From positions 1 to 64,000 of the forward strand of contig NZ_JAVHUY010000005.1 of the NCBI RefSeq assembly GCF_031085175.1: DNA of 64,000 nt, read 5' to 3'. Below are positions 1 through 64,000 of this stretch, piece by piece (the stretch's first letter is position 1; every line of letters starts with the position of its first letter). The stretch is from Phytohabitans maris (GTDB taxonomy: Bacteria; Actinomycetota; Actinomycetes; Mycobacteriales; Micromonosporaceae). The translations under genes and the position numbers were made by a program. The notes beneath the pieces are model-generated. The model made no database searches. It saw nothing but the letters and a program-made list of their open reading frames with translations, and had not been told where the DNA came from.

Positions 1-981
1 AGAGGGCATCTGATCTCAATACGGGATAATTTGGTATAGGCGCGACGATGTATTCGAAAACAACATCCCACACGTAGTCCATCTGGTCTGGTACAGCACG
101 TGGGTGACCGCTTCCCGACGCCCGTACCGAACCGACCTGTCCGACGCGCGCTGGGCGTTGATCGAGCCGATCCTGACGCGGTGGCGGGCGGACCGGGTCG
201 GGTTGGGGATAGCGCCGATACAACATGACCTACGCGAGATCGTGAACGCGGTCCTGTACATCAACCGGACCGGGATTCCATGGGAGTACCTGCCGCACGA
301 CTTCCCTCCACATAAGACGGTTTACCACTACTATGCGTTGTGGGAAAAGGACGGCACGACTGAAGCGATCCACGAGGCGCTGCGCCGCAGGGTGCGGCGG
401 GCCGCCGGGCGGGCCGAGGAGCCCAGCGCGGCGATCATCGACGCGCAGACGGTCAAGACCTCCAACAATGTTCCAGAGTCATCGCAAGGAATCGACGCCG
501 GCAAGCGGATCAAGGGCCGGAAACGGCACATCGCCACAGACGTGCTCGGCCTGCTGCTGGTCGTGTTGGTCACTGCGGCGAGTGTGCACGACACGGCCGG
601 CGGCCGATACGTGGTCGACGAGCTCGCCGCCCACCGACCAGATGTGGTCAGGGTGTGGGTGGATGCCGGCTACAAGCAGAGCGTCATCGACCAGGGCGCG
701 GCACACGGCATCGATGTCGTGGTGGTGACCAAGGATCCCGACCAGCGCGGGTTCAAACCGCAACCCAAGCGGTGGGCGATCGAGCGGACCTTGGGCTGGC
801 TGATGCTTCATCGCCGGCTGGTCCGGGACTACGAGGCCGACCCGGCCCGATCCCGGACGATGATTCTCTGGGCAATGATCGACAACATGTCCCGGCGGTT
901 AACCGGAGAATCAACATCGACGTGGCGCACCACCCCAACAAATACGGACATTATCTGTCAGTTATAGATCAGATGCCCTCT
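1..981 (+). mobile_element. IS5-family insertion sequence
   Basis: A complete insertion sequence is bounded by perfect 15-bp inverted repeats, AGAGGGCATCTGATC at 1-15 and its reverse complement at 967-981. It encodes a single DDE transposase. The first 100 bases are AT-richer than the surrounding DNA. The window starts exactly at the left repeat, so the left target duplication cannot be seen; the base triplet after the right end is TTA. The right inverted repeat is present again at 1137-1151 because of a tandem duplication of the right end. Confidence 0.9.
104..967 (+). CDS. IS5-family DDE transposase
   Basis: This 287-residue protein catalyses cut-and-paste transposition of the surrounding element. 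An N-terminal DUF4096-like helical domain (about residues 8-85, with the typical 'GIPWEYLP' segment) precedes an RNase-H-like DDE domain. The likely catalytic acids are D113 in 'IIDAQTVKT', D187 in 'WVDAGYK' and E227 in 'WAIERTLGWL'; the last belongs to the IS5 signature around 'ERTLGWLMLHRRLVRDYE'. It starts at GTG 104 and its TAG stop overlaps the first base of the right inverted repeat, so the frame looks intact. The last 37 codons are present a second time after 1024 through the tandem duplication. The single-frame arrangement fits IS5 members that need no programmed frameshift. Confidence 0.88.
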   Translation: MTASRRPYRTDLSDARWALIEPILTRWRADRVGLGIAPIQHDLREIVNAVLYINRTGIPWEYLPHDFPPHKTVYHYYALWEKDGTTEAIHEALRRRVRRAAGRAEEPSAAIIDAQTVKTSNNVPESSQGIDAGKRIKGRKRHIATDVLGLLLVVLVTAASVHDTAGGRYVVDELAAHRPDVVRVWVDAGYKQSVIDQGAAHGIDVVVVTKDPDQRGFKPQPKRWAIERTLGWLMLHRRLVRDYEADPARSRTMILWAMIDNMSRRLTGESTSTWRTTPTNTDIICQL

Positions 982-1194
982 TATGTGGAGACCGGCGGCC
1001 CAAGCCCGGATTACCGAAATCAACGGACGATGATTCTCTGGGCAATGATCGACAACATGTCCCGGCGGTTAACCGGAGAATCAACATCGACGTGGCGCAC
1101 CACCCCAACAAATACGGACATTATCTGTCAGTTATAGATCAGATGCCCTCTTATGTGGAGACCGGCGGCCCAAGCCCGGATTACCGAAATCAAC
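855..1194. repeat. 170-bp tandem duplication of IS right end
   Basis: Positions 855-1024 and 1025-1194 are identical. The unit comprises the last ~113 bp of the transposase gene, the right inverted repeat and 43 bp of adjoining host DNA. The break points share a single C (854 and 1024). Because the unit includes flanking DNA, the duplication arose after insertion, by slippage or repair, and not by a second transposition. The stop codon of the neighbouring Lrp gene lies inside the second copy. Confidence 0.95.
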
Positions 1195-1693
1195 CCGGAT
1201 TCTTGTACGACGGCGCGTGCTGCGCGGCCGGCCGCTGACGGTGCGTGAGCAGCGGCAGCGTGCGGTGCGCGACCACCGTCGAGAGGACCACCACACTTGT
1301 GGAACGGCGGATGCCGGTCGACCGGTTGAGTTCGAGCAGGATTTGCTGGAGGTCGTCGTTGGAGCGGGCGGCGAGCCGGCAGAGCACGTCGCCGGTGCCG
1401 GTCGTCGCGTACGCCTCCAGCACGCCGGGGAGCGCGACCAGGTGCTCGGTCACCTCGTCGAGCCGCCCCTGCGCGATCTCCAGCGTCACGAACGCCTGCA
1501 CCGGGTAGCCGGCGGCGGCGAGGTCGACCTGCGGCCCGTATCCGGTGACGACGCCGGCGGCGCGCAGCCGCTCCAGCCGGGCGGTGACGGTGGCGCGGGC
1601 GACCCCGGCGAGGCGGGACAGCTCCAGCACGCCGACCCGCGGGTGCTCGGTCAGCAGCCGGAGCAGGGCCACGTCGAGTGTGTCGAGCTCCAT
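1190..1693 (-). CDS. Lrp/AsnC family transcriptional regulator
   Basis: A 167-residue Lrp/AsnC protein. An N-terminal winged helix-turn-helix (residues about 1-60, with 'LSRLAGVARATVTARLERL') is followed by a RAM ligand-binding domain (about 65-145). It is divergent from hppD with a 113-bp shared promoter region, so it most likely controls tyrosine degradation; in streptomycetes hppD is also flanked by a regulator of this type. The C-terminal tail and stop codon run into the last bases of the duplicated IS flank, so the original end of the protein may have been altered. The ligand is probably an aromatic amino acid or 4-hydroxyphenylpyruvate, which is inference from context only. Confidence 0.85.
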   Translation of the reverse strand: MELDTLDVALLRLLTEHPRVGVLELSRLAGVARATVTARLERLRAAGVVTGYGPQVDLAAAGYPVQAFVTLEIAQGRLDEVTEHLVALPGVLEAYATTGTGDVLCRLAARSNDDLQQILLELNRSTGIRRSTSVVVLSTVVAHRTLPLLTHRQRPAAQHAPSYKNPG

Positions 1694-3000
<1,307 letters not shown>

Positions 3001-3005
3001 CCCCT

Positions 3006-3059
3006 GTGATCGAAGCTCCCTTCACGTCGTTAGAACGACTTGAAGGGAGCTTCGATCAC
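3006..3059. repeat. 50-nt GATC palindrome, copy 1
   Basis: Core 3008-3057 reads GATCGAAGCTCC at the left and GGAGCTTCGATC at the right, with an inner hairpin GTCGTT-AG-AACGAC. Nearly the whole element can pair. It starts 8 nt after the hppD stop and ends 19 nt before the fumarylacetoacetase start, so it could end hppD transcription or stabilise its 3' end. There is no T-tract. Four further copies lie at 11415, 44849, 52013 and 60245. Confidence 0.85.
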
Positions 3060-3078
3060 GAATCCAGCGGGAGGCTCT

Positions 3079-4296
3079 GTGAGTTGGGTGACTGGGGTGG
3101 ACTCCGGGCATCCGTACGGTGTGCACAACCTGCCGTACGGCGCGGTCTCCGAGGGCGGCGGCGACCCGCGGCTCGTGGTGCGCGTCGGCGACCTCGGGTT
3201 GGACCTCGCGGCGGCGTGCGAGCGGCTGCTGCCCGACCTGGCGCCGCTGGTCGCCGGGCCGGTGCTCAATCCGCTGCTCGCCGCGCCGGCTCCGACCTGG
3301 CGCCGGCTGCGCGCCGCGCTCGTGGAGTGGCTCACTGACGAGTCAGTCAGGCCGGTCGTCGAGCCGCTGCTGACGCCGCTCGCGGAGGCGCGGACCCACC
3401 TGCCGTTCGCGGTCGGGGACTACGTCGACTTCTACGCCTCCGAGCACCACGCGTCGGCGGTCGGCCGCATCTTCCGCCCCGACTCGCCGCCGCTGCCGGA
3501 AAACTGGAAGCACCTGCCGATCGGGTACCACGGGCGCTCCGGCACGGTGGTCGTCTCGGGCACCCCGGTGGCCCGGCCGTCCGGACAGCGCCGCCTCTCC
3601 GGTGGCGCGATCGAGGTCGGGCCGAGCCGCCGGCTGGACATCGAGGCCGAGGTGGGCTTCGTGCTCGGCGCCGGCACCCGCCTTGGCGAGCCGGTCGCGC
3701 TGGCCGACGCGGCCGAGCACGTCTTCGGCGTCTGCCTGGTCAACGACTGGTCCGCGCGCGACCTGCAGGCGTGGGAGTACGTGCCGCTCGGCCCGTTCCT
3801 CGGCAAGTCGTTCGCGACGTCGGTCTCGCCCTGGGTCGTACCCCTGGATGCCTTTGACGGCGCGCGGACCGCGCCGCCGCCGCGCGACGTCGCGCTGGCG
3901 TCCTATCTGGACGATGCGGCGCAGCCGCCGTGGGGTCTCGACATCGCGCTGGAGGTCGAGCTCAACGGCACGGTGGTGTCCCGCCCGCCGTTCCCGGCGA
4001 TGTACTGGACCGCCGCGCAGATGCTCGCCCACATGACCGTCAACGGCGCCTCGATCCGCCCCGGCGACCTCTTCGCCTCCGGCACGGTCAGCGGCCCGGA
4101 GCCGGACCAGGCGGGTTCGCTGCTGGAGCTGAGCCGGGGCGGCCGGTCGCCGATCGAGCTGGCGGGCGGCGTGACCCGGTCGTTCCTGGAGGACGGCGAC
4201 CGGGTGGTGATCCGCGGCCGGGTGCCCGCCGCGCCGGGTCGCCCCGAGCTAGCCCTCGGCGAGGTCGCCGGCGTGGTCGTGGCCGCGCTCCAGTAG
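3079..4296 (+). CDS. fahA: fumarylacetoacetase
   Basis: Hydrolyses fumarylacetoacetate to fumarate and acetoacetate, the last step of tyrosine degradation. The 405-residue protein has the N-terminal SH3-like domain of the family ('GVHNLPYGAVS') and a C-terminal FAH fold. It carries the metal and catalytic region 'DYVDFYASEHHA', the segment 'EAEVGFVLG', the motif 'NDWSARDLQAWEYVPLG' and 'FGVCLVNDWSARD'. GTG 3079 is preceded by GGGAGG at a normal distance; the upstream ATG at 3040 lies inside the palindromic repeat and is not credible. It works with hppD just upstream. Confidence 0.93.
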   Translation: MSWVTGVDSGHPYGVHNLPYGAVSEGGGDPRLVVRVGDLGLDLAAACERLLPDLAPLVAGPVLNPLLAAPAPTWRRLRAALVEWLTDESVRPVVEPLLTPLAEARTHLPFAVGDYVDFYASEHHASAVGRIFRPDSPPLPENWKHLPIGYHGRSGTVVVSGTPVARPSGQRRLSGGAIEVGPSRRLDIEAEVGFVLGAGTRLGEPVALADAAEHVFGVCLVNDWSARDLQAWEYVPLGPFLGKSFATSVSPWVVPLDAFDGARTAPPPRDVALASYLDDAAQPPWGLDIALEVELNGTVVSRPPFPAMYWTAAQMLAHMTVNGASIRPGDLFASGTVSGPEPDQAGSLLELSRGGRSPIELAGGVTRSFLEDGDRVVIRGRVPAAPGRPELALGEVAGVVVAALQ

Positions 4297-4647
4297 GTCG
4301 AACGCCCGGCCGGCGGCCGCCGCCGCGTCCGGGTACGCCCGCTCGGCGGAACGCCCGGAGATGAGCTGGCGCCCGCTCCCCGCGGCGGTCCGCTAGCGGC
4401 CGCATCCGGACGCTCCGGGCCGTCGGGTGGCGCGGGCGGCGGGGTGGGCGCGCCGCGTCCCGCGACGGTGCCGTCTTCGACGAGCTCTCGAGCTGCCCCG
4501 TCTGTGCGTGCAGGCTGCCCCGTTCGTGCGTGCAGCTCGAGAGCTTCCCACCACATTGGTACCGACCCGCCCGCTCCTCGACGAGATCGGCGGCAGCCCG
4601 GCCAAGCGGCGGCAGGTGGACGCGTTCCTGCGCGCTCGCCGCCTCCT
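4297..4647. other. intergenic region with inverted repeat
   Basis: This region separates the convergent ends of fumarylacetoacetase and the transhydrogenase. It holds an inverted repeat, AGCTCTCGAGCT at 4483-4494 and AGCTCGAGAGCT at 4534-4545, enclosing two imperfect ~22-bp direct repeats of the form GCTGCCCCGT..GTGCGTGCAG. The same module reappears at 63464 and 63912. No gene was recognised. Confidence 0.6.
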
Positions 4648-6060
4648 CTACGCGCGCATGCGGTCGATGCTGCGCATCTTGTTCATGGCGTCGAGGGCGG
4701 CCACCTTGTAGGACTCGGCGAGCGTCGGGTAGTTGAAGACCGTGTCGACCAGGTAGTCGACCGTGCCCTGGCAGCCCATCACCGCCTGGCCGATGTGGAT
4801 GATCTCGGTGGCGCCGGTGCCGAAGACGTGCACGCCGAGCAGGGTGCGGTCGTCGGGGGAGACGAGGAGCTTGAGCATGCCGTACGAGTCGCCGATGATC
4901 TGGCCGCGGGCCAGCTCGCGGTAGCGGGAGACGCCGGTCTCGAACGGGACCCGGGCTTCGGTCAGCTCGTCTTCCGTGCGGCCGACGAAGCTGATCTCGG
5001 GGATCGTGTAGATGCCGATCGGCTGGAGCTGGTGCATCGCGCGCACCGGCTCGTCGCAGGCGTGGTGGGCGGCCAGCCGGCCCTGCTCCATCGACGTGGA
5101 GGCGAGCGCCGGAAAGCCGATCACGTCGCCGACCGCGTAGATGTGTGGCACCGCCGTGCGGAAGTGCTCGTCGACCTTGATGCGGCCGCGGCCGTCGGCG
5201 CTCAGCCCGGCGGCCTCCAGGTTGAGCTGGTCGGCCATGCCCTGGCGGCCCGCCGAGTACATGACGACGTCGGCCGCGATCCGCTTGCCGCTCTCCAGCA
5301 CCGCGAGCGCCCCGTTGGCGCGGCGCTCGACCGAGGCGACCGACTCGCTGAACCGGAACGTCACCGCCAGGTCGCGCAGGTGGTACTTGAGCGCCTCGAT
5401 GATCTCCAGGTCGCAGAACTCCAGCATCCGGTCGCGCCGCTCGACCACGGTCACCTTGGAGCCGAGCGCGGCGAACATCGACGCGTACTCGATGCCGATC
5501 ACGCCGGCGCCGACCACGACCAGCGACTGCGGGACGTGCTCGAGGTTGAGGATGCCGTCGGAGTCGATGACCGTGCGGTCGTCGAACTCGACCGAGGTCG
5601 GGCGGGCCGGGCGGGTGCCGGCGGCCACCACGATCTTCTCCGCGGTCACCTTGGACTCGCGGCCGGAGCCGTCGCTCACCGTGAGCGTGTGCGGGTCGGC
5701 GAACGTGCCGGTGCCGGTCAGCAGCCGGATCCGGTTGCGGGCGAGCTGGCTGCGGATGACGTCGATCTCCCGCCCGATCACGTGCTGGGTGCGCGCCGTG
5801 AGGTCGTCGACGGTGATGTCGTCCTTGAGCCGGTAGCTCTGCCCGTACATCTCCCGCTGGTTGAGGCCGGTCAGGTAGAGCACGGCCTCACGCAGCGTCT
5901 TGGAGGGGATGGTGCCGGTGTTGATGCACACCCCGCCCATCATGTGACGTCGCTCGATCACGGCGACCCGGCGGCCGAGCTTGGCGGCGGCGATCGCGGC
6001 CTTCTGCCCGCCGGGGCCGGAGCCCAGCACGAGCACGTCGAAGTCATACACGTGGACCAT
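4648..6060 (-). CDS. sthA: Si-specific NAD(P)+ transhydrogenase
   Basis: A 470-residue soluble flavoprotein that moves hydride between NADPH and NAD+. The N-terminal FAD Rossmann motif '[17 protein letters not shown]' is followed by '[19 protein letters not shown]'. This has the family hallmark of one cysteine instead of the CxxxxC redox disulfide of lipoamide dehydrogenase, which separates SthA from Lpd. An NAD(P)-binding motif '[20 protein letters not shown]' lies near the middle, and the C-terminal dimerisation domain contains '[13 protein letters not shown]'. It is convergent with fumarylacetoacetase and stands alone. Confidence 0.92.
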
Positions 6061-6124
6061 TCTCGCAGGCCCGGGTTACCAGGGCCTTACGAAGAACCGG
6101 TCGGGGTCGTCGTACGGTTGGGCG

Positions 6125-7177
6125 ATGAGGTTCGGTCCAGCTGTGTTCGGGGGGCGCCCCGACGCCGCCACGGTCGGCGCCTCCCCGCAGTACCGGGACG
6201 GGCGCTTCCACAACACCGTGGCCGCCACGCTGCTGCCGCGCGGCGCGATGCGGGCGGCCATGCGCGAGATGATCTTCGGCAAGCAGGTGCGCCGGCCCAC
6301 CGGACCGGTCCCGCTGGTCGCGCCGGGCACCGTGCCCGCCGAGGGCCTGCACCTGACCTGGTACGGGCACGCGAGCACCCTCGTCGAGATCGACGGCTGG
6401 CGGGTGCTCTTCGATCCGGTGTGGAGCAAGCGGTGCTCGCCGTTCCCGTTCGCCGGGCCGCGCCGGCTGCACCCGCCACCGGTGCCGCTCGCCGCGCTGC
6501 CCCAGGTCGACGCGATCGTGATCTCGCACGACCACTACGACCACCTCGACCTGCCCACCGTGCGCGAGCTGGTCCGCACCCAGGAGGCGCCGTTCCTGGT
6601 ACCCCTCGGGGTGGGCGCCCACCTCGACCGCTGGCGGGTGCCGCGGCAGCGGATCGTCGAGCTCGACTGGGACGACGGCGTCGACATCGCCCCGGGGCGC
6701 GCCACCAGCGGAGCCGGCCTGCGCCTCACCGCGACCGCCGCGCGCCACTTCTCCGGGCGGCTCTTCGCCCGCGACCGTACGCTGTGGGGCTCCTGGGTGG
6801 TCGAGGCCGGCGGGCGCAAGGTCTTCTACACCGGCGACTCCGGCTACTTCGACGGCTACGCGGCGATCGGCGAGAAGTACGGCCCGTTCGAGGCGAGCCT
6901 CATCCAGATCGGCGCGTACAGCACGGCCTGGCCGGACATCCACATGACACCGGAGGACGCGGTCAAGGCGCACGTCGACCTGCGCGCCGGGCTGCTGCTG
7001 CCGGTGCACTGGGCGACGTTCGTGCTCTCGTACCACTCGTGGAGCGAGCCGGTCGACCGGCTGTGGCGGGAGGCGAAGGCGTTCGACGTGTCGGTGGCGA
7101 TCCCGCGGCCGGGCGAACGGGTCGACGTGGAGGCGCCGCCGGTGGTGGATGCCTGGTGGCAGCCGCTGAGTGGGTGA
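6125..7177 (+). CDS. MBL-fold metallo-hydrolase (NAPE-PLD/UlaG-like)
   Basis: A 350-residue metallo-beta-lactamase-fold protein of the NAPE-PLD/UlaG type. The metal motif is 'ISHDHYDHLDL' (HxHxDH), followed by 'ARHFSGR', the aspartate in 'FYTGDSGYFDGY' and the last histidine in 'PVHWATF'. Bacterial members of this group are annotated as phosphodiesterases or lipid hydrolases; the substrate cannot be told from sequence. There is no signal peptide, so it is probably cytoplasmic. ATG 6125 is chosen because the frame upstream antisense-overlaps sthA. It is divergent from sthA across about 65 bp. Confidence 0.85.
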   Translation: MRFGPAVFGGRPDAATVGASPQYRDGRFHNTVAATLLPRGAMRAAMREMIFGKQVRRPTGPVPLVAPGTVPAEGLHLTWYGHASTLVEIDGWRVLFDPVWSKRCSPFPFAGPRRLHPPPVPLAALPQVDAIVISHDHYDHLDLPTVRELVRTQEAPFLVPLGVGAHLDRWRVPRQRIVELDWDDGVDIAPGRATSGAGLRLTATAARHFSGRLFARDRTLWGSWVVEAGGRKVFYTGDSGYFDGYAAIGEKYGPFEASLIQIGAYSTAWPDIHMTPEDAVKAHVDLRAGLLLPVHWATFVLSYHSWSEPVDRLWREAKAFDVSVAIPRPGERVDVEAPPVVDAWWQPLSG

Positions 7178-7243
7178 TACTTGATCAACGCGTGCAATCT
7201 CGCGGCAACGTGACCGAAACGAGTGGCCCCGACGATCTGCGGC

Positions 7244-8509
7244 ATGCCGAAGAGATCGTTTTCGCGCCTCGGCGCCGTACTCCTCCCCGTCGTGTCGGCC
7301 GCGGTCACCGCGGCCCTCGTCGTCTCCGCGCTGGGCCAGCCGTCCGCGGCCCCCGCTCCTGAAAGCGACTCCACGTCCGTCAAGGTCGACGGCGTAGAAA
7401 CCCTGACCAACATCGAGAGCGTCGCGTACACGCAGGCCGTCGCCGCGGCGAAGGCGAAGAAGCCCAAGGTCACCGTCATCGGCACCGGCGGCACCATCTC
7501 CGGCGTCGCGACCTCGCGCAGCAGCTTCCAGGACTACCGCTCCGGCCAGATCGCCATCGGTGACATGGTCGGCTACCTCCAGCCGGAGATCGGTGCCGTC
7601 GCCGACGTCAGCACCGTCCAGTTCGGCAACAAGGGCTCCGGCGGGTACACGATCCCCGAGTTCCACGCGCTCACCCTCGCGGTGGAGACGGCGCTCAAGT
7701 CCTCCGACGGCGTCGTGGTGACCAGCGGCACCGACACGATGGAGGAGTTCGCGTACTGGCTCGACCTCTCGGTGCGCAGCCAGAAGCCGGTGGTGCTCAC
7801 CGGCGCCATGCGCCCGTGGGCGGCGGGGTCGCCGGACGGCCCGAAGGTGATCGGCGCCGACGGCCCGGCCAACCTCTACAACGCGATCGTGCTGGCCGCC
7901 AGCCAGGCCACGTACTGCTACGGCACTGTGCTGATGCTCGGCGACGAGTTCCACGCCGCGCGGGACGTGACGAAGACCAGCTCGTACCGGATGGACACGT
8001 TCCAGACCCGCGAGTTCGGCGTGCTCGGCTGGATCGACGGCCCGAACATCAAGGTCGGCCGCGCACCCGCCCGGATCCAGGAGTGCGACGACAAGAGCAA
8101 GTGGTACACGCCGTTCAACCTCAACAAGATCGGCCCCGAGACGCTGCCCCGCGTCGAGGTGGTGGCCGGCTACCAGCAGGCGGGTGGCGAGGCGATCACG
8201 GCGTTCGCGGACGCCGGCGTCAAGGGCATCGTCACCGCCGGCACGGGCGCGGGCGGCATATCGTCCGCGCAGAGTGCGGCCCGCACCGCCGCCGCGGCCA
8301 AGGGCGTGGTCTTCGTCAGCACGACGCGCACCGGCTCCGGCTCGGTGTACGGCGGCAGCACGACCCAGCCCATCATCGCCGGCGACGACCTGCTGCCGCA
8401 GAAGGCACGGCTGCTGCTGATGCTCAGCCTGGCGTTCGCCGGTGGCGACGTGGAGAAGGTCCGCAAGTGGGTGACCGGTCTCGGTAACCCGGAGTTCGAT
8501 CTGTCGTAG
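7244..8509 (+). CDS. secreted type II L-asparaginase
   Basis: Hydrolyses L-asparagine to aspartate and ammonia outside the cytoplasm. The 421-residue protein starts with a signal peptide ('MPKRSFSRLG', then a hydrophobic stretch to about residue 38 ending near QPSAAPA). The two catalytic threonine motifs of the family are present: 'IGTGGTISG' and 'VTSGTDTMEEFAYWLDL'. The length exceeds that of type I enzymes and fits type II with a leader. ATG 7244 is chosen over the GTG/ATG codons a few residues upstream because it puts positive charges directly before the hydrophobic core. Confidence 0.9.
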   Translation: MPKRSFSRLGAVLLPVVSAAVTAALVVSALGQPSAAPAPESDSTSVKVDGVETLTNIESVAYTQAVAAAKAKKPKVTVIGTGGTISGVATSRSSFQDYRSGQIAIGDMVGYLQPEIGAVADVSTVQFGNKGSGGYTIPEFHALTLAVETALKSSDGVVVTSGTDTMEEFAYWLDLSVRSQKPVVLTGAMRPWAAGSPDGPKVIGADGPANLYNAIVLAASQATYCYGTVLMLGDEFHAARDVTKTSSYRMDTFQTREFGVLGWIDGPNIKVGRAPARIQECDDKSKWYTPFNLNKIGPETLPRVEVVAGYQQAGGEAITAFADAGVKGIVTAGTGAGGISSAQSAARTAAAAKGVVFVSTTRTGSGSVYGGSTTQPIIAGDDLLPQKARLLLMLSLAFAGGDVEKVRKWVTGLGNPEFDLS

Positions 8510-8536
8510 TCCGGGACCTCCTTTTACCGTGGTGTG

Positions 8537-9649
8537 ATGGCCTCCTCCGCTGAGCTGCGTCGACGGTTCGTCGACGAGTTGTGGCGCGAGGGGGCCATCA
8601 CCCGTCCGGAGGTGGCGGAGGCGTTCGCGGCGGTGCCGCGGGAGGCGTTCGTCGGCGCGGGCTTCCACGGCCGGGACGGCACGTGGTTCGCCCCGGACGC
8701 CGAGGGCTTCCTGGACGCCGTGTACACCAACGACGTCCTCGTCACGAAGATCGAGGCCGGCCGCGCGACCAGTTCGTCCAGCCAGCCCTCGCTCATGGCC
8801 ACGATGATCGAGGCGCTCGACCTGACGCCCGGCGCGCGGGTGCTGGAGATCGGCGCGGGGACCGGCTACAACGCCGCGCTGATGTCCGCCGCCGGCGCGC
8901 AGGTGACCACAGTGGACGTACAGCCGGACGTGGTGGCCCGGGCCGCGACCGCGCTCGCGACGCTTTCCTCCACAGTGGACCTCAAGCTCGGTGACGGCTA
9001 CGCGGGCTGGCCGGCCGGCGCCCCGTACGACCGGGTGATCGTGACCGTCGGCGTGGCCGGCGCCGCACCGCCCTGGCTCGACCAGCTCGCACCCGGCGGT
9101 TTCGTGGTCGCGCCGACCCGGCACGCCGGCCACCACCCGGTGCTCCGCGTGGCGCGCGCCCCGGACGGCACCGTGCGCGCGACGGGCGTCTGCCCCGCCG
9201 GCTTCATGTCCGCGGCCGGCCCGCTCTCGGCCATGTTTCCGGGCGCCCACCCGCTCGGCGACGGCCCGCTGCCGCCGGCGACGGTGCGCCGCCCGGCCCG
9301 CTTCGACCCGCCGCTGGACGTCTTCCGCTACCACGACATGTGGTTCGCGCTGGGCGCCTGGGATCCCCGCACCACGTACGCCCAACCCCCGGACAGCAGC
9401 GGAAACGGCGGCTGCGCCCTGCTCGACGAGGCCGCGGAGGGCGGCGCCACGGTCTGGCCGGACGGTTCGATCGACGGCAGCGGCCCCAGCGCCGGGGCGT
9501 ACGCGGAGCGCGCGACGGCCCTGATCGACCGCTGGGTGGCCAGCGGCCGCCCGGCCGTACCCGCCTGGCAGGCGAGCATGGCCCTCGACGGCGACCCCGC
9601 GTACCCGATCTGGGTCCCCCGCGACTGGCACCGCGCCCCGGCGCGGTGA
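8537..9649 (+). CDS. PCMT-like SAM-dependent methyltransferase
   Basis: A 370-residue protein related to protein-L-isoaspartate O-methyltransferase. The class I SAM motif is 'VLEIGAGTGYNAALM', followed by 'VTTVDVQPDVV' and 'GDGYAGWPAGAPYDRVIVT'. The N-terminal part has the PCMT segment 'VPREAFVGAGF' and an 'SSSSQPSLMATMIEAL' substrate loop. A C-terminal extension of about 150 residues has no recognised motif. In actinomycetes such long PCMT-like proteins act either in repair of damaged proteins or, in RiPP clusters, on aspartate; nothing here ties it to the cluster 6 kb away. Confidence 0.82.
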   Translation: MASSAELRRRFVDELWREGAITRPEVAEAFAAVPREAFVGAGFHGRDGTWFAPDAEGFLDAVYTNDVLVTKIEAGRATSSSSQPSLMATMIEALDLTPGARVLEIGAGTGYNAALMSAAGAQVTTVDVQPDVVARAATALATLSSTVDLKLGDGYAGWPAGAPYDRVIVTVGVAGAAPPWLDQLAPGGFVVAPTRHAGHHPVLRVARAPDGTVRATGVCPAGFMSAAGPLSAMFPGAHPLGDGPLPPATVRRPARFDPPLDVFRYHDMWFALGAWDPRTTYAQPPDSSGNGGCALLDEAAEGGATVWPDGSIDGSGPSAGAYAERATALIDRWVASGRPAVPAWQASMALDGDPAYPIWVPRDWHRAPAR

Positions 9650-9744
9650 GGGACCAGTCCGCCGGCGGCACGAATCCGTGATTACCCGGATAGGGGTGCC
9701 GCCATAACGTCAACGTGACCCGAGCGAGACCCCAGGAGGCCACA

Positions 9745-9870
9745 GTGACCACCGAGTCCATCACCACCGAAAAGGCTCAGGCGCCCGTCGAGGCCGGCCG
9801 CGGCCTGCTGCTGACCATGCTGCTGATGGTCGTGCTCGGCGTCGCCGGCATGTACCTCGTGTCCCTCTGA
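9745..9870 (+). CDS. 41-residue single-pass membrane peptide
   Basis: A short gene too small for most gene finders. GTG 9745 is preceded by AGGAGG (9734-9739) at ideal spacing and the frame ends at TGA 9868-9870. The peptide starts VTTESITTEKAQAP and then has one hydrophobic segment 'GLLLTMLLMVVLGVAGMYLV', so it should be a small membrane protein with a cytoplasmic N-terminus. The strong ribosome binding site and typical third-position GC support it being real. Function unknown. Confidence 0.65.
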   Translation: MTTESITTEKAQAPVEAGRGLLLTMLLMVVLGVAGMYLVSL

Positions 9871-9885
9871 CCCGCCGAGCGACCC

Positions 9886-10878
9886 CTACGAGACCGGCGG
9901 CGTCTCGCCGCCCGAGTGCGGGACCCGCTCGGCCGGGATGACCCCGAGCCGGCCCGCCTGGTAGTCCTCGAACGCCCGCACCAGCTCCTCGCGGGTGTTC
10001 ATCACGAACGGGCCGTAGTGGGCCACCGGCTCGCGGATCGGCTCACCACCCATGATGTACAGGTCCAGCGCCGGCGTGTGCGAGTCCTGCTTCTCGTCCG
10101 CCGTGACGCGCAGCGCCTCGCCCGGGCCGTGGACCGCCATCTGTCCGGTGTGGACCGGACGCCGGTCGGTGCCGACCGTGCCCCGGCCGCCCAGCACGTA
10201 CACCAGCGCGTTGTAGTCGCTGCGCCAGGGCAGGTCGAGCGCGGCGCCGGGCTGGAGCGTGACGTGCGCGATCGCGATCGGGGTGTGCGTGACGCCCGGG
10301 CCCTGGTGGCCGTCGATCTCACCGGCGATCACGCGGATCAGCGCGCCCCCGTCGGGCGTCGTCAGCAGGCTCGCCTCCCGGCCGCGGATGTCCTGGTAGC
10401 GCGGCGGGCTCATCTTCTTGACCCGGGGCAGGTTGACCCACAGTTGCAGGCCGTGAAAGAGGCCGCCGCTGACGACCAGGTGCTCCGGCGGCGCCTCGAT
10501 GTGCAGGATCCCGCTGCCGGCGGTCATCCACTGGGTGTCGCCGTCGGTGATGGTGCCACCGCCGCCGTTGGAGTCCTGGTGGTCGAAGATGCCGTCGATG
10601 ATGTACGTGACGGTCTCGAAGCCGCGGTGCGGGTGCCACGGCGTGCCCTTCGGCTCGCCCGGCGCGTAGTCGACCTCACCCATCTGATCGAGGTGGATGA
10701 ACGGGTCGAGCTCGGTCAGCGGCACCCCGGCGAAGGCCCGGCGGACCGGAAAGCCCTCGCCCTCGAAGCCGCTCGGCGCGGTGACCAGGCGGCGCACCGC
10801 GCGGTACTCGGTGGTCGCGGGGTCGAGCCTGGGGAGTCGGGGAAGGACGAGCACGTCGTCCACGGTGATGGCGGGCAT
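9886..10878 (-). CDS. pirin family protein
   Basis: A bicupin of 330 residues. The N-terminal cupin has the pirin signature 'PHRGFETVTYIIDG' with metal-ligand histidines ('HPHRGFE', 'FDHQDS') and 'GSGILHIEAPPEH'. The C-terminal cupin continues with 'LQLWVNLPRVKKMSPPRYQ'. Bacterial pirins include quercetin 2,3-dioxygenase and stress-linked proteins; the exact role is not readable. It lies 15 bp downstream of a MarR gene in the same direction, so the pair is probably one operon under MarR control, perhaps responding to quinones or phenolic compounds. Confidence 0.9.
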   Translation of the reverse strand: MPAITVDDVLVLPRLPRLDPATTEYRAVRRLVTAPSGFEGEGFPVRRAFAGVPLTELDPFIHLDQMGEVDYAPGEPKGTPWHPHRGFETVTYIIDGIFDHQDSNGGGGTITDGDTQWMTAGSGILHIEAPPEHLVVSGGLFHGLQLWVNLPRVKKMSPPRYQDIRGREASLLTTPDGGALIRVIAGEIDGHQGPGVTHTPIAIAHVTLQPGAALDLPWRSDYNALVYVLGGRGTVGTDRRPVHTGQMAVHGPGEALRVTADEKQDSHTPALDLYIMGGEPIREPVAHYGPFVMNTREELVRAFEDYQAGRLGVIPAERVPHSGGETPPVS

Positions 10879-10893
10879 GGTCTGTGCTCCTTT

Positions 10894-11364
10894 TTACTGG
10901 GTGACGCCGGACCGGGAAGCGCGCAGGCGCTCGCCGAGCCGGGTGAAGACGCGGGTGAGGACGGCGATCTCGGCCTCGTCGAGGTCGTCCACGAAGTGGG
11001 CGCGCACCGAGCGGAGGTGGTGCGGCGCGGCCTCGCGCAGCGTGCGCAGCCCCTCGGCGGTCAGCACGGCCTCGCTGCCCCGGCGGTCCTCCGGGCAGCT
11101 CTCGCGGGCCACCAGCCCGCGCTTTTCCATCGAACCGATCTGGTACGTCAAGCGGCTGGGCGAAAACACCAGGCGGCTGGCGAGCTCGCCCATCCGCAGG
11201 CGCCGGCCGGGTGCCTCGGAGAGCAGCACCAGCACGTGGTAGTCGGCGAAGGTCAGCCCGCTGTCGGCGCGCAGGTCGTCTTCGAGCTGGGTCATCAGCC
11301 GCTGGCTGGACTCGATGTACGCCCGCCAGCCGGCCATCTCCGTGGAAGTGAGCGGCTCGGCCAT
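10894..11364 (-). CDS. MarR family transcriptional regulator
   Basis: A 156-residue winged-helix repressor. The DNA-binding region is 'RMGELASRLVFSPSRLTYQIGSMEKRGLV', with the wing 'RESCPEDRRGSEAVLT'. Terminal helices form the dimer interface. It is the first gene of a two-gene unit with pirin and most likely autoregulates it. The sequence 'TYQIGSMEKRGLVARE' is close to MarR members that often accompany pirin or azoreductase genes. Confidence 0.9.
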   Translation of the reverse strand: MAEPLTSTEMAGWRAYIESSQRLMTQLEDDLRADSGLTFADYHVLVLLSEAPGRRLRMGELASRLVFSPSRLTYQIGSMEKRGLVARESCPEDRRGSEAVLTAEGLRTLREAAPHHLRSVRAHFVDDLDEAEIAVLTRVFTRLGERLRASRSGVTQ

Positions 11365-11414
11365 GCCCCCACGGTAGCTCTATTTCAGATTTGAACCAAC
11401 CGCCGCGATCCGCC

Positions 11415-11474
11415 CCCGTGATCAAAGCTCCCCCCACGTCGCTAGAACGACATGAGGGGAGCTTTGATCACGGG
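11415..11474. repeat. 50-nt GATC palindrome, copy 2
   Basis: Core 11420-11469, extended by CCCGT/ACGGG on both sides. The left arm has GATCAAAG where the other copies have GATCGAAG, and the right arm has the matching CTTTGATC, so the stem change is compensated. It lies 12 nt beyond the NAD kinase stop codon (minus strand) and upstream of marR. Confidence 0.85.
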
Positions 11475-11481
11475 CGGGCGG

Positions 11482-12342
11482 CTACCAGGCGCGGTCGACC
11501 TCGGTCGAGCCGGTCAGGCGGAGCTTGCGCTGGGCGCGCTGGTAGAACGTCGTGTGCCCGAGCCGCACCACGCTCGCCGCCCCCGGCACCGCGCAGACCT
11601 CGACCGTGTCGCCGGGGCAGAGGCGGCCGACCACCGAGCCGTCCGACTCGACCTCCAGGTCGCCGCTGGCCGGCAGCACCCGCAGGGCGACCTTTTCGCT
11701 CTCCGAGAGCACGAGCGCCCGGTTGTACGCCGAGTGCGGCGCCACCGGCGTCACCACCAGCCCCTGGGTCCGCGGCGAGACGATCGGGCCGCCGGCCGAG
11801 AAGCTGTAGGCCGTCGAGCCGGTCGGGGTCGCCACGATCAGCGCGTCGGCCACGTAGTGGATGAACGGGTGCCCCTCGACGAAAAGCTCGACCGCGGCCA
11901 TCGGCCCGCCCGGGCGGCGCACCAGCGCCACCTCGTTGAAGGCGAGCACCTCCTGGTCGTGGAAGCGGGACCGCACCGCGGACCGGGCCTCCACCGTGAA
12001 CCGCTTGTCGTCGATCGCGGAGAGCGCCTCGGGGAGCTGGGGGACGTCGATCTCGGCCAGGAAGCCGAGCCGCCCCAGGTTGACCCCGAGCACCGGCGCG
12101 CGCCCGCCGCAGGACAGGCGCATCGAGCGGAGCATGGTGCCGTCGCCGCCGAGGCTCACCACGAGGTCGGACTCCTCGGCCAGCTTTTCCGCCGGCACCG
12201 CGGTGGCGCCCTCGGTGCGGTCGACCTCCTCCGGCAACCCCAGGAGGGTGGCCTGGTGGCCGCGCACCCAGGCACTGATGGTCGACATGGCCGCCCGGCT
12301 GTCACGCTCTGGGTGCAGCACCAGCCCGACCGTGTGGATCAT
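11482..12342 (-). CDS. nadK: NAD kinase
   Basis: Phosphorylates NAD+ to NADP+. The 286-residue protein starts at ATG 12342 ('MIHTVGLVLHPERD') and shows the family motif 'VVSLGGDGTMLRSMRLSCG', the 'FNEVALVRR' segment (NE motif) and 'ADALIVATPTGSTAYSFSAGGPIV'. The longer open frame upstream to 12579 runs through the divergent DUF1684 gene and lacks family similarity. A 50-nt palindrome follows the stop codon. Confidence 0.93.
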   Translation of the reverse strand: MIHTVGLVLHPERDSRAAMSTISAWVRGHQATLLGLPEEVDRTEGATAVPAEKLAEESDLVVSLGGDGTMLRSMRLSCGGRAPVLGVNLGRLGFLAEIDVPQLPEALSAIDDKRFTVEARSAVRSRFHDQEVLAFNEVALVRRPGGPMAAVELFVEGHPFIHYVADALIVATPTGSTAYSFSAGGPIVSPRTQGLVVTPVAPHSAYNRALVLSESEKVALRVLPASGDLEVESDGSVVGRLCPGDTVEVCAVPGAASVVRLGHTTFYQRAQRKLRLTGSTEVDRAW

Positions 12343-12458
12343 CGGGGTGTCCGGGAAGTCACGGACAAACGGTATCAGCGTCGGCCGCTGAGTCGTGGGC
12401 GCAAAATAGTGCCTCATCCGCCGTGAATACGTTCGATGGACGGTTAGGGTTCGAGAGC

Positions 12459-13043
12459 GTGGAGATTCTGGATCTGGCGGATTGGCGCGAGCGCGTCGCC
12501 CGCCTGTACCTCTCCGGGCTCGACCTGGGCGGATTCCGCTCGGCCCGGGATCGGTTGCTCGCCACACACGCACAGTCACCGATCCCGCCGGCCGAGCGCG
12601 CCGCCTTCGCGGGGCTCCGGTACTTTCCGGAAAACCCGACCGCCGTGGTCGAGGCGCCCCTCGAACCGGCGGGCGGCACGATCGAGATCGACACCGGCGG
12701 CCCGGACGGCGTGGTCCGGTACCGGCGGGTGGCGCGCGCGGTCACGCCGTGGGGCCCGCTGACGCTCTTCTGGATCGAGGCGTACGGGGGCGGGCTCTTC
12801 CTGCCGTTCCGCGACGGCACGTACGGGTCGATGACGTACGGCGCCGGGCGGTACCTGACGGACACCGTGAAGGGCACTTTCGGGCGGGGCGTGGTGGCGC
12901 TGGCGGGCAGCCGGCTGCGGCTCGACTTCAACTACGCGTACAACCCGAGCTGCGCGTACGACGACCGGTGGGCCTGCCCGCTGGCTCCGGAGGAGAACCG
13001 GCTCACCGACCCGATCGAGGCGGGCGAGCTCACGTACCACTGA
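12459..13043 (+). CDS. DUF1684 domain protein
   Basis: A 194-residue protein that is almost entirely a DUF1684 domain. The conserved C-terminal part is visible: 'GAGRYLTDTV', 'LRLDFNYAYNPSCAYDDR' and 'CPLAPEENRL'. The family has no established function; the repeated Cys (two) and Asp/Tyr pattern may bind a ligand or metal, which is speculation. GTG 12459 with a GAGAG upstream gives the usual domain start; GTG 12423 is an alternative. It is divergent from NAD kinase. Confidence 0.8.
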   Translation: MEILDLADWRERVARLYLSGLDLGGFRSARDRLLATHAQSPIPPAERAAFAGLRYFPENPTAVVEAPLEPAGGTIEIDTGGPDGVVRYRRVARAVTPWGPLTLFWIEAYGGGLFLPFRDGTYGSMTYGAGRYLTDTVKGTFGRGVVALAGSRLRLDFNYAYNPSCAYDDRWACPLAPEENRLTDPIEAGELTYH

Positions 13044-13101
13044 GGTTCAGGCGATTGATCACGCCGTCGGCGGGCCGGTCCCCGCGCAACGCGCTCGGCG
13101 G

Positions 13102-13518
13102 TCAACGCAGGCTGATCACGGCGACCGGAAACCTCCGGTCCGTCTTCTTCTCGTACTCGGCGGCGTCCGGCCAGTACGCGCGCCACACGCCGTACAACCG
13201 GTCCCAGTCGTCGTCACGGCCGGGGCGGACCACGCGGTTGTCCGCCTGCACCGTGTCCGCGCCCAGTTCGACGGTGACCGGGCCGTCGATGGCCTCCAGG
13301 TTGGCGACCCACTGCGGGTCGTGCGGCGCACCGCCCGCGCTGCCGCAGACGATGTACGAGTCACCGTACGGTGCCGCGACAAGCGGATGGACGAACTGCT
13401 TGCCGGACTTGCGACCGCGAACGTGCAGCAAGAGCGTCGTCTTGCCCTCCCAGTGACCGCCGAGCACGCCGTCGTTGGTCCTGAAGTTCACGATCACCGT
13501 GTCGTTGAACGAAGCCAT
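13102..13518 (-). CDS. Ddn-like F420-dependent nitroreductase family protein
   Basis: A 138-residue split-barrel protein of the deazaflavin-dependent nitroreductase (Ddn/AclJ) family. The family signatures 'LLHVRGRKSGK', 'VCGSAGGAPHDPQWVANLEA' and 'DDWDRLYGVWRAYWPDAAEYEKKTDRRFPV' are present in pieces. Such proteins use reduced F420 or bind it; substrates include quinones and nitro compounds. ATG 13518 is chosen; it overlaps the ATG of the divergent downstream gene by two bases on the other strand. Confidence 0.85.
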   Translation of the reverse strand: MASFNDTVIVNFRTNDGVLGGHWEGKTTLLLHVRGRKSGKQFVHPLVAAPYGDSYIVCGSAGGAPHDPQWVANLEAIDGPVTVELGADTVQADNRVVRPGRDDDWDRLYGVWRAYWPDAAEYEKKTDRRFPVAVISLR

Positions 13519-14317
13519 GTCACGTACGTTAGTTGACAGCGGGAATTTCCACCTGTGGCTGGTCGGGCTCCTGGCCACCCTGCGCGGGCACCGGGACGCG
13601 GCGCTGGGCCGGCAGCGGCCGGAAAGCGAACCCGCCCACCATCGCGTTGCCGAGGCCGAGGCACATCTGCAAATGATGCGGAGTGAACACGCCGCGACGC
13701 TGGCACGGCTGAGCGAGCTTGCCTCGGCACCGGCGGCCTATCGGGCCGTCCTGGCCGAATACCGGCAGTTGAGCGAGTCGGGCGACCCGCGCGCGGTGCG
13801 ATTGCTCGATCTGGCCGATGAGCGGGGGCGGCTCAATGGAGAACTGGAAGACTTGGACAAGGCGCTGCGGGCGGCCGAGGCCGCTCGGGACGCATTGGAG
13901 GCGGTCGATCGCGGGCTCGGGCGTGCTTCGGGCTGGTCGGCTCTCGACATGTTCTCTCGCGGCGCACCGGTTGAGGCGATCAAGTACACCTACGTCGACG
14001 GAGCGAAGGACGTGGCGGCGCACGCCGATCGTTGCCTGGCGGTGCTGCGCAACGAGCTGGCCGATCTGGAGCACGTGCCGCCCGCCAGCGCCCATCTGTC
14101 CGTGGACGCGACGACCTGGTTTCTCGATGCCGGGTGGGAGGCGGCCGTTACCGATGTCGCGGTGGACGGGCGGATCGAGAATGCCCGGGACAATATCGCC
14201 GTGTGGATGTACCGGGTCAGACGGGCACGGGAACGGCTGGAGCAACGGGTGGCCGACACCCGTGACCGGCTGGCCTCGATCGAGGCCGAACGCGGCGTGC
14301 TCCTCGCCGACCCGTGA
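13517..14317 (+). CDS. conserved hypothetical coiled-coil protein
   Basis: A 266-residue protein not assigned to a named family. Residues about 60-150 are charged and leucine-rich ('LNGELEDLDKALRAAEAARDALEAV' region) and should form coiled coils, as should the last 40 residues. Between them lies a conserved-looking stretch with 'WSALDMFSRG', 'IKYTYVDGAKDVAAHADR' and 'WFLDAGW'. There is no signal peptide or membrane segment. Several start codons are possible; ATG 13517 is the first strong candidate and overlaps the start codon of the divergent Ddn-like gene. It ends 18 bp before the convergent lsr2. Confidence 0.6.
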   Translation: MSRTLVDSGNFHLWLVGLLATLRGHRDAALGRQRPESEPAHHRVAEAEAHLQMMRSEHAATLARLSELASAPAAYRAVLAEYRQLSESGDPRAVRLLDLADERGRLNGELEDLDKALRAAEAARDALEAVDRGLGRASGWSALDMFSRGAPVEAIKYTYVDGAKDVAAHADRCLAVLRNELADLEHVPPASAHLSVDATTWFLDAGWEAAVTDVAVDGRIENARDNIAVWMYRVRRARERLEQRVADTRDRLASIEAERGVLLADP

Positions 14318-14335
14318 ACGTCAGCCCGCGGATGG

Positions 14336-14680
14336 TCAGCGGTTGGCGTGGAAAGCCTTGACGACCGATGCCGGGATGCGGCCTCGGTCGGAAACCTCGT
14401 AGCCGTTCTTGGTCGCCCATTCCCGGATGGCTTGATTCTGATCCCGGTTCGTCCGGGTGGGCGGTGTCCCGGCGCGAGATCCGATCCGGCTGCTGCCACT
14501 GGTGCGGCCGACCCTGGACGCGGCTGTCAGGTATGGTTCGAGCGCCTTGCGGAGCTTCCCGGCATTCTTGTCGGACAGGTCGATCGTGTAGTTGGCTCCG
14601 TCGAGGCCGAACTCGATGGTCCGGTCGGCCTCACCGCCGTCGAGGTCGTCGGTCAGCACCGTGATAACTTGCTTCGCCAT
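14336..14680 (-). CDS. lsr2: Lsr2-type nucleoid-associated protein
   Basis: A 114-residue H-NS-like xenogeneic silencer of actinobacteria. The N-terminal oligomerisation domain ('[20 protein letters not shown]', then '[15 protein letters not shown]') is joined by a basic linker to a C-terminal DNA-binding domain. That domain is '[20 protein letters not shown]' followed by 'IPASVVKAF', with the RGR-type AT-hook motif. It binds AT-rich DNA and represses acquired genes. Actinomycetes usually have more than one copy; this one sits beside a decayed region and the RiPP cluster. Confidence 0.93.
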
Positions 14681-15010
14681 GATGTCACTCCCCGCAAAGG
14701 TGGCATGAGCGCCCGATTGGAAACGTAGTTCCGACTACCATAACCGCCGCTCGTATTGCCTTGGTCGGTGCAACGACGAGAATTTCATTTCGAGCGCTCC
14801 GCGGTCCGCCTTCACCCAGTGGTTTCCATCACCCTCCGTAGCGCTCAAACGCTTCGTCCCCGTCTGACGGGTTGGGCAATACTCGCTGGATGTCTTCGGA
14901 GCGGCCGACCATCATCCGCGCGCTGCTGCCCCACACGCCCTACGGCGGCTTCTGGTCGACAAGGATGCACGTGACCGCGAGCGAAACAAACGACACGGGA
15001 ATGGCGCGAC

Positions 15011-15157
15011 ATGGTCGACCTGATTCCGGAGGATCGGACCATCCGGCAGGCGACCGACGCCGACTACCGATACGTCGGCGTTGATACGACTGGTCTGGAC
15101 GTCGCCGAAACCGTGCGACGGATCCGGGCCGCTATCCCGGAGGTCTATGCCGAGTAG
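15011..15157 (+). pseudogene. remnant of a P-loop kinase-like gene
   Basis: A 48-codon frame with coding-like composition. It ends 'YRYVGVDTTGLDVAETVRRI', which resembles the C-terminus of AAA_33/cytidylate-kinase-like proteins, where a 'DTTGLSxEE' strand-helix is common. Related-looking residues continue upstream in the same frame for about 10 codons ('TREWRDMVDLIPED') before a stop, and a further stretch near 14890-14990 lies in another frame. This suggests a decayed gene with frameshifts. No start or ribosome binding site was seen. The assignment is tentative. Confidence 0.4.
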
Positions 15158-15362
15158 GGGCGTTCCGCGACATTCGATGGCGTGGCTATCGGCGAGTCGC
15201 TCACCGAGGAACAGTTCGCGGTGATCGTGGTCGGGGTAAGAGGAGGCGGGTCCGGGCCGAGGCAACGACGGCGAAGGACCACCCGCACATCCGGTGCCGG
15301 GTTGGGCGGCGGGTGCGACCGTGACGGGGCGGGGGGACCGGCGCGCCGGGGAGCAGCGCCGC

Positions 15363-15376
15363 ATGACGAACGTCAT
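15363..15376. promoter_or_regulatory. ATGAC-N4-GTCAT palindrome, promoter 1
   Basis: A perfect inverted repeat, ATGAC-GAAC-GTCAT, lies about 100 bp upstream of the leader hairpin of the first precursor gene. The same arms occur at 30833-30846 before the second precursor unit. Spaced 5-bp inverted repeats are typical of NarL/LuxR response-regulator sites, and two such regulators are encoded in the cluster. Operator function is inferred. Confidence 0.6.
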
Positions 15377-15465
15377 GGGTGCAGACGTGTATCGGCGCAC
15401 TTCCGAACCGGGAGGCGAGGTCGCAGACTGATGACCACCGACTAAACGGCTGACCAGACGAAGAT

Positions 15466-15494
15466 CGCTGCGGGCAGTCCAGATGCCCGCAGCG
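15466..15494 (+). promoter_or_regulatory. conserved leader hairpin, unit 1
   Basis: CGCTGCGGGC and GCCCGCAGCG pair perfectly around the loop AGTCCAGAT. The hairpin lies 66 nt before the first precursor start codon. A hairpin with the same 9-nt loop but a different stem lies at 30932-30954 before the second unit. It could act in the 5' leader RNA or as a DNA site. Confidence 0.6.
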
Positions 15495-15560
15495 CTACTT
15501 GGATGGTAACCCGAACATCAGAGGTCACGCATGCCTCCGGTCGAACAAGGGAGAGTCGCC

Positions 15561-15806
15561 ATGTCCGACGCGCCGACCGTCACCTCCCCGCCGAACGCCG
15601 ACACCCGGACCGAGGACAGGACGCGCGCGCAGCGACTGGTCGCCGCCTGGCTCGCCGGCACCGCCACCCCGCCCGAGGACGACCTGCGGATCGAGCCGCT
15701 GCGGGGCGACGCGGGCAGCGAGCTCTGCTTCTGCGCCGGCACGTTCTGCTGGCCGCCCGTTCCCCCGACCGGCGGGCAGCAACACGCCCGCAACGACACG
15801 GAGTAA
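15561..15806 (+). CDS. RiPP precursor peptide A
   Basis: An 81-residue peptide at the head of the biosynthetic operon. ATG 15561 has GGGAGAG upstream. The leader contains 'RTRAQRLVAAWLAG', similar to the first helix of the nitrile-hydratase-type leaders of precursors B and C. It ends in 'DDLRIEPLRGDAGS', which matches the D-L/V-x-hydrophobic-E-x-L...AG pattern also present in B and C and typical for C39-peptidase cleavage. The predicted core after AG is rich in modifiable residues, 'SELCFCAGTFCWPPVPPTGG' plus a tail: three Cys, one Ser, two Thr and aromatic residues. The P450 gene starts 3 bp after its stop. It is likely processed by YcaO, LanM and P450 enzymes and exported by the ABC genes; the final structure cannot be predicted. 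Confidence 0.75.
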   Translation: MSDAPTVTSPPNADTRTEDRTRAQRLVAAWLAGTATPPEDDLRIEPLRGDAGSELCFCAGTFCWPPVPPTGGQQHARNDTE

Positions 15807-15809
15807 CCC

Positions 15810-17003
15810 GTGGCCGCCCCACCTGCCGCTTCGGCCCTGGAGCCAGCGGCACGATCCTTCCTGCGCGGAAAACAATCGAGCAGCGCCTACCGGCTGCCGG
15901 CCGAGGCGCCGGTCCTGCCTACAGTGGACGGTTGGGTGATCTCCGGCCACCCGGAGGTGTGCCGCCTCGCCGGTGACCGCCGGCTCGTCATCGATCCCCG
16001 TGCCGGCGACCCGCCGGTGCCGCTGACCCAGTCCGAGCGGTTGGAGTCCGTCCTCGCCCGCATGCTCAACTTCCGCGACGGGGCCGACCACGCCCGGCTG
16101 CGGCGGCTGGCGACCGTCGCGTTCAGCGCCCGCCGCGCCAACGCCGTGGCGGAGACCGTCGCGGCGGTGGTGGGCGACTTGGCCGACGCCGCCCTCGCGC
16201 GGGGTGAGTTCGACGCGGTCGCCGACGTCGGCGTCCCGTTGCCGGTACGGACGACGTGCGCCCTGCTCGACATCCCGCGCGCGGACCGGCAGCAGGTGGC
16301 CGACTGGTCGACGGCGATGAGCGCCCAGCTGTTCACGTTCAAGCAGCCGCCGGACGCCGTCGAAGCGGTGGAGCGCCAGCTCGCCGAGCTCACCGGCTAC
16401 ATCGACGACCTGGCCCGTCACCGGCGGCGCGGAGACCTCGTCGCGGACCTGCACGCGGCGCTCGACCACGACGAGTTCGTGGCTTTCGTCGTGCTGCTGT
16501 TCATGAACGGCCTGGAGACGGTCACCGCCGGCATCGCCCGCGCGATCGGCGCCCTGGCCTGGCAACCCGGCCTGGCCGACCGGATCCGGCGGGACCCCGG
16601 ATCGGCGGGCGACGTCTTCGCCGAGCTGATGCGGCTGCACAGCCCGGTCCGGCTGGGCGCGCGCCGGGCGGCGGAGCCCATCGACGCGATACCGCGGGGG
16701 GCACCGGTGTTCCTCGCATGGTCACTGGCGAACCGGGATCCGCGGGTCTTCACCGATCCGGACACGTTCCGTCCCGGCCGGCCGGGACGGAGCCTCGCGT
16801 TCGGTGCCGGCCCGCACCACTGCCTCGGCGCGGCGCTGGCGGGGCAACAGGGTGCGGCGGTCCTGCGGGCGTTCGCGACGCGGGCCCGGCTCACCTGCCG
16901 CACCGACGAGGCCGGCACACCCCGGCTGCCCGGCGCGGCCATTGACGGATTCTCGGCGCTGCGCGTCGTCGCGGAGCCACTGATGGTGGGAGTGACGCGA
17001 TGA
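15810..17003 (+). CDS. cytochrome P450, RiPP tailoring
   Basis: A 397-residue soluble P450. Diagnostic motifs: I-helix 'LLFMNGLETVTAGIARAIG' (GxET in place of GxDTT), K-helix ExxR in 'FAELMRLHSPVR', and the haem loop 'FGAGPHHCLGAALAGQQ' with the axial cysteine. It starts at GTG 15810, 3 bp after the precursor stop, and its stop overlaps the ATG of the next gene. P450s in RiPP clusters hydroxylate or cross-link aromatic residues; the Phe/Trp-containing core of precursor A is a plausible target. Redox partners are not in the cluster. Confidence 0.92.
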   Translation: MAAPPAASALEPAARSFLRGKQSSSAYRLPAEAPVLPTVDGWVISGHPEVCRLAGDRRLVIDPRAGDPPVPLTQSERLESVLARMLNFRDGADHARLRRLATVAFSARRANAVAETVAAVVGDLADAALARGEFDAVADVGVPLPVRTTCALLDIPRADRQQVADWSTAMSAQLFTFKQPPDAVEAVERQLAELTGYIDDLARHRRRGDLVADLHAALDHDEFVAFVVLLFMNGLETVTAGIARAIGALAWQPGLADRIRRDPGSAGDVFAELMRLHSPVRLGARRAAEPIDAIPRGAPVFLAWSLANRDPRVFTDPDTFRPGRPGRSLAFGAGPHHCLGAALAGQQGAAVLRAFATRARLTCRTDEAGTPRLPGAAIDGFSALRVVAEPLMVGVTR

Positions 17004-17695
17004 CACGTAAGGTGGCGGAACTCGACGAGGTCGTCCACCTGACGACGCGCCGGGTGTGGGCGACCCTGACCGCGGTGCTGGTCCTTTTCGGCGCGCTGGT
17101 CACGTGGGGACTGCTGGCCCGCGTCGAGTCCACAGTAGAGCTTGACGGCATGCTTGTCGCCGGTGCCGGCCCGACGCTCGTGACCGCGCCGGCCGCGGCG
17201 ACGGTGGTGTCGTCACCACAGGTCGGCTCGGCGGTCCAGGCCGGCGCGGACCTGATCGTCCTCGACGTCGCCGGCGAGCGCCGCGTGGTCACCAGCCCGG
17301 TCGCCGGTGCGGTGTCGTCGGTCGCGGTGCGACCCGGCAGTCCGGTATCCGGCGGGGAGGTGCTCGCCACCGTCGAGCCCGCCGGCGCGCGCCTCGGCGC
17401 GGTCCTCCTGCTCGACGCCGCGAACATGGCTACCGTACCCACGGGCACGAAGGTACGGGGCGCCGGATTGAGCGGCCGGGTTACCGCCGTCGAGCCGTAC
17501 CCGGTGCGGGCCGACGACCTTGCCGCGCGGTTCGGCCAACGGTCCCTGCCCGGCGACGGGCAGCGGCTGGTCCGTGCCGTCCACGTCGACCTCGGCCTGC
17601 CGGCCCGGGCCGGTGCGACGTTGACCCCGGTACGCCTGGACCTGGTGCTGGGCGAGCGGCGCCCGGCCGATCTACTGTGGCACGGCGGTGCCTGA
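17000..17695 (+). CDS. HlyD-like adaptor of NHLM export system
   Basis: A 231-residue membrane-anchored protein with one transmembrane segment ('VWATLTAVLVLFGALVTWGLL', about residues 19-39) and a biotinyl-lipoyl-like hairpin ('VTAPAAATVVSS', 'VVTSPVAGAVSSVAVRPGSP', 'GEVLATVEP'). It resembles the short HlyD-family proteins that accompany the NHLM bacteriocin exporters. In a Gram-positive cell it may link the ABC transporter to the outer face of the membrane. ATG 17000 overlaps the P450 stop (ATGA) and its stop overlaps the next start (TGATG), so the genes are translationally coupled. Confidence 0.8.
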   Translation: MTRKVAELDEVVHLTTRRVWATLTAVLVLFGALVTWGLLARVESTVELDGMLVAGAGPTLVTAPAAATVVSSPQVGSAVQAGADLIVLDVAGERRVVTSPVAGAVSSVAVRPGSPVSGGEVLATVEPAGARLGAVLLLDAANMATVPTGTKVRGAGLSGRVTAVEPYPVRADDLAARFGQRSLPGDGQRLVRAVHVDLGLPARAGATLTPVRLDLVLGERRPADLLWHGGA

Positions 17696-19947
17696 TGGTC
17701 CTCGCGGAGCGCACCCAACCGGCGGTCAAGCCGCCTGCGGCGACGGCCGAGCCGAAACCGCCGCGACAGAAAGCCCGCCGCACCATCGAGGTGCCACAGA
17801 TGGAGGACGCCGACTGCGGCGCGGCGTGCCTGAGCATCATCCTTACCCGGCACGGGCGCCGTGCGCCGCTGGCCGAACTGCGTGAGCTGTGCGGCGCCGG
17901 ACGCAACGGCACCACCGCGGTCGGGTTCGGGCGGGCCGCCGCCACGTTCGGGTTGGAGGTCAAGGGGCGCAACGTCGTTCCGTCCGACGTGGACAGTGTG
18001 GCGCGGTTGCCCGTCCCCTCCGTGGTGCTGCTCGACGGGCGGCACTACGCGGTCCTGGAAGGCGTTCGCGGCAACCGGGTCTGGATCAACGACCCGGCCG
18101 TGGGCCGGATCCGGCTGACCGCCGAGGAGTTCGCCGCGCGGTCGAGCGGGATCGTGCTGGTGGCCACCCGGACGCCGGACTTCCGGCCGGGCGGGCCGCG
18201 GCTGCCGTTCGTCCGGGCCGTGTTCGCGAAGGTGCGGCCGTACCTGCCGATCGTCGCGGTGGCCGCACTGCTCGGCGTACTCGCCGCGGTGCCCACCGTG
18301 CTCGCGGCGCTCACCATGCGGGCGCTGCTGAACCGCGTGCTCGTCATCGGCGACCACGCGTGGCGGCCGGCGCTGCTGGCGGTCCTCGTGGTCGGTGCGG
18401 TGCTGGCCGGCGTGACCGGCTGGGCGCAGCAACGGGTCCTGTCCCGTGCCCTGTCGGTGATGGCCACCCGGTTCAGCAGCACGTACCTGGCGGCGTTGCT
18501 GCGCCTGCCCGGCGAGTTCTTCCACCGGCGGCACCTGTCGGGTCTGGTCAAACGGGCGCAGATGAACGACGGACTGGCCATCATGCTGTCGGATCGGCTC
18601 GCCGTGCCGGTGACCGCGAGCGTGACGATCCTCGGCTACGCGTTCCTGCTCAGCGTGCTGGCACCGGCGCTGCTGGCCGTGATGGCGGTCGCGGCGACCG
18701 CGCAGCTGCTGCTGCTCCGGGCGGTGGTGCGGGTCGCCGGCCCGCACCAGCAACGGCTGCTGTTCGAACAGGTGCGCCGGGACGCCACCGCCCACAGTGG
18801 ACTCTCGATGATCGAGGCGATCAAAGCCGACGGTGCCGAGCAGTGGCTCTTCGGTTCGTGGGTGCGATCGGCGACCCGCGCCCTGCGGACCGGCAACGCG
18901 CTCGGCTCGGCCACGCTGAGCCTGCTGGCGGTCAGCTCGGCGGTGGCACCGGCGGCGCTCGCGGCGTTCGTCGTGGTCGGCGCGCACCAGGTCGCTTCCG
19001 GCGAGCTGGCCCTCGGTACCTTGCTCACCGCGCAACTCGTCGCCGGCGGGCTGCTCAGCCCGCTCGGCGTGCTCGTGGGCCTCGGCTCCGAGGTCCAGAT
19101 CACCCGCGTCCAGATGTCGATCACCGATGACGCGCTGCAGGCCGTACCGCACCCGGCGCGTGCCCACGTCCTCGACCGCGCGGCGGCTCCGCCGGCCGAA
19201 ACGCCGTCGGCGCCGAAACGGCTCACCGGCGCCATCGAGTTCGACGACGTGACCTTCGGGTACGACCGGTACGGAAAGCCGCTCCTGCGAAACCTGTCGT
19301 TCGCGGCGGAGCCGGGGGAGTGGGTCGCGCTCGTGGGCGCGACCGGCAGCGGCAAGTCGACGATCGCCCGGCTCGCCGTCGGCGCGGTCGATCCCTGGAA
19401 GGGAACGATCCGCTTGGACGGCCGGCCGCGCGACACCTACACCCGCGAGCGGCTCGCCGCGTCGATCGGGTACGTCGAGCAGACGCTGCGGCTGTTCGAG
19501 GGGAGCCTGCGCGACAACCTGACGCTCTGGGACGACACCGTGCCCGAGGAACGGCTGCGGGCCGCCCTGCGCGACGCCGACCTCGACCGGCTGGTCGACC
19601 AACGCGGCGGCCTCGACGGCGGCCAGGTCACCGAGCACGCCCGCAACCTGTCCGGCGGTGAGCAGCAACGGATGGAGCTGGCCCGGGCACTGGCCGGAGA
19701 CCCACCCCTTCTGGTACTCGACGAGGCGACAAGCGCCCTCGACAGCTCCACCGAGCACGTGGTGCTGGATGCGTTGCGCCGTCGCGGTGTCACCTGCCTG
19801 TTCATCGCCCACCGGATCTCCACCGTGCGGGACGCGGACCTGATCCTGGTGCTGGACAAGGGAAGGGTCGCCCAGCGCGGCCGGCACGAGGAGCTGATCG
19901 CGGCGCCGGGCCTGTATCGGCGGCTGGCGACCGGGGGTGCGGCATGA
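17695..19947 (+). CDS. NHLM-type ABC exporter with C39 peptidase
   Basis: A 750-residue peptidase-containing ABC transporter. The N-terminal C39 cysteine peptidase shows C41 in 'QMEDADCGAACLSIIL', H117 in 'LLDGRHYAVLEG' and D133 in 'WINDP'. Six membrane helices (about 175-430) follow, then an ATPase domain with Walker A 'GATGSGKS', signature 'LSGGEQQRMELA' and Walker B 'LLVLDEATSALD'. It should cleave the leader after the Ala-Gly-type motif and export the mature product. The shape matches the NHLM/NHPM bacteriocin peptidase/permease/ATPase. It overlaps its neighbours by one to four bases. Confidence 0.92.
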   Translation: MVLAERTQPAVKPPAATAEPKPPRQKARRTIEVPQMEDADCGAACLSIILTRHGRRAPLAELRELCGAGRNGTTAVGFGRAAATFGLEVKGRNVVPSDVDSVARLPVPSVVLLDGRHYAVLEGVRGNRVWINDPAVGRIRLTAEEFAARSSGIVLVATRTPDFRPGGPRLPFVRAVFAKVRPYLPIVAVAALLGVLAAVPTVLAALTMRALLNRVLVIGDHAWRPALLAVLVVGAVLAGVTGWAQQRVLSRALSVMATRFSSTYLAALLRLPGEFFHRRHLSGLVKRAQMNDGLAIMLSDRLAVPVTASVTILGYAFLLSVLAPALLAVMAVAATAQLLLLRAVVRVAGPHQQRLLFEQVRRDATAHSGLSMIEAIKADGAEQWLFGSWVRSATRALRTGNALGSATLSLLAVSSAVAPAALAAFVVVGAHQVASGELALGTLLTAQLVAGGLLSPLGVLVGLGSEVQITRVQMSITDDALQAVPHPARAHVLDRAAAPPAETPSAPKRLTGAIEFDDVTFGYDRYGKPLLRNLSFAAEPGEWVALVGATGSGKSTIARLAVGAVDPWKGTIRLDGRPRDTYTRERLAASIGYVEQTLRLFEGSLRDNLTLWDDTVPEERLRAALRDADLDRLVDQRGGLDGGQVTEHARNLSGGEQQRMELARALAGDPPLLVLDEATSALDSSTEHVVLDALRRRGVTCLFIAHRISTVRDADLILVLDKGRVAQRGRHEELIAAPGLYRRLATGGAA

Positions 19948-22013
19948 CCGCCGTCGACGGTGTGTGGCAGACGCTGGCGCGCGCCGCGGCCGAGCGCCGC
20001 GACACCCCGATCCCGACGGCGGTGGCGGCACTGGCGGAACACTTCGGGATTCCGGTGCCGACCGAGCCGACGCTGACCCGCGCGCTTCGCGCGGCCGGCG
20101 TGCACTGGGTCGAGGTCCGGCTCACCGACGGGTGGCACCGCACCGGTGTCGCACCGCTGATCGCCTTCCGCGACGGCGCTCCGGAGACGTTGCTGCCCGG
20201 TCCGCGCGGCTACCGGCATGCCGGCGGGGCCCGGATCACCGAACCCGAGGCGGCCGGCTTCGACGAGGTCGCCTGGCAGGTGTACCCGCCGTTGACCGAG
20301 CGCGACCGCACCGCGCGCGGCCTACTGCGGTTCGCCGCCCGGGGCGCTCGCCCGGACATCCGGTTCCTGCTGCTGGCCGGGCTGCTCGCCGCCGGCCTCG
20401 CCGGCGCGATGCCGCTGCTGTCCGGGTGGCTGCTCACCCGGACCGCGGGCGGCGGCGCCGGCGGCGGCCTGGTGTGGTGGACCGCGACCCTGCTGGCCGG
20501 GTTGGTGGTCGGCAACGTGCTGCTGCTGTCGGTCCGCAACGCCGCGCTCGTGCGGCTGCAGGGGCGGTTGCAGCTACGGCTGGAGCCCGCGGTATGGGGG
20601 CACCTGCTCGGGCGCGACGTCCGGTTCCTGGAGGAGCTCGGGACCGCCGGCCTGACCCAGCGCGCGAACGCCGTCTCGGAACTGCGGCGGTCGTTGAGCG
20701 ACAGCGCGGCCTCGGCCGTGCTCGGCAGCGCGTTCGGTCTGGTGAGCCTGGGCGTGCTGCTCGCCGTCGACCCGGTGGTGGGTGGCGTGGTGCTCACCAC
20801 GACCGTGGTACTGCTGGGCGCCGCGAGTTGGGCGGCCCGCCACCTGCAACGGCACGAGATGGCCAATCGGGAGGCGTTCAGCCGGGTCGCGTCGTTCCTC
20901 CACGCGGCGCTGCTGGCGATCGAAAAGCTCCAGGTCGCCGCGCGCGAGGAGCGTGTGTTCGCCGGCTGGGCCGACCGGTACGCCCACCAGCGCCGCACCG
21001 ACGCCGCCGCGCTGCGGTGGAAGGCGGTGGTCGCGGGGCTCGCGCTGTCGATGCAGCCCGCCGCGCTCGCCGCTCTGGGCGTGTCGGTCGCGCTGCTTCG
21101 TCCCGGCGTCGAGCTGGGCACGTTCGTGGCCGCGAGTGTCGCAGTTGGACAGTTCGCGGCGTCGGCCGGCCTGCTGCACGGTGCGGTGATGTCGTCGTTC
21201 TCGATCGTGTCGGCGCACCGGCAGCTGCGGCCACTGCTGGACGCGGAGCCCGACGTCGCGCCGGGCGCCGCGGACCCCGGCCCGCTGCACGGCCGGGTCG
21301 AACTGCACGAGGTCTCGTTCACCTACCCGGGCCGCGGCCGTCCGGTGCTCGACCAGGTGAGCATCTCGGCGGAGCCGGGCGAGTTCGTCGCCGTGGTGGG
21401 CCCGTCCGGCGCGGGAAAGTCGACGCTGATCCGGCTGCTGCTCGGGCTCGTCCGGCCGAGCAGCGGCGCCGTCCGGTACGACGGCCGCGACCTCGCCGAG
21501 CTCGACCTGCGCGCGGTGCGGGCCCAACTCGGCGTCGTGCTGCAACTGGCCCGCGCGGTCCGGGGATCCATTGTGGACAACGTGGTCGCCGGTGCCGAGG
21601 ACGTGCCGGACGAACGGGTCTGGGAGGCGCTCGAACTGGCCGGCCTCGGCGACGAGGTGCGGGCGATGCCGATGGGCCTGCACACGATGGTCAGCGAGGA
21701 CAACGCGTCGTTCTCCGGCGGCCAGATCCAGCGCCTGATGCTGGCCCGGGCGCTGGTGAAGCGGCCGCCCCTGTTGGTGCTCGACGAGGCGACCAGCGCC
21801 CTGGACAACATCACCCAGCGCACGGTCTCGGACCGGATCGCCGCGTTGAGCGTCACCCGGATCGTGGTGGCGCACCGGCTCAGCACCATCCGCGCCGCCG
21901 ACCGGATCTACGTCCTCGACGGAGGAACCGTCGCCGCCTGCGGCAGCTACGCGGAACTGGCCGCCACGAGCCCCCTCTTCGCCCGTCTCGTCGCCCGGCA
22001 GGAGGTCAACTGA
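19944..22013 (+). CDS. NHLM-type ABC exporter without peptidase
   Basis: A 689-residue ABC exporter half. It lacks the C39 domain and instead has about 130 N-terminal soluble residues ('MTAVDGVWQTLARAAAERRD...') as in the second ABC protein of NHLM systems. A six-helix membrane domain (about 150-430) and an ATPase follow, with Walker A 'GPSGAGKST', signature 'FSGGQIQRLMLARAL' and Walker B 'LLVLDEATSALD'. It starts four bases before the stop of the peptidase transporter (ATGA overlap). The two proteins probably form a heterodimer with the HlyD-like adaptor. Confidence 0.9.
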   Translation: MTAVDGVWQTLARAAAERRDTPIPTAVAALAEHFGIPVPTEPTLTRALRAAGVHWVEVRLTDGWHRTGVAPLIAFRDGAPETLLPGPRGYRHAGGARITEPEAAGFDEVAWQVYPPLTERDRTARGLLRFAARGARPDIRFLLLAGLLAAGLAGAMPLLSGWLLTRTAGGGAGGGLVWWTATLLAGLVVGNVLLLSVRNAALVRLQGRLQLRLEPAVWGHLLGRDVRFLEELGTAGLTQRANAVSELRRSLSDSAASAVLGSAFGLVSLGVLLAVDPVVGGVVLTTTVVLLGAASWAARHLQRHEMANREAFSRVASFLHAALLAIEKLQVAAREERVFAGWADRYAHQRRTDAAALRWKAVVAGLALSMQPAALAALGVSVALLRPGVELGTFVAASVAVGQFAASAGLLHGAVMSSFSIVSAHRQLRPLLDAEPDVAPGAADPGPLHGRVELHEVSFTYPGRGRPVLDQVSISAEPGEFVAVVGPSGAGKSTLIRLLLGLVRPSSGAVRYDGRDLAELDLRAVRAQLGVVLQLARAVRGSIVDNVVAGAEDVPDERVWEALELAGLGDEVRAMPMGLHTMVSEDNASFSGGQIQRLMLARALVKRPPLLVLDEATSALDNITQRTVSDRIAALSVTRIVVAHRLSTIRAADRIYVLDGGTVAACGSYAELAATSPLFARLVARQEVN

Positions 22014-25000
22014 TGACCACGACCACGCCACTCGGCCTCACCCAGCCGGCCGCCGCGCCGGACACGCTACTCGGCCTGGCCGGCGCCGACGACCGACTGC
22101 TGAGCGTGATCGCCGCCGCCGCGCCGTTCGACGAACGCGAGTCCGGTGTCCACTTTCTGCCGGTGCGCGCCGGTGGCCGGCGCAAGCTCGCCGATCGCGC
22201 GCAGCGGTGGCTTCGGGCGGCCGTCGCCGCCGACGACGTGTCACGGCGCGCACTGCTGCTGCACCGCCAGCAGACCGGCCGGGACCTCGGCGCCGGCCTG
22301 GTCGACGTCAAGGTGCGCAACCCGGGACGGCTGCCCGACTGGGCGTACGCGCTGGTCGATTTCCTGCTCGCCCAGCCACCCACGCCGACCGAAGACCGGG
22401 CCACCGAACTCGTCGGGGGCGTGCTGGTCGCGTTCCAGCGGGCGGCCGTGCGGCTCACCGGCGTCCGGCGGTCGAACGACGGCGCGGAACTGCGCGGCGT
22501 GCGGATGACCGACGACGCCGCCGACGACGTGGCCGGGCAGCTGGTGCAGCGGCTGCTGCAGGTCACCGAGGCCGCGATCGCGTTCGAACTGCAGGTCGCC
22601 GACGGGGCATCCGCGCCGTCGGAGTGGTACGGGCGGGCCGGCATCGACGTGAGCCGGCTCGGGTGGCTTTCGCGGCTGGAGAGCCTGCCCGGCCTCGCCT
22701 ACGTCATCGGCGTCACCTGCCTGAACTACAAGCGCAACGTCGCCGAGGTGTTCGACCGGCTGCACGCCGACCTGCCGACCCTGCGCCGGGAACTGTGGGC
22801 CTGGTCCGACCCGGGCCCGCTCGCTTCGTACTCCGGGGACTCCGGCGACCTGCACGACAGCGGCCGCACGGTAAGCCTGCTCACGTTCACGGGCGGCCAG
22901 CGGGTCGTGTACAAGCCGAAGGACCTGCGCAGCGTCGCCGGCTTCATGGACGTCCTCACCTACCTGAACTCGCACGGCCTGCCGCTGCCGTTGGCCACCC
23001 GCCGGGTGCTGCTGCGCGAGGGCTACGGCTGGGAGGAGTTCGTGGTCGCCCGGCCGTGCCAGCCGGGCGAGGAGCCGGCCCGGTTCTACCGCCGGCTCGG
23101 CATGCTGGCGCGCCTCGCCGAGCTGCTGGAGTGCCGGGATCTGTGGCTCGACAACCTCATCGCGATCGGCGACGCGCCGATGTTCATCGACCTGGAGAAC
23201 GTGTTGCAGGGCCGGATGCGCAAGCCGGCACTGCTCGGCGAGCGCACCGAGGCGCTGTGGCACGAGATCGAGGAGAGCGTCGCGAAGACCGCGATGATCT
23301 CGTACCCGCGGATCGGGACGCCCGGCAAGCGCGCGCACGACATCGGCTGTGTCGCGCCGATCCAGGAACAGCTCGCCGTCGACCCGGAGGGCTTCCCATT
23401 CGGCTGGGAGGCGCCGCCGTACCGTCCGGTGGTCGACGGCCGGCCGGTGGATCCGGCCGCGCACACCGACGACGTGGTCACCGGCTACCGCGAGATGGAC
23501 GCCTGCCTCGTCGCCAACGTCGCCGGCCTCGGCGACGAGCGCGGCCCGCTGCACCTGCTCGCCGGCGCCCGCGTGCGCTACATCTTCCGCAGCACATGGG
23601 ACTACATGGCGGTGCTGCGGGTCTCGACCAGCCCGCTCGCACTCACCGACGGGGTGGCCCGGGAACTGGTGCTGGCGCGGCTGTTTCGCGGCACCCGCGA
23701 GGTGTTGCGCACCGACCCCGAGCGGGCCGACTGCCTGGAGATCATCGAACGCGAGATCGAGATGCTGCGCCGCCTCGACATCCCGCTGTTTCAGTCGGTG
23801 ACGACCACCTGCGACGTAAGGACGCCCGAGGGCGCGACGGTGGAAAACCACTTCAGCGGTACGGCGTGGGGGCGGCTCACCCAGCGCCTCGCCGATCTGG
23901 CCGAGCGGCGGGAGACCGGCGCGCCGCCGGCCGAGCACATCCTCCGGGCCTGCCTCGACTTCGCCGCCCGCGACCGTCCCCTCTGGACCGAGCCGCCCGC
24001 CGACACCGGCGAGGCACCGGATCCGCGCAAGCTCGGCGTCTACGTCTACGACCCGAAGGCGCTGCGGCCGGAGGTCGACCACGCGCAGCTGCTCGCCACC
24101 GCGTGCGCGGCCGCGAACGACATCATGTCGGCGGCGGTTTCGGTCGGGTCGGGCCGGTACGGGTGGGTCGGCGTGGTGCACTACCCGATGTTCGGCCTCG
24201 ACCAGGTCGAGCCGCTGCACGGAGACCTGCTCACCGGCACCGCGGGGATCGCCGTGTTCCTCGCCGAGCTGTACCAGACCACGGGCAAGCCGGCCTACTG
24301 GGCGTTCGCGCAGGACGCGCTCGCCGCCACGACCGAGTTCGTCTCGGTGTCGGGCCGGTCCAGCGCGTACGCGCGGTTGAGCGGTGGGCGGCCGGCGGTG
24401 GGCGGCTTCGTCGGGATCGGCGCCGCCATCTACGCGCTCGCCCGGTGCGGCCAGGTGATCGGCGACGCCTACCTCCTGGAGCAGGCCGACGACCTGGTAC
24501 CGATCGCGGCGGCGCTGGTGGGAGAAGGCAGCAGCCCGGCCGATCCGGTCGTGGGGCGGGCCGGCCTGTTGATGGCGCTGCTGAAGCTGATCGACGCGCG
24601 GCCGTCGCCGGCGGCGGCGCGGCTGGCGGCGCGGCTCTACGACCAGCTGATCGCGGAGCTCGACGCCGGCATCGCTTCGGCGTACCCGAAGGGCGTGCGG
24701 ATCGTCGAGGCACTGCCGTCCGGTGCGGCCGGGGTGGCGCTGGCCCTGGCCCGGTACGCGGCGGCACACCGACCGGCGGACCTGAGCCGGATCGCCGGCT
24801 CCGTCCCGGTGCCGCGGACGCCGGGCGAGCGGCTCGCCGCGATCGCGCTCGCCGAGCTGGTCGAGGCGCCGCTGCCGGGCGGGGAACCGTTCGCCGGCGC
24901 GGGAAGCACCGCGGACCTGCTCGACCGGGTGGAGCTGGCGCTCGCCGCGGCGCGGGCCACCGGCGGCGGCGAGGCGGGCGAGGCCCACCGGGTCGCCGCG

Positions 25001-25174
25001 CACACCGCGATGCGGATCCTGCTGAACCGACGCGCGAGCCACGGCCAATGGCTGCCCGACCGGCGCCGTACCGACCAGATGCAACTGTCCGCAGTGGACG
25101 GTGTGGCCGCGGTCGGCCTGGCGTGCCTCGCGCTCGCCGAAGACGACGTGACCCCGCTACGAACGATGGCCTGA
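22013..25174 (+). CDS. LanM-type enzyme with degenerate cyclase domain
   Basis: A 1053-residue class II lanthipeptide synthetase homologue. In CylM numbering, the elimination residues D252/H254 and R506/T512 are kept as D279/H281 ('GDLHDSGRTV') and R522/T528 ('VRYIFRSTWDY'). The phosphorylation residues K274, D347, N352, D364 and E366 are kept as K301, D376, N381, D393 and E395. H349 is replaced by W378 in 'CRDLWLDNLIA'. The C-terminal LanC-like domain (about 720-1050) still has toroid helices ('LHGDLLTGTAGIAVFLAEL') but reads 'LPSGAAGVALALARY' where WCxGxxG is expected and 'PFAGAGSTADLL' where CHG is expected, so all three zinc ligands are gone. It probably dehydrates Ser/Thr to Dha/Dhb without forming lanthionine. 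It is coupled to the ABC gene (TGATG) with AGGAGG upstream. Confidence 0.9.
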   Translation: MTTTTPLGLTQPAAAPDTLLGLAGADDRLLSVIAAAAPFDERESGVHFLPVRAGGRRKLADRAQRWLRAAVAADDVSRRALLLHRQQTGRDLGAGLVDVKVRNPGRLPDWAYALVDFLLAQPPTPTEDRATELVGGVLVAFQRAAVRLTGVRRSNDGAELRGVRMTDDAADDVAGQLVQRLLQVTEAAIAFELQVADGASAPSEWYGRAGIDVSRLGWLSRLESLPGLAYVIGVTCLNYKRNVAEVFDRLHADLPTLRRELWAWSDPGPLASYSGDSGDLHDSGRTVSLLTFTGGQRVVYKPKDLRSVAGFMDVLTYLNSHGLPLPLATRRVLLREGYGWEEFVVARPCQPGEEPARFYRRLGMLARLAELLECRDLWLDNLIAIGDAPMFIDLENVLQGRMRKPALLGERTEALWHEIEESVAKTAMISYPRIGTPGKRAHDIGCVAPIQEQLAVDPEGFPFGWEAPPYRPVVDGRPVDPAAHTDDVVTGYREMDACLVANVAGLGDERGPLHLLAGARVRYIFRSTWDYMAVLRVSTSPLALTDGVARELVLARLFRGTREVLRTDPERADCLEIIEREIEMLRRLDIPLFQSVTTTCDVRTPEGATVENHFSGTAWGRLTQRLADLAERRETGAPPAEHILRACLDFAARDRPLWTEPPADTGEAPDPRKLGVYVYDPKALRPEVDHAQLLATACAAANDIMSAAVSVGSGRYGWVGVVHYPMFGLDQVEPLHGDLLTGTAGIAVFLAELYQTTGKPAYWAFAQDALAATTEFVSVSGRSSAYARLSGGRPAVGGFVGIGAAIYALARCGQVIGDAYLLEQADDLVPIAAALVGEGSSPADPVVGRAGLLMALLKLIDARPSPAAARLAARLYDQLIAELDAGIASAYPKGVRIVEALPSGAAGVALALARYAAAHRPADLSRIAGSVPVPRTPGERLAAIALAELVEAPLPGGEPFAGAGSTADLLDRVELALAAARATGGGEAGEAHRVAAHTAMRILLNRRASHGQWLPDRRRTDQMQLSAVDGVAAVGLACLALAEDDVTPLRTMA

Positions 25175-25185
25175 GGAGGACCAGC

Positions 25186-27438
25186 ATGGACACGCGCCGC
25201 CCACGGATCCGGCGGGGACACCGCGTCGAGACGGTGCCCGGCGAGGCCGTCTACCTCGTCTCGGAGCGGGAGCACCATGTCGTCGAGGGCGCGTTGGTGG
25301 AGCGCGTCCTGCCCTTGCTCAACGGCAAGCACGACGTCGACGACCTGCTCGACCAGCTCGACGACATCCCGCCCGAGCAGGTGCTCTATCTCATCGAGCG
25401 GCTGGTCGCGATGAAGGCCGTCGTGTGGGCCGACCCCGACCTGCCGGAGCGGGAGGCCGGCTTCTGGGACGTCACCGGCGTCGCCGCCGAGCAGGCGCGC
25501 GAACGGTTGGCGCAGACCGCCGTGGCGCTGGCGGTCGCCGGCGAGGTGGACCCCGGGCCCGTGCTCGACGCGCTCGCGAGTGCCGGCGTCCAGGCTCGGC
25601 TGGGCGAGGCCGGCGAAGGCTTCCGCGTCGTCGTCACCGACAACTACCTCAACCCCGATCTGGCCCGGCACAACGAGACGGCCCTGCGTACCGGACGCCC
25701 GTGGCTGCTGGCCAAGCCGGTCGGCCTGACGCTGTGGGTCGGTCCGGTCTTCAAGCCCGGCGGTGGTTGCTGGGCGTGCCTCGCATACCGGCTGAGCGGG
25801 CACCGCCAGGTCGACGAGTACCTGCGCGACCGCGCCGAGCATCAGGGGCCGCTGCGGGTGCCGCTGGCCGACCTCGCCGTCACGCGGGACATGGGTGCCC
25901 GGCTGGTCGCGCTGGAAACGGCCAAGCATCTGGCCGGGCTCGGCACGGCCGAGGAGAACGGCGTGCTGACGCTCGACACCATCCACCTGGACTCGCGACG
26001 GCACGCTCTGCATCGCCGTCCACAGTGCCCACAGTGTGGCGACGATACGCTGGCCGCGCAACGGATGTCGGCGCCGGTGCTCCTCGCCCCCCGCCCGAAG
26101 GTGTACACGGGAGACGGCGGCCACCGGGCCAAGAACCCGGACCAGGTGCTCGAGACGTACGGGCCGCAGGTGAGCCCCGTTACCGGTGTCGTGCGGGAAC
26201 TCCGTCCGTATGAGACCGGGATCGAGTTCGTCAAGGGCTACTCCGCCGGCCACAACTTCGCCCGCCGGGTCGAGCGCCTGAGCCAGCTGCGCAAGGGCCT
26301 GCGCAGCATGGCGGCCGGCAAGGGCACCACCGACACGCAGGCGCGCGCCAGCGCGATCTGCGAGGCGATCGAGCGCTACTCCGGTCTGTTCGGCGGCGAC
26401 GAGCCCCGGCGTACGGCCACCCTCGCCGAGCTGGGCGAGCAGGCGGTGGCGCCGAACGACATCCAGCTCTACAGCGAGCGCCAGTACGCGAGCCGCGCCG
26501 AGTGGAACAGCGCGCAGCGATCGTCGTTCCAGACCGTCTGCGACCCGCTGCCCGCCGACGAGCCGATCGAGTGGAGCCCGGTCTGGTCGCTCACGAACGA
26601 GCGCACCCGGTACGTGGCCACGTCACAGCTCTTCTACTGCTACCCGACGCTGCCGCCCGGAAAGCTCTGGGCATGGGCCTGTTCCAACGGCAACGCCGCC
26701 GGCGCCAGCCTCGAAGACGCGATCCTGCAAGGGTTCCTGGAGCTCGTCGAACGCGACTCGGTGGCCTTGTGGTGGTACAACCGCGTCCAGCGGCCGGCGT
26801 ACGACCTGGCCAGCTTCGGAGACCCGTGGTTCGACGAGTTCGTCGAGGTCTACAGGGGACTGCACCGCGAGGTGCACGTCCTCGACATCACCGCGGATCT
26901 CGGAATCCCGGCCGCCGCCGCGATCAGCTGGCGGGTCGACAAGCCGGCCGAAGACATCCTGATCGGTCTCGGCGCGCACTTCGACGCGAAGCTCGCCGTC
27001 CAGCGGGCGCTGGCCGAGCAGAACCAGTTCCTGCCGGCCGTCCTCGGGGTCCAGCGCGACGGGACGGGCTACGCCTTCCCAGACGCGGTGCAGCAGGAGT
27101 GGTGGCGCGAAGCGCGGATCGCCGACCACCCGTACCTGTCACCGGCGCCCGGGCCGGCGACCCGCGCCGGCGACCGCCCGGATCTGTCCTCGATGGACCT
27201 CCGCGACGACGTGCTGACCGCGCGCCGGCTCGTGGAGTCGCGGGGGATGGAGTTTCTGGTGCTCGATCAGACCCGGCCCGACATCGGGCTGCCCGTCGTC
27301 AAGGTGATCGTGCCGGGCATGCGGCACTTCTGGGCCCGCTTCGGCCCCGGACGCCTCTACGACACGCCGGTCGCGCTCGGCTGGCGCGATGCCCCGATCG
27401 ACGAGGCCGACCTTAACCCGATCCCGATGTTCCTCTAG
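25186..27438 (+). CDS. TOMM cyclodehydratase, E1-like/YcaO fusion
   Basis: A 750-residue fusion of the leader-binding E1-like partner and the YcaO enzyme that turns Cys/Ser/Thr into azolines with ATP. The N-terminal winged-helix RRE-like region (about 12-85, 'YLVSEREHHVVEGALVERVL') should bind the leader. The E1-like part has a four-cysteine zinc site, C195/C198 ('GGCWACLAYR') and C281/C284 ('PQCPQCGDD'). YcaO occupies about 340-750, with ATP/Mg segments 'ARASAICEAIERYSGLFGG' and 'ILQGFLELVERDSVALWW'. It ends in 'LNPIPMFL', close to the PxPxP tail of azoline-forming YcaOs. AGGAGG precedes ATG 25186. The mixture with LanM in one operon is unusual. Confidence 0.92.
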   Translation: MDTRRPRIRRGHRVETVPGEAVYLVSEREHHVVEGALVERVLPLLNGKHDVDDLLDQLDDIPPEQVLYLIERLVAMKAVVWADPDLPEREAGFWDVTGVAAEQARERLAQTAVALAVAGEVDPGPVLDALASAGVQARLGEAGEGFRVVVTDNYLNPDLARHNETALRTGRPWLLAKPVGLTLWVGPVFKPGGGCWACLAYRLSGHRQVDEYLRDRAEHQGPLRVPLADLAVTRDMGARLVALETAKHLAGLGTAEENGVLTLDTIHLDSRRHALHRRPQCPQCGDDTLAAQRMSAPVLLAPRPKVYTGDGGHRAKNPDQVLETYGPQVSPVTGVVRELRPYETGIEFVKGYSAGHNFARRVERLSQLRKGLRSMAAGKGTTDTQARASAICEAIERYSGLFGGDEPRRTATLAELGEQAVAPNDIQLYSERQYASRAEWNSAQRSSFQTVCDPLPADEPIEWSPVWSLTNERTRYVATSQLFYCYPTLPPGKLWAWACSNGNAAGASLEDAILQGFLELVERDSVALWWYNRVQRPAYDLASFGDPWFDEFVEVYRGLHREVHVLDITADLGIPAAAAISWRVDKPAEDILIGLGAHFDAKLAVQRALAEQNQFLPAVLGVQRDGTGYAFPDAVQQEWWREARIADHPYLSPAPGPATRAGDRPDLSSMDLRDDVLTARRLVESRGMEFLVLDQTRPDIGLPVVKVIVPGMRHFWARFGPGRLYDTPVALGWRDAPIDEADLNPIPMFL

Positions 27439-27446
27439 GAGGCCGC

Positions 27447-28961
27447 GTGCTCACCTCCGTCGTAGCCGACAAGGTCCGCCTCGCCGACGACGTGTCCGTC
27501 GTGCGGACCGGCGACAAGTGTGTGGTCGTGTTCCGCCACGGGCGGGTCGCGTTCGGGGCGCGTGACACGGCGCTCGGTGCCGTGTTGGCCGCGCTCGAAG
27601 CGGGGCCGGTGAGCCGCACCGAGCTCGAAGCGGCGGCGCTGGCGGCGGGTGGTGACCCCGTGTCGGTCCTGGCGAGGCTGGACTGGTTGCTGGCCAGGCT
27701 GCACGGCGCGCTCGTCCACTCGGTGGCCGTCGACGGACGCGAGGTCGCCCGCGTGGTCCCGCTTACTGGTGACGGCGCGTACCGCCCCGCGCCGGTGCCG
27801 CACGGCCCGATCGCGTTGTCACGGCTGGCGTTCCTGCGCCGGCGTGGCACCGAAGCGGTGCTGGAGTCGGGACGGTCGGCGTACCGCGTGGTGCTGTGCG
27901 GATCCGAGGCGGTCGCGGTCGCCGCGGCGCTGGCGCGTCCGGCGGACCTCGCCGCGCTCGCCGCGGACCTGAAGCTCGACGCGCGCCTCGTCGCCCGGCT
28001 CGTCGCCGCCTTCACCGCCGCGGACCTTACCGATGCCGGCGACTCCGAGACCGACCAATGGAACTTCCACGAGATCCTGTTTCACGCGCGGAGCCGGCTC
28101 GGCCGGCACGACGAACCGTTCGGCGCGACCTTTCCGTATCTCGGGGAACGCGATCCGCTGCCCGCCGAGTATCCCGCCCGCGAGGGTCCGGCGGTCGTGC
28201 TGCCGCGGGTGACCCTCGACGCGGTGGCCCGGCGCGATCCGCCGCTGGTGATGGTCCAGGAGGCGCGCCGGTCGGTGCGCCACTACGGGGCCGATCCGCT
28301 GACCCTCGACCAGTTGGGGGAGTTCCTGTACCGGGTGGGCCGGGTGCGGGCGGTGTACGGCCCGGCCGAGGGAATGCCGTACGAGGCGGTCGACCGGCCG
28401 TACCCGACCGGCGGTGCGTCGGGTGACATCGAGATCTACGTGACCGCGCACCGCGTGGCCGGACTCGACCGGGCGGCGTACCAGTACGACGCCGTGGCGC
28501 ACCGGCTGGTGCGGGTCTGCGCCGATCCGGCGCGCGTCGACGCGTTGCTGCGCGGCGCCGCCGTCGCGACCGGTGGGACGCCGACACCCGACGTCCTTCT
28601 CACGTTCACTTCCCGATTCGGCCGGATGACGTGGAAGTACGACGGAATGGCCTATGCCGCCACGCTCAAGCATGTCGGTGTCCTGTACCAGACGTGTTAT
28701 CTGGTCGCGACCGCCATGCGGCTGGCGCCGTGCGGGCTGGGCAGCGGTGACGCGCAGCTGTCGGCGCGGGTGCTGGGGCTGGACTGGGCCAGCGAGTCCT
28801 CGGTGGGCGAGTTTCAGCTCGGCAGCCTGCCACCGTCGGCCCCCGGCGCGGCCGGTGCCGGGCGGCCGCACTGGCGCGGGCACAACGATCCGGAGTGGGC
28901 GGCCCGGGCCTCCTTCGGGCTCGGACAGGTCGGCCGTTCGGACGGTTATTCAGGTGAATAG
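27447..28961 (+). CDS. SagB-type azoline dehydrogenase
   Basis: A 504-residue FMN-dependent nitroreductase-fold enzyme of the SagB type that oxidises azolines to azoles. The N-terminal 200 residues are a helical domain seen in long SagB proteins. The catalytic half begins near residue 270 with 'RRSVRHYGADPLTLDQLGEFLYR' (FMN phosphate-binding arginines) and includes 'HVGVLYQTCYLVATAMRLAPCGLGSGD', matching the SagB consensus 'LYQxxxLxAxALGLGxC'. The start is GTG 27447, 8 bp after the cyclodehydratase stop with AGGAGG between. Its presence predicts thiazole/oxazole end products. Confidence 0.9.
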   Translation: MLTSVVADKVRLADDVSVVRTGDKCVVVFRHGRVAFGARDTALGAVLAALEAGPVSRTELEAAALAAGGDPVSVLARLDWLLARLHGALVHSVAVDGREVARVVPLTGDGAYRPAPVPHGPIALSRLAFLRRRGTEAVLESGRSAYRVVLCGSEAVAVAAALARPADLAALAADLKLDARLVARLVAAFTAADLTDAGDSETDQWNFHEILFHARSRLGRHDEPFGATFPYLGERDPLPAEYPAREGPAVVLPRVTLDAVARRDPPLVMVQEARRSVRHYGADPLTLDQLGEFLYRVGRVRAVYGPAEGMPYEAVDRPYPTGGASGDIEIYVTAHRVAGLDRAAYQYDAVAHRLVRVCADPARVDALLRGAAVATGGTPTPDVLLTFTSRFGRMTWKYDGMAYAATLKHVGVLYQTCYLVATAMRLAPCGLGSGDAQLSARVLGLDWASESSVGEFQLGSLPPSAPGAAGAGRPHWRGHNDPEWAARASFGLGQVGRSDGYSGE

Positions 28962-29001
28962 GCGCATGTAAGGATTGGCCGCGGTAAGGGGGTCGTCGCA
29001 T

Positions 29002-30162
29002 ATGGCTACCGTCGACGAGTCGCCCGACCGGGCGCCGGTCACCCCGGACCTGGCGGTCCGCATCGCGCAGTGGGCCGTCCTGCTGCTCACGGTGGCCTAC
29101 TTCAGCTTTCCAGCCGCGCGGGTGCTCAGCCACGAGTCCCCGCTGAGCGCGGCCGGTGCGTTGGCGGCGCTGGCGTTGCTGGCCGCGTTGCAGTTCCGGC
29201 ACACCTGGCACGGGCTGCGGGCCGAGCCGAAGGTCGCGTGGTCGCACACGCTGCTGTGGCAGGCGCTCCTGTCGTACCTGCCGGCGTACCTCGCCGGTGA
29301 CGCGTGGCTCGGCGTCCCCTCGTTTCTGGCCGCCTCCGCGCTCGTGATGCTGCGTTCGCCGCGTGGATACCTGGTCTTCGCCGCCGTGGTGGTGGCCGAG
29401 GTGCCGTTCGCCGCGCTGTTCTACCGAGGCATCGGCGACATCGCGTACGCGTGCCTCACCACGGCCGTCACCGGGCTCGTCGTGTACGGGTTCATCCGGA
29501 TGGCGGCGCTGGTGCTGGAGGTGCACCGGCTGCGGGCGTCGCTGGCCCAGCGCGCCGTCGACACCGAACGGCTGCGCTTCGCCCGCGACCTGCACGACGT
29601 GCTCGGCCACACGCTCGCCGCGATCGTCCTCAAAGGAGAGTTGGCGGGCGCCATGATGCACACCCGTAGCGACGACGCCGAGCGCGAGCTGGCCGAGATC
29701 GTGGGTCTGGCCCGGGCGGCGCACCGCGAGGTACGGGAAGTGGTCAGCGGCTACCGGACCGCCACGCTCAGCGCGGAGCTCACCGGGGTCACCACCGTGC
29801 TCACCGCCGCGGGTATCGACTGCGTGGTCGACGCCGCACCGCTCGACGCGTTGCCGGCCGAGGTGTCCGGGCCACTGGCGTACGCGTTGCGGGAGAGCGC
29901 GACCAACGTGTTGCGGCACAGCCGCGCCAGCCGTTGCGACATCACGCTGCGGACCGCCGACGGCGGGGTCGACCTGACCGTCGTCAACGACGGTGTGCCT
30001 TCCGGCGCCGAAGGGCCGCCGGGCAGCGGGCTCAACGGGTTGCGGGAACGAGTCGCCGGCGGCCGGGGCCTGCTGCGAGCCGGCCCGCTGCCCGACGGCC
30101 GGTTCGAGCTCGCCATCCACATGCCGTTGCGAAGCGGCTCGCGCCTGGTGGAGGCTCAATGA
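29002..30162 (+). CDS. NarL-type sensor histidine kinase 1
   Basis: A 386-residue sensor kinase of the DesK/NarX type. Five to six membrane helices occupy about 15-180. The dimerisation-phosphoacceptor helix carries 'RLRFARDLHDVLGHTLAAIVL' in part (H in RDLHD), and a HATPase domain contains 'ALRESATNVLRHSRASRCD' and 'VVNDG'. Its stop overlaps the ATG of the next response regulator. It is a close paralogue of the kinase at 31689. It starts 41 bp after SagB and probably belongs to the main operon. The signal might be the exported product or cell-envelope stress; the sequence does not say. Confidence 0.9.
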   Translation: MATVDESPDRAPVTPDLAVRIAQWAVLLLTVAYFSFPAARVLSHESPLSAAGALAALALLAALQFRHTWHGLRAEPKVAWSHTLLWQALLSYLPAYLAGDAWLGVPSFLAASALVMLRSPRGYLVFAAVVVAEVPFAALFYRGIGDIAYACLTTAVTGLVVYGFIRMAALVLEVHRLRASLAQRAVDTERLRFARDLHDVLGHTLAAIVLKGELAGAMMHTRSDDAERELAEIVGLARAAHREVREVVSGYRTATLSAELTGVTTVLTAAGIDCVVDAAPLDALPAEVSGPLAYALRESATNVLRHSRASRCDITLRTADGGVDLTVVNDGVPSGAEGPPGSGLNGLRERVAGGRGLLRAGPLPDGRFELAIHMPLRSGSRLVEAQ

Positions 30163-30770
30163 TCCGCATCCTCGTGGCCGAGGACATGCACATGGTGCGC
30201 GGCGCCCTGGTTGCCCTTCTCTCGCTCGAAGACGAGTTCGAGGTGGTCGCCGACGTCGCCACCGGCACGGCCGTGCTGCCGGCCGCCCTGCGCGAAAAGC
30301 CCGACGTGGCGATCCTCGACATCAACATGCCCGGCGCCGACGGCCTGAGCGCCGCCCTGCAGCTGCGCCAACGGCTGCCGTCCTGCCGCACCATCATCCT
30401 CACCAGCCACGCCGAGGCGGGCAATCTCGCCCGCGCGATGCTGGCCCAGGTGTCGGCGTTCCTTCCCAAGGACGCGCTCCCGGCGCGGCTCGCCGATGCC
30501 GTCCGGCGCGTGCACCGGGGCGAGCGGGTGCTCGACAGCGAGGCCGTCGTGGCGGCGTTCCAGCAGGGCGCCAACCCGTTGACCGACCGCGAACGTGACG
30601 TGCTCTCGTGCGTCGCCGAAGGGTCCGACGTCAGCGACGTGGCCGCGCGCCTCTACCTGGCCAAGGGCACCGTGCGCAACTACCTCTCGTCGATCATGTC
30701 CAAGATGGGCGCCCGCAACCGCGTCGACGCCGTACGGATCGCCCGCGACCGCGGCTGGCTCGGCGCCTGA
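30159..30770 (+). CDS. NarL/LuxR response regulator 1
   Basis: A 203-residue response regulator. The receiver domain (1-120) has the acidic pocket 'VAEDMHMVRGALVALL', the phosphoacceptor D in 'VAILDINMPGADG' and K in 'LPKDALPARL'. The C-terminal LuxR helix-turn-helix is canonical: 'LTDRERDVLSCVAEGSD', 'VAARLYLAKGTVRNYLSSIM' and 'KMGARNRVDAVRIA'. It is coupled to kinase 1 by an ATGA overlap and followed by a strong hairpin. It is a candidate for binding the ATGAC-N4-GTCAT palindromes upstream of both precursor units. Confidence 0.92.
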   Translation: MIRILVAEDMHMVRGALVALLSLEDEFEVVADVATGTAVLPAALREKPDVAILDINMPGADGLSAALQLRQRLPSCRTIILTSHAEAGNLARAMLAQVSAFLPKDALPARLADAVRRVHRGERVLDSEAVVAAFQQGANPLTDRERDVLSCVAEGSDVSDVAARLYLAKGTVRNYLSSIMSKMGARNRVDAVRIARDRGWLGA

Positions 30771-30783
30771 CCCTCCTCTACCG

Positions 30784-30818
30784 ACCGTCCGTTGTGGACT
30801 GTGTCCACAGCGGACGGT
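30784..30818 (+). terminator. hairpin terminator after regulator 1
   Basis: ACCGTCCGTTGTGGAC and GTCCACAGCGGACGGT form a 16-bp stem with one T-G pair and a TGT loop, 14 nt after the response-regulator stop. A short T-rich stretch follows (TTCGT). It should end the main operon and insulate the second promoter at about 30.9 kb. Confidence 0.75.
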
Positions 30819-30832
30819 TCGTCGCGTGCGGC

Positions 30833-30846
30833 ATGACATTCGTCAT
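30833..30846. promoter_or_regulatory. ATGAC-N4-GTCAT palindrome, promoter 2
   Basis: ATGAC-ATTC-GTCAT, with the same arms as the site at 15363-15376 but a different spacer. It lies 86 bp upstream of the second leader hairpin. It is the likely operator for one or both response regulators of the cluster. Confidence 0.6.
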
Positions 30847-30931
30847 GCGCGGGTCGTTGCGCGCGTGACTGTCGGCGGTGGCACGGGATTCGGCACGATT
30901 AACGCGTTCGATGACCGTCGAACACCGGTGT

Positions 30932-30954
30932 AGCGGACAGTCCAGATGCCCGCT
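30932..30954 (+). promoter_or_regulatory. conserved leader hairpin, unit 2
   Basis: AGCGGAC and GCCCGCT enclose the loop AGTCCAGAT, identical to the loop of the hairpin at 15466-15494. One stem pair is mismatched. It lies 53 nt before the start of precursor B. Confidence 0.55.
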
Positions 30955-31007
30955 CCCCGCACCGTCACGAGTCGGCTCCCTGCCGGCACTGTAGGAGGAG
31001 GTTGGCC

Positions 31008-31346
31008 ATGGCCGAGGGATACTACGTTCTGTCGGAGACCGAGCGTCGCAAGTTCGCGGGCATCGTGTCGAAGATCTGGTCGGACGAGGCGTTCGCCGAG
31101 CGCTGGCAGAACGAGCCGTTCGCCGTTCTGGCCGAGCACGAAATCGAGTACCCGAAGGGCTTCCCGCCGCCGCTCGTGCCCGAGAAGCCGTCCGGCGACC
31201 TCAGCCTGGAGAGCCTGGAGGAGATCGTCGCCGGCTCCGAGGCGGAGGGGACCGCGGGCACCCTCGGCAGCGCGAGCTCGGTCAGCTGCCCGGCCGGCAC
31301 CGCCGCCTGCTTCGGCTCGTACGGCTCCGCCGCCGCCCAGGCCTGA
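31008..31346 (+). CDS. RiPP precursor peptide B (NHLP leader)
   Basis: A 112-residue precursor with a nitrile-hydratase-alpha-like leader: 'ETERRKFAGIVSKIWSDEAF' is followed by 'AERWQNEPFAVLAEHEIEYP', the usual NHLP pattern. The leader ends in 'GDLSLESLEEIVAGS', matching the LSxExLxxVAG cleavage signal. The predicted core is Ser/Thr/Gly/Cys rich ('GTLGSASSVSCPAGTAACFG', then 'SYGSAAAQA'). The motif VSCPxG...C is shared with precursor C. AGGAGG sits ahead of ATG 31008. It is the first gene of the second transcription unit. Confidence 0.88.
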   Translation: MAEGYYVLSETERRKFAGIVSKIWSDEAFAERWQNEPFAVLAEHEIEYPKGFPPPLVPEKPSGDLSLESLEEIVAGSEAEGTAGTLGSASSVSCPAGTAACFGSYGSAAAQA

Positions 31347-31416
31347 CACACGTCGGATCGGGGCGCCGGCCACGCCAGCGCCCCGTTCCGGACGCGCGGA
31401 CTCCGAGGAGGGTCAG

Positions 31417-31686
31417 ATGGCTTCCATTCCGGCCGAGCACCGCGCTCGGTTCGCCCGGCTCATCGCGGACGCGTGGTCCGACCCGGACGTCGCGGCCCGC
31501 TACGAACGCGAGCCGGTGGCTGTGCTGGCCGAGTACGGCATCGTTCTCGACGGCGACAGCGCGGCACCTGAGCTGCCACCGGCTCCCGGCGACGTCGCCG
31601 TGGAGGATCTCGGCGTATCCGCCGGCGCGGCGATGGCCACGATCGGTACCGTCAGCTGCCCCGGCTCCTGCATCGGGCTGAGCTGA
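31417..31686 (+). CDS. RiPP precursor peptide C (NHLP leader)
   Basis: An 89-residue precursor, paralogous to B. The leader 'HRARFARLIADAWSDPDVAA' plus 'RYEREPVAVLAEYGIVL' is nitrile-hydratase-like. The C39-type signal 'GDVAVEDLGVSAG' precedes a short core 'AAMATIGTVSCPGSCIGLS' with two Cys, three Ser and two Thr. GAGGAGG lies upstream of ATG 31417. The kinase gene begins 2 bp after its stop. The short core is the clearest target for product prediction: azoles at Cys/Ser and dehydro residues at remaining Ser/Thr. Confidence 0.88.
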   Translation: MASIPAEHRARFARLIADAWSDPDVAARYEREPVAVLAEYGIVLDGDSAAPELPPAPGDVAVEDLGVSAGAAMATIGTVSCPGSCIGLS

Positions 31687-31688
31687 CC

Positions 31689-32885
31689 ATGGCTGGCGAC
31701 GGTGCGGCCGTGCCTTCTACGGTGGTCGCCGCACCGGTCCTGGCCGGCGCCCCCGCCGAGGGGCAGGTACGACGGGCGCGGGCCGTCGTCGTGACCCGCA
31801 CGATCGCGTACGTCTTCGCCGTCGGCATGCTCGGCTTCGGCCTGCTCCCGATCGTCAACGCCGTGGTCCGGGACCGTCCGCTGTGGACACTCGTGGTGGG
31901 CTCCGTCGCGTTCGCGATCGCGGCTCTCGCGTTCGTCCGCGTCGTGACGGTCGCGATGAAGCACCCGTGGCGCAACCAGACCGTACGCCAGACGGCCGTC
32001 GTGGTCGGCATCGCGATCGCCTTGCCGGTGCTGGTCGACGCCGACTGGCAGATCATCGGGTTTCTACCGGTGGCCGCCGTGACGGTGTCGCTGCGGCCGC
32101 GCTACGGACTGCTGGCGGCGCTCGCGGTGCTGGCCGTGCTCACCGTGGAGCGCGGCCTGCTCGGCGTCAACGGCGTCGCCTTCCTCACCCTGCAGGATCT
32201 GCTCACCGGGATGACGCTCGCCGGCATCATCGTGCTCGTCGCCTTCGTCGAGGAGTTGTTCGCGGCGCGGGCGGAGATCGCCCGGCTGGCCGTCACCGCC
32301 GAACGCAGCCGGTTCGCCCGCGACCTGCACGACACGCTCGGCCACAACCTGTCGGCGATCGCGCTCAAGTCCGAGCTCGCGCTGCGGCTGCTCGACGCCG
32401 ACCCGGTGCGCACCCGTACCGAACTCCTCGACGTCCACGACATCGCCCGCGAGTCGCTGCGCGACGTGCGCACGGTCGTCAAGGGGTACCGGCGCGACTC
32501 GCTGGAGCGCGAGCTGAGCGGTGTCCAGTCGGTGCTGGTGTCGGCCGGCGTGCGGTGCGAGATCTCACCGCTGGCCGCCAGCCTGCCCGGCCCGGTCGAG
32601 GAGGCGCTGGCGTGGGCGGTCCGTGAGGCGGCCACCAACCTCTTGCGGCACAGCGTCGCCAGCCGTTGCGACATCGCCGTCGACGTCACCGACACGTCGG
32701 TGCGGCTGACCGTCGTCAACGACGGCGCCGGCCAGGCCGAGCCGGACACGCACGGCGGCAGCGGCCTGGCCGGGCTGACCGAGCGCCTGAACCCGTTGGG
32801 CGGCCGGCTGACCGCCGCCGCCCAACCCAACGGCGAATTCACGTTCACTGTGGACATTCCCATCATCCAGGGGAGGAAACGATGA
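31689..32885 (+). CDS. NarL-type sensor histidine kinase 2
   Basis: A 398-residue sensor kinase. Five or six membrane helices lie in about 35-190, then 'RFARDLHDTLGHNLSAIALK' holds the phosphoacceptor histidine, and 'WAVREAATNLLRHSVASRCD' and 'VVNDGAG' belong to the ATPase domain. It is clearly paralogous to kinase 1 ('RHS.ASRCDI' and 'LTVVNDG' are shared). It starts 2 bp after precursor C and its end overlaps regulator 2, so it is cotranscribed with the precursors. Confidence 0.9.
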   Translation: MAGDGAAVPSTVVAAPVLAGAPAEGQVRRARAVVVTRTIAYVFAVGMLGFGLLPIVNAVVRDRPLWTLVVGSVAFAIAALAFVRVVTVAMKHPWRNQTVRQTAVVVGIAIALPVLVDADWQIIGFLPVAAVTVSLRPRYGLLAALAVLAVLTVERGLLGVNGVAFLTLQDLLTGMTLAGIIVLVAFVEELFAARAEIARLAVTAERSRFARDLHDTLGHNLSAIALKSELALRLLDADPVRTRTELLDVHDIARESLRDVRTVVKGYRRDSLERELSGVQSVLVSAGVRCEISPLAASLPGPVEEALAWAVREAATNLLRHSVASRCDIAVDVTDTSVRLTVVNDGAGQAEPDTHGGSGLAGLTERLNPLGGRLTAAAQPNGEFTFTVDIPIIQGRKR

Positions 32886-33511
32886 TCCGCGTACTCGTCG
32901 CCGAGGACCAGAACCTGATCCGTGGCGCACTGGTGGCCCTGCTGTCACTCGAGCCGGACATCACCGTCGTCGCCGAGACGGCTCGCGGCGATACGATCCT
33001 GGCCGAGATCGAGCACAGCCGGCCGAACGTCGCCGTGGTCGACATCGACCTGCCCGGCATGGACGGCATCGTCGCCGCGCAGCGGCTGAAGGACGCCGGC
33101 TCCCCGGTGCGGATCCTGGTGCTGACGAGTGTGGGTACACCCGGGAACTTCGACCGTGCCATGCAGGCCGGCGTCGCCGGCTTCCTCGTCAAGGACGCAC
33201 CGAGCGACCGCCTTTCCCGCGCGATCCGCGACGTGCACGCCGGCCGCCGCGTCATCGACGTCGAACTGGCCGACGCCGCCGGCGGCCCGGCCCCGGTCGC
33301 CGCCGCCAGAGTCTCCGCCGGGCCGCTGTCGTCGCGGGAACGCGGCATTCTGGCCGCCCTGCGGGAGGGCGCGTCGCTGCCGTCGCTGCGGTCGGTGTTC
33401 GGACTGTCGAGCGCGACCCTGCAGGCACACCTGGCGGCCGCCCAGAGCAAGACCGGCAGCCGCTCGTCGGCCGACGCCGCGCGTGTCGCCTACGAGAACG
33501 GCTGGCTCTGA
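32882..33511 (+). CDS. NarL/LuxR response regulator 2, divergent HTH
   Basis: A 209-residue response regulator with an intact receiver ('VAEDQNLIRGALVALLSLE', D in 'VAVVDIDLPGMDG', K in 'LVKDAPSDRL'). The C-terminal helix-turn-helix 'LSSRERGILAALREGASLPS', then 'FGLSSATLQAHLAAAQSKTG', keeps the outline of a LuxR domain but departs from consensus at several positions. The EIA of helix 2 and TVKNH of helix 3 are replaced by LRS and TLQAH. It is paralogous to regulator 1 and could bind a different or degenerate site, or act by heterodimerising. A hairpin follows. Confidence 0.88.
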   Translation: MIRVLVAEDQNLIRGALVALLSLEPDITVVAETARGDTILAEIEHSRPNVAVVDIDLPGMDGIVAAQRLKDAGSPVRILVLTSVGTPGNFDRAMQAGVAGFLVKDAPSDRLSRAIRDVHAGRRVIDVELADAAGGPAPVAAARVSAGPLSSRERGILAALREGASLPSLRSVFGLSSATLQAHLAAAQSKTGSRSSADAARVAYENGWL

Positions 33512-33516
33512 CTGTC

Positions 33517-33535
33517 CGCCGCCTTCGCGGTGGCG
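33517..33535 (+). terminator. short GC hairpin after regulator 2
   Basis: CGCCGCC-TTCGC-GGTGGCG forms a 7-bp stem with one G-T pair, directly after the stop of regulator 2. It is weak as an intrinsic terminator because no T-tract follows. It marks the right end of the cluster. Confidence 0.4.
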
Positions 33536-33539
33536 CGGT

Positions 33540-33929
33540 TCAGCTGTTGAGTTCGGTGACGAGGGCGCGAAGCCAGGGTTGGGCCAGTGCGGGCTCGCGG
33601 CCGACGGCGCGGACCAATGCGTGGCGTCCGGTCCGGCCGCGGCCGTCGGCGCTGCCGGCCAGCGCGCCGCCGAGCAGGTCGAACATCGAGTCCAGAGACC
33701 TACCGACGAAGACGAGGTCGCCGTTGCCGCTGCGAGCGAGCACCTTGCCGGTGCACGCGACCAGGTCGTCGAGAAACCACAGGTCCGGCGGGCTGGTGCC
33801 GCGCAGCAGCGAGCCGAGCTGATCGGGAGTGACCAGGTCCCAGCGGAACGGGACACTCTGCTCGGCTGCGGGCACGCTGGGATCGTCCCACAGTGGGACG
33901 GGTACGTGCGGCTGCCGGAAGGAGGTCAT
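33540..33929 (-). CDS. hypothetical protein, possibly truncated
   Basis: A 129-residue protein not recognised. It starts 'MTSFRQPHVPVPLWDDPSVP' and contains 'DLVTPDQLGSLLRGTSPPDL' and 'GDLVFVGRSLDSMFDLLGGA'. The first 95 residues look well conserved. The last 35 are Arg/Gly/Ala-rich and may be out of frame relative to an ancestral longer protein, so a C-terminal truncation is likely. No ribosome binding site is seen before ATG 33929; the upstream sequence is a remnant of another gene on the opposite strand. It is convergent with regulator 2 of the cluster. Confidence 0.5.
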   Translation of the reverse strand: MTSFRQPHVPVPLWDDPSVPAAEQSVPFRWDLVTPDQLGSLLRGTSPPDLWFLDDLVACTGKVLARSGNGDLVFVGRSLDSMFDLLGGALAGSADGRGRTGRHALVRAVGREPALAQPWLRALVTELNS

Positions 33930-33930
33930 C

Positions 33931-34050
33931 GGCTCGGTCGTCGTGCTGGAGTGTGACGACATCGAGAAGGCGGTACGGATCGCGGCCACCTGGCCGCTGG
34001 CCGCGGGGATGAGCGCGCTGGAGGTCCGTCCGGTGGTGAGCCGCGAGTAG
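33931..34050 (+). pseudogene. C-terminal fragment of YCII-like gene
   Basis: About 39 codons reading 'GSVVVLECDDIEKAVRIAAT' and ending 'LAAGMSALEVRPVVSRE' then TAG. This is the C-terminal strand-helix-strand of YCII-related (YciI) domain proteins, which typically end '..EVRPV'. The N-terminal two thirds of the domain are missing; upstream lies the start of the gene at 33540-33929 in the other direction. It marks a recombination junction at about 33930, just outside the RiPP cluster. Confidence 0.6.
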
Positions 34051-34156
34051 TGGTGCGGCCGGCGTGCCAGCCGTCCGGCGGCAGGTATCGGCGCGGGCGG
34101 CGTGACCACCCAGGGGCGGGCCCGCGGAGCCGACGAGGCGCCTCTATGGTGGGTCG

Positions 34157-34591
34157 ATGGCGTCGGTCAAGCAGTTCCAGGTCACCTTCGACTGCGCGGA
34201 GCCGGAGCGCGTCGCTCGTTTCTGGTGTGAGGTGTTGGGGTACGTCGTACCGCCGCCGCCGGAGGGGTTTGCCAGCTGGGACGATTTCAATCGCGCGCTG
34301 CCGCCGGAGCGCCAGGGTTCGGCGTTCGCATGCGTCGATCCCTCGGGTGTCGGCCCCCGGCTGTACTTCCAGCGCGTTCCCGAAAGCAAGGTCGTCAAGA
34401 ACCGGGTGCACCTCGACGTGCGGGTCGGCACCGGGCTCGTGGGTGAGGAGCGCCTGGCCGTGCTTGAGGCCGAATGCGCACGACTCGTCGCGCTCGGCGC
34501 GGTACGCGTGCGCCTGCTGCCGGCCGATGACGAAAACGAGTCGTGCCTCGTGATGCAGGACGTCGAGGGCAACGAGTTCTGTCTGGACTGA
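34157..34591 (+). CDS. VOC family (glyoxalase-like) protein
   Basis: A 144-residue glyoxalase/bleomycin-resistance-type protein, close to the 'Glyoxalase_6' subgroup common in actinomycetes. It starts 'MASVKQFQVTFDCAEPERVA' and contains 'FWCEVLGYVVPPPP', 'RLYFQRVPESKVVKNRVHLD' and the C-terminal 'MQDVEGNEFCLD' with the metal-position Glu. Substrate unknown; several members give resistance or act as small hydrolases. It is an intact gene between two gene fragments. Confidence 0.85.
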   Translation: MASVKQFQVTFDCAEPERVARFWCEVLGYVVPPPPEGFASWDDFNRALPPERQGSAFACVDPSGVGPRLYFQRVPESKVVKNRVHLDVRVGTGLVGEERLAVLEAECARLVALGAVRVRLLPADDENESCLVMQDVEGNEFCLD

Positions 34592-34634
34592 ACGGCGCCG
34601 AATAATTCGATACCGATGGGCGTACACACGATGG

Positions 34635-34811
34635 ATGGGTGAGCTGCGGCTGCCCGGCGGCCAAACCACGGGCGCCGTGCTGATCGGCGATGTCGTCCAC
34701 AAGCCGGCGGCGCCGTCGGCGGCGACGGTGCACGCGTTGCTGCGGCATCTGGAGGATGCCGGCTTCGACGGCGCCCCGCGGCGCTACTGGATGAAATCCA
34801 GGCAGGCGTAG
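34635..34811 (+). pseudogene. N-terminal fragment of APH-like phosphotransferase
   Basis: ATG 34635 opens a frame reading 'GAVLIGDVVHKPAAPSAATV' then 'HALLRHLEDAGFDGAPRRYW', which is the N-terminus of actinomycete aminoglycoside-phosphotransferase-family proteins (typically '..VGxTVRRPxxPxSxxVHxLLRHLExxGFxGAPRxLG'). Similarity stops at about 34790, where the sequence passes into the 3' end of the opposite membrane-protein gene and soon meets TAG at 34809. The remaining ~200 residues including the kinase site are absent. Confidence 0.65.
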
Positions 34812-36463
34812 CCAGGGTCCGGTGGTGGGGTGGTCTGGTTGGGTTCGGGCGGCGCGGTCAGGTCGATCAGCGTCCACCCCATCGAGTCGGGCTCTTCCGG
34901 CGTCCAAAGGTGGGAGTCGACCACCCGGCCGCGGTCGTCGAGGGCGGCTATCACCCGGACGAAGTAGTCGACCGGGTCGCCGGAGTAGCGGGCCGAGCGC
35001 ACGAACCACAGCCGCCGGGCACCGGCCAGCGCCGTGTCGACCGAGCCTGGTTGGCAGGTGTCCGCGCTGGTGAGCCGGAAGAAGCCGGGTATCGGCAGGT
35101 CCCTGCCGCCGCGGCCGTACCAGTCGGCGAAGGGCCGGCTGAACCGGTAGAAGATGATGACGTCGCCGGGGCGCAGTTGGGCGGCGACCTCGTTGAGGAT
35201 GTCGCGGCCCGGATCGCGGTAGCGCGGCTGGCGCACCTGGTCGACGCCGTCGGCGAACGCCGGGGTGGCCGCCACGCCCGTCATGACGATGGCCAGCGCC
35301 GCCGCCACCAGTGCCGCCACCGGCCGCCACCGGCGGTCGCCGGAGCGCAGGGCCCGCACGGTGTGTATGGCGACCCGGACCGCCGCGTCCACGCCGGCCG
35401 CCGCCGCGACCAGGACCGGTGCCAGCAGGTAGACGGCGATCCGGCCCTCCCACGGGTACGCCCGGAGGGCGGCCGCGCCCAGCGCGGCGAGGCCCAGGCC
35501 GCCGAGCAGGCCGGCCCAGATCGCCTTGCCGCGCAGCACCAGCGCCACCAGGCCGGCGATCACCAGCACCAGCAGGACGAGGGGGAGGTGCCAGCCGAGC
35601 GGATCGTCGGTGAAGCCCGACCACATCCGCGGCAGCCAGGCCACCAGGTCGGACGGGCCGGCATGCTCGGGCGGGAAGCCGTTGGGAAAGATCTGGTACT
35701 GGTTGCCCGGGATCGTAAACTGCATGCGCCGCCAGACCAGCAGCGCACCCATCGCCAGCGCGGGTGTCGCGGCAAGGCCCAGTGCCAGCGCGGTGCCGCG
35801 ACGGCGAGACAGCAGCAGGACCAGCACCCCGCCGGCGGTGGCGCCCGCGACCACGATGATGGCGCTGTAGCTGAACGGTGCGACCACCAGCCCGGTCGCG
35901 GCGAGCGCGGCGGCGTACAGCCAGCGCCGGCGCGGGTCCGCCGACCGCTGGTCGTTTTCGACGAACAGCCCCATCGCCAGCAGCAGCACCATCGCGGCGG
36001 CAGCCTCGGTCGAGTACTGCTTGAGCTCCCCCGCGTAGTAGAGCAGCCCCGGGCTGAACGCGGCCAGCGCGCTGGCGAGCACGGCGGCGCCCCAACCGAT
36101 CGCTCGCCAGGCGAGCAGCGCGGTCAGGATGAGGGTGAACGCCGCGCCGAGTAACCCGGCGAACCGCAGGGATTGCTCGTCTTTGCCGAGTGCGTGATAG
36201 AACAGCTTGCTCTCGAACAGCCAGCCGGGCGGGGCGATCTGTGAGTAGGCCAGGGGGCCGGTCAGCTCCCACCAGCTTTTACCCCGCAGGTTTATGGCGA
36301 TGTATATTTCGTCGGCCCATAGCCCGCGATCGCTCGCCCAGACCCGCACCTGCCCAGCGATCCCGACCAGCACGACGAAGCCGATGGCGAGCCACCGCCA
36401 GATCGCCTGGGAACGACCGGCTTGGAGCGGCGGGGATGTTTCGGGCGAAGGAGCGGAATCCAC
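34784..36463 (-). CDS. GT39/ArnT-like membrane glycosyltransferase family protein
   Basis: A protein of about 559 residues with 10-12 membrane helices. The N-terminal half resembles GT-C/PMT-type glycosyltransferases: first helix 'WRWLAIGFVVLVGIAGQVRV', then 'DRGLWADEIYIAINLRGKSW' with the DE motif in the first external loop, and 'LLYYAGELKQYSTEAAAAM'. The C-terminal soluble part ('PGRDILNEVAAQLRPGDVII', 'RRLWFVRSARYSGDPVDYF') faces outside. It probably moves a sugar from a polyprenyl-phosphate donor; the acceptor is unknown. Start is uncertain: GTG 36463 is chosen, TTG 36496 is possible. Its 3' end overlaps the phosphotransferase fragment. Confidence 0.7.
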   Translation of the reverse strand: MDSAPSPETSPPLQAGRSQAIWRWLAIGFVVLVGIAGQVRVWASDRGLWADEIYIAINLRGKSWWELTGPLAYSQIAPPGWLFESKLFYHALGKDEQSLRFAGLLGAAFTLILTALLAWRAIGWGAAVLASALAAFSPGLLYYAGELKQYSTEAAAAMVLLLAMGLFVENDQRSADPRRRWLYAAALAATGLVVAPFSYSAIIVVAGATAGGVLVLLLSRRRGTALALGLAATPALAMGALLVWRRMQFTIPGNQYQIFPNGFPPEHAGPSDLVAWLPRMWSGFTDDPLGWHLPLVLLVLVIAGLVALVLRGKAIWAGLLGGLGLAALGAAALRAYPWEGRIAVYLLAPVLVAAAAGVDAAVRVAIHTVRALRSGDRRWRPVAALVAAALAIVMTGVAATPAFADGVDQVRQPRYRDPGRDILNEVAAQLRPGDVIIFYRFSRPFADWYGRGGRDLPIPGFFRLTSADTCQPGSVDTALAGARRLWFVRSARYSGDPVDYFVRVIAALDDRGRVVDSHLWTPEEPDSMGWTLIDLTAPPEPNQTTPPPDPGYACLDFIQ

Positions 36464-36621
36464 GGTGGCAAGTTGCACGCGGTCAGGCTGCCACAAGCGG
36501 TGTCAAGTCACAACGTCATCAACAGGCAAACAACTGGGTGTACACGCTATCGGGCTCATTGGACTCCCGAATGCGGCGGCCGCGACGGATCCTCGCGCAA
36601 TCGTGAACCGGGATTCAGGAT

Positions 36622-36849
36622 TCAAGGCGTCGTGTCCGTGTGCACCTCGACCTCGTAGATGAGTTGGATGGGCTCGCCGTTTGTGGTGCCGACGAAGACG
36701 GGTTCGGCGGCGGGGGTACGGCCTTGACGCCAGACTTCCTCGCGGGCGGAGTTTCGCGACTCGTGGTGCACCTTTCCCGCGTGGTGGAGATCAAGCACGC
36801 GGCGGGCAGTTTTCTTGTCGGTGTCCAGATGTATCCGTACCAAAGGCAT
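36622..36849 (-). CDS. small conserved hypothetical protein
   Basis: A 75-residue protein starting 'MPLVRIHLDTDKKTARRVLD'. It is charged, soluble and not assigned to a family; the C-terminal part 'EPVFVGTTNGEPIQLIYEVE' looks like beta-strands. TTTAGGAGG lies upstream of ATG 36849 at suitable distance. It is divergent from the TetR gene, with the palindromic operator 36880-36900 between them, and so is the likely target of that repressor. The N-terminal 30 residues, with Lys/Arg/His, might bind nucleic acid or a small ligand; this is unproven. Confidence 0.65.
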   Translation of the reverse strand: MPLVRIHLDTDKKTARRVLDLHHAGKVHHESRNSAREEVWRQGRTPAAEPVFVGTTNGEPIQLIYEVEVHTDTTP

Positions 36850-36879
36850 TGGTCGGAAACCTCCTAAACGACGAACAGG

Positions 36880-36900
36880 CAACTTATCAGCGTTAAGTTG
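36880..36900. promoter_or_regulatory. palindromic TetR operator
   Basis: CAACTTA-N7-TAAGTTG is a perfect 7-bp inverted repeat lying between the divergent small gene (36849) and the TetR gene (about 36928). The size and position are those of a TetR-family operator controlling both directions. Overlap with the TTG codon at 36898 argues against starting the TetR protein there. Confidence 0.7.
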
Positions 36901-36927
36901 CATGAGCACTGTACTAGAGTGGTGCGG

Positions 36928-37668
36928 GTGAACGCGAGCGAATTGGGCGAGCCGCCAGGTGGAGGCCGGGCTGGTCGGCGGGGCGGCGCCGGCGACACGG
37001 TCTGGCTGCGTCAGGAGCCGTCCCGTCCCCGCCGCACGCCACCGCTGACCCGGGAGCGCATCGTCCAAGCGGCCGTGGCCCTGCTGGACGAGCAGGGCAC
37101 CGAAGGGCTGACCGTGCGGCGCCTGGCGCAGCGCCTCGGGGTCACCTCGACCGCCCTCTACTGGCACGTGAAGACAAAGGACGACGTGCTCGACCTGGCC
37201 GTCGACCACGTCTTCGACGAGGTGGAGATCCCCGATGCCGGTGCCGGCTGGCGGGACAACGTGTACGAGTTGACGGCCAGGTGGCGCGCGGTGATGCTTC
37301 GCCATCCCTGGGCACCCAGCCTGATCGGGCGGCCGATGCTGGGCCCCAACGTCCTCGCGCGAACCGAGTTCCTGCAGTCAGCGCTCGTCCGCGGCGGCCT
37401 CACGGGCGTACACCTGGCGGTCGTCACCCGGCTGTTGGCCAACTACGTGATCGGCGCTGCCCTGACCGAAGCCACCTGGCGTCAAGCCGCGGACCCTGAG
37501 GCACGAACCGCGGCGCGACAGCACATCGCGGCCAACCCCGCCGCGTACCCCACCCTCGTCGCCTCCGGCCATCTCGACGATGGGCGATGGAGCGACGACG
37601 ACCTGTTCGAACGCGGCGTCGACGCCATACTCGCCACCCCGCAAAAGGGCCAGCCCGCGCGGTCCTGA
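36928..37668 (+). CDS. TetR family regulator
   Basis: A 246-residue TetR-type repressor. The DNA-binding domain is 'LTRERIVQAAVALLDEQGTE' plus 'LTVRRLAQRLGVTSTALYWH', which is nearly the tetracycline-repressor helix-turn-helix (ending in YWHVKxKDDLLD). The C-terminal ligand domain (about 95-245) is of the TetR_C_1 type. Start is uncertain: GTGs at 36919, 36922 and 36928 are possible, and the first ~30 residues are a Gly/Arg-rich tail. It probably represses itself and the divergent small gene via the operator at 36880-36900. Confidence 0.85.
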   Translation: MNASELGEPPGGGRAGRRGGAGDTVWLRQEPSRPRRTPPLTRERIVQAAVALLDEQGTEGLTVRRLAQRLGVTSTALYWHVKTKDDVLDLAVDHVFDEVEIPDAGAGWRDNVYELTARWRAVMLRHPWAPSLIGRPMLGPNVLARTEFLQSALVRGGLTGVHLAVVTRLLANYVIGAALTEATWRQAADPEARTAARQHIAANPAAYPTLVASGHLDDGRWSDDDLFERGVDAILATPQKGQPARS

Positions 37669-37739
37669 CGGCTGCTCGAGCCGGGCAGGCTGTGGTTATC
37701 TTGACCGACTCTTTCGAGGCGATGTTTCGGAGTGGACTG

Positions 37740-38714
37740 ATGCCAGAGCTTGGCCGCGTACTCGTGCTCGCTGGAGGGCTCTCCCCGGAGCGCGAGGTCT
37801 CCCTGCACTCCGGGCGGCGAGTGTTCGACGCGCTGCGCCGGCTCGACGTGGACGTCGAGTTCGGCGATCTGGGCCCCGACCTGATGGAGACTCTCATCGC
37901 CGACCCGCCATCGGTCGTGCTGCCCGTCCTGCACGGCAACCCGGGCGAGGACGGCACCGTTCGCGAGGTGCTGGAGCTGGTCGGCGTGCCCTATGTCGGG
38001 GCGTCGGCCGAAGCCTGCCGGCTCGCCTTCGACAAGCCACTCGCGAAGGCGCTCCTGGTCCAGGCGGGCCTCGGTACGCCGGCCTCTGTGACGCTGCCCC
38101 GCGAGGCCTTCCACGACCTGGGCGCCGCTCCGTTGATCTCGCTCGTCCTCAAGCGGCTCGGCCTGCCCCTGTTCGTCAAGCCACGCGCCGGCGGATCCGC
38201 CTTCGGCGTCAGCCGGGTCAACGACGCGGACCAGCTGCCCGCGGCGCTGATGGCGTGCTTCGCGTACCACGACACCGCGCTCATCGAGCGGGCCGTGGTC
38301 GGCGTCGAGGTCGCCGTCGCCGTCGTCGACCTGGGAGACGGGCCGGTCGCGACGCCGGCCGTCGAGATCGTGCCCCGCAGGGGGATCTACGACTACGCCG
38401 CCCACTACACCGCGGGGGCGACCGAGTTCTTCTGCCCCGCCCGCTTGAGCGACCCGGCGGCAGCGGCCGTCGCGGAGGCGGCACTCACCGCGCACCGGGC
38501 GCTGGGCCTGCGCGACCTGTCGCGAACCGACCTGATCGTCGACAAGGACGACCGGGTGTTCGTGTTGGAGACGGCCGTCGCGCCCGGCCTCACCGAGACC
38601 TCCACCTTCCTCATGGGCCTCGCGGCCAAGGGCTACGCGTTCGAACGCGTCTGGCTGCAGCTCGCCAGGCTGGCCGAGGCGAGGGGCAGCTCGGCGGCCG
38701 TGCGGCGCTCCTGA
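37740..38714 (+). CDS. D-alanine-D-alanine ligase homologue, atypical metal site
   Basis: A 324-residue ATP-grasp protein of the Ddl family: 'LAGGLSPEREVSLHSGRRV' at the N-terminus, 'LHGNPGEDGTVREVLELVGV' in the first domain, 'FVKPRAGGSAFGVSRV' (phosphate loop) and 'YDYAAHYT' (Tyr of the ligase). The final Mg site is 'RTDLIVDKD' plus 'VLETAVAPGLTETS'. The Arg, first Asp and Glu are kept, but the second-metal Asn of ExN (N272 in E. coli DdlB) is Ala. It may be a divergent ligase making another dipeptide, or inactive. It is convergent with a VanRS-like two-component system. Confidence 0.82.
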   Translation: MPELGRVLVLAGGLSPEREVSLHSGRRVFDALRRLDVDVEFGDLGPDLMETLIADPPSVVLPVLHGNPGEDGTVREVLELVGVPYVGASAEACRLAFDKPLAKALLVQAGLGTPASVTLPREAFHDLGAAPLISLVLKRLGLPLFVKPRAGGSAFGVSRVNDADQLPAALMACFAYHDTALIERAVVGVEVAVAVVDLGDGPVATPAVEIVPRRGIYDYAAHYTAGATEFFCPARLSDPAAAAVAEAALTAHRALGLRDLSRTDLIVDKDDRVFVLETAVAPGLTETSTFLMGLAAKGYAFERVWLQLARLAEARGSSAAVRRS

Positions 38715-38799
38715 GGCACCGCGTCGAGCCGAGGAGGCGCGTCGCTGACGTCCGCGAACGCCATTTCGATGAGGTGGAAATGGTCACCACCGTCGGCTT

Positions 38800-39891
38800 T
38801 CATCGGTCGGCCTGCGGTGGCGCGGCGGGCAGTTGCACGGTGACGTGGAGCCCGCCGTCGGTCCGGGGAGTGAGGGTGAGGGTTCCCTCGTGCGCCTGGG
38901 CGATGCTTTTGACGATCGCGAGGCCGAGGCCGACACCGGCGTGGTCGGTGCGGATGCGTCCGGTGCCGCGCTGAAACGGCTCCACGATCGTGGAGACCAG
39001 CTGCGGGGAGAGCTTTTCGCCGGTGTTCTCGACGGTGAGCACCACGGTCTTGGCGTGGACGCTGGTCGTGATCCACACCGTGCCCTTTTCGGCCAGGTTG
39101 TGGACGATCGCGTTGTGCACGAGGTTCGTGGTCATCTGCAGCAGGAGCGCGTGGGAGCCGATGGCGGGTGCGATGTCGCCGGAGGTCTCGATGGTGAGGC
39201 CGCGTTTCTCGGCGAGCGGGAGCAGCGTTTCGGTGGCCTCTTCGGCGACGAGGGAGAGGTCGACGGGTTCTCGGGTGAACGACCGTTGGTCGACCCGGCT
39301 GAGCAGCAGCAGTGCCTCGGTGAGGTCGATCGCTCGGGTGTTGACGTAGTGGAGGCGGTCGACGAGTTCGCCGGCGTCGCGTCGGGGGTCGTTGCGGGCC
39401 ACGTCGAGGAGAGTCTGGGTGACCGCCAGCGGGGTACGCAGCTCGTGGGAGGCGTTGGCGGCAAACCTCTGCTGTTCGGCGGCGTGCGCTTCGAGCCGTG
39501 CGAGCATGGCGTCGAAAGCGTCGGCGAGTTCGCGAAACTCGTCTTCCTGGCCTTCCATGTGGATCCGGTGGGAGAGTGACCCGTTCGCGGCCAGGCGGGT
39601 GGCGTGCGTGATGCGGTTCAGCGGTGAGAGCATGTGGCCGGCCAGGATCCAGCCGCCCACGAGGCCAAACATCAGCAGGAACGCCAGCACCGCGGCCGCC
39701 GCCGGGGTGAAGGCGCGGATCAGGTCGGGTCTGAGGGTTTGGATTCCGCGCGGCGTCTGGACTATGTCGGGTACGTAGCGCAGCAGGAAAACCCACACCG
39801 CGGCGAGCAGCAGGGCGCCGGCGACCATGAGGAAGCCGGCGTAGCTGAGGGTGAGTTTGAGGCGGACGCTCAGCCCCGGTGCCCTATCCAC
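38800..39891 (-). CDS. VanS-like sensor histidine kinase
   Basis: A 363-residue OmpR-partner kinase. It has two membrane helices ('LTLSYAGFLMVAGALLLAAV' region near residue 15 and 'AAAAVLAFLLMFGLVGGWIL' near 65), a short extracellular loop, a HAMP domain, the H-box 'RFAANASHELRTPLAVTQTL' and an ATPase with 'NLVHNAIVHN' and 'GVGLGLAIVKSIAQAH'. The N-terminus 'SVRLKLTLSYAGFL' is like actinomycete VanS proteins that sense glycopeptides, but this group also includes kinases of unknown signal. Its ATG overlaps the 3' end of the regulator gene. Confidence 0.85.
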   Translation of the reverse strand: MDRAPGLSVRLKLTLSYAGFLMVAGALLLAAVWVFLLRYVPDIVQTPRGIQTLRPDLIRAFTPAAAAVLAFLLMFGLVGGWILAGHMLSPLNRITHATRLAANGSLSHRIHMEGQEDEFRELADAFDAMLARLEAHAAEQQRFAANASHELRTPLAVTQTLLDVARNDPRRDAGELVDRLHYVNTRAIDLTEALLLLSRVDQRSFTREPVDLSLVAEEATETLLPLAEKRGLTIETSGDIAPAIGSHALLLQMTTNLVHNAIVHNLAEKGTVWITTSVHAKTVVLTVENTGEKLSPQLVSTIVEPFQRGTGRIRTDHAGVGLGLAIVKSIAQAHEGTLTLTPRTDGGLHVTVQLPAAPPQADR

Positions 39892-40564
39892 GGCCTGCTC
39901 CCTTGCCGGTGTCGATGCGATATCCGACGCCGGGCACGGTGGCGATCAGCCAGGGTTCGCCGAGGCGTTTGCGGAGGGCCGAGACGGTGATGCGGACGGC
40001 GTTGGTGAAGGGGTCGGCGTTTTCGTCCCAGGCTCGTTCGAGGAGTTCTTCGGCGCTGATGACCCCGCCTTCGGCGGCGACGAGGACTTCGAGTACGGCG
40101 AACTGTTTGCGGGTGAGCGGGACGTACCGGCCGTCGCGGTAGACCTCGCGGCGGAACGGGTCCAGGCGGAGGCCGGCGATCTCCCGCACGGGTGGCCTGC
40201 TGTGGCCGCGCCGGCGGTCGAGTGCGCGGAGCCGGAGTACGAGTTCGCGGAGTTCGAAGGGTTTGGTGAGGTAGTCGTCGGCGCCGAGCTCGAATCCGGT
40301 GGCCTTGTCGTCGAGGCGGTCGGCGGCGGTGAGCATGAGGATGGGCATGCCGGTGCCGGAGGCGACGATGCGCTCGGCGACCTGGTCGCCGGAGGGGCCG
40401 GGGATGTCGCGGTCGAGCACGGCGATGTCGTACGTGTTGACGCTGAGCATCTCCAGGGCGGTGTGGCCGTTGCCGGCGATGTCGGCCGCGATCGCTTCCA
40501 GGCGCAGCCCGTCGCGGATGGCTTCTGCCATGTAGGGCTCGTCCTCGACGATCAACACACGCAT
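39884..40564 (-). CDS. VanR-like OmpR-family response regulator
   Basis: A 226-residue OmpR/PhoB-type regulator. Receiver: 'MRVLIVEDEPYMAEAIRDGL', phosphoacceptor D in 'YDIAVLDRDIPGPSGD', K in 'DDYLTKPFELRELVLR'. Winged helix: 'LTRKQFAVLEVLVAAEGGVI', then 'AVRITVSALRKRLGEPWLIA' and 'VPGVGYRID'. It closely follows the pattern of Streptomyces VanR. Start ATG 40564; frames reaching further upstream lack family similarity. No vanHAX cassette is seen; the atypical Ddl homologue next to it is the only cell-wall ligase in view. Confidence 0.88.
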   Translation of the reverse strand: MRVLIVEDEPYMAEAIRDGLRLEAIAADIAGNGHTALEMLSVNTYDIAVLDRDIPGPSGDQVAERIVASGTGMPILMLTAADRLDDKATGFELGADDYLTKPFELRELVLRLRALDRRRGHSRPPVREIAGLRLDPFRREVYRDGRYVPLTRKQFAVLEVLVAAEGGVISAEELLERAWDENADPFTNAVRITVSALRKRLGEPWLIATVPGVGYRIDTGKGAGRG

Positions 40565-40767
40565 ACTGCCGATGCTACGAACCCGCACATATCGTCGGCA
40601 TACCGAAAACCGCGGACCGGCCTTCCTCGTCGAGGGGCCAGACCGGGCAGGTGACCGCCCGACGGCGGCGCGCGAGCCGCGAGTCGGCGTCGAGCGGAAC
40701 TCTAGGTGGGGCATCGCATCGACGGGCGACAATGGTTGGGTCGTCGGCTCCGATCGGAGGACCTAGC

Positions 40768-41223
40768 ATGTTCAGATCCCGACTCCTGCGGCTATGGCTG
40801 CTCTCCATCGTCTGCGTGACCGCGCTGGCGCCAGCGACAGCCGCCCGGGCAGCCACGGCGGATCCCGTACCGGCTGCCGACGCGCCCACCCTCTTCTGCC
40901 CGGTGTCAGTGGTGATGCGCGGATCCGGCTATGTCGCCACCGTCGTGGTCGTGAACGCGGGCTCGGAGCCACTCGTCGACTGGTCGGTGCAGTTCACCGT
41001 GCCGGGCCCGGCATTCGTCAACGCGTACGCGGAAAACGCCACGTTGACGGTCGTGGGCACCAGCGGCACGCTTACTCCCGCCTACCCTCCGTACACCAAC
41101 ACCCTCGCACCTGGCGCATCGGCCATCATGCGCTTCTCCGGAGTCGCCTTCACCGTCAGCCACCGGCCAACCGGCTTCAATGTCGGCGGGACGCCCTGCC
41201 AGGTCAGTTACTACAACAACTGA
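40768..41223 (+). CDS. secreted stand-alone CBM2-like protein
   Basis: A 151-residue exported protein with a signal peptide ('MFRSRLLRLWLLSIVCVTAL', cut near TAARA-AT) and one domain of about 110 residues resembling family 2 carbohydrate-binding modules. Features are a Cys near each end ('TLFCPVSVVMRGSG' and 'VGGTPCQVSYYNN'), 'LVDWSVQFTVPG' (cf. WxxxF in CBM2) and 'NTLAPGASAIMRFSGV' (cf. LAPGxSxxFGF). The first Trp is kept, but other exposed Trp residues of cellulose-binding CBM2 are not obvious, so the ligand is uncertain. CGGAGG precedes ATG 40768. Confidence 0.7.
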   Translation: MFRSRLLRLWLLSIVCVTALAPATAARAATADPVPAADAPTLFCPVSVVMRGSGYVATVVVVNAGSEPLVDWSVQFTVPGPAFVNAYAENATLTVVGTSGTLTPAYPPYTNTLAPGASAIMRFSGVAFTVSHRPTGFNVGGTPCQVSYYNN

Positions 41224-41304
41224 CCTGCTACTACAACTGACCGCGATGCATCGACAGGCGCTGCCCGCTCGCGCCCGAGAGAACCGGCTCGCCGACCCGG
41301 CAGA

Positions 41305-41811
41305 CTAGCTGGCGCCGCTCGCCTGCCAGTTGAGGCGGGTGAGCAGCTGGCGGGCGGCGTCGGCGTGCTCGGCGTCGACCGTCACCGCGTACTGCGCGGC
41401 CTGAAGGGAGCTGGTCGAGGTGAAGTCGCGGCGGCCGCCGGTCATGGCGTGCGCGATCGCGCCGAAGACCGCTCCCCAGACCGCGCCGATCAGCACGCCG
41501 GCGAGGATCACGCCGATCCAGTTGGACTCGCTGAAGATGCCGAAGAGCAGGCCGATGAAGAGCCCGAACCAGGCGCCGGTGGCCGCGCCCGCCAGCCCGG
41601 CCCGGACCACGGTCATGCGGCCCAGCACGTTTTCCACCAGGCGCAGGTCGGTGCCGACGATCGCGGTGCGCTCGACCGGGAACTCGTTGTCGGACAGGTA
41701 GTCGACCGCCCGCTGGGCGGAGGCGTAGTCGGGGTAGCTGGCCACGGTCACGGTGGGCCGGGCGGGGGTCTCCGCCCCGCCGACCGGCGGCCCTGTCCAA
41801 GAACTGGTCAT
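41305..41811 (-). CDS. general stress protein 17M-like membrane protein
   Basis: A 168-residue protein. The N-terminal cytoplasmic ferredoxin-like domain ('TVTVASYPDYASAQRAVDYL', 'VERTAIVGTDLRLVENVLGR') matches the general-stress-protein-17M domain. A glycine-rich pair of membrane segments follows ('LAGAATGAWFGLFIGLLFGI', 'WIGVILAGVLIGAVWGAVFG') as in actinobacterial DUF1269/GSP17M proteins. GAGGAGG precedes ATG 41811. Its role is probably in envelope or redox stress, by family association only. Confidence 0.82.
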   Translation of the reverse strand: MTSSWTGPPVGGAETPARPTVTVASYPDYASAQRAVDYLSDNEFPVERTAIVGTDLRLVENVLGRMTVVRAGLAGAATGAWFGLFIGLLFGIFSESNWIGVILAGVLIGAVWGAVFGAIAHAMTGGRRDFTSTSSLQAAQYAVTVDAEHADAARQLLTRLNWQASGAS

Positions 41812-42001
41812 GAGAGCCTCCTCGGCGCTGTGCTGGTCGCACTCGCTCCGCTCGCTGGCCCCCGGGCTGGCACGGTCCGCTCCGAGGAGCGCGGCGACGA
41901 GGGCGGAGCTTGCCGGCCTCGGGCGGTTTCGCCCCCAGCGTGCCACCACGCGCGGTTCCGCGCCATCGGATCCGGCCAACGGACCCGGGTTACGCTGAGC
42001 C

Positions 42002-42643
42002 GTGCCCCCGCTCATGGCCATCGCCCACCGCGCCGGCAACGACACGCAGGGCCTCCGGGCCGCCCTCGACGCCGGGGTCGACCTCGTCGAGGCCGACATC
42101 CACCTCTTCAAAGGCGCGATCGAGGTGCGCCACCTGAAGACGCTCGGCCCGGGGTGGCTGTGGGACACCTGGGTACTCGTGCGACGGCGTGACGTCGTAC
42201 TCCCGGAACTGCACGAAGTCCTCGCCGTCGCGGACGGTGACCATCGGTTGATGCTCGACCTGAAGGGTCCGGCCGCGGCGCTCGCGCCGCGGGTGGCGGC
42301 GCTGCTGCGCGAGGTCGCGCCGGACGCGCCGATCACCGTGTGCGGAAAGCACTGGAGGATGCTCGACTCGTTCGAGGACCCGGTGCGGCGGGTGTACTCC
42401 TCCAGCAACCGGTTCACGCTGCGGCGGCTCCGCGAGCGGGTGCGGCGGAAGCCGGCGTACGGCGTGTCGATCCGCCGCGAGCTGCTCACCCCGGCCGTGG
42501 TCGCCGAGCTGCGCGAGTCGGTCGAGGTGGTCATGGTGTGGCCGGTCGACACGCCACCGGCGCTCGCGCACGCCCGCCACCTCGGCGTATCGGCCGTGAT
42601 CAGCAAGAACCTGGACCTACTCCGGGACGTGATGGCAGGCTGA
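42002..42643 (+). CDS. glycerophosphodiester phosphodiesterase family protein
   Basis: A 213-residue GDPD TIM-barrel protein, cytoplasmic. The first motif is 'AIAHRAGNDTQGLRAALDAG' (HR plus N), and the acidic pair is in 'DLVEADIHLFKG' (ExD). 'VRHLKT' replaces the usual 'HDxxxxRTT', so the catalytic second His is shifted (H in RHLK). 'LMLDLKGP' and the C-terminal 'VSAVISKN' complete the fold. It is smaller than usual (about 240-250 residues) and may hydrolyse glycerophosphodiesters. It sits 4 bp upstream of the LigD-type polymerase gene and is probably cotranscribed. Confidence 0.82.
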   Translation: MPPLMAIAHRAGNDTQGLRAALDAGVDLVEADIHLFKGAIEVRHLKTLGPGWLWDTWVLVRRRDVVLPELHEVLAVADGDHRLMLDLKGPAAALAPRVAALLREVAPDAPITVCGKHWRMLDSFEDPVRRVYSSSNRFTLRRLRERVRRKPAYGVSIRRELLTPAVVAELRESVEVVMVWPVDTPPALAHARHLGVSAVISKNLDLLRDVMAG

Positions 42644-42647
42644 GCGG

Positions 42648-43607
42648 ATGGGTGCTTCCGGCGAGGAGCGGGACGGCGTCGCACTGACCAACCTCGACCA
42701 GCCGCTCTTCGAGGGGGCCGGCGCGACCAAGCGGGAGCTCGTCGACTACCTCGACGCGATGCGCGACCGGATCATCCCGGTGCTGCGCGACCGGCCGCTC
42801 TCGGTGATCCGGATCCTGCGCGGGCAGGACGCCTTCATGCAGAAAAACCTCCCCAAGTACACGCCTGACTGGGTCCAGACGGTCACCCGCTGGGCGGACG
42901 CCTCCAAGCGCGAGGTGCGGTACGCGCTCTGCAACGACCGCCGCACGCTGCTCTGGTTTGGCAACCAGCGGGCGATCGAGTACCACCCGGCGCTCACCCG
43001 GGCCGAGCGCTGGGACGCGGTCACCGACCTCATCCTCGACCTCGACCCGCCGGAGGGCGACGCGTTCGACCAGGTGGTCGCCGCGGCCCACCTGGTGCGG
43101 CAGGCGCTGGCCGAGGCCGGGCTCGCCGGCGTGGTGAAGACCAGCGGCTCCAAGGGCGTGCACATCTTCGTACCGGTCGACGAGTCGGTCGACATCGTGG
43201 ACGTCGCCGCCGCCACCCGCGCCCTGGCCGCCCGCGCCGAGCGGATCGACCCGTCGGTCGCGACGACCGCGTTCATCAAGGAGGACCGGGCCGGCAAGGT
43301 CTTCCTCGACTCCACAAGGGCCGGTGGCGCGACGGTCGTGGCGGCGTACAGCCCGCGGCTGCGCCCCGGCCTGCCGGTGTCGTTTCCGGTGGCGTGGGAC
43401 GACCTCGACCGGGTCAAGCCCGCCGACTTCACCATCCACACCGCGCCCGGGCTGCTCGGCGGCACCGACCCGTGGGCCGAGCGGACGCCCGCGCCGCAAC
43501 GGCTCCCCGACGACCTCGTCGCCGAGGGGCACACGATCCCCATCGCCCGCGTACAGGCGATGCACGAGGGCAAGCGCCGGGCCCGCGCCCGCCGTGAGGG
43601 TGTTTGA
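42648..43607 (+). CDS. LigD-type polymerase/primase domain protein
   Basis: A 319-residue stand-alone archaeo-eukaryotic-primase-type polymerase, homologous to the polymerase domain of ligase D. Catalytic motifs: 'LILDLDPPEGDAFDQV' (DxD), 'VKTSGSKGVHIFVP' (SGSKG) and 'FPVAWDDLDRVKPADFT'. It acts in non-homologous end joining with Ku and a ligase, adding nucleotides at breaks; neither Ku nor ligase genes are in the window. The start follows the GDPD gene by 4 bp. Confidence 0.9.
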   Translation: MGASGEERDGVALTNLDQPLFEGAGATKRELVDYLDAMRDRIIPVLRDRPLSVIRILRGQDAFMQKNLPKYTPDWVQTVTRWADASKREVRYALCNDRRTLLWFGNQRAIEYHPALTRAERWDAVTDLILDLDPPEGDAFDQVVAAAHLVRQALAEAGLAGVVKTSGSKGVHIFVPVDESVDIVDVAAATRALAARAERIDPSVATTAFIKEDRAGKVFLDSTRAGGATVVAAYSPRLRPGLPVSFPVAWDDLDRVKPADFTIHTAPGLLGGTDPWAERTPAPQRLPDDLVAEGHTIPIARVQAMHEGKRRARARREGV

Positions 43608-43635
43608 GGGGTACGGAGTCGGGTAGCCGCCCGCT

Positions 43636-44820
43636 ATGCGAGCGGTGACCTGGCAGCGGCGGCGCGAGGTGAGCGTCGACAACGTGCCCGACCCGAGGAT
43701 CGAGGAGCCCACCGACGCGGTCATCCGGGTCACCTCGAGCGGGATCTGCGGCTCGGATCTGCACCTGTACGAGGTGCTGTCGCCGGTCATCGATCGCGGT
43801 GACATCCTCGGCCACGAACCGATCGGCGTCGTGGAGGAGGTCGGCCCGGAGGTACGCACGATCCGGCCCGGCGACCGGGTGGTGATCCCGTGCCAGATCG
43901 CGTGCGGCTACTGCTTCATGTGCTCGCGCGGCCTGCAGACCCAGTGCGAGACCACCCAGGTACGGGAGAGCGGGCTGGGCGCGGCGCTGTTCGGCTACAC
44001 GAAGCTGTACGGCGGGGTCCCCGGTGGCCAGGCCCAGTACCTGCGCGTGCCGCAGGCCCAGTACGGCCCGATCAAGGTGCCCCCGGGCCCGCCCGACGAC
44101 CGCTACGTGTACCTCTCCGACCTCCTGCCCGCCGCCTGGCAGGCCGTCGAGTACGCGGCCGTCCCCGAGGACGGCAGCGTCGTGGTGCTGGGGCTCGGCC
44201 CGATCGGCGACATGGCCGCCCGCATCGCCGCGCACCGGCACGCCGGCCGGGTCATCGGCGTCGACCTGGTACCCGAGCGGCTGGACCGGGCCCGGGCCCG
44301 CGGCGTCGACGTGATCGACCTGCGGGAGACCGGCGACCTGGCCGGCGAGATCCGCGACCGCACCGGCGGCCGTGGCCCGGACTCCGTCATCGACGCGGTC
44401 GGCATGCAGGCACACGGCTCGAACGCCGGCCGGTTCGCCCAGTACGTCGGTGCCATCCTCCCCGACACGCTCGGCGCCATGCTGGTCGAGAAGGCCGGCC
44501 TGGACCGCCTGGTCGCCCTCCACACGGCGATCGAGCTGGTCCGTCGCGGCGGCACGATCTCGCTGATCGGCGTATACGGCGGCATGACCGACCCGCTGCC
44601 GATGCGGATCCTCTTCGACAAGCAGATACAGCTGCGGATGGGGCAGGGCAACGTCAAACGCTGGGTCGACGACATCGTGCCCCTGCTCGCCCGCGACGAC
44701 GACCCGCTGGGCACCGAGACCTTCGCGACCCACCACCTGCCGCTGGACGAGGCCCCGCGCGCCTACGAGATGTTTCAGAAGAAGACGGACGGCGCCGTCA
44801 AGGTCCTCCTCCGCCCATGA
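43636..44820 (+). CDS. zinc-dependent alcohol dehydrogenase
   Basis: A 394-residue medium-chain dehydrogenase close to the glutathione-independent formaldehyde dehydrogenase/threonine-dehydrogenase-like group. Catalytic zinc ligands are in 'SSGICGSDLHLYEV' (Cys) and 'ILGHEPIGVVEEVG' (His-Glu). The structural zinc loop is 'IACGYCFMCSRGLQTQCE' (four Cys). The NAD-binding motif is 'VVVLGLGPIGDMAARIAAHR'. It probably oxidises a small alcohol or detoxifies an aldehyde. It is followed after 28 nt by palindrome copy 3. Confidence 0.88.
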   Translation: MRAVTWQRRREVSVDNVPDPRIEEPTDAVIRVTSSGICGSDLHLYEVLSPVIDRGDILGHEPIGVVEEVGPEVRTIRPGDRVVIPCQIACGYCFMCSRGLQTQCETTQVRESGLGAALFGYTKLYGGVPGGQAQYLRVPQAQYGPIKVPPGPPDDRYVYLSDLLPAAWQAVEYAAVPEDGSVVVLGLGPIGDMAARIAAHRHAGRVIGVDLVPERLDRARARGVDVIDLRETGDLAGEIRDRTGGRGPDSVIDAVGMQAHGSNAGRFAQYVGAILPDTLGAMLVEKAGLDRLVALHTAIELVRRGGTISLIGVYGGMTDPLPMRILFDKQIQLRMGQGNVKRWVDDIVPLLARDDDPLGTETFATHHLPLDEAPRAYEMFQKKTDGAVKVLLRP

Positions 44821-44848
44821 CCCCCACCCTCCGCCGCCAGGATGGTCC

Positions 44849-44900
44849 GTGATCGAAGCTCCCTTCAAGTCGCTAGAACGACATGAAAGGAGCTTCGATC
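44849..44900. repeat. 50-nt GATC palindrome, copy 3
   Basis: Core 44851-44900, with one stem mismatch (CCCTTCA against TGAAAGG). The left side has the usual GTGATC, but the right side changes immediately after GATC into the coding sequence of a truncated permease gene, so this copy sits at a rearrangement junction. Confidence 0.85.
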
Positions 44901-44995
44901 TGCACGAGCGTGATGACCAGGAACGCGGGCTGGCGCACGAACGCCCGCAGCCGCCGGTGGGTCATCCACATGGTGTCCGCGGCGAGCGCGCTCAT
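44900..44995 (-). pseudogene. 5' fragment of ABC-2 permease gene
   Basis: From ATG 44995 the minus strand reads 'MSALAADTMWMTHRRLRAFV' then 'RQPAFLVITLVQ', which is the conserved N-terminus of DrrB-type ABC-2 permeases (cytoplasmic helix plus start of the first membrane helix, normally continuing LVQPVIWLLLFG). The reading frame enters the palindromic repeat at position 44900 and becomes meaningless. The rest of the ~250-residue gene is absent. The upstream GCATGAGC overlaps a TGA in another frame, as if once coupled to an ATPase gene. Confidence 0.7.
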
Positions 44996-45079
44996 GCCAC
45001 ACACCCGTCGACATCGGCGAAGCGGCGGCCGGCGGCGCCCCTCCCGGGTGGTGCTGGTCGCCTCGACGAACCCGTGCAC

Positions 45080-45116
45080 AAGAGGGGCGCCCCCGGATCG
45101 CGGGGACGCCCCTCTT
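45080..45116 (-). terminator. hairpin terminator
   Basis: AAGAGGGGCG and CGCCCCTCTT pair perfectly around a GC-rich loop that can pair further (CCCC/GGGG). It lies 17 nt after the stop of the minus-strand gene at 45133 and probably ends its transcript. Read in the minus direction, no T-tract follows beyond the stem's own T-rich arm. Confidence 0.7.
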
Positions 45117-45132
45117 CGTGGGGTGCGGGGAG

Positions 45133-45735
45133 TCAGACCTTGCTGAACGCCTCGTCGAACCGCTCGCGCAGGTCGCGCATCTGGTCGTCGTCGAGGAGCT
45201 CCTTGAGCGCCTCCACCTGGTACGGCGCCGGGATGAGCGCGCGGACCCGGTCCTGGAAGCCAAGGCCGGGCTCGACGACCTCGATCTTCATCGGCTCGGT
45301 GAGCTGGACCGCCATCGGGCCGGAGAGCTTCTGGGCGAAGTCCCACGCCCGGCCCGGCTCGACGATCGCGCACAGGTGGTACGCGTACACGGTGCGCACC
45401 TCGGCGGCCGTCTTCGCCTCGGCCGGCTCGAAGCCGAGCGTCCGCACCGCGCAGAGGGTCGGGCCCTTGACCACGTTGGTGTCGCCGATGCTGTGGTGGC
45501 CGTGCCCGTGGTGGTCGGCCGGCGTGGACTGCTCCAGCACCGTCGCGATCCGGTCGGCGAGCTGGTTTCGCAGCGTGGGCGGGCGGGACGTGCCGGCCGA
45601 TCCGGCGGACCGCAGCACCACCGCGAGCACCGCGGCCGCGACCACCACCACCGCGACGGCGATCCACCGGGCCCGGCCGCGGCGGCGCGGGGGAGGGGCG
45701 AGAGGGTCGGTGGCGGCGGTCGCGTCGGCGGTCAT
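45133..45735 (-). CDS. hypothetical membrane-anchored protein with His-rich loop
   Basis: A 200-residue protein with a short cytoplasmic N-terminus, one membrane segment ('WIAVAVVVVAAAVLAVVL', about residues 24-41) and an exported domain. The region after the membrane holds 'PADHHGHGHHSIGDTNVV', a possible metal-binding cluster, and two Cys ('TLCAVRTLGF', 'YHLCAIVEPG') that could form a disulfide. The C-terminus is helical and charged. No family recognised. Start ATG 45735 is favoured over an upstream frame extension that overlaps nothing conserved. It follows the GH6 gene on the same strand after 100 bp. Confidence 0.65.
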   Translation of the reverse strand: MTADATAATDPLAPPPRRRGRARWIAVAVVVVAAAVLAVVLRSAGSAGTSRPPTLRNQLADRIATVLEQSTPADHHGHGHHSIGDTNVVKGPTLCAVRTLGFEPAEAKTAAEVRTVYAYHLCAIVEPGRAWDFAQKLSGPMAVQLTEPMKIEVVEPGLGFQDRVRALIPAPYQVEALKELLDDDQMRDLRERFDEAFSKV

Positions 45736-45834
45736 CTCGGCACCGTCCAATCTGGAGGAACCTAGTGGGCGGCCCCGCGCCACACCGCGCGGGGCCACCC
45801 CTTTCAGGAGAGGCAGATATCCATCAGTGACAGG

Positions 45835-47292
<1,458 letters not shown>

Positions 47293-47400
47293 TTACCGTA
47301 CGGGTATGTTGCGCGGATGTGAAGACCCCGCGTCGAACCGGCTTCACCGCATTTCGAAAAAATCGACGAAGGTCGATAGGATCTGCTGGCCTGGCAGCGA

Positions 47401-47721
47401 CTAGCGGCGCAGGAGTGCCTTCCCGGGCAGGCCGGCGGCGCGCAGGCGGCGGGCCACACCGTGGGTGGGGCGGTGGACGACCACCGTGACCGACCGGTCG
47501 CTGGCGACCTCGCAGCCGGCGACCACGGCGCCGACGCCGAGCGGGTCGAGCCAGCCCGCGTGGCGCAGGTCGACGACGAGGCGATCGGAGCGGACCCGGA
47601 GCAGGGCGTGCAGCAGCGCGCGGCGCAGCTGCGCCGTGGCGGCCTCGCTCACGTGGCCCCGCACCTGCACGACCATGCTGCCGTTGCTCGCCACGCGGGT
47701 GCGGACCAGGGCCCCGACCAC
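47401..47721 (-). CDS. STAS domain protein
   Basis: A 106-residue single-domain protein of the STAS (anti-sigma-factor antagonist) fold: 'GSMVVQVRGHVSEAATAQLR' and 'DRLVVDLRHAGWLDPLGVGA'. The expected phosphorylatable Ser of SpoIIAA-like proteins (DxSxxxDSSG) is replaced by 'DLRHAGWLDPLG', with no Ser or Thr. It may therefore be a constitutive or ligand-binding STAS. No partner kinase or sigma gene is adjacent. Confidence 0.7.
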   Translation of the reverse strand: MVGALVRTRVASNGSMVVQVRGHVSEAATAQLRRALLHALLRVRSDRLVVDLRHAGWLDPLGVGAVVAGCEVASDRSVTVVVHRPTHGVARRLRAAGLPGKALLRR

Positions 47722-47893
47722 GCCTGCCCTCCCAACGGGTGTGGTATTCGCCTACCGGTCACGGTAGTGGGGTGGGATTTCACGTGCACATCGGCGAACG
47801 GTCACCGTACGGCAACGATCACACCATCCGGAAACCAACCCCTAGGGATTAGGGGGTTGCGCCCGATATGAGCTGCCCACATATAGTCGCGGC

Positions 47894-48898
47894 GTGACTG
47901 CTGATCCCGCGGGTACCCACGAGGCGGTCGAGGCGCCCATCCCGCGCCAGCGCGACGCCGGCGTGATGGGGTACGTCGCTGAGCTGCAGCAGTTCGACGA
48001 CAGCATGACCGCCTCCGCCGACGGGGAGGTGCCGGAGGCCGAGCCCGAGGAGCGCCCGCCGGCGCAGGGCCGCCCGCCGGCGCCCAACCGGCCGCCCGCG
48101 CTCGACCGTGCCCCACGGCCGCGCCGCGCTCCGGGCGGCCCGGGTGGCGGGGGCCCGGCGGAGCCGCCTGGCGGGTCGGGCGGCGGGCGGGGCCCCGGAG
48201 GCTTCGGGCCGCCGAGGTCCGGGGCGGCGTCACGCGTACCAAGAAAGCCAGGGCGACCCCCGTGGACCCGCACCGAGGTCGGTCTTGCGATCGCCTTCGT
48301 CCTGGTGGCCGCGGTGGCCATCGTCGGCGGCGCTTATGCCGTGCTGATGGCGAGCCGGCCGCCCACCGGTGACCTGGCGCTGCCGCTGCCGTCGGTGGAC
48401 GCCGCGGGAGAGCAGACCCCGGCCGCGACCGGTGGGCCCCCAACCGGCCAGCCGGAGCGGAGCGCCGGACCTTCGCCGACGCCGTCCGCGCGCGGCGCCG
48501 CACCGTCCGGTGTCGGCGGTCCGGCGGGTGGCAGCGTGCCGCCCACGCTCGAGGCGACGGCGCCGGCGGCCGTGCCCGACCTGGTCGCGAGCTACGCCCG
48601 GGATGCCAACACCGGTCTGCTCGGGCTCACCGGCTACCGGGGCAAGGTCACCATCGCCAACCGCGGCAAGGGCGCGGCCGACGGCTGGACGGTGACGCTC
48701 AGCCTCCCCGCGGGGCAGCGGGTCGACAGCGTGCGCGGGGCGGACGCGCGGCAGGAGGGCGAGCTCGTGACGTTCACGCCGCTGGCCGGGGAGCGCGAGG
48801 TGGCGGCGGGTGGATCGGTCGTGTTCACGTTCGAGGTGCCGGGGCTGCTGGCCGGCGAGCCCACCGGGTGCGCCATCAACGGCCGTCCCTGCGAGTAG
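47894..48898 (+). CDS. membrane-anchored protein with CBM2-like domain
   Basis: A 334-residue protein. Residues 1-115 are cytoplasmic, very rich in Pro/Gly/Arg ('APGGPGGGGPAEPPGGSGGG') and presumably disordered. One membrane helix 'VGLAIAFVLVAAVAIVGGAY' (about 128-150) and a Pro/Ser/Thr linker lead to a C-terminal CBM2-like beta-sandwich ('GYRGKVTIANRGKGAADGWT', 'PAGQRVDSVRG', 'AGGSVVFTFEVPG', Cys near the end). TATAGT at 47882-47887 is only 6 nt before GTG 47894, suggesting a leaderless mRNA. The role may be surface attachment or wall sensing. Confidence 0.7.
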   Translation: MTADPAGTHEAVEAPIPRQRDAGVMGYVAELQQFDDSMTASADGEVPEAEPEERPPAQGRPPAPNRPPALDRAPRPRRAPGGPGGGGPAEPPGGSGGGRGPGGFGPPRSGAASRVPRKPGRPPWTRTEVGLAIAFVLVAAVAIVGGAYAVLMASRPPTGDLALPLPSVDAAGEQTPAATGGPPTGQPERSAGPSPTPSARGAAPSGVGGPAGGSVPPTLEATAPAAVPDLVASYARDANTGLLGLTGYRGKVTIANRGKGAADGWTVTLSLPAGQRVDSVRGADARQEGELVTFTPLAGEREVAAGGSVVFTFEVPGLLAGEPTGCAINGRPCE

Positions 48899-48962
48899 TT
48901 AGCTTCCTGTTCACCCGGCGCCCACGCGGTGGCCGCCCCGCTTCGCGACGATCACGCGCGTG

Positions 48963-50999
48963 ATGATGCGGAGAATCGCGCTGGCGGCGCTGGCCGCGGG
49001 CCTGACCCTCACGGCGCTGCCCGGCGCGGCGGTGGCGCACCCGAAGCACAAGCCGGAGTTCGACCTTCAGGCCCACCGCGGTGGGCTCGGGCTGCGCGTG
49101 GAAAACACGCTCGCCTCGTTCGGCAACGCTCTCCAGCTCGGCGTGAGCACGCTGGAGCTGGACGTGCAGATCACCGAGGACGGGCAGGCGGTGGTCACCC
49201 ACGACCGCCGCGTGACCGGCACCAAGTGCGTCGACACCGCGCCGGCCACCCCAGGCGACCCCGAGTTCCCGTACGTGGGCAAGTACGTCAACACGCTCAC
49301 CCTCGCCCAGGTGCGCACCCTCGACTGCGGCAGCAGGACGCTCGCCGACAAGCCCGGCCAGCTCGCCGTGCCGGGTGCCCGGATGCCGCTGCTGAGCGAG
49401 GTGTTCGCGCTGGTCAAGCGGTACCACGCTGCCTCGGTGCAGTTGAATGTCGAGACCAAGGTGGAGGCCGGGGCGCCGAGCGAGACGGCGCCGCGCGAGC
49501 AGTTCGTGCAGGTAACCGCGCGGGAGGTCCGCAAGGCGGGGCTGCTCGACCAGGTGACCATCCAGAGCTTCGACTGGGGCGCGCTGATGCGCATGCGCCA
49601 GGTCGAGCGGCGCCTCCCGCTGGTGGCGCTCACCAACATCGACTTCCTGCAGACCGGCCAGCCGGGCGCCTCGCCGTGGCTGGGTGGCATCGACATCGAC
49701 GACTTCGGTGGCGACCCGATCAAGGCGATCAAGAGCTTCGGGGCGACCACGTTCTCGCCGGTGCACGGCACCCCGCAGGGCGGCTCGGTGGTCGACCCCG
49801 GCTACCAGCCGTACGTGACCAAGCAGATGGTCCGCCACGCGCACCGCAACGGCATCAAGGTGGTGCCGTGGACCATCGACGACCTGCCGACGATGGGCAA
49901 GCTGATCGACGACGGGGTGGACGGCATCATCACCGACTACCCCGACCGGCTCCGCGGGCTGCTCGCGCAGCGCGGTTTCAAGCTCCCCCGCGGGTACGCC
50001 TCGCCGTTCGACGTCCAGGGTCACCGGGGTGCCCGGGCGGTACGGCCGGAGAACACGCTCGCCGCGTTCGAGTACTCGCTGGCCAACCGGGCGGTCTCCA
50101 CACTGGAGCTGGACACCGGCGTCACGCAGGACGGGCAGCTCGTCGTGCTGCACGACCGTACGATCAACGGCTCGCACTGCGTCGACACCGCGCCGGCGTG
50201 GCCGGGTGACCCGGAGTACCCGTACGTAGGGAAGCGGGTGCACGACCTGACCCTGCGCCAGCTCAAGACGATCGACTGCGGGTCGAAGACGCTGCCCGAG
50301 TTTCCGGCGCAGGTGGCGGTGCCGGGCGCCCGGATCCCGACGCTGAGCGAGGTCTTCGCGCTCGTCAAGGCGTCCGGCCGCCGCGACGTCCGGCTCAACA
50401 TCGAGACCAAGATCAGCCCGACCGTGGCGGATACGGCTCCCTATGATGTCTTCACCAAGCTCTTGGTATCCGCGGTGAAGAAGGCCGGCTTCGTCGACCG
50501 GGTGACGATCCAGTCGTTCGACTGGCGCACCATCATGCTCGCCCGCAAGCTCGACCGGCGGATCGAGACCGTCGCGCTGGTCTGGCAGTACGGCCCGGCC
50601 GAGTGCGCCACGATCGCCGACGAGTGCTCGCTCCAGGCGGTGTACGGGGACCCGTCCGCGAAGAGCCCGTGGACCGGTGGGCTGGACTGGTGGCGCTACC
50701 GCGACCTGGGCAAGCTGGTCCGCGCCGCGGGTGCCGCCACGGTCTCGTCCAACTGGCAGGTGCACGACCCGGCGCAGGTCGCGGCCTCCTCGCCGGACTG
50801 GTACCTGCGCACCGACCCGGCGTACTTCCACGGGCCGGCGGTGCCGGTGCTCCAGGAGCGGTACGACCTCAAGGTCGTGCCGTACACGGTCAACGACCCG
50901 GCGGTCATGCAGCGGGTGATCGACCTGGGCGTGGACGGGATCATCTCCGACGACCCCGACACGCTCGTGGCGGTGGCGATCCGCAACGGCCTCCGCTGA
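48963..50999 (+). CDS. secreted protein with two GDPD domains
   Basis: A 678-residue exported protein with a signal peptide ('MRRIALAALAAGLTLTALPG', cut near AVA-HP) and two complete glycerophosphodiesterase TIM barrels in tandem. Domain 1 (about 35-345) has 'LQAHRGGLGLRVENTLASF', 'LELDVQITEDGQAVVTHDR' and 'GIITDYP'. Domain 2 (about 350-675) has 'VQGHRGARAVRPENTLAAF', 'LELDTGVTQDGQLVVLHDRT' and 'GIISDDPDTL'. Both keep the His-Arg, Glu-x-Asp and second His. It should cleave glycerophosphodiesters, possibly from teichoic acid or lipid breakdown, outside the cell. An intrinsic terminator follows. Confidence 0.92.
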   Translation: MMRRIALAALAAGLTLTALPGAAVAHPKHKPEFDLQAHRGGLGLRVENTLASFGNALQLGVSTLELDVQITEDGQAVVTHDRRVTGTKCVDTAPATPGDPEFPYVGKYVNTLTLAQVRTLDCGSRTLADKPGQLAVPGARMPLLSEVFALVKRYHAASVQLNVETKVEAGAPSETAPREQFVQVTAREVRKAGLLDQVTIQSFDWGALMRMRQVERRLPLVALTNIDFLQTGQPGASPWLGGIDIDDFGGDPIKAIKSFGATTFSPVHGTPQGGSVVDPGYQPYVTKQMVRHAHRNGIKVVPWTIDDLPTMGKLIDDGVDGIITDYPDRLRGLLAQRGFKLPRGYASPFDVQGHRGARAVRPENTLAAFEYSLANRAVSTLELDTGVTQDGQLVVLHDRTINGSHCVDTAPAWPGDPEYPYVGKRVHDLTLRQLKTIDCGSKTLPEFPAQVAVPGARIPTLSEVFALVKASGRRDVRLNIETKISPTVADTAPYDVFTKLLVSAVKKAGFVDRVTIQSFDWRTIMLARKLDRRIETVALVWQYGPAECATIADECSLQAVYGDPSAKSPWTGGLDWWRYRDLGKLVRAAGAATVSSNWQVHDPAQVAASSPDWYLRTDPAYFHGPAVPVLQERYDLKVVPYTVNDPAVMQRVIDLGVDGIISDDPDTLVAVAIRNGLR

Positions 51000-51014
51000 G
51001 TTCCGGTCACGTTC

Positions 51015-51047
51015 GGAAGCCCGCCCTTCGGGGTGGGCTTCCCTTTT
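51015..51047 (+). terminator. intrinsic terminator after GDPD gene
   Basis: GGAAGCCCGCCC-TTCG-GGGTGGGCTTCC, a 12-bp stem with one C-T mismatch and a stable UUCG tetraloop, followed by CTTTTGT. It starts 15 nt after the GDPD stop codon and is the most canonical terminator in the window. Confidence 0.9.
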
Positions 51048-51139
51048 GTCCGAAAGACGGGATAGGTGCCGGGATGTCGGTGCATGATCAGAGTTGACCA
51101 TCAGTGACAAAACGGTCGCTCTGGGAACTGGAGGCACCA

Positions 51140-51934
51140 ATGTCCGAACCCTTGGCGGTACGGCGGGTCGACATCGACGGCGCGCTCACCGATATGTGGA
51201 AGTCCGTGTTCGTCTTCCTCCCGAAGGCGGTCGCCTTCCTGGCGATCCTCTTCGTGGGCTGGATCGTGGCCCGGTTCATCCGGCGGATGGTGCAGAAGGC
51301 GCTCAAGCGGGTCGGCTTCGACCGCGCCATCGAGCGGGGTGGCATGGGCCGGGCGTTCGAGCGCAGCCGGTACGACGCGAGCACGATCACGTCCCGCATC
51401 GTGTACTACGCCCTGCTGCTGCTCGTCCTCCAGATCGGCTTCTCCGTCTGGGGCCCCAACCCGGTCAGCGACCTGATCACGAGCGTGGTGTCGTGGCTGC
51501 CCAAGGCCTTCGTCGCGATCGTCATCATGGTGGTCGCCATCGCGATCGCGAACGCCGTACGCGACCTGGTCGGCAGCGCGCTGGGCGGACTCTCGTACGG
51601 CCGGCTGCTGGCCACGCTCGCCTGGGCGTTCATCATCGTGCTCGGCGCGATCGCCGCCCTCAACCAGGTCGGCATCGCCACCACGGTCACCACCCCGGTG
51701 CTGATCGCCGCGCTGGCCACGATCGCCGGCATCCTGATCGTCGGCGTGGGCGGCGGCCTGATCCGCCCGATGCAGCAGCGCTGGGAGGGGCTGCTCGACC
51801 GCGCCGCGGCCGAGTCGCAGGCGATCCGCGAGCACGCGCAGGCGTACAGCAGCGGCCGCGACGACACGCAGCGGCAGATGGCCGACCGCGGCGAAGCCGC
51901 CCCGACGCCGTCACGTGTCGAGCCGCAGCGGTAG
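51140..51934 (+). CDS. MscS/CmpX-type membrane channel protein
   Basis: A 264-residue membrane protein of the small mechanosensitive channel-like (TM-helix repeat, CmpX) group. Hydrophobic helices: 'VFVFLPKAVAFLAILFVGWI', 'IVYYALLLLVLQIGFSVWG', 'AFVAIVIMVVAIAIANAVRD' and two more to about residue 215. The repeated 'AAxxGG'-like segment 'GSALGGLSYGRLLATLAWAF' matches the family. The C-terminal 50 residues are charged and cytoplasmic. The canonical MscS beta domain is absent, so pressure gating is uncertain. GGAGG precedes ATG 51140. Confidence 0.82.
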   Translation: MSEPLAVRRVDIDGALTDMWKSVFVFLPKAVAFLAILFVGWIVARFIRRMVQKALKRVGFDRAIERGGMGRAFERSRYDASTITSRIVYYALLLLVLQIGFSVWGPNPVSDLITSVVSWLPKAFVAIVIMVVAIAIANAVRDLVGSALGGLSYGRLLATLAWAFIIVLGAIAALNQVGIATTVTTPVLIAALATIAGILIVGVGGGLIRPMQQRWEGLLDRAAAESQAIREHAQAYSSGRDDTQRQMADRGEAAPTPSRVEPQR

Positions 51935-51942
51935 CCGGCCCC

Positions 51943-51995
51943 GGGGGGGGGGGGGGGCCCCGCGGGGGGGGGGGGGGGGGGGGGGGCCGGGGGGG
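51943..51995. other. poly-G runs, possible assembly artefact
   Basis: Runs of 15 G (51943-51957), 23 G (51964-51986) and 7 G (51989-51995) are separated by a few C or GC bases between the channel gene and palindrome copy 4. Such long homopolymers are exceptional even in GC-rich genomes and their exact length is unreliable. They may reflect a real G-rich hairpin that the sequencing chemistry could not resolve. Confidence 0.8.
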
Positions 51996-52012
51996 TGACA
52001 CCCCCGCGGGGG

Positions 52013-52062
52013 GATCGAAGCTCCCGTCACGTCGCTGGAACGACATGACGGGAGCTTCGATC
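52013..52062. repeat. 50-nt GATC palindrome, copy 4
   Basis: Core 52013-52062 with the variable stem part CCCGTCA/TGACGGG, fully compensated. It lies between the convergent ends of the channel gene (51934) and the lipoprotein gene (52076), next to the poly-G tract. The left flank lacks the GT seen before GATC in copies 1-3 and 5. Confidence 0.85.
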
Positions 52063-52075
52063 ACCGACGGCGGGG

Positions 52076-52492
52076 TCAGTACGACGGGCAGATGTACTTG
52101 CGGGTGGCGGCCAGGATGCGCTTGGACTTGGCCTCACCGAAGCCCTTCGGGTGGTTGGGCGAGGTGAAGCGGCGGGTGGTCGCCTCGACCAGCGTCTTCT
52201 CGTCGTCGGGCGTGCGCTTCACCGCGGCGCAGAGGTCGCGGCCGCGGTCGACCGCCTTCTCCTCCTCGTTGTGCACGATGTCGCGGTCGATCTTGATGAG
52301 CACGTCCACGTACTCCAAGGCGGTCGCCTGGTCCGGCTCCGGCGCGATGCCGGCGACCCCCTCGCGCCCGGGGCTCGGCGTGCTGGCCGGCTGGGAGGGC
52401 TCCGGGGCCGGGTCGGGGGAGTCGCCGCCGCAGGCGCCGGCGCCGAGCGCTAGCACCAGCGCGGCCATCCCCATCAACACCCGGCGGGCCAT
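52076..52492 (-). CDS. DUF732-like lipoprotein
   Basis: A 138-residue exported lipoprotein. The signal peptide 'MARRVLMGMAALVLALGAGA' ends in a lipobox 'LGAGACGG' with the lipidated Cys. A Pro/Ser linker follows ('PAPEPSQPASTPSPG'), then a helical domain with 'GRDLCAAVKRTPDD' and a final 'RKYICPSY'. The two spaced cysteines and Cys-Pro near the C-terminus resemble DUF732 proteins of actinobacteria. Function unknown. It is convergent with the channel gene. Confidence 0.75.
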   Translation of the reverse strand: MARRVLMGMAALVLALGAGACGGDSPDPAPEPSQPASTPSPGREGVAGIAPEPDQATALEYVDVLIKIDRDIVHNEEEKAVDRGRDLCAAVKRTPDDEKTLVEATTRRFTSPNHPKGFGEAKSKRILAATRKYICPSY

Positions 52493-52710
52493 TCGGATCT
52501 CCTGTCTTCGCGCGCGGTCGGGCGCGACCGTATCCCCGGGCCGGCCCGCCGCGACGCTATCGGTTGGCACCGGGTGGCGACTGTCGCGAACCCGTCATCC
52601 GCGCGTCACCGGCCGCTTCGGCGGAGGGGACGCTCACCCGGAAGGGGCTCTCGCGGCGGCGTAACCACTGAACCGAACCCCGAAGGGCCGAGGGAAAAGG
52701 GCGGCCGGGC

Positions 52711-53085
52711 TCAGGCGCGCCGGGGCGCCGGCACCGCCGGGTGGGCGAGGTGGCAGACGGCGAGCAGCCGGGTCAGCACCCAGTCGACGCCGGCCGACCA
52801 GTCGATCGGGCCCTCGGGCAGGTGCCAGCCGTGCTCGGCGGCCGCGTCGCGGACGCCCTCCGCGTAGCCCGCCAGGTGCACCGGCGTGAGCGGCCGCAGG
52901 TCGCCCAGGAGGCTGTCGCGGATCGCCGCCGCGTGCTGGTCGATCGCGGCGAGCAGGCCGGGGTGGCGGGCGGCGGCCTCGAGACCGGACGCGCCGAACG
53001 CCGACATCATCCCGCTGATCTCGGAACGTGCCGAACGCGTCGCGGCGCGTGAGGTGAAGCCACTGAACAGCCCTGTCATGGACAT
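52711..53085 (-). CDS. DUF6401-like protein
   Basis: A 124-residue protein with 'LEAAARHPGLLAAIDQHAAA', 'LTPVHLAGYAEGVRDAAAEH' and 'DWVLTRLLAVCHLA'. The pattern of this alpha-helical protein fits the actinobacterial family catalogued as DUF6401, which has been labelled natural-product-biosynthesis-related from gene neighbourhoods. No biosynthetic gene is next to it here. ATG 53085 is preferred; 53079 is a second possible ATG. The assignment is from memory of the family pattern and needs a profile search. Confidence 0.55.
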   Translation of the reverse strand: MSMTGLFSGFTSRAATRSARSEISGMMSAFGASGLEAAARHPGLLAAIDQHAAAIRDSLLGDLRPLTPVHLAGYAEGVRDAAAEHGWHLPEGPIDWSAGVDWVLTRLLAVCHLAHPAVPAPRRA

Positions 53086-53180
53086 CGACGCTAGTCGGGG
53101 CGCGGCGAGGCCAGCCTCCGCCGGTCGGTTGAATCTTGGGACCGCCCGCTGGGTTGAGACCGACGTCACCGACGCTCTGA

Positions 53181-53390
53181 TTACTCTGCGGCAGGACGCC
53201 GTCGCATGGAGTCGTCGGCCATGATGACCGTCGCCACCATGAGGGCGACCACGATGCTGAACAACCAGGAGTCGTCCGGCAGCACCTTCGCGGCGATGGG
53301 CGCCTGGCACGCGACCAGGACGAAGCCCAGCCAGGCGAGCAGGCGCTGGCGGGCGGTCAGGAAGCCGGTGGCTTGGGGGGCACGGCGCAT
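53181..53390 (-). CDS. small two-helix membrane protein
   Basis: A 69-residue protein: '[20 protein letters not shown]', then two hydrophobic segments ('[16 protein letters not shown]' and '[17 protein letters not shown]') and a basic tail. It lies divergently upstream of the PhoD gene. No family recognised; coding potential is supported by codon bias and the membrane topology. Confidence 0.55.
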
Positions 53391-53515
53391 CCGGACAGTT
53401 TTGCTCGATGTGCCCCGATCGCCCGTCGGTCGTTCGGCTGATGTTGCCGTGTGCGTCCGGTTTGGACGCCCGGGCGTCGGCCGCGCGCAAGGTAACGCTG
53501 ATAGACACATCGACC

Positions 53516-55147
53516 ATGACGAACGCGCCGCTCGACCGCCGTACCCTGCTGCGCGCCGCCGGCCTCACCACCGGCGCCACGCTCGCCACCATCGCCGCCG
53601 CGGGTCCGGCCGGGTCGGCCGCCGTGGCCGCCTCGCCCGCGTTCCGGCACGGGGTGGCCTCCGGCGACCCCCTGCCCGGCGGCATCCTGCTCTGGACCCG
53701 GGTGACGCCGACCGAGGAGGCACAGCCCGGCTCGGGCGCCGGTCCCGAGGTCGAGGTGACCTGGCAGGTCGCGGCCGACCCGGACTTCGCGAGCGTCGTA
53801 CGCGACGGCGTGGTCACCACGGGGCCGCTGCGCGACCACACGGTCAAGGTCGACGTCGACGGGCTCGCGCCGGGCACGACGTACTGGTACCGCTTCGGCC
53901 TTCGACAGGACTGGTCGCCGACCGGGCGGACCATGACCGCGCCGGCGCCGGACGCGGCCGTCGACCGGGTACGCGTGGGCGTGGTCTCCTGCGCCAACTG
54001 GGAGGCCGGCTACTTCGCGGCGTACCGGCACCTGGCCGCCCGCGGTGACCTCAACCTCGTCCTGCACCTGGGCGACTACCTGTACGAGTACGGGACCGGG
54101 GAGTTCGACGCGGGCGGGACCGTGGTGCGGGCCGTCCGGCCGGCGCACGAGGTGCTGACGCTCGCCGACTACCGGATCCGGCACGCGCACTACAAGACCG
54201 ATCCGGACCTGCGGGCGCTGCACGCCGCCGTGCCCTGGGTGATCACCTGGGACGACCACGAGGTGGCCAACGACCAGTGGGCGGGCGGCGCGGAAAACCA
54301 CACCCCGGCCACCGAGGGGTCGTTCGCGGCGCGGCTGGCGGCGGCGCGGCAGGCGTACGCGGAGTGGATGCCCGTGCGGCTCGGCGCCGGCGGCTCGATC
54401 TACCGCCGGGTGCGCTTCGGGCGCCTCGCCGAGCTGTCCATGTTGGACCTGCGCACCTACCGCTCGGTGCAGGCCTCCGGTACGGCCGTGGACGACCCGG
54501 CGCGCACGATCACCGGCGACGACCAGATGAGCTGGCTCAAGCAGGGCCTCGTGTCGAGCACCGCGCGGTGGAAGCTGGTCGGCAACCCGGTGATGATCTC
54601 GCGGCTGGACGTCGGGACGCTCCCGGCCTGGCTGCTCGGGCCGCTGGGCAAGCTGCTCGGCATCCCGGCGAACGGGTTCGCGGTCAACACCGACCAGTGG
54701 GACGGCTACAACGCCGACCGCGACGAGCTGGTCGACCACCTGCGCGCGGCCGGTACCAAGGACGTGGTCTTCCTCACCGGCGACATCCACACCTCCTGGG
54801 CGAACGAGCTGGTCACCCGCGCCACCGGGCCCGGCGCGCCGGCCGCCGCGGAGTTCGTGGTGCCCTCGGTGACCAGCGACAACGTCGACGACTTCCTGGG
54901 CACCAGCCCGGGCGGCCCGCTCAGCGTCCTCGCCGCCGGCATCGTGCGCGCGGCCAACCCGCACGTGCGCTGGACCGAGCTCGACGGCCACGGGTACGGG
55001 GTGCTGGACGTGACCACCCAGCGCTGCCGGATGGACTGGTACCACCTGGCCGACCGCACCCGCGCCGACACGGCCGCCCGCTGGGTGGCCGCCTGGTCGG
55101 TGGGGACCGGTTCATCCAAGATCCGCCGGGAGTCACCACCGGCATAA
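53516..55147 (+). CDS. phoD: PhoD-like alkaline phosphatase
   Basis: A 543-residue Tat-exported phosphodiesterase/alkaline phosphatase that releases phosphate from organic phosphates. The twin-arginine signal is '[20 protein letters not shown]'. An N-terminal fibronectin-like domain (about 40-140, '[20 protein letters not shown]') precedes the metallophosphatase core with '[20 protein letters not shown]', '[11 protein letters not shown]', '[11 protein letters not shown]' and '[13 protein letters not shown]', which carry the metal ligands. It is of family D type, using Fe and Ca. No PhoP box was identified upstream. Confidence 0.9.
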
Positions 55148-55158
55148 AATCGGTACCC

Positions 55159-56361
55159 GTGACTCGTACCCGCGGGGGAATGCTCCTTCTCGCCTATTTC
55201 GCGTTCATCAGCCTCGGGCTCCCCGACGGCCTGCTCGGTGTGGGCTGGCCGTCGATCAGCGAGGAGTTCGACGTGCCCAGGGAGACGGTGGGGGTACTGC
55301 TCACCGTCGGCACGGTCGGCTACCTGACGTCGAGCGTGGCGGCCGGGTTCACGATCGCGCGGCTGGGCGTCGGGCGGCTGCTCGCCGGCAGCACCGCGCT
55401 CTGCGCGATCAGCCTCGCGGCGTACGCGGCCTCGCCGGTCCTCGCGGTGATGATCGCGTTCGCGCTGGTCCTCGGGCTCGGCGGCGGCGCGATCGACTCG
55501 GGCCTCAACGCCTACGCGGCGGCGGCTTTCGGCCCCCGCCACATGAACTGGCTGCACGCGTTCTTCGGCCTCGGCGTCGCCATCGGCCCGCTGATCATGA
55601 CCACGGCACTCTCCGCGGGCCTGTCCTGGCGCTGGGGGTACGGGGTGGTCGCCACCGCCCAGCTGCTGCTCGCGACCGCGTTCGTGGTGACCGTGAACCG
55701 GTGGGCCGTGCACCGGCCGGCGCAGGCCGACGTGCCCGCGCCGCCCCCGGTGCCGATCCGCGCGACGCTGGTGATCCCGGCGGTGTGGCTGGGCGCGCTC
55801 GCCTTCGCGGTCTACGTCGCGGTCGAGGTGGCCGCCGGCCTGTGGGCGTACACGCTGCTGACCGAGGGGCGCGGGATCAGCGAGGCGGTCGCCGGCGTCT
55901 GCGTCTCCGGGTACTGGGCCTGCCTCTTCCTCGGCCGGGTCGTGCAGGGCGTGGTCGCCGAGCGGGTGGGCAGCGGCCAGGTGCTCTGGGCCAGCCTCGC
56001 CGGCATGGCCGCAGGCGCGGTGCTCGTCGCGCTCCCCGCGCCGGGCTGGGTGGCGGCGCTGGGCCTGGGCGTCATCGGGTTCTCGGCCGCGCCGGTCTTC
56101 CCGTTGATGACGCTGATGACCGCCGACCGGGTGGGCGAGGCGCACGCGGACCGGACGATCGGGGTGCAGTTGGGCGGCTCGGCCCTCGGCGGCGCGCTCC
56201 TGCCCGGCCTGGTCGGCATCCTGCTCAGCCGGGTCGACGTGGAGGCGCTCGGCCCGTCGCTGGTCGCGATGAGCCTGCTGCTGATGCTCCTCTACGCGGC
56301 GTCGTCCCGCCGCCGGGTCGGCGACGGGACGATCGAGACCGCGGCTGCCGTTCAGACCTGA
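55159..56361 (+). CDS. MFS transporter
   Basis: A 400-residue permease with 12 predicted membrane helices. It starts near 'MLLLAYFAFISLGLPDGLLG', typical of the fucose-permease-like/FPMT subgroup of the major facilitator superfamily. Internal duplication is visible (loop 'FGPRHMNWLHAFFGLGVAIG' in the first half, 'GYWACLFLGRVVQGVVAERV' in the second). Substrate unknown. GTG 55159 is 12 nt after phoD and an ATAAAAT (55144-55150) overlaps the phoD stop, so the gene may be read from phoD or leaderless from its own promoter. Confidence 0.82.
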   Translation: MTRTRGGMLLLAYFAFISLGLPDGLLGVGWPSISEEFDVPRETVGVLLTVGTVGYLTSSVAAGFTIARLGVGRLLAGSTALCAISLAAYAASPVLAVMIAFALVLGLGGGAIDSGLNAYAAAAFGPRHMNWLHAFFGLGVAIGPLIMTTALSAGLSWRWGYGVVATAQLLLATAFVVTVNRWAVHRPAQADVPAPPPVPIRATLVIPAVWLGALAFAVYVAVEVAAGLWAYTLLTEGRGISEAVAGVCVSGYWACLFLGRVVQGVVAERVGSGQVLWASLAGMAAGAVLVALPAPGWVAALGLGVIGFSAAPVFPLMTLMTADRVGEAHADRTIGVQLGGSALGGALLPGLVGILLSRVDVEALGPSLVAMSLLLMLLYAASSRRRVGDGTIETAAAVQT

Positions 56362-56798
56362 CCGCGCCAGGCGCCGGTCTCCTGACCGCGGCCCTCGATG
56401 AACTCCTTGAACCGCTTGAGGTCGCTCTTGACCCGGTGGGTCACCGCGCCGAGCTTGTCGCCGGCCTGCTCCATCGCGCCCTCCGGCGCGAACTCCATCT
56501 GCGCCGTCACCCGGCTGTGCGTGTCGTCGAGCCGGTGGAACGTCACCACGCCGGCCTGCCGGGTCCCCTCGGTCGAGGTCCAGGCGACCCGCTCGTCGGG
56601 GATCTGCTCGGTGATCCGGGCGTCGAACTCGCGCTTGACGCCGCCGATCTCGGTCTTCCAGTGGGTCATGGTGTCCGACATCTGCCGGACCTCCTGGACA
56701 CCTTGCATGAAGCGGGGAAACTCCTCGAACTGGGTCCATTGGTTGTAGGCGGTCCGCACGGGTACCGCCACGTCCACCGATTCGGTCACACCACCCAT
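56352..56798 (-). CDS. SRPBCC (polyketide cyclase-like) family protein
   Basis: A 148-residue START/SRPBCC-fold protein: 'VTESVDVAVPVRTAYNQWTQ', 'FEEFPRFMQGVQEVRQ', 'ARITEQIPDERVAWTSTEG', then the long C-terminal helix. It is of the 'Coq10/cyclase 2' kind common near stress genes in actinobacteria, where ligands are unknown. AGGAGG precedes ATG 56798. The 3' end overlaps the convergent MFS gene by ten bases. It is the downstream member of the DUF2795 unit. Confidence 0.85.
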   Translation of the reverse strand: MGGVTESVDVAVPVRTAYNQWTQFEEFPRFMQGVQEVRQMSDTMTHWKTEIGGVKREFDARITEQIPDERVAWTSTEGTRQAGVVTFHRLDDTHSRVTAQMEFAPEGAMEQAGDKLGAVTHRVKSDLKRFKEFIEGRGQETGAWRGQV

Positions 56799-56809
56799 CG
56801 GGTGCCTCC

Positions 56810-57220
56810 TTACCAGCGTGTCGTCTCGTTCGCGTGCCCGAGCACGGCCCACACCTCGGACACGGTCTCGAACGTGCGGTCCGCCGGCAGGCGGCGCAGC
56901 TCGTCGAGTACCTCGTCCGGTGCCTGGTTCTTCTCGGCCGTACGCCGCAGGGCCTCGCGGTCGGCGGGCAGCGCGGACAGGTCGAGGTACCGGCCCAGTT
57001 CGCTGCGCTGCTCCACCTCCTCGTCGGTCATGCCCTGCGGGGCCCCGGCGCGGCGGTCTCCCGCCGGCACTCCGGTGGCCTCGGGCTGGTCCTCGCCGGC
57101 CGGTTCGGGCTCGCGCCACTCCTCGACCCGCGATCCGGCCACGCCCTGGACGGTGCCCCGCACCTCGCGGGCCATCTCGTCGTCCAGGCGCGGGCCGTGC
57201 TTGCTGTTACCCCGATCCAT
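56810..57220 (-). CDS. DUF2795 domain protein
   Basis: A 136-residue soluble protein. Residues 1-60 are polar and probably disordered; the C-terminal DUF2795 domain carries 'ELGRYLDLSALPADREALRR' and 'EVLDELRRLPADRTFETVSE'. The family occurs widely in actinobacteria and is often under general-stress sigma control. A GTTT-N15-GGGTAG promoter lies 11 bp upstream of the start. It is followed by the SRPBCC gene. Confidence 0.8.
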   Translation of the reverse strand: MDRGNSKHGPRLDDEMAREVRGTVQGVAGSRVEEWREPEPAGEDQPEATGVPAGDRRAGAPQGMTDEEVEQRSELGRYLDLSALPADREALRRTAEKNQAPDEVLDELRRLPADRTFETVSEVWAVLGHANETTRW

Positions 57221-57230
57221 GCGTTTGGTC

Positions 57231-57255
57231 CTACCCGGGCGTCTCCGGGGCAAAC
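57231..57255 (-). promoter_or_regulatory. SigB/SigF-type promoter of DUF2795 gene
   Basis: On the minus strand, GTTT (57255-57252) and GGGTAG (57236-57231) are separated by exactly 15 nt. This matches the GTTT-N14/15-GGGTAT consensus of actinobacterial stress sigma factors. It overlaps the last codons of the upstream yihY gene and lies 10 nt before the DUF2795 start. Confidence 0.65.
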
Positions 57256-58145
57256 CCCCGCTCGGGCATGGTCACCCGGCGGGCCTCCGCGTTGATCTCC
57301 ACACCGAGCAGGACCGCGCAGTTCGACAGGTACAGCCAGACCAGGAACGCGATCACGCCGCCGAGGGTGCCGTACGTGGCGCCGTACGAGCCGAAGTTGG
57401 CCACGTAGAGCCCGAAGCCGAACGACGCGATCGCCCACACCACCAGCGTCACCGCACCGCCGATCGTGATCCACCGGAAGCGGGGCCGCTCGGCGTCGGG
57501 CGCGATCCAGAACATCAGCCCCAGCAGCACCATCATCACCAGAACCAACACCGGCCACTTCAGGATCGACCAGGTCAGGCGGGCGGTGTCGCCGGCGCCC
57601 AGCGCGTCGCCGATCGCGTCGGTGACCGGGCCGCTGACGATCAGCATTACCGCGACCAGCGCCAGCAGCACCAGCGCGGCCGCGGTGATGAGCAGCTGGA
57701 GCGGGCGGAGCTTGTAGAACTTGCGGCTCTCCTCGACCTCGTAGATCGCGTTGGACGCGCGGGTGAACGCCCCGATGTAGCCGGAGGCGGACCAGAGCGC
57801 GCCGACGAGGCCGAAGCTGAGCAGGACGCTCGCCGAGCCCTGGCTGGTCACGTCGCGGATCTGCTGCACCACGCTCTGGTTGTTGACGACCGAGCCGGCG
57901 CCCAGGTCGGAGGCGATGTCGACGATCGCGTCGACGGTCCGCTCCCCGTCGGAGACGAGGCCGACGAGCGCCACGATCACGATCATCGCCGGAAAGAGGG
58001 AGAGGACGCCGTAGTACGTGAGCGCGGCCGCCCAGTCGGTGCAGTTGTCGTCCATGAACTCCCGTACCGCGCGGACCAGCACGCCCCGCCAGGTCGCGAA
58101 CGAAGCCCGCCGCACCGTGCCCGCCCGTGCCGCAGTGACTGCCAT
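57231..58145 (-). CDS. YihY/virulence factor BrkB family membrane protein
   Basis: A 304-residue inner-membrane protein with six helices. Family signatures are 'DNCTDWAAALTYYGVLSLFP' and 'LLSFGLVGALWSASGYIGAF', followed by 'RASNAIYEVEESRKFYKLRP' and 'YGATYGTLGGVIAFLVWLYL'. Once called RNase BN in error, the family is now regarded as membrane proteins of unknown transport or envelope role. It is divergent from the ChaB gene and shares a promoter region with stress-type promoters. Confidence 0.88.
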   Translation of the reverse strand: MAVTAARAGTVRRASFATWRGVLVRAVREFMDDNCTDWAAALTYYGVLSLFPAMIVIVALVGLVSDGERTVDAIVDIASDLGAGSVVNNQSVVQQIRDVTSQGSASVLLSFGLVGALWSASGYIGAFTRASNAIYEVEESRKFYKLRPLQLLITAAALVLLALVAVMLIVSGPVTDAIGDALGAGDTARLTWSILKWPVLVLVMMVLLGLMFWIAPDAERPRFRWITIGGAVTLVVWAIASFGFGLYVANFGSYGATYGTLGGVIAFLVWLYLSNCAVLLGVEINAEARRVTMPERGFAPETPG

Positions 58146-58153
58146 GCCCGCCT

Positions 58154-58179
58154 CTACCCGGCCTGTGACGTGCGCAAAC
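58154..58179 (-). promoter_or_regulatory. SigB/SigF-type promoter of yihY gene
   Basis: Minus-strand GTTT (58179-58176) and GGGTAG (58159-58154) with a 16-nt spacer. The start codon at 58145 follows by only 8 nt, so the transcript would be nearly leaderless. It shares the palindrome GCAAACGTTTGC with the plus-strand promoter. Confidence 0.5.
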
Positions 58180-58204
58180 GTTTGCTTTTCGGGGAGGCGG
58201 GTAG
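58180..58204 (+). promoter_or_regulatory. SigB/SigF-type promoter of chaB gene
   Basis: GTTT (58180-58183) and GGGTAG (58199-58204) are separated by 15 nt, 35 nt ahead of the ChaB-like start. It is arranged back-to-back with the minus-strand promoter, the two -35 elements forming GCAAACGTTTGC. Confidence 0.65.
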
Positions 58205-58239
58205 GGCCCTATGCAGGACTTCACGAACAGGAGGCAGTC

Positions 58240-58641
58240 ATGCCCGGACGCGAGGACATGCCCAGCACGATCCGGCGTTCTCCCCAGAAGGCGCAGGACA
58301 CCTGGGCCGAGACACACGACTCGGCGGTCGAGACGTACGGCGAGGGTGAGCGGTCGCACCGCACCGCGTTCGCCGCGCTGAAGCACTCGTTCGAGAAGGT
58401 CGGCGACCACTGGGAGCCGAAGGGGCGCAAGGGCCCGAGCGACGAGCAGGCCGAGCGCTCCTACCGCGACCAGCCGAGGAAGACGGCCGGCGGCGTCGAC
58501 GCGAACGCCCCCAAGGAGCACCTCATGGGCGTCGCCCGCGAACTCGACATCCGCGGCCGGTCCACGATGAACAAGGCCGAGCTGGTCAAGGCGATCGAGA
58601 AGGCGAACAACCGGCAAACGGCGAAGGCCCGGCGGCGGTAG
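58240..58641 (+). CDS. ChaB/Rho-N domain protein
   Basis: A 133-residue basic protein. The N-terminal ChaB-like domain is 'MPSTIRRSPQKAQDTWAETH' to 'HRTAFAALKHSFEKVGDHWE'. The C-terminal SAP/Rho-N-like motif is 'KEHLMGVARELDIRGRSTMN', then 'KAELVKAIEKAN', likely to bind nucleic acid. GGAGG lies ahead of ATG 58240. Such ChaB proteins are common in stress regulons of actinobacteria; a stress-type promoter is present upstream. Confidence 0.85.
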   Translation: MPGREDMPSTIRRSPQKAQDTWAETHDSAVETYGEGERSHRTAFAALKHSFEKVGDHWEPKGRKGPSDEQAERSYRDQPRKTAGGVDANAPKEHLMGVARELDIRGRSTMNKAELVKAIEKANNRQTAKARRR

Positions 58642-58650
58642 CTTTCTGGT

Positions 58651-60237
58651 GTGAGCCCAGCCGAGGTAGCCGACGCCGTCGTCGTCGGCGCGGGGCACAA
58701 CGGCCTCGTGGCCGCCAACCTGCTGGCCGACGCCGGGTGGGACGTGGTCGTGCTGGAGGCGACCGGCTCGGCCGGCGGGGCCGTCCGCTCCGCCGAGGTC
58801 ACCGCGCCCGGCTACCTCAGCGACCTCTACAGCTCGTTCTACCCGCTCGGGTACGCGTCGCCGGTCATGCGCGCGCTCGACCTCGACATCGGCTGGCGGC
58901 ACGCGCCCGACGTGCTCACCCACCTGCTGCCCGACGGGCGGACGGCCACGCTCAACCGGCGGCCGGAGACCACCGCGGCCTCCGTCGCGGAGTTCGCCGC
59001 CGGTGACGGGGAGCGGTGGCTGCGCGCGTACGAGGAGTGGCGGTCCGTCTCCGCCCCGCTGCTGGAGACGCTGTTCACGCCGTTTCCCCCGGTGCGGGGC
59101 GGCGCGGCGCTGCTCGCCCGGCTGCGGCCGGCCGGGGCGCTGCGCCTGGCCCGCCGGCTGGTCCTGCCCAGTCGCAAGCTGGGCGGGGAGATGTTTCGCG
59201 GCGAGGGCGCCCAGCTGCTGATGGCCGGGAGCGCGCTGCACACCGACCTCTCCGTCGACGACGCCGGCAGCGGCGTCTACGGCTGGCTGCTGGCGATGCT
59301 CGGCCAGGAGTACGGCTGGCCGGTCCCGGAGGGCGGCGCGCAGCGGATCACCGACGCGCTCGTCGCGCGGCTGCGGGCCCGCGGTGGACGCATCGAGTAC
59401 GCGGCCCGCGCCGACCGGGTCCTGACCGCGCGTGGGCGGGCGATGGGTGTGTCCACCGTGGACGGCAAGCGGTGGCGGGCCCGGCGGGCGGTGCTCGCCG
59501 ACGTGCCCGCGCCCGCGCTCTATCTCGACCTGGTCGGCGCGGCGCTGCTGCCGCCCCGGCTGGTGGAGGACCTGGCCCACTTCCAGTGGGACGGTTCGAC
59601 GGTCAAAGTGGACTGGGCGCTCTCCGCCCCGATGCCGTGGAAGCATCCGGCCGCGGCGGGCGCCGGCACCGTCCACTTAGGTGCCGACCTCGACGGCCTG
59701 GCCCGGTACGCGACCGCGCTCGCCACCGGCGAGCTGCCCCGCGACCCGTTCCTCCTGCTCGGGCAGATGAGCACCGCCGACCCGTCCCACTCCCCGCCGG
59801 GCACCGAGTCGCTGTGGTGCTACACGCACCTGCCGTTTCGCCGCGAGTGGCCGGCCGAGGAGGTGCTCGCGCACGTGGAGCGGATGGAGCGGGTGCTGGA
59901 GGAGCACGCGCCGGGCTTCGGGCGGCTCGTCGTGGGGCGGCACGTGGCCGGCCCCGGCGACCTGGAGCGGGAGAACGCCAGCCTGGTCGGAGGCGCGCTG
60001 GGCGGTGGCACCTCGGCGGCGTACCAGCAGCTCTTCCTGCGCCCGATCCCCGGGCTGGGCCGGGCCGACACGCCGGTCGACCGTCTCTACCTGGCCAGCT
60101 CGTCGGCGCATCCCGGCGCGGGCGTGCACGGCGGCCCGGGCGCCAACGCGGCCCGCGCGGCACTGGCCCGCGACCGTTTCCTCACCGGCGACGCGTACCA
60201 CGCGCTGATCGCCGCCGCGCACCGCGCCCTCTACTGA
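58651..60237 (+). CDS. phytoene desaturase-like FAD oxidoreductase
   Basis: A 528-residue NAD(P)/FAD-dependent oxidoreductase of the CrtI-like group. The N-terminal dinucleotide motif is 'AVVVGAGHNGLVAANLLADA', with 'VVLEATGSAGGAVRSAEVTA' after it. The C-terminal FAD region is 'YLASSSAHPGAGVHGGPGAN' (cf. CrtI '..GxxxHPGGGxPGxxxS'). No other carotenoid gene is near, so the substrate is unknown. GTG 58651 is 9 nt after the ChaB-like gene and they may be cotranscribed. Palindrome copy 5 follows the stop. Confidence 0.88.
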   Translation: MSPAEVADAVVVGAGHNGLVAANLLADAGWDVVVLEATGSAGGAVRSAEVTAPGYLSDLYSSFYPLGYASPVMRALDLDIGWRHAPDVLTHLLPDGRTATLNRRPETTAASVAEFAAGDGERWLRAYEEWRSVSAPLLETLFTPFPPVRGGAALLARLRPAGALRLARRLVLPSRKLGGEMFRGEGAQLLMAGSALHTDLSVDDAGSGVYGWLLAMLGQEYGWPVPEGGAQRITDALVARLRARGGRIEYAARADRVLTARGRAMGVSTVDGKRWRARRAVLADVPAPALYLDLVGAALLPPRLVEDLAHFQWDGSTVKVDWALSAPMPWKHPAAAGAGTVHLGADLDGLARYATALATGELPRDPFLLLGQMSTADPSHSPPGTESLWCYTHLPFRREWPAEEVLAHVERMERVLEEHAPGFGRLVVGRHVAGPGDLERENASLVGGALGGGTSAAYQQLFLRPIPGLGRADTPVDRLYLASSSAHPGAGVHGGPGANAARAALARDRFLTGDAYHALIAAAHRALY

Positions 60238-60244
60238 CCCCCTT

Positions 60245-60304
60245 CCCGTGATCGAAGCTCCACCCACGTCGCTAGAACGACTTGGGTGGAGCTTCGATCA
60301 CGGG
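60245..60304. repeat. 50-nt GATC palindrome, copy 5
   Basis: Core 60250-60299, extended to CCCGTGATC...GATCACGGG. The variable stem part is CCACCCA/TGGGTGG, fully compensated. It lies between two convergent genes and its right arm contributes the TGA stop codon (60298-60300) of the GGDEF-EAL gene on the minus strand. Confidence 0.88.
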
Positions 60305-62001
60305 AACGACGGCTTGGGGCGGCCGAGCAGCCAGCCCTGCCCGAGGTCGCAGCCGAGCGCGTGCAGCCGGGCGCGCTGGTGCTCCGATTCGATGCCCTCG
60401 GCGGTCACGGTGAGCCGCAGCGTGTGTCCAAGCTGGATCAGCGCGCGGAGCACCGCCTCGTCGGTGCGGCCGGTCGGACCGTCTCCGTCGAGACCGGCGA
60501 CGAACGAGCCGGCCAGCTTGATCGCCTGCACCGGGAGTCGGCGCAGGTACGACAGTCCACAGTAGCCGGTGCCGAAGTCGTCGAGCGCGACCCGGACCGC
60601 CATGCCGGCGAGCGCCCGTACATTGTCGACCGCGTCGCCCTCGGCGGTCATCGCCGCGTGCTCGGTGATCTCCAGCTGGAGCCGGTGCGGCGGCAGGCCG
60701 ACCCGGTCGAGCACCACGGCCACCTCGGCCGCGAGCCCCGGATGGCAGAGCTGCCGGGCGGCCAGGTTGACGCTCACGAACGGCGGCTCGCCGCCGTCGC
60801 CGTGCCAGCGCACCGCCTGGCGGCAGGCCATCTCCAGCAGGTGCATGCCGAGCGGCAGGATGAAGCCGGAGTCTTCGGCGAGGGTGATGAACCGGCCGGG
60901 CAAGAGGCGCCCCAGCTCCGGATGGTCCCACCGGGCCAGGCACTCGACACCCACCACGGCGCCGGTGGCGAGGTTGACCATCGGCTGGTACGCCAGCCCG
61001 AACTCGCCCCGGGCCAGCGCGCCCGGCATCGCGGCGGAGAGCCGGTAGCGGGCCACGGCGCGGGCGTTGCGCTCCTCGTCGAAGAACCGCCACCGGTCGC
61101 GACCGTCCACCTTGGCCCAGTGCAGCGCCATCGCGGCGGCGCGCAGCGCGTCGGCCGGGTCGCCGTCGTCGACCGCCCGCTCCACGACGCCCGCGCTCGC
61201 CGACATCGGCAGCTCGTGACCGTCCACTTCGAACGGTGTGCGCAGCGCCGCCAGCGCCCGGTCGGCCGGTTTGATGGCGTCTTCCGGCCCGGTCGTGCCG
61301 CGGACCAGCAGCGCGAACTCGTCGCCGCCCAGATGGCAGGCGACGCCCTCGGGGAGGTCGGCCAGCCGCTCGGCGGCCGCGGCGAGGAGGCGGTCGCCGG
61401 CCGCGTACCCGAGGCTGTTGTTGACGGCGCGGAAGCGGTCGAGGCCGATCAGGCAGACGCCGAAGCGGGCCGGCGCGGCCGGGTCGGTGCGCAGCTCGCC
61501 CAGCCACTGGGTGAGCTGCGCCCGGTTGGGCAGGCCGGTGCGGGAATCGTGCAGGGCGGCGTGACGCAACCGCTCCTCGCTGCGGCGCAGGGCCTGCTCC
61601 GCCTCCGACCGCGCGACGATGTCGGCCCGGCGCACCGCCTCCTGCCGGTCGAGCGTGTGGTCGTGCAGCGCCGTCGAATACCCCATGGAGAGCGCCTCGA
61701 CCAGCGCGGTGACCCGCTCGCGACCGACCACACCGGACAGGTCCAGTGTGGAGAGAAGGCGGGTGGAGAGCTCGGTGATGGTGCGCCCGAGCGCCTCCGG
61801 GGCGATCTCCTCGGTGCTGGCCAGGTCGACGCCGACCTGGTAGCCGACCGCGGGGTCGAACAGTTCCGCGGTCAGCGCCGCCGCTATCCGCTTGGTCAGG
61901 TCGACGAAGAACGCGTCCCGCTCGGCCCCGGTCAGCAGCACATAGCTGGCGTCGTGGACCGACCGCCCCCACTCCCGCGCGAACCGCTCTACCGGTGTCA
62001 T
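60298..62001 (-). CDS. GGDEF-EAL cyclic di-GMP protein
   Basis: A 567-residue soluble protein with an N-terminal helical region (about 1-150, no membrane helix or known sensor), a GGDEF domain ('DSRTGLPNRAQLTQWLGEL', active-site 'CHLGGDEFALLV') and an EAL domain. In the EAL domain, 'VECLARWDHPELGRLLPGRF' has ECL for EAL, followed by 'VSVNLAARQL', 'LEITEHAAM', 'ALDDFGTGYCGLSYL' and 'TAEGIES'. The KxD motif reads 'AIKLAGSFV', with Ala at the Asp position, so hydrolysis may be weakened. It is coupled to the upstream methyltransferase (ATGA overlap) and ends inside palindrome copy 5. Confidence 0.9.
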   Translation of the reverse strand: MTPVERFAREWGRSVHDASYVLLTGAERDAFFVDLTKRIAAALTAELFDPAVGYQVGVDLASTEEIAPEALGRTITELSTRLLSTLDLSGVVGRERVTALVEALSMGYSTALHDHTLDRQEAVRRADIVARSEAEQALRRSEERLRHAALHDSRTGLPNRAQLTQWLGELRTDPAAPARFGVCLIGLDRFRAVNNSLGYAAGDRLLAAAAERLADLPEGVACHLGGDEFALLVRGTTGPEDAIKPADRALAALRTPFEVDGHELPMSASAGVVERAVDDGDPADALRAAAMALHWAKVDGRDRWRFFDEERNARAVARYRLSAAMPGALARGEFGLAYQPMVNLATGAVVGVECLARWDHPELGRLLPGRFITLAEDSGFILPLGMHLLEMACRQAVRWHGDGGEPPFVSVNLAARQLCHPGLAAEVAVVLDRVGLPPHRLQLEITEHAAMTAEGDAVDNVRALAGMAVRVALDDFGTGYCGLSYLRRLPVQAIKLAGSFVAGLDGDGPTGRTDEAVLRALIQLGHTLRLTVTAEGIESEHQRARLHALGCDLGQGWLLGRPKPSFP

Positions 62002-62804
62002 GGCTTGCGCCCCACACCTCCGTAGTTGAGCGCGGAGAGGCCGCTGGGCTTGTCGTCCGGCGAGTCGGGGCGCCACTCGTGCACCCAGACCAGGCCCGGC
62101 TCGACCAGCTCGAACCCGTCGAAGAACCGCAGGATCTCGGCGTGCGTCCGCATCGCCAGCGGCGTGGGCGTGCGCTCGATCGCCTCCGCCGCCTCGCGGA
62201 ACTCGTCCGGGTGACTCTCGTGGGTGCCGTGGCCGATCACCAGGTAGCTCCCCGGCGCCAGCCGCTGCTTGAGCACGGCCAGCGCGCCGTACGGATCGCG
62301 GTCGTCGCGCACGGCGTGCAGGAGCGCGACCAGCAGCAGCGCCACCGGCCGGTCGAAGTCGATCAGCTCCACCACGGACGGGTGCTCCAGGACCGCGCGC
62401 GGGTTGGCGAAGTCCTCGCGGATCGCCGTGGCGTACGGGTTGTCGGCCAGGATCTGCCGGCTGTGCGCCACCGCGATCGGGTCGATGTCCACGTAGGCCA
62501 CCCGCGCCTCGGAGTCGACCTTTTGCGCGATCTCGTGGACGTTGCCGACCGTGGGGATGCCCGAGCCGATGTCGAGGAACTGCCGGACGCCCTGGTCGAG
62601 GACGAACCGCGTGGCCCGGTGGAGGAAGGCCCGGTTGACCCGCGCCTGGACCTTCACATCGGGAAAGACGGAGATCAGCTGGCGCGCCAGCGCCCGGTCG
62701 GCGGCGAAGTTGTGCGACCCGCCGAGCAGATAGTCGTACGCCCGGGCCACGGTCGCGCTGTCGTGATCGACGTCGTCGGGTGCCCAGTCCGGTCGGTCCG
62801 TCAT
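61998..62804 (-). CDS. DUF574-type SAM-dependent methyltransferase
   Basis: A 268-residue protein of the S-adenosyl methyltransferase family PF04672 (DUF574), abundant in actinomycetes. Signatures: 'ATVARAYDYLLGGSHNFAAD', 'FLDIGSGIPTVGNVHEIAQ', 'VAYVDIDPIAVAHSRQIL' and 'VALLLVALLHAVRDDRDPY'. The substrate is unknown. Its stop overlaps the start of the GGDEF-EAL gene, so methylation and cyclic-di-GMP turnover are coexpressed. Confidence 0.88.
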   Translation of the reverse strand: MTDRPDWAPDDVDHDSATVARAYDYLLGGSHNFAADRALARQLISVFPDVKVQARVNRAFLHRATRFVLDQGVRQFLDIGSGIPTVGNVHEIAQKVDSEARVAYVDIDPIAVAHSRQILADNPYATAIREDFANPRAVLEHPSVVELIDFDRPVALLLVALLHAVRDDRDPYGALAVLKQRLAPGSYLVIGHGTHESHPDEFREAAEAIERTPTPLAMRTHAEILRFFDGFELVEPGLVWVHEWRPDSPDDKPSGLSALNYGGVGRKP

Positions 62805-63084
62805 CGCGCTCCTCTGGTGATGGGACCCCAAGTATCCTGTGTTCCGGCCCACGGCTCAATTCCGCGGTCGATACATTCGCATGCCCGCCCGCCGCGCGCG
62901 GGGCTCCGGCCCAGCTCAGCGCCGTGCCACATCCGCCATGTTGATCAGGCATCCCGTGGCGTGTCGGCCCGCGCCGCGATCGAGAGATTTGCGCTACCGC
63001 GACGCCCGCGGTGGGTCCGAACGAAATGCCGCCCAGCTCAAGTCGATCATGGCTAGCCCGTCCCGCGCGGGGTCGACGTGCGGC

Positions 63085-63132
63085 GATCGTGGTATTCCTG
63101 TGCCCCTCCGAGGGCACCTCGATACCACGATC
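63085..63132. repeat. GATCGTGGTA palindrome, copy 1
   Basis: GATCGTGGTA at 63085-63094 and TACCACGATC at 63123-63132 are perfect inverted repeats around a 28-nt middle that itself contains GTGCCC/GGGCAC. Confidence 0.75.
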
Positions 63133-63199
63133 TCAACGACCGCCCGGTGCTCGCCGGCCAAAGCCGGTGAGAGGAGCTCGACAGTGGACCGTTCCAGCA

Positions 63200-63247
63200 G
63201 ATCGTGGTACGGATCCGCCCGCCCAGGGGCAGCGGCGTACCACGATC
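63200..63247. repeat. GATCGTGGTA palindrome, copy 2
   Basis: GATCGTGGTAC at 63200-63210 and GTACCACGATC at 63237-63247 have the same arms and total length (48 nt) as copy 1, but an unrelated centre. This suggests a structured element with conserved ends. Confidence 0.75.
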
Positions 63248-63446
63248 TCGACCGCCGCCGCGGTGTGATCGTGGCCCGGCCCCACCCGGGGCCGGGCGGC
63301 GGCCTGACGCTCCCGAGCGCGCCCGGCTCACAGCCTCGATCGAACTGGCGTGAGTGGCATTTGGGTCCGGACCGTTGCTCCCGCGGCCTCACCCTCCGCC
63401 GTCCACAGTCCACCCGCCGCGGTCGGCGGGGCGCGCGCCGCCAGCG

Positions 63447-63487
63447 GGTCCGTGCGTCCTTGAAGCTCTCGAGCTGGGCGCACGGTC
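63447..63487. repeat. AGCTCTCGAGCT module, copy 3
   Basis: AGCTCTCGAGCT (63464-63475) sits within a larger palindrome with arms CCGTGCG and CGCACGG, flanked further out by CCTTGA/TCAAGG. The same central word is found at 4483 and, reversed, at 4534 and 63912. Confidence 0.6.
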
Positions 63488-63896
63488 CGTCGATCAAGGA
63501 CCCGGGACCTTCCCGGTCCGGGCCGACCGCGCCGCATCAAGCCGAGGGCTCCGCCCACGGAGCTGCCGCCTGCCCGGCAGGAGGTCGTTCGCGCGGATCG
63601 CGGACGTCGGCGTAGCCGTGCCGGTGGGTGGGGTCACATCCAGCCGGCACCGGGGCCCGGCGGCCCGGACGGACAGGGCTCGACCCGGGACTCCGCCGAC
63701 GCCGTCCGGCGCGGCCGGCCGGCCCGTCACCCGAAGGGTGGGCGGATCCCATGATCGGCGCTGGGGTTGGTGATCGTGGTCTTTCGGGCATCGCGCGAGC
63801 GCCGGCGCCGGCCCAACGGCGCGGCCTGGGCGTGGGAGCCGCACCCTCCGCGTTCGGCCGCGGTGACCCCTCGCCGCCGCGCGGTCGCCGAGGTGC

Positions 63897-63923
63897 CCCG
63901 TCCGCGCGTGCAGCTCGAGAGCT
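63897..63923. repeat. AGCTCGAGAGCT module, copy 4
   Basis: The sequence CCCCGTCCGCGCGTGCAG leading into AGCTCGAGAGCT (63912-63923) matches 4518-4545 with two or three changes, so the two sites 59 kb apart are copies of one element. Confidence 0.65.
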
Positions 63924-64000
63924 CCGTAGGGCTCCGGCGGTGACGGGGCGAGGAACCCGGGCGGAGCTGGCAGCGGAGGCCGGGGAAGTCGGCGAGCGCC

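Follow-up and report, generated by a model that had tools for sequence, protein, structure and literature searches.

Closest described systems

The closest described systems are the dehydrazoles, which were defined by Pei, Zhu and Nair in 2023 by a set of LanM, YcaO and dehydrogenase enzymes (PMC10676384, main text). Their LanM has a cyclase without zinc ligands, and serines directly before azoles are dehydrated (PMC10676384). CcaM is one such LanMbC, and the reconstituted set of LanMbC, YcaO and dehydrogenase yields dehydroalanine (Dha) before azoles; the studied LanMbC accepts only the azole-bearing peptide and makes no lanthionine (PMC10676384). Hallmarks of the class at product level are azoles with Dha immediately in front of them, and dehydration that depends on azoles but not on the leader. 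The characterised product is carnazolamide, from the cca cluster of Chryseobacterium carnipullorum, and the main text also mentions a P450-bearing member, the LanMbC cluster of Streptomyces sp. SN-593 (PMC10676384).

Along different lines, Haft, Basu and Mitchell described the NHLP/NHLM systems in 2010. Passages of that paper (PMC2887384) feature NHLP leaders, the TIGR03794/03796/03797 trio and the fused cyclodehydratase TIGR03882, which all have counterparts in the locus presented here. Unlike this locus, Nostoc has a LanM in place of the cyclodehydratase fusion beside its NHLPs, and one undecided Azospirillum case has genes for both (PMC2887384). Goadsporin and the thiopeptides also combine azoles with a dehydroamino acid, azole first, as the dehydrazole reading proposes for our locus; in contrast to it, they rely on a split LanB with glutamyl-tRNA (PMC10676384).

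Organization of the locus

The window, by which we mean the whole stretch of 64,000 nucleotides that was analysed, contains 14 tightly packed genes across positions 15561..33511. They are listed together with two copies of an inverted repeat.

15466..15494, + strand: inverted repeat copy 1, with GTCCAGA between two perfect 11-bp arms; its end lies 66 nt upstream of the start codon of precA
15561..15806, + strand: precursor A (precA), 81 aa; its NHLP-like leader is shortened, and its Cys/aromatic core contains CFCAGTFCW
15810..17003, + strand: cytochrome P450 gene (Pfam PF00067); present in 3 of 13 clusters
17000..17695, + strand: HlyD-like export adaptor gene (Pfam/NCBIfam scan)
17677..19947, + strand: C39 peptidase-ABC exporter gene, NHLM ABC1-like (Pfam/NCBIfam); leader cutting and export likely
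19944..22013, + strand: second NHLM-like ABC transporter gene, ABC2 (Pfam/NCBIfam scan)
22013..25174, + strand: LanMbC-type LanM gene, 1053 aa; DUF4135 dehydratase and a cyclase-like domain that lacks zinc motifs
25186..27438, + strand: fused E1-like/YcaO heterocyclase gene; closest solved relatives LynD, TruD and MusD
27447..28961, + strand: SagB-type azoline dehydrogenase gene; closest solved relative CyaGox
29002..30162, + strand: sensor histidine kinase 1 gene, role by sequence reading; alternative in-frame TTG start at 28975
30159..30770, + strand: response regulator 1 gene, LuxR-type by sequence reading
30929..30957, + strand: inverted repeat copy 2, imperfect (8 of 11 arm pairs) with GTCCAGA centre; ends 50 nt before precB
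31008..31346, + strand: precursor B (precB), 112 aa; NHLP leader, core ...TLGSASSVSCPAGTAACFGSYGSAAAQA
31417..31686, + strand: precursor C (precC), 89 aa; NHLP leader above the TIGR04351 cut-off, core ...MATIGTVSCPGSCIGLS
31689..32885, + strand: sensor histidine kinase 2 gene (sequence comparison)
32882..33511, + strand: response regulator 2 gene (sequence comparison)

From precA to SagB, adjacent genes overlap or sit 3-11 nt apart; past SagB, this first unit also takes in the genes for kinase 1 and response regulator 1. A second unit holds precB and precC and is followed by the second kinase/regulator pair, which ends at 33511. A sequence-only reading had placed LanM, YcaO/SagB, P450, exporter and precursor genes here, with two further precursors in a second unit; open reading frames and Pfam/NCBIfam models bear out all of these, the two being precB and precC.

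Like the cca cluster as described in the main text of PMC10676384, the window combines a DUF4135 LanM with a zinc-less cyclase, a YcaO enzyme, a dehydrogenase and NHLP precursors with Ser/Thr/Cys-rich cores. It differs in its C39-ABC/ABC/HlyD exporter within the operon (for cca an S8 peptidase is named, and the word 'transporter' occurs 0 times in that main text), in its three precursor types, P450 and two kinase/regulator pairs, and in that no radical SAM epimerase or methyltransferase was seen on reading the 14 genes. The Streptomyces sp. SN-593 cluster, going by its text description, shares LanMbC, YcaO, dehydrogenase and P450 with the window (PMC10676384). The enzyme combination is not new, because carnazolamide and the dehydrazole class are published and a P450-bearing member has been mentioned; the sequence-only reading, which knew of no characterised product for the set, needs correcting on this point.

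Distribution

A contig search of genomes with the single LanM as query retrieved no relative, and one with a three-row LanM alignment matched Micromonospora gifhornensis alone. Since a phylum-wide LanM search (E 1e-60, two candidates scored per genome) returned the window's own genome alone among 396, the wider cluster set stems from a precursor family search and a LanM search of family f91. At E 0.001 the former matched 38 genomes out of 394, one of them above the cut-off. Follow-up covered the 6 genomes with the strongest matches among the 37 others: two have a LanM (G930, G970) and four are Streptomyces with YcaO loci, in which the 20-36 kb taken per locus gave no LanM match near YcaO. The latter matched 10 of 200 genomes at E 1e-150.

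Counting the window, 13 such clusters from two actinobacterial families were found. The HlyD-ABC1-ABC2-LanM-YcaO-SagB core and two kinase/regulator pairs are present in 13/13. All 14 genes recur in unchanged order in M. gifhornensis (G279) and in G210, with 45-80% protein identity; there, unlike in the window, an additional pair of ABC genes separates SagB from kinase 1. Because the order is conserved in these two and the core is kept in all 13, the gene set is more than a chance assembly. It appears to be a stable dehydrazole module that both actinobacterial families share, with all three types of precursor conserved.

Modification and export enzymes

The LanM scores 362.6 bits against TIGR03897 (NCBIfam, cut-off 304) and its dehydratase domain matches DUF4135 (Pfam PF13575) with E 9.4e-90. 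Five dehydratase motif patterns, chosen after work on CylM, are retained in all 13 cluster LanMs. The cyclase zinc motifs are gone: CHG and WCxG are each found in 0/13, compared to 26/29 and 24/29, respectively, among the full-length LanMs that 30 loci in other genomes of the family yielded. This loss is not unique to the dehydrazole class, as three of the 29 (one a broken frame) are also without both motifs. Of the 350 positions in the LANC_like profile, the match takes in only 2-138.

The E1-like/YcaO fusion exceeds the cut-offs of both TIGR03882 and TIGR03604 and aligns with LynD over residues 9-748 of 750 (631 bits). It adjoins the gene for the flavin dehydrogenase SagB, which is above the TIGR03605 cut-off and aligns with CyaGox at 244 bits. 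The precursors of LynD, TruD, MusD and CyaGox differ from those in the window, and, unlike in cyanobactin-type systems, no macrocyclase was seen on reading the 14 genes. For export, the best models are TIGR03794 for the HlyD-like protein (29.9 bits, cut-off 156.2), TIGR03796 for the C39-ABC protein (652, cut-off 853) and TIGR03797 for the second ABC protein (597, cut-off 709). All scores lie below the equivalog cut-offs; the trio keeps its order in 13/13 clusters, together with NHLP precursors, and is best regarded as a predicted exporter of the NHLM type.

Three types of precursor peptides

Each of the 13 clusters encodes precursors of types A, B and C. Type C carries TVSCPxxC, with Ser before Cys, and a Ser-Cys pair is found in 13/13 cores. 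Type B is Gly/Thr/Ser-rich, with Ser-Cys in 1/18 cores and Ser before Ser or Thr in 9/18; between the window and its relatives core B varies strongly, with Cys present or absent. The Cys/aromatic type A has Ser-Cys or Thr-Cys in 0/13 cores. Both precB and precC are NHLP precursors with Ser/Thr/Cys-rich cores. Because the NHLP profile misses precA (no match at E 0.01), its tie to type A rests on a C-terminal match to the type-A precursors of f91 (hhalign P 6.9e-6). Cores A to C had been treated as equal substrates, which does not agree with the different type of A.

Proposed biosynthesis and alternative readings

Taken whole, we consider it very probable that the locus is a dehydrazole cluster, in which YcaO and SagB make azoles, the LanM makes Dha, precA goes to the P450 and both units share a regulon. 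The E1/YcaO fusion would bind the precursor leader and convert Cys, perhaps also some Ser/Thr, to azolines, which SagB would oxidize to azoles. Next, the zinc-less LanM would dehydrate the Ser directly preceding an azole, and therefore Val-Ser-Cys-Pro in precC would become Val-Dha-thiazole-Pro and carry no lanthionine rings. Leader removal and export of the product may then fall to the C39 exporter and its partners. In precA there is no Ser/Thr before any Cys, so it should not be a LanM substrate; its azoles, made by YcaO/SagB, would instead be oxidized or cross-linked by the neighbouring P450. The azole-first rule used here derives from one enzyme of another phylum, and an operon with both obeying (TVSCP) and non-obeying (CFCxGTFCW) cores provides a natural test of it.

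The sequence-only reading had proposed that a LanM replaces the split LanB to give azoles plus Dha or Dhb. The replacement agrees with the missing zinc motifs and the biochemistry of CcaM (PMC10676384). Dha is expected here rather than Dhb, since the published rule confines dehydration to a Ser that immediately precedes an azole (PMC10676384).

Could the LanM instead carry out dehydration and also form (methyl)lanthionine rings, the locus being a normal class II lanthipeptide cluster to which the azole genes are accessory? Its TIGR03897 score and the presence of Cys and Ser/Thr in the precursors would fit. Zinc-independent class III cyclases can form rings, and for this reason sequence alone cannot settle ring formation. 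We nevertheless regard such a cluster as unlikely, given the zinc motifs absent in 13/13, the partial LANC_like match and the published homologous set, which gave no lanthionine (PMC10676384). A goadsporin- or thiopeptide-like cluster is suggested by the azole enzymes and by precB, which reaches 31.9 bits with the thiocillin family model NF033482 (cut-off 25). Against this stand the synteny with LanMbC clusters and ten scanned cluster proteins without a LanB, and we consider this assignment highly improbable. A search for PF04738 and PF14028 gave no LanB match in the window's own genome, but none in control genomes either, and so it does not show LanB to be absent.

A further proposal splits the operon into two unrelated pathways, YcaO/SagB/P450 acting on precA only and LanM on B and C only, so that no peptide is doubly modified. 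The differing core types and a Streptomyces YcaO+P450 locus that has a PCFC precursor and no LanM match hint in this direction. The LanM, however, lies between exporter and YcaO in 13/13 clusters, 10 of which have no P450 match, and the studied LanMbC works on azole-bearing peptide only (PMC10676384); we find the split improbable.

Features of a possible actinobacterial subtype

We tentatively suggest that these clusters might form a distinct actinobacterial dehydrazole subtype, with at least two chemically different products per operon, a minimal-leader CFCxGTFCW precursor whose azole form is cross-linked or oxidized by a dedicated P450, and a new 29-nt GTCCAGA control element.

The three P450-bearing clusters (of 13) have a much shortened type-A leader and an invariant CFCxGTFCW motif, while no significant P450 match was obtained in the 10 clusters with full-leader type A. 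The DNA pattern for this motif occurs in 3/300 family genomes, the same three. P450 and short-leader precA accompany each other in 3/3, an association that covers one clade and three genomes. Among the Streptomyces YcaO loci, that of G839 has a P450, no LanM match and an NHLP precursor whose core has PCFC, those of G470 and G1026 have a P450 and a different core, DCSSW, and G831 gave no P450 match. Short-leader type A with CFCxGTFCW beside a P450 is not seen in the main text of PMC10676384, and the pairing is a concrete lead toward new peptide chemistry.

The 29-nt GTCCAGA repeat lies upstream of type A in 13/13 clusters and of 17/18 type-B genes, and has no further match in the genomes of the 13 clusters. 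It is likewise not seen before precursor genes in the main text of PMC10676384, and literature matches to GTCCAGATG with inverted repeat were unrelated, by title and start of abstract. An Rfam scan of 14700-33600 (E up to 1) gave three matches, all below gathering scores and none at either repeat. Scans of 15350-15600 and 30770-31020 showed neither a sigma-70-like promoter nor a terminator. A 17-base version of the repeat pattern with 2 mismatches proved to be background (168/200 genomes, reversed control similar) and was set aside.

Together with the two kinase/regulator pairs, the repeats would link both units in one regulon, presumably through binding of the regulators. Whether the element works within the 5' leader as an RNA hairpin, or as a DNA operator that the response regulators would bind, is a different matter, and we lean slightly against the hairpin. 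The two kinase/regulator pairs in every cluster speak for an operator. The fold of copy 2 is weak (z -1.67), 8/15 distinct rows leave one inner pair unpaired, and the double-change pairs (6/11) are matched by 63/500 shuffles. The hairpin gains from the strong fold of copy 1 (-23.1 kcal/mol, z -5.68), from one repeat copy that ends just 20 nt upstream of a start codon, and from an invariant asymmetric centre between covarying arms (covariation 0.398 vs 0.187 shuffled, 0/500), although a palindromic operator would covary too and the alignment rows are related. In either form, the GTCCAGA element may offer a handle for switching on such clusters.

A well-supported dehydrazole cluster of a distinct subtype

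The cluster in the window is well supported as a member of the dehydrazole kind, in which it represents a distinct subtype with predicted chemistry. In their main text, Pei, Zhu and Nair (2023, PMC10676384) describe about 50 dehydrazole clusters, mostly from Proteobacteria and Actinobacteria, that combine NHLP precursors and a YcaO with LanMbC, in which a DUF4135 LanM carries a fused cyclase domain devoid of zinc ligands; a cluster with a P450 is named from Streptomyces sp. SN-593. LanMbC acts only on Ser preceding an azole and does not require the leader, and the product carnazolamide carries eight azoles and eight Dha but no lanthionine (PMC10676384). NHLP precursors had earlier been tied to LanM or fused cyclodehydratases, and to a HlyD/ABC/ABC export trio (Haft and co-workers 2010, PMC2887384). 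Given these accounts (PMC10676384, PMC2887384), the main novelty claim of the sequence-only reading, that no characterised product was known for this enzyme set, falls, while its guess that a LanM supplies the dehydration to give azoles plus dehydroamino acids is borne out in kind. Neither the pairing of P450 and short leader nor the cis element described below was found in the main text of PMC10676384.

Gene content and relatives

The host genome (9.87 Mb) belongs to the Micromonospora family. Between 15561 and 28961 lie, in order, precursor A, a P450, a HlyD-like adaptor, a C39-ABC exporter, a second ABC, LanM, an E1/YcaO fusion and SagB, with neighbours overlapping or spaced by 3–11 nt. A histidine kinase and then a response regulator continue this unit 3' of SagB; a second unit consists of precursors B and C followed by another kinase/regulator pair and ends at 33511. 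The gene list read earlier was correct, with reading frames in place and family models, scanned against 10 of the 14 proteins, consistent with the assignments. The three export proteins match NHLM models best, yet under the equivalog cut-offs. For the YcaO fusion the matches are LynD, TruD and MusD; for SagB, the match is CyaGox. By reading only, a D-alanine-D-alanine ligase-like frame (37740–38714) follows a TetR-like gene (36898–37668); it is probably unrelated to the cluster.

A LanM search at E 1e-100, scoring the two best candidates per genome, matched 3 of 300 family genomes: the window's own, Micromonospora gifhornensis (G279) and G210 of the same genus. Both relatives keep all 14 genes in order, precursor A among them at 46–49% identity, so it is a real gene. 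Ten more LanM and YcaO clusters were found in f91, a different family of the same class, and the core HlyD-ABC1-ABC2-LanM-YcaO-SagB is present in 13/13 clusters, window included. In 10 of the 13, an ABC ATPase match separates SagB from the first kinase, with a membrane partner alongside in G279 and G210 by reading; it may be a self-protection transporter, and it has no counterpart in the window (between SagB, ending at 28961, and the kinase start at 29002), nor in G1075 and G1167.

The dehydratase motif patterns are intact in all 13 cluster LanMs, from which the zinc motifs are absent (CHG 0/13, WCxG 0/13). For comparison, 30 LanM loci of other family genomes gave 29 frames of more than 850 aa, with CHG in 26 and WCxG in 24. 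Three of the 29 have neither motif (one is a broken frame), so this loss is typical of the cluster LanMs but not unique to them. The LanM-type proteins at loci L160 and L164 are among those that miss both motifs.

A shared inverted repeat

A 29-nt inverted repeat with an invariant, asymmetric GTCCAGA centre occurs twice in the window:

15466–15494, inverted repeat, first copy
30929–30957, inverted repeat, second copy

It lies 5' of type A precursors (Cys/aromatic cores) in 13/13 clusters and 5' of 17 of the 18 type B genes, the exception being the G970 gene 3' of SagB. A strict filter gives 29 copies, 20–67 nt from repeat end to start codon, and a weaker one in G1150 brings the total to 30. 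A covariance model trained on 15 distinct copies, with the best 150 of about 7,600–13,400 first-look candidates per genome scored, yields 30 matches at E 0.1 across all 13 cluster genomes, every one within a cluster, and none, at the same depth, in four Streptomyces genomes with YcaO and without a LanM match. Recovery of training copies is by construction; the absence of further matches is not. The arms covary (0.398 versus 0.187 shuffled, reached by 0/500 shuffles) in an alignment of related rows, and the count of doubly changed arm pairs is equalled by 63/500 shuffles. The repeat could be an operator for the two response regulators or an RNA hairpin.

Precursor types and the P450

A profile built from seven leaders recovered 56 NHLP-type ORFs across the 13 clusters. 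Type C, present in 13/13, ends in TIGTVSCP(T/G)(G/S/A)C, and every member has a Ser preceding Cys. Type B comprises 18 Gly/Thr/Ser-rich genes in 13 genomes, and 14 other ORFs, from f91 only, carry further core kinds. Extra NHLP precursors 3' of SagB, with cores such as EPCASCYSQGATW and TISTVGCI, were seen in G930, G1074, G1112 and G1132, and are absent from the window.

Type A lies directly 5' of HlyD, or of the P450 where one exists, and has no Ser-Cys or Thr-Cys in its last 30 residues (0/13). Its f91 members have a full NHLP leader and cores such as PPCLDFCFCW. The three Micromonosporaceae carry the short precA as their type A, and the leader profile missed it; a comparison of profiles pairs its C-terminal part with type A of f91 at probability 84.5 (P 6.9e-6) and barely matches it to types B or C (probability 1–2). 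From its sequence, the precA leader may be read as an NHLP leader minus its middle, with an LxVExL-like stretch near the core retained; this stretch would resemble the strand by which cyanobactin leaders are recognised. The DNA pattern for CFCxGTFCW occurs in exactly 3/300 family genomes (the window's own, G279 and G210), at the cluster.

All three clusters with a short precA have the P450; the other ten, with 33–38 kb examined each, give no significant match (best E 0.065). Being one event within a single clade, the pairing does not prove what the P450 does. Three Streptomyces loci, from G839 (L043/L044), G1026 (L049/L050) and G470 (L051/L052), combine an NHLP-type precursor, E1/YcaO, a histidine kinase and a P450, with no LanM or SagB match in the stretches taken. 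A link between P450 and type A is disfavoured by G470 and G1026, where YcaO and P450 accompany another core, DCSSW, and by G831, which gives no P450 match; the PCFC in the G839 core counts for it.
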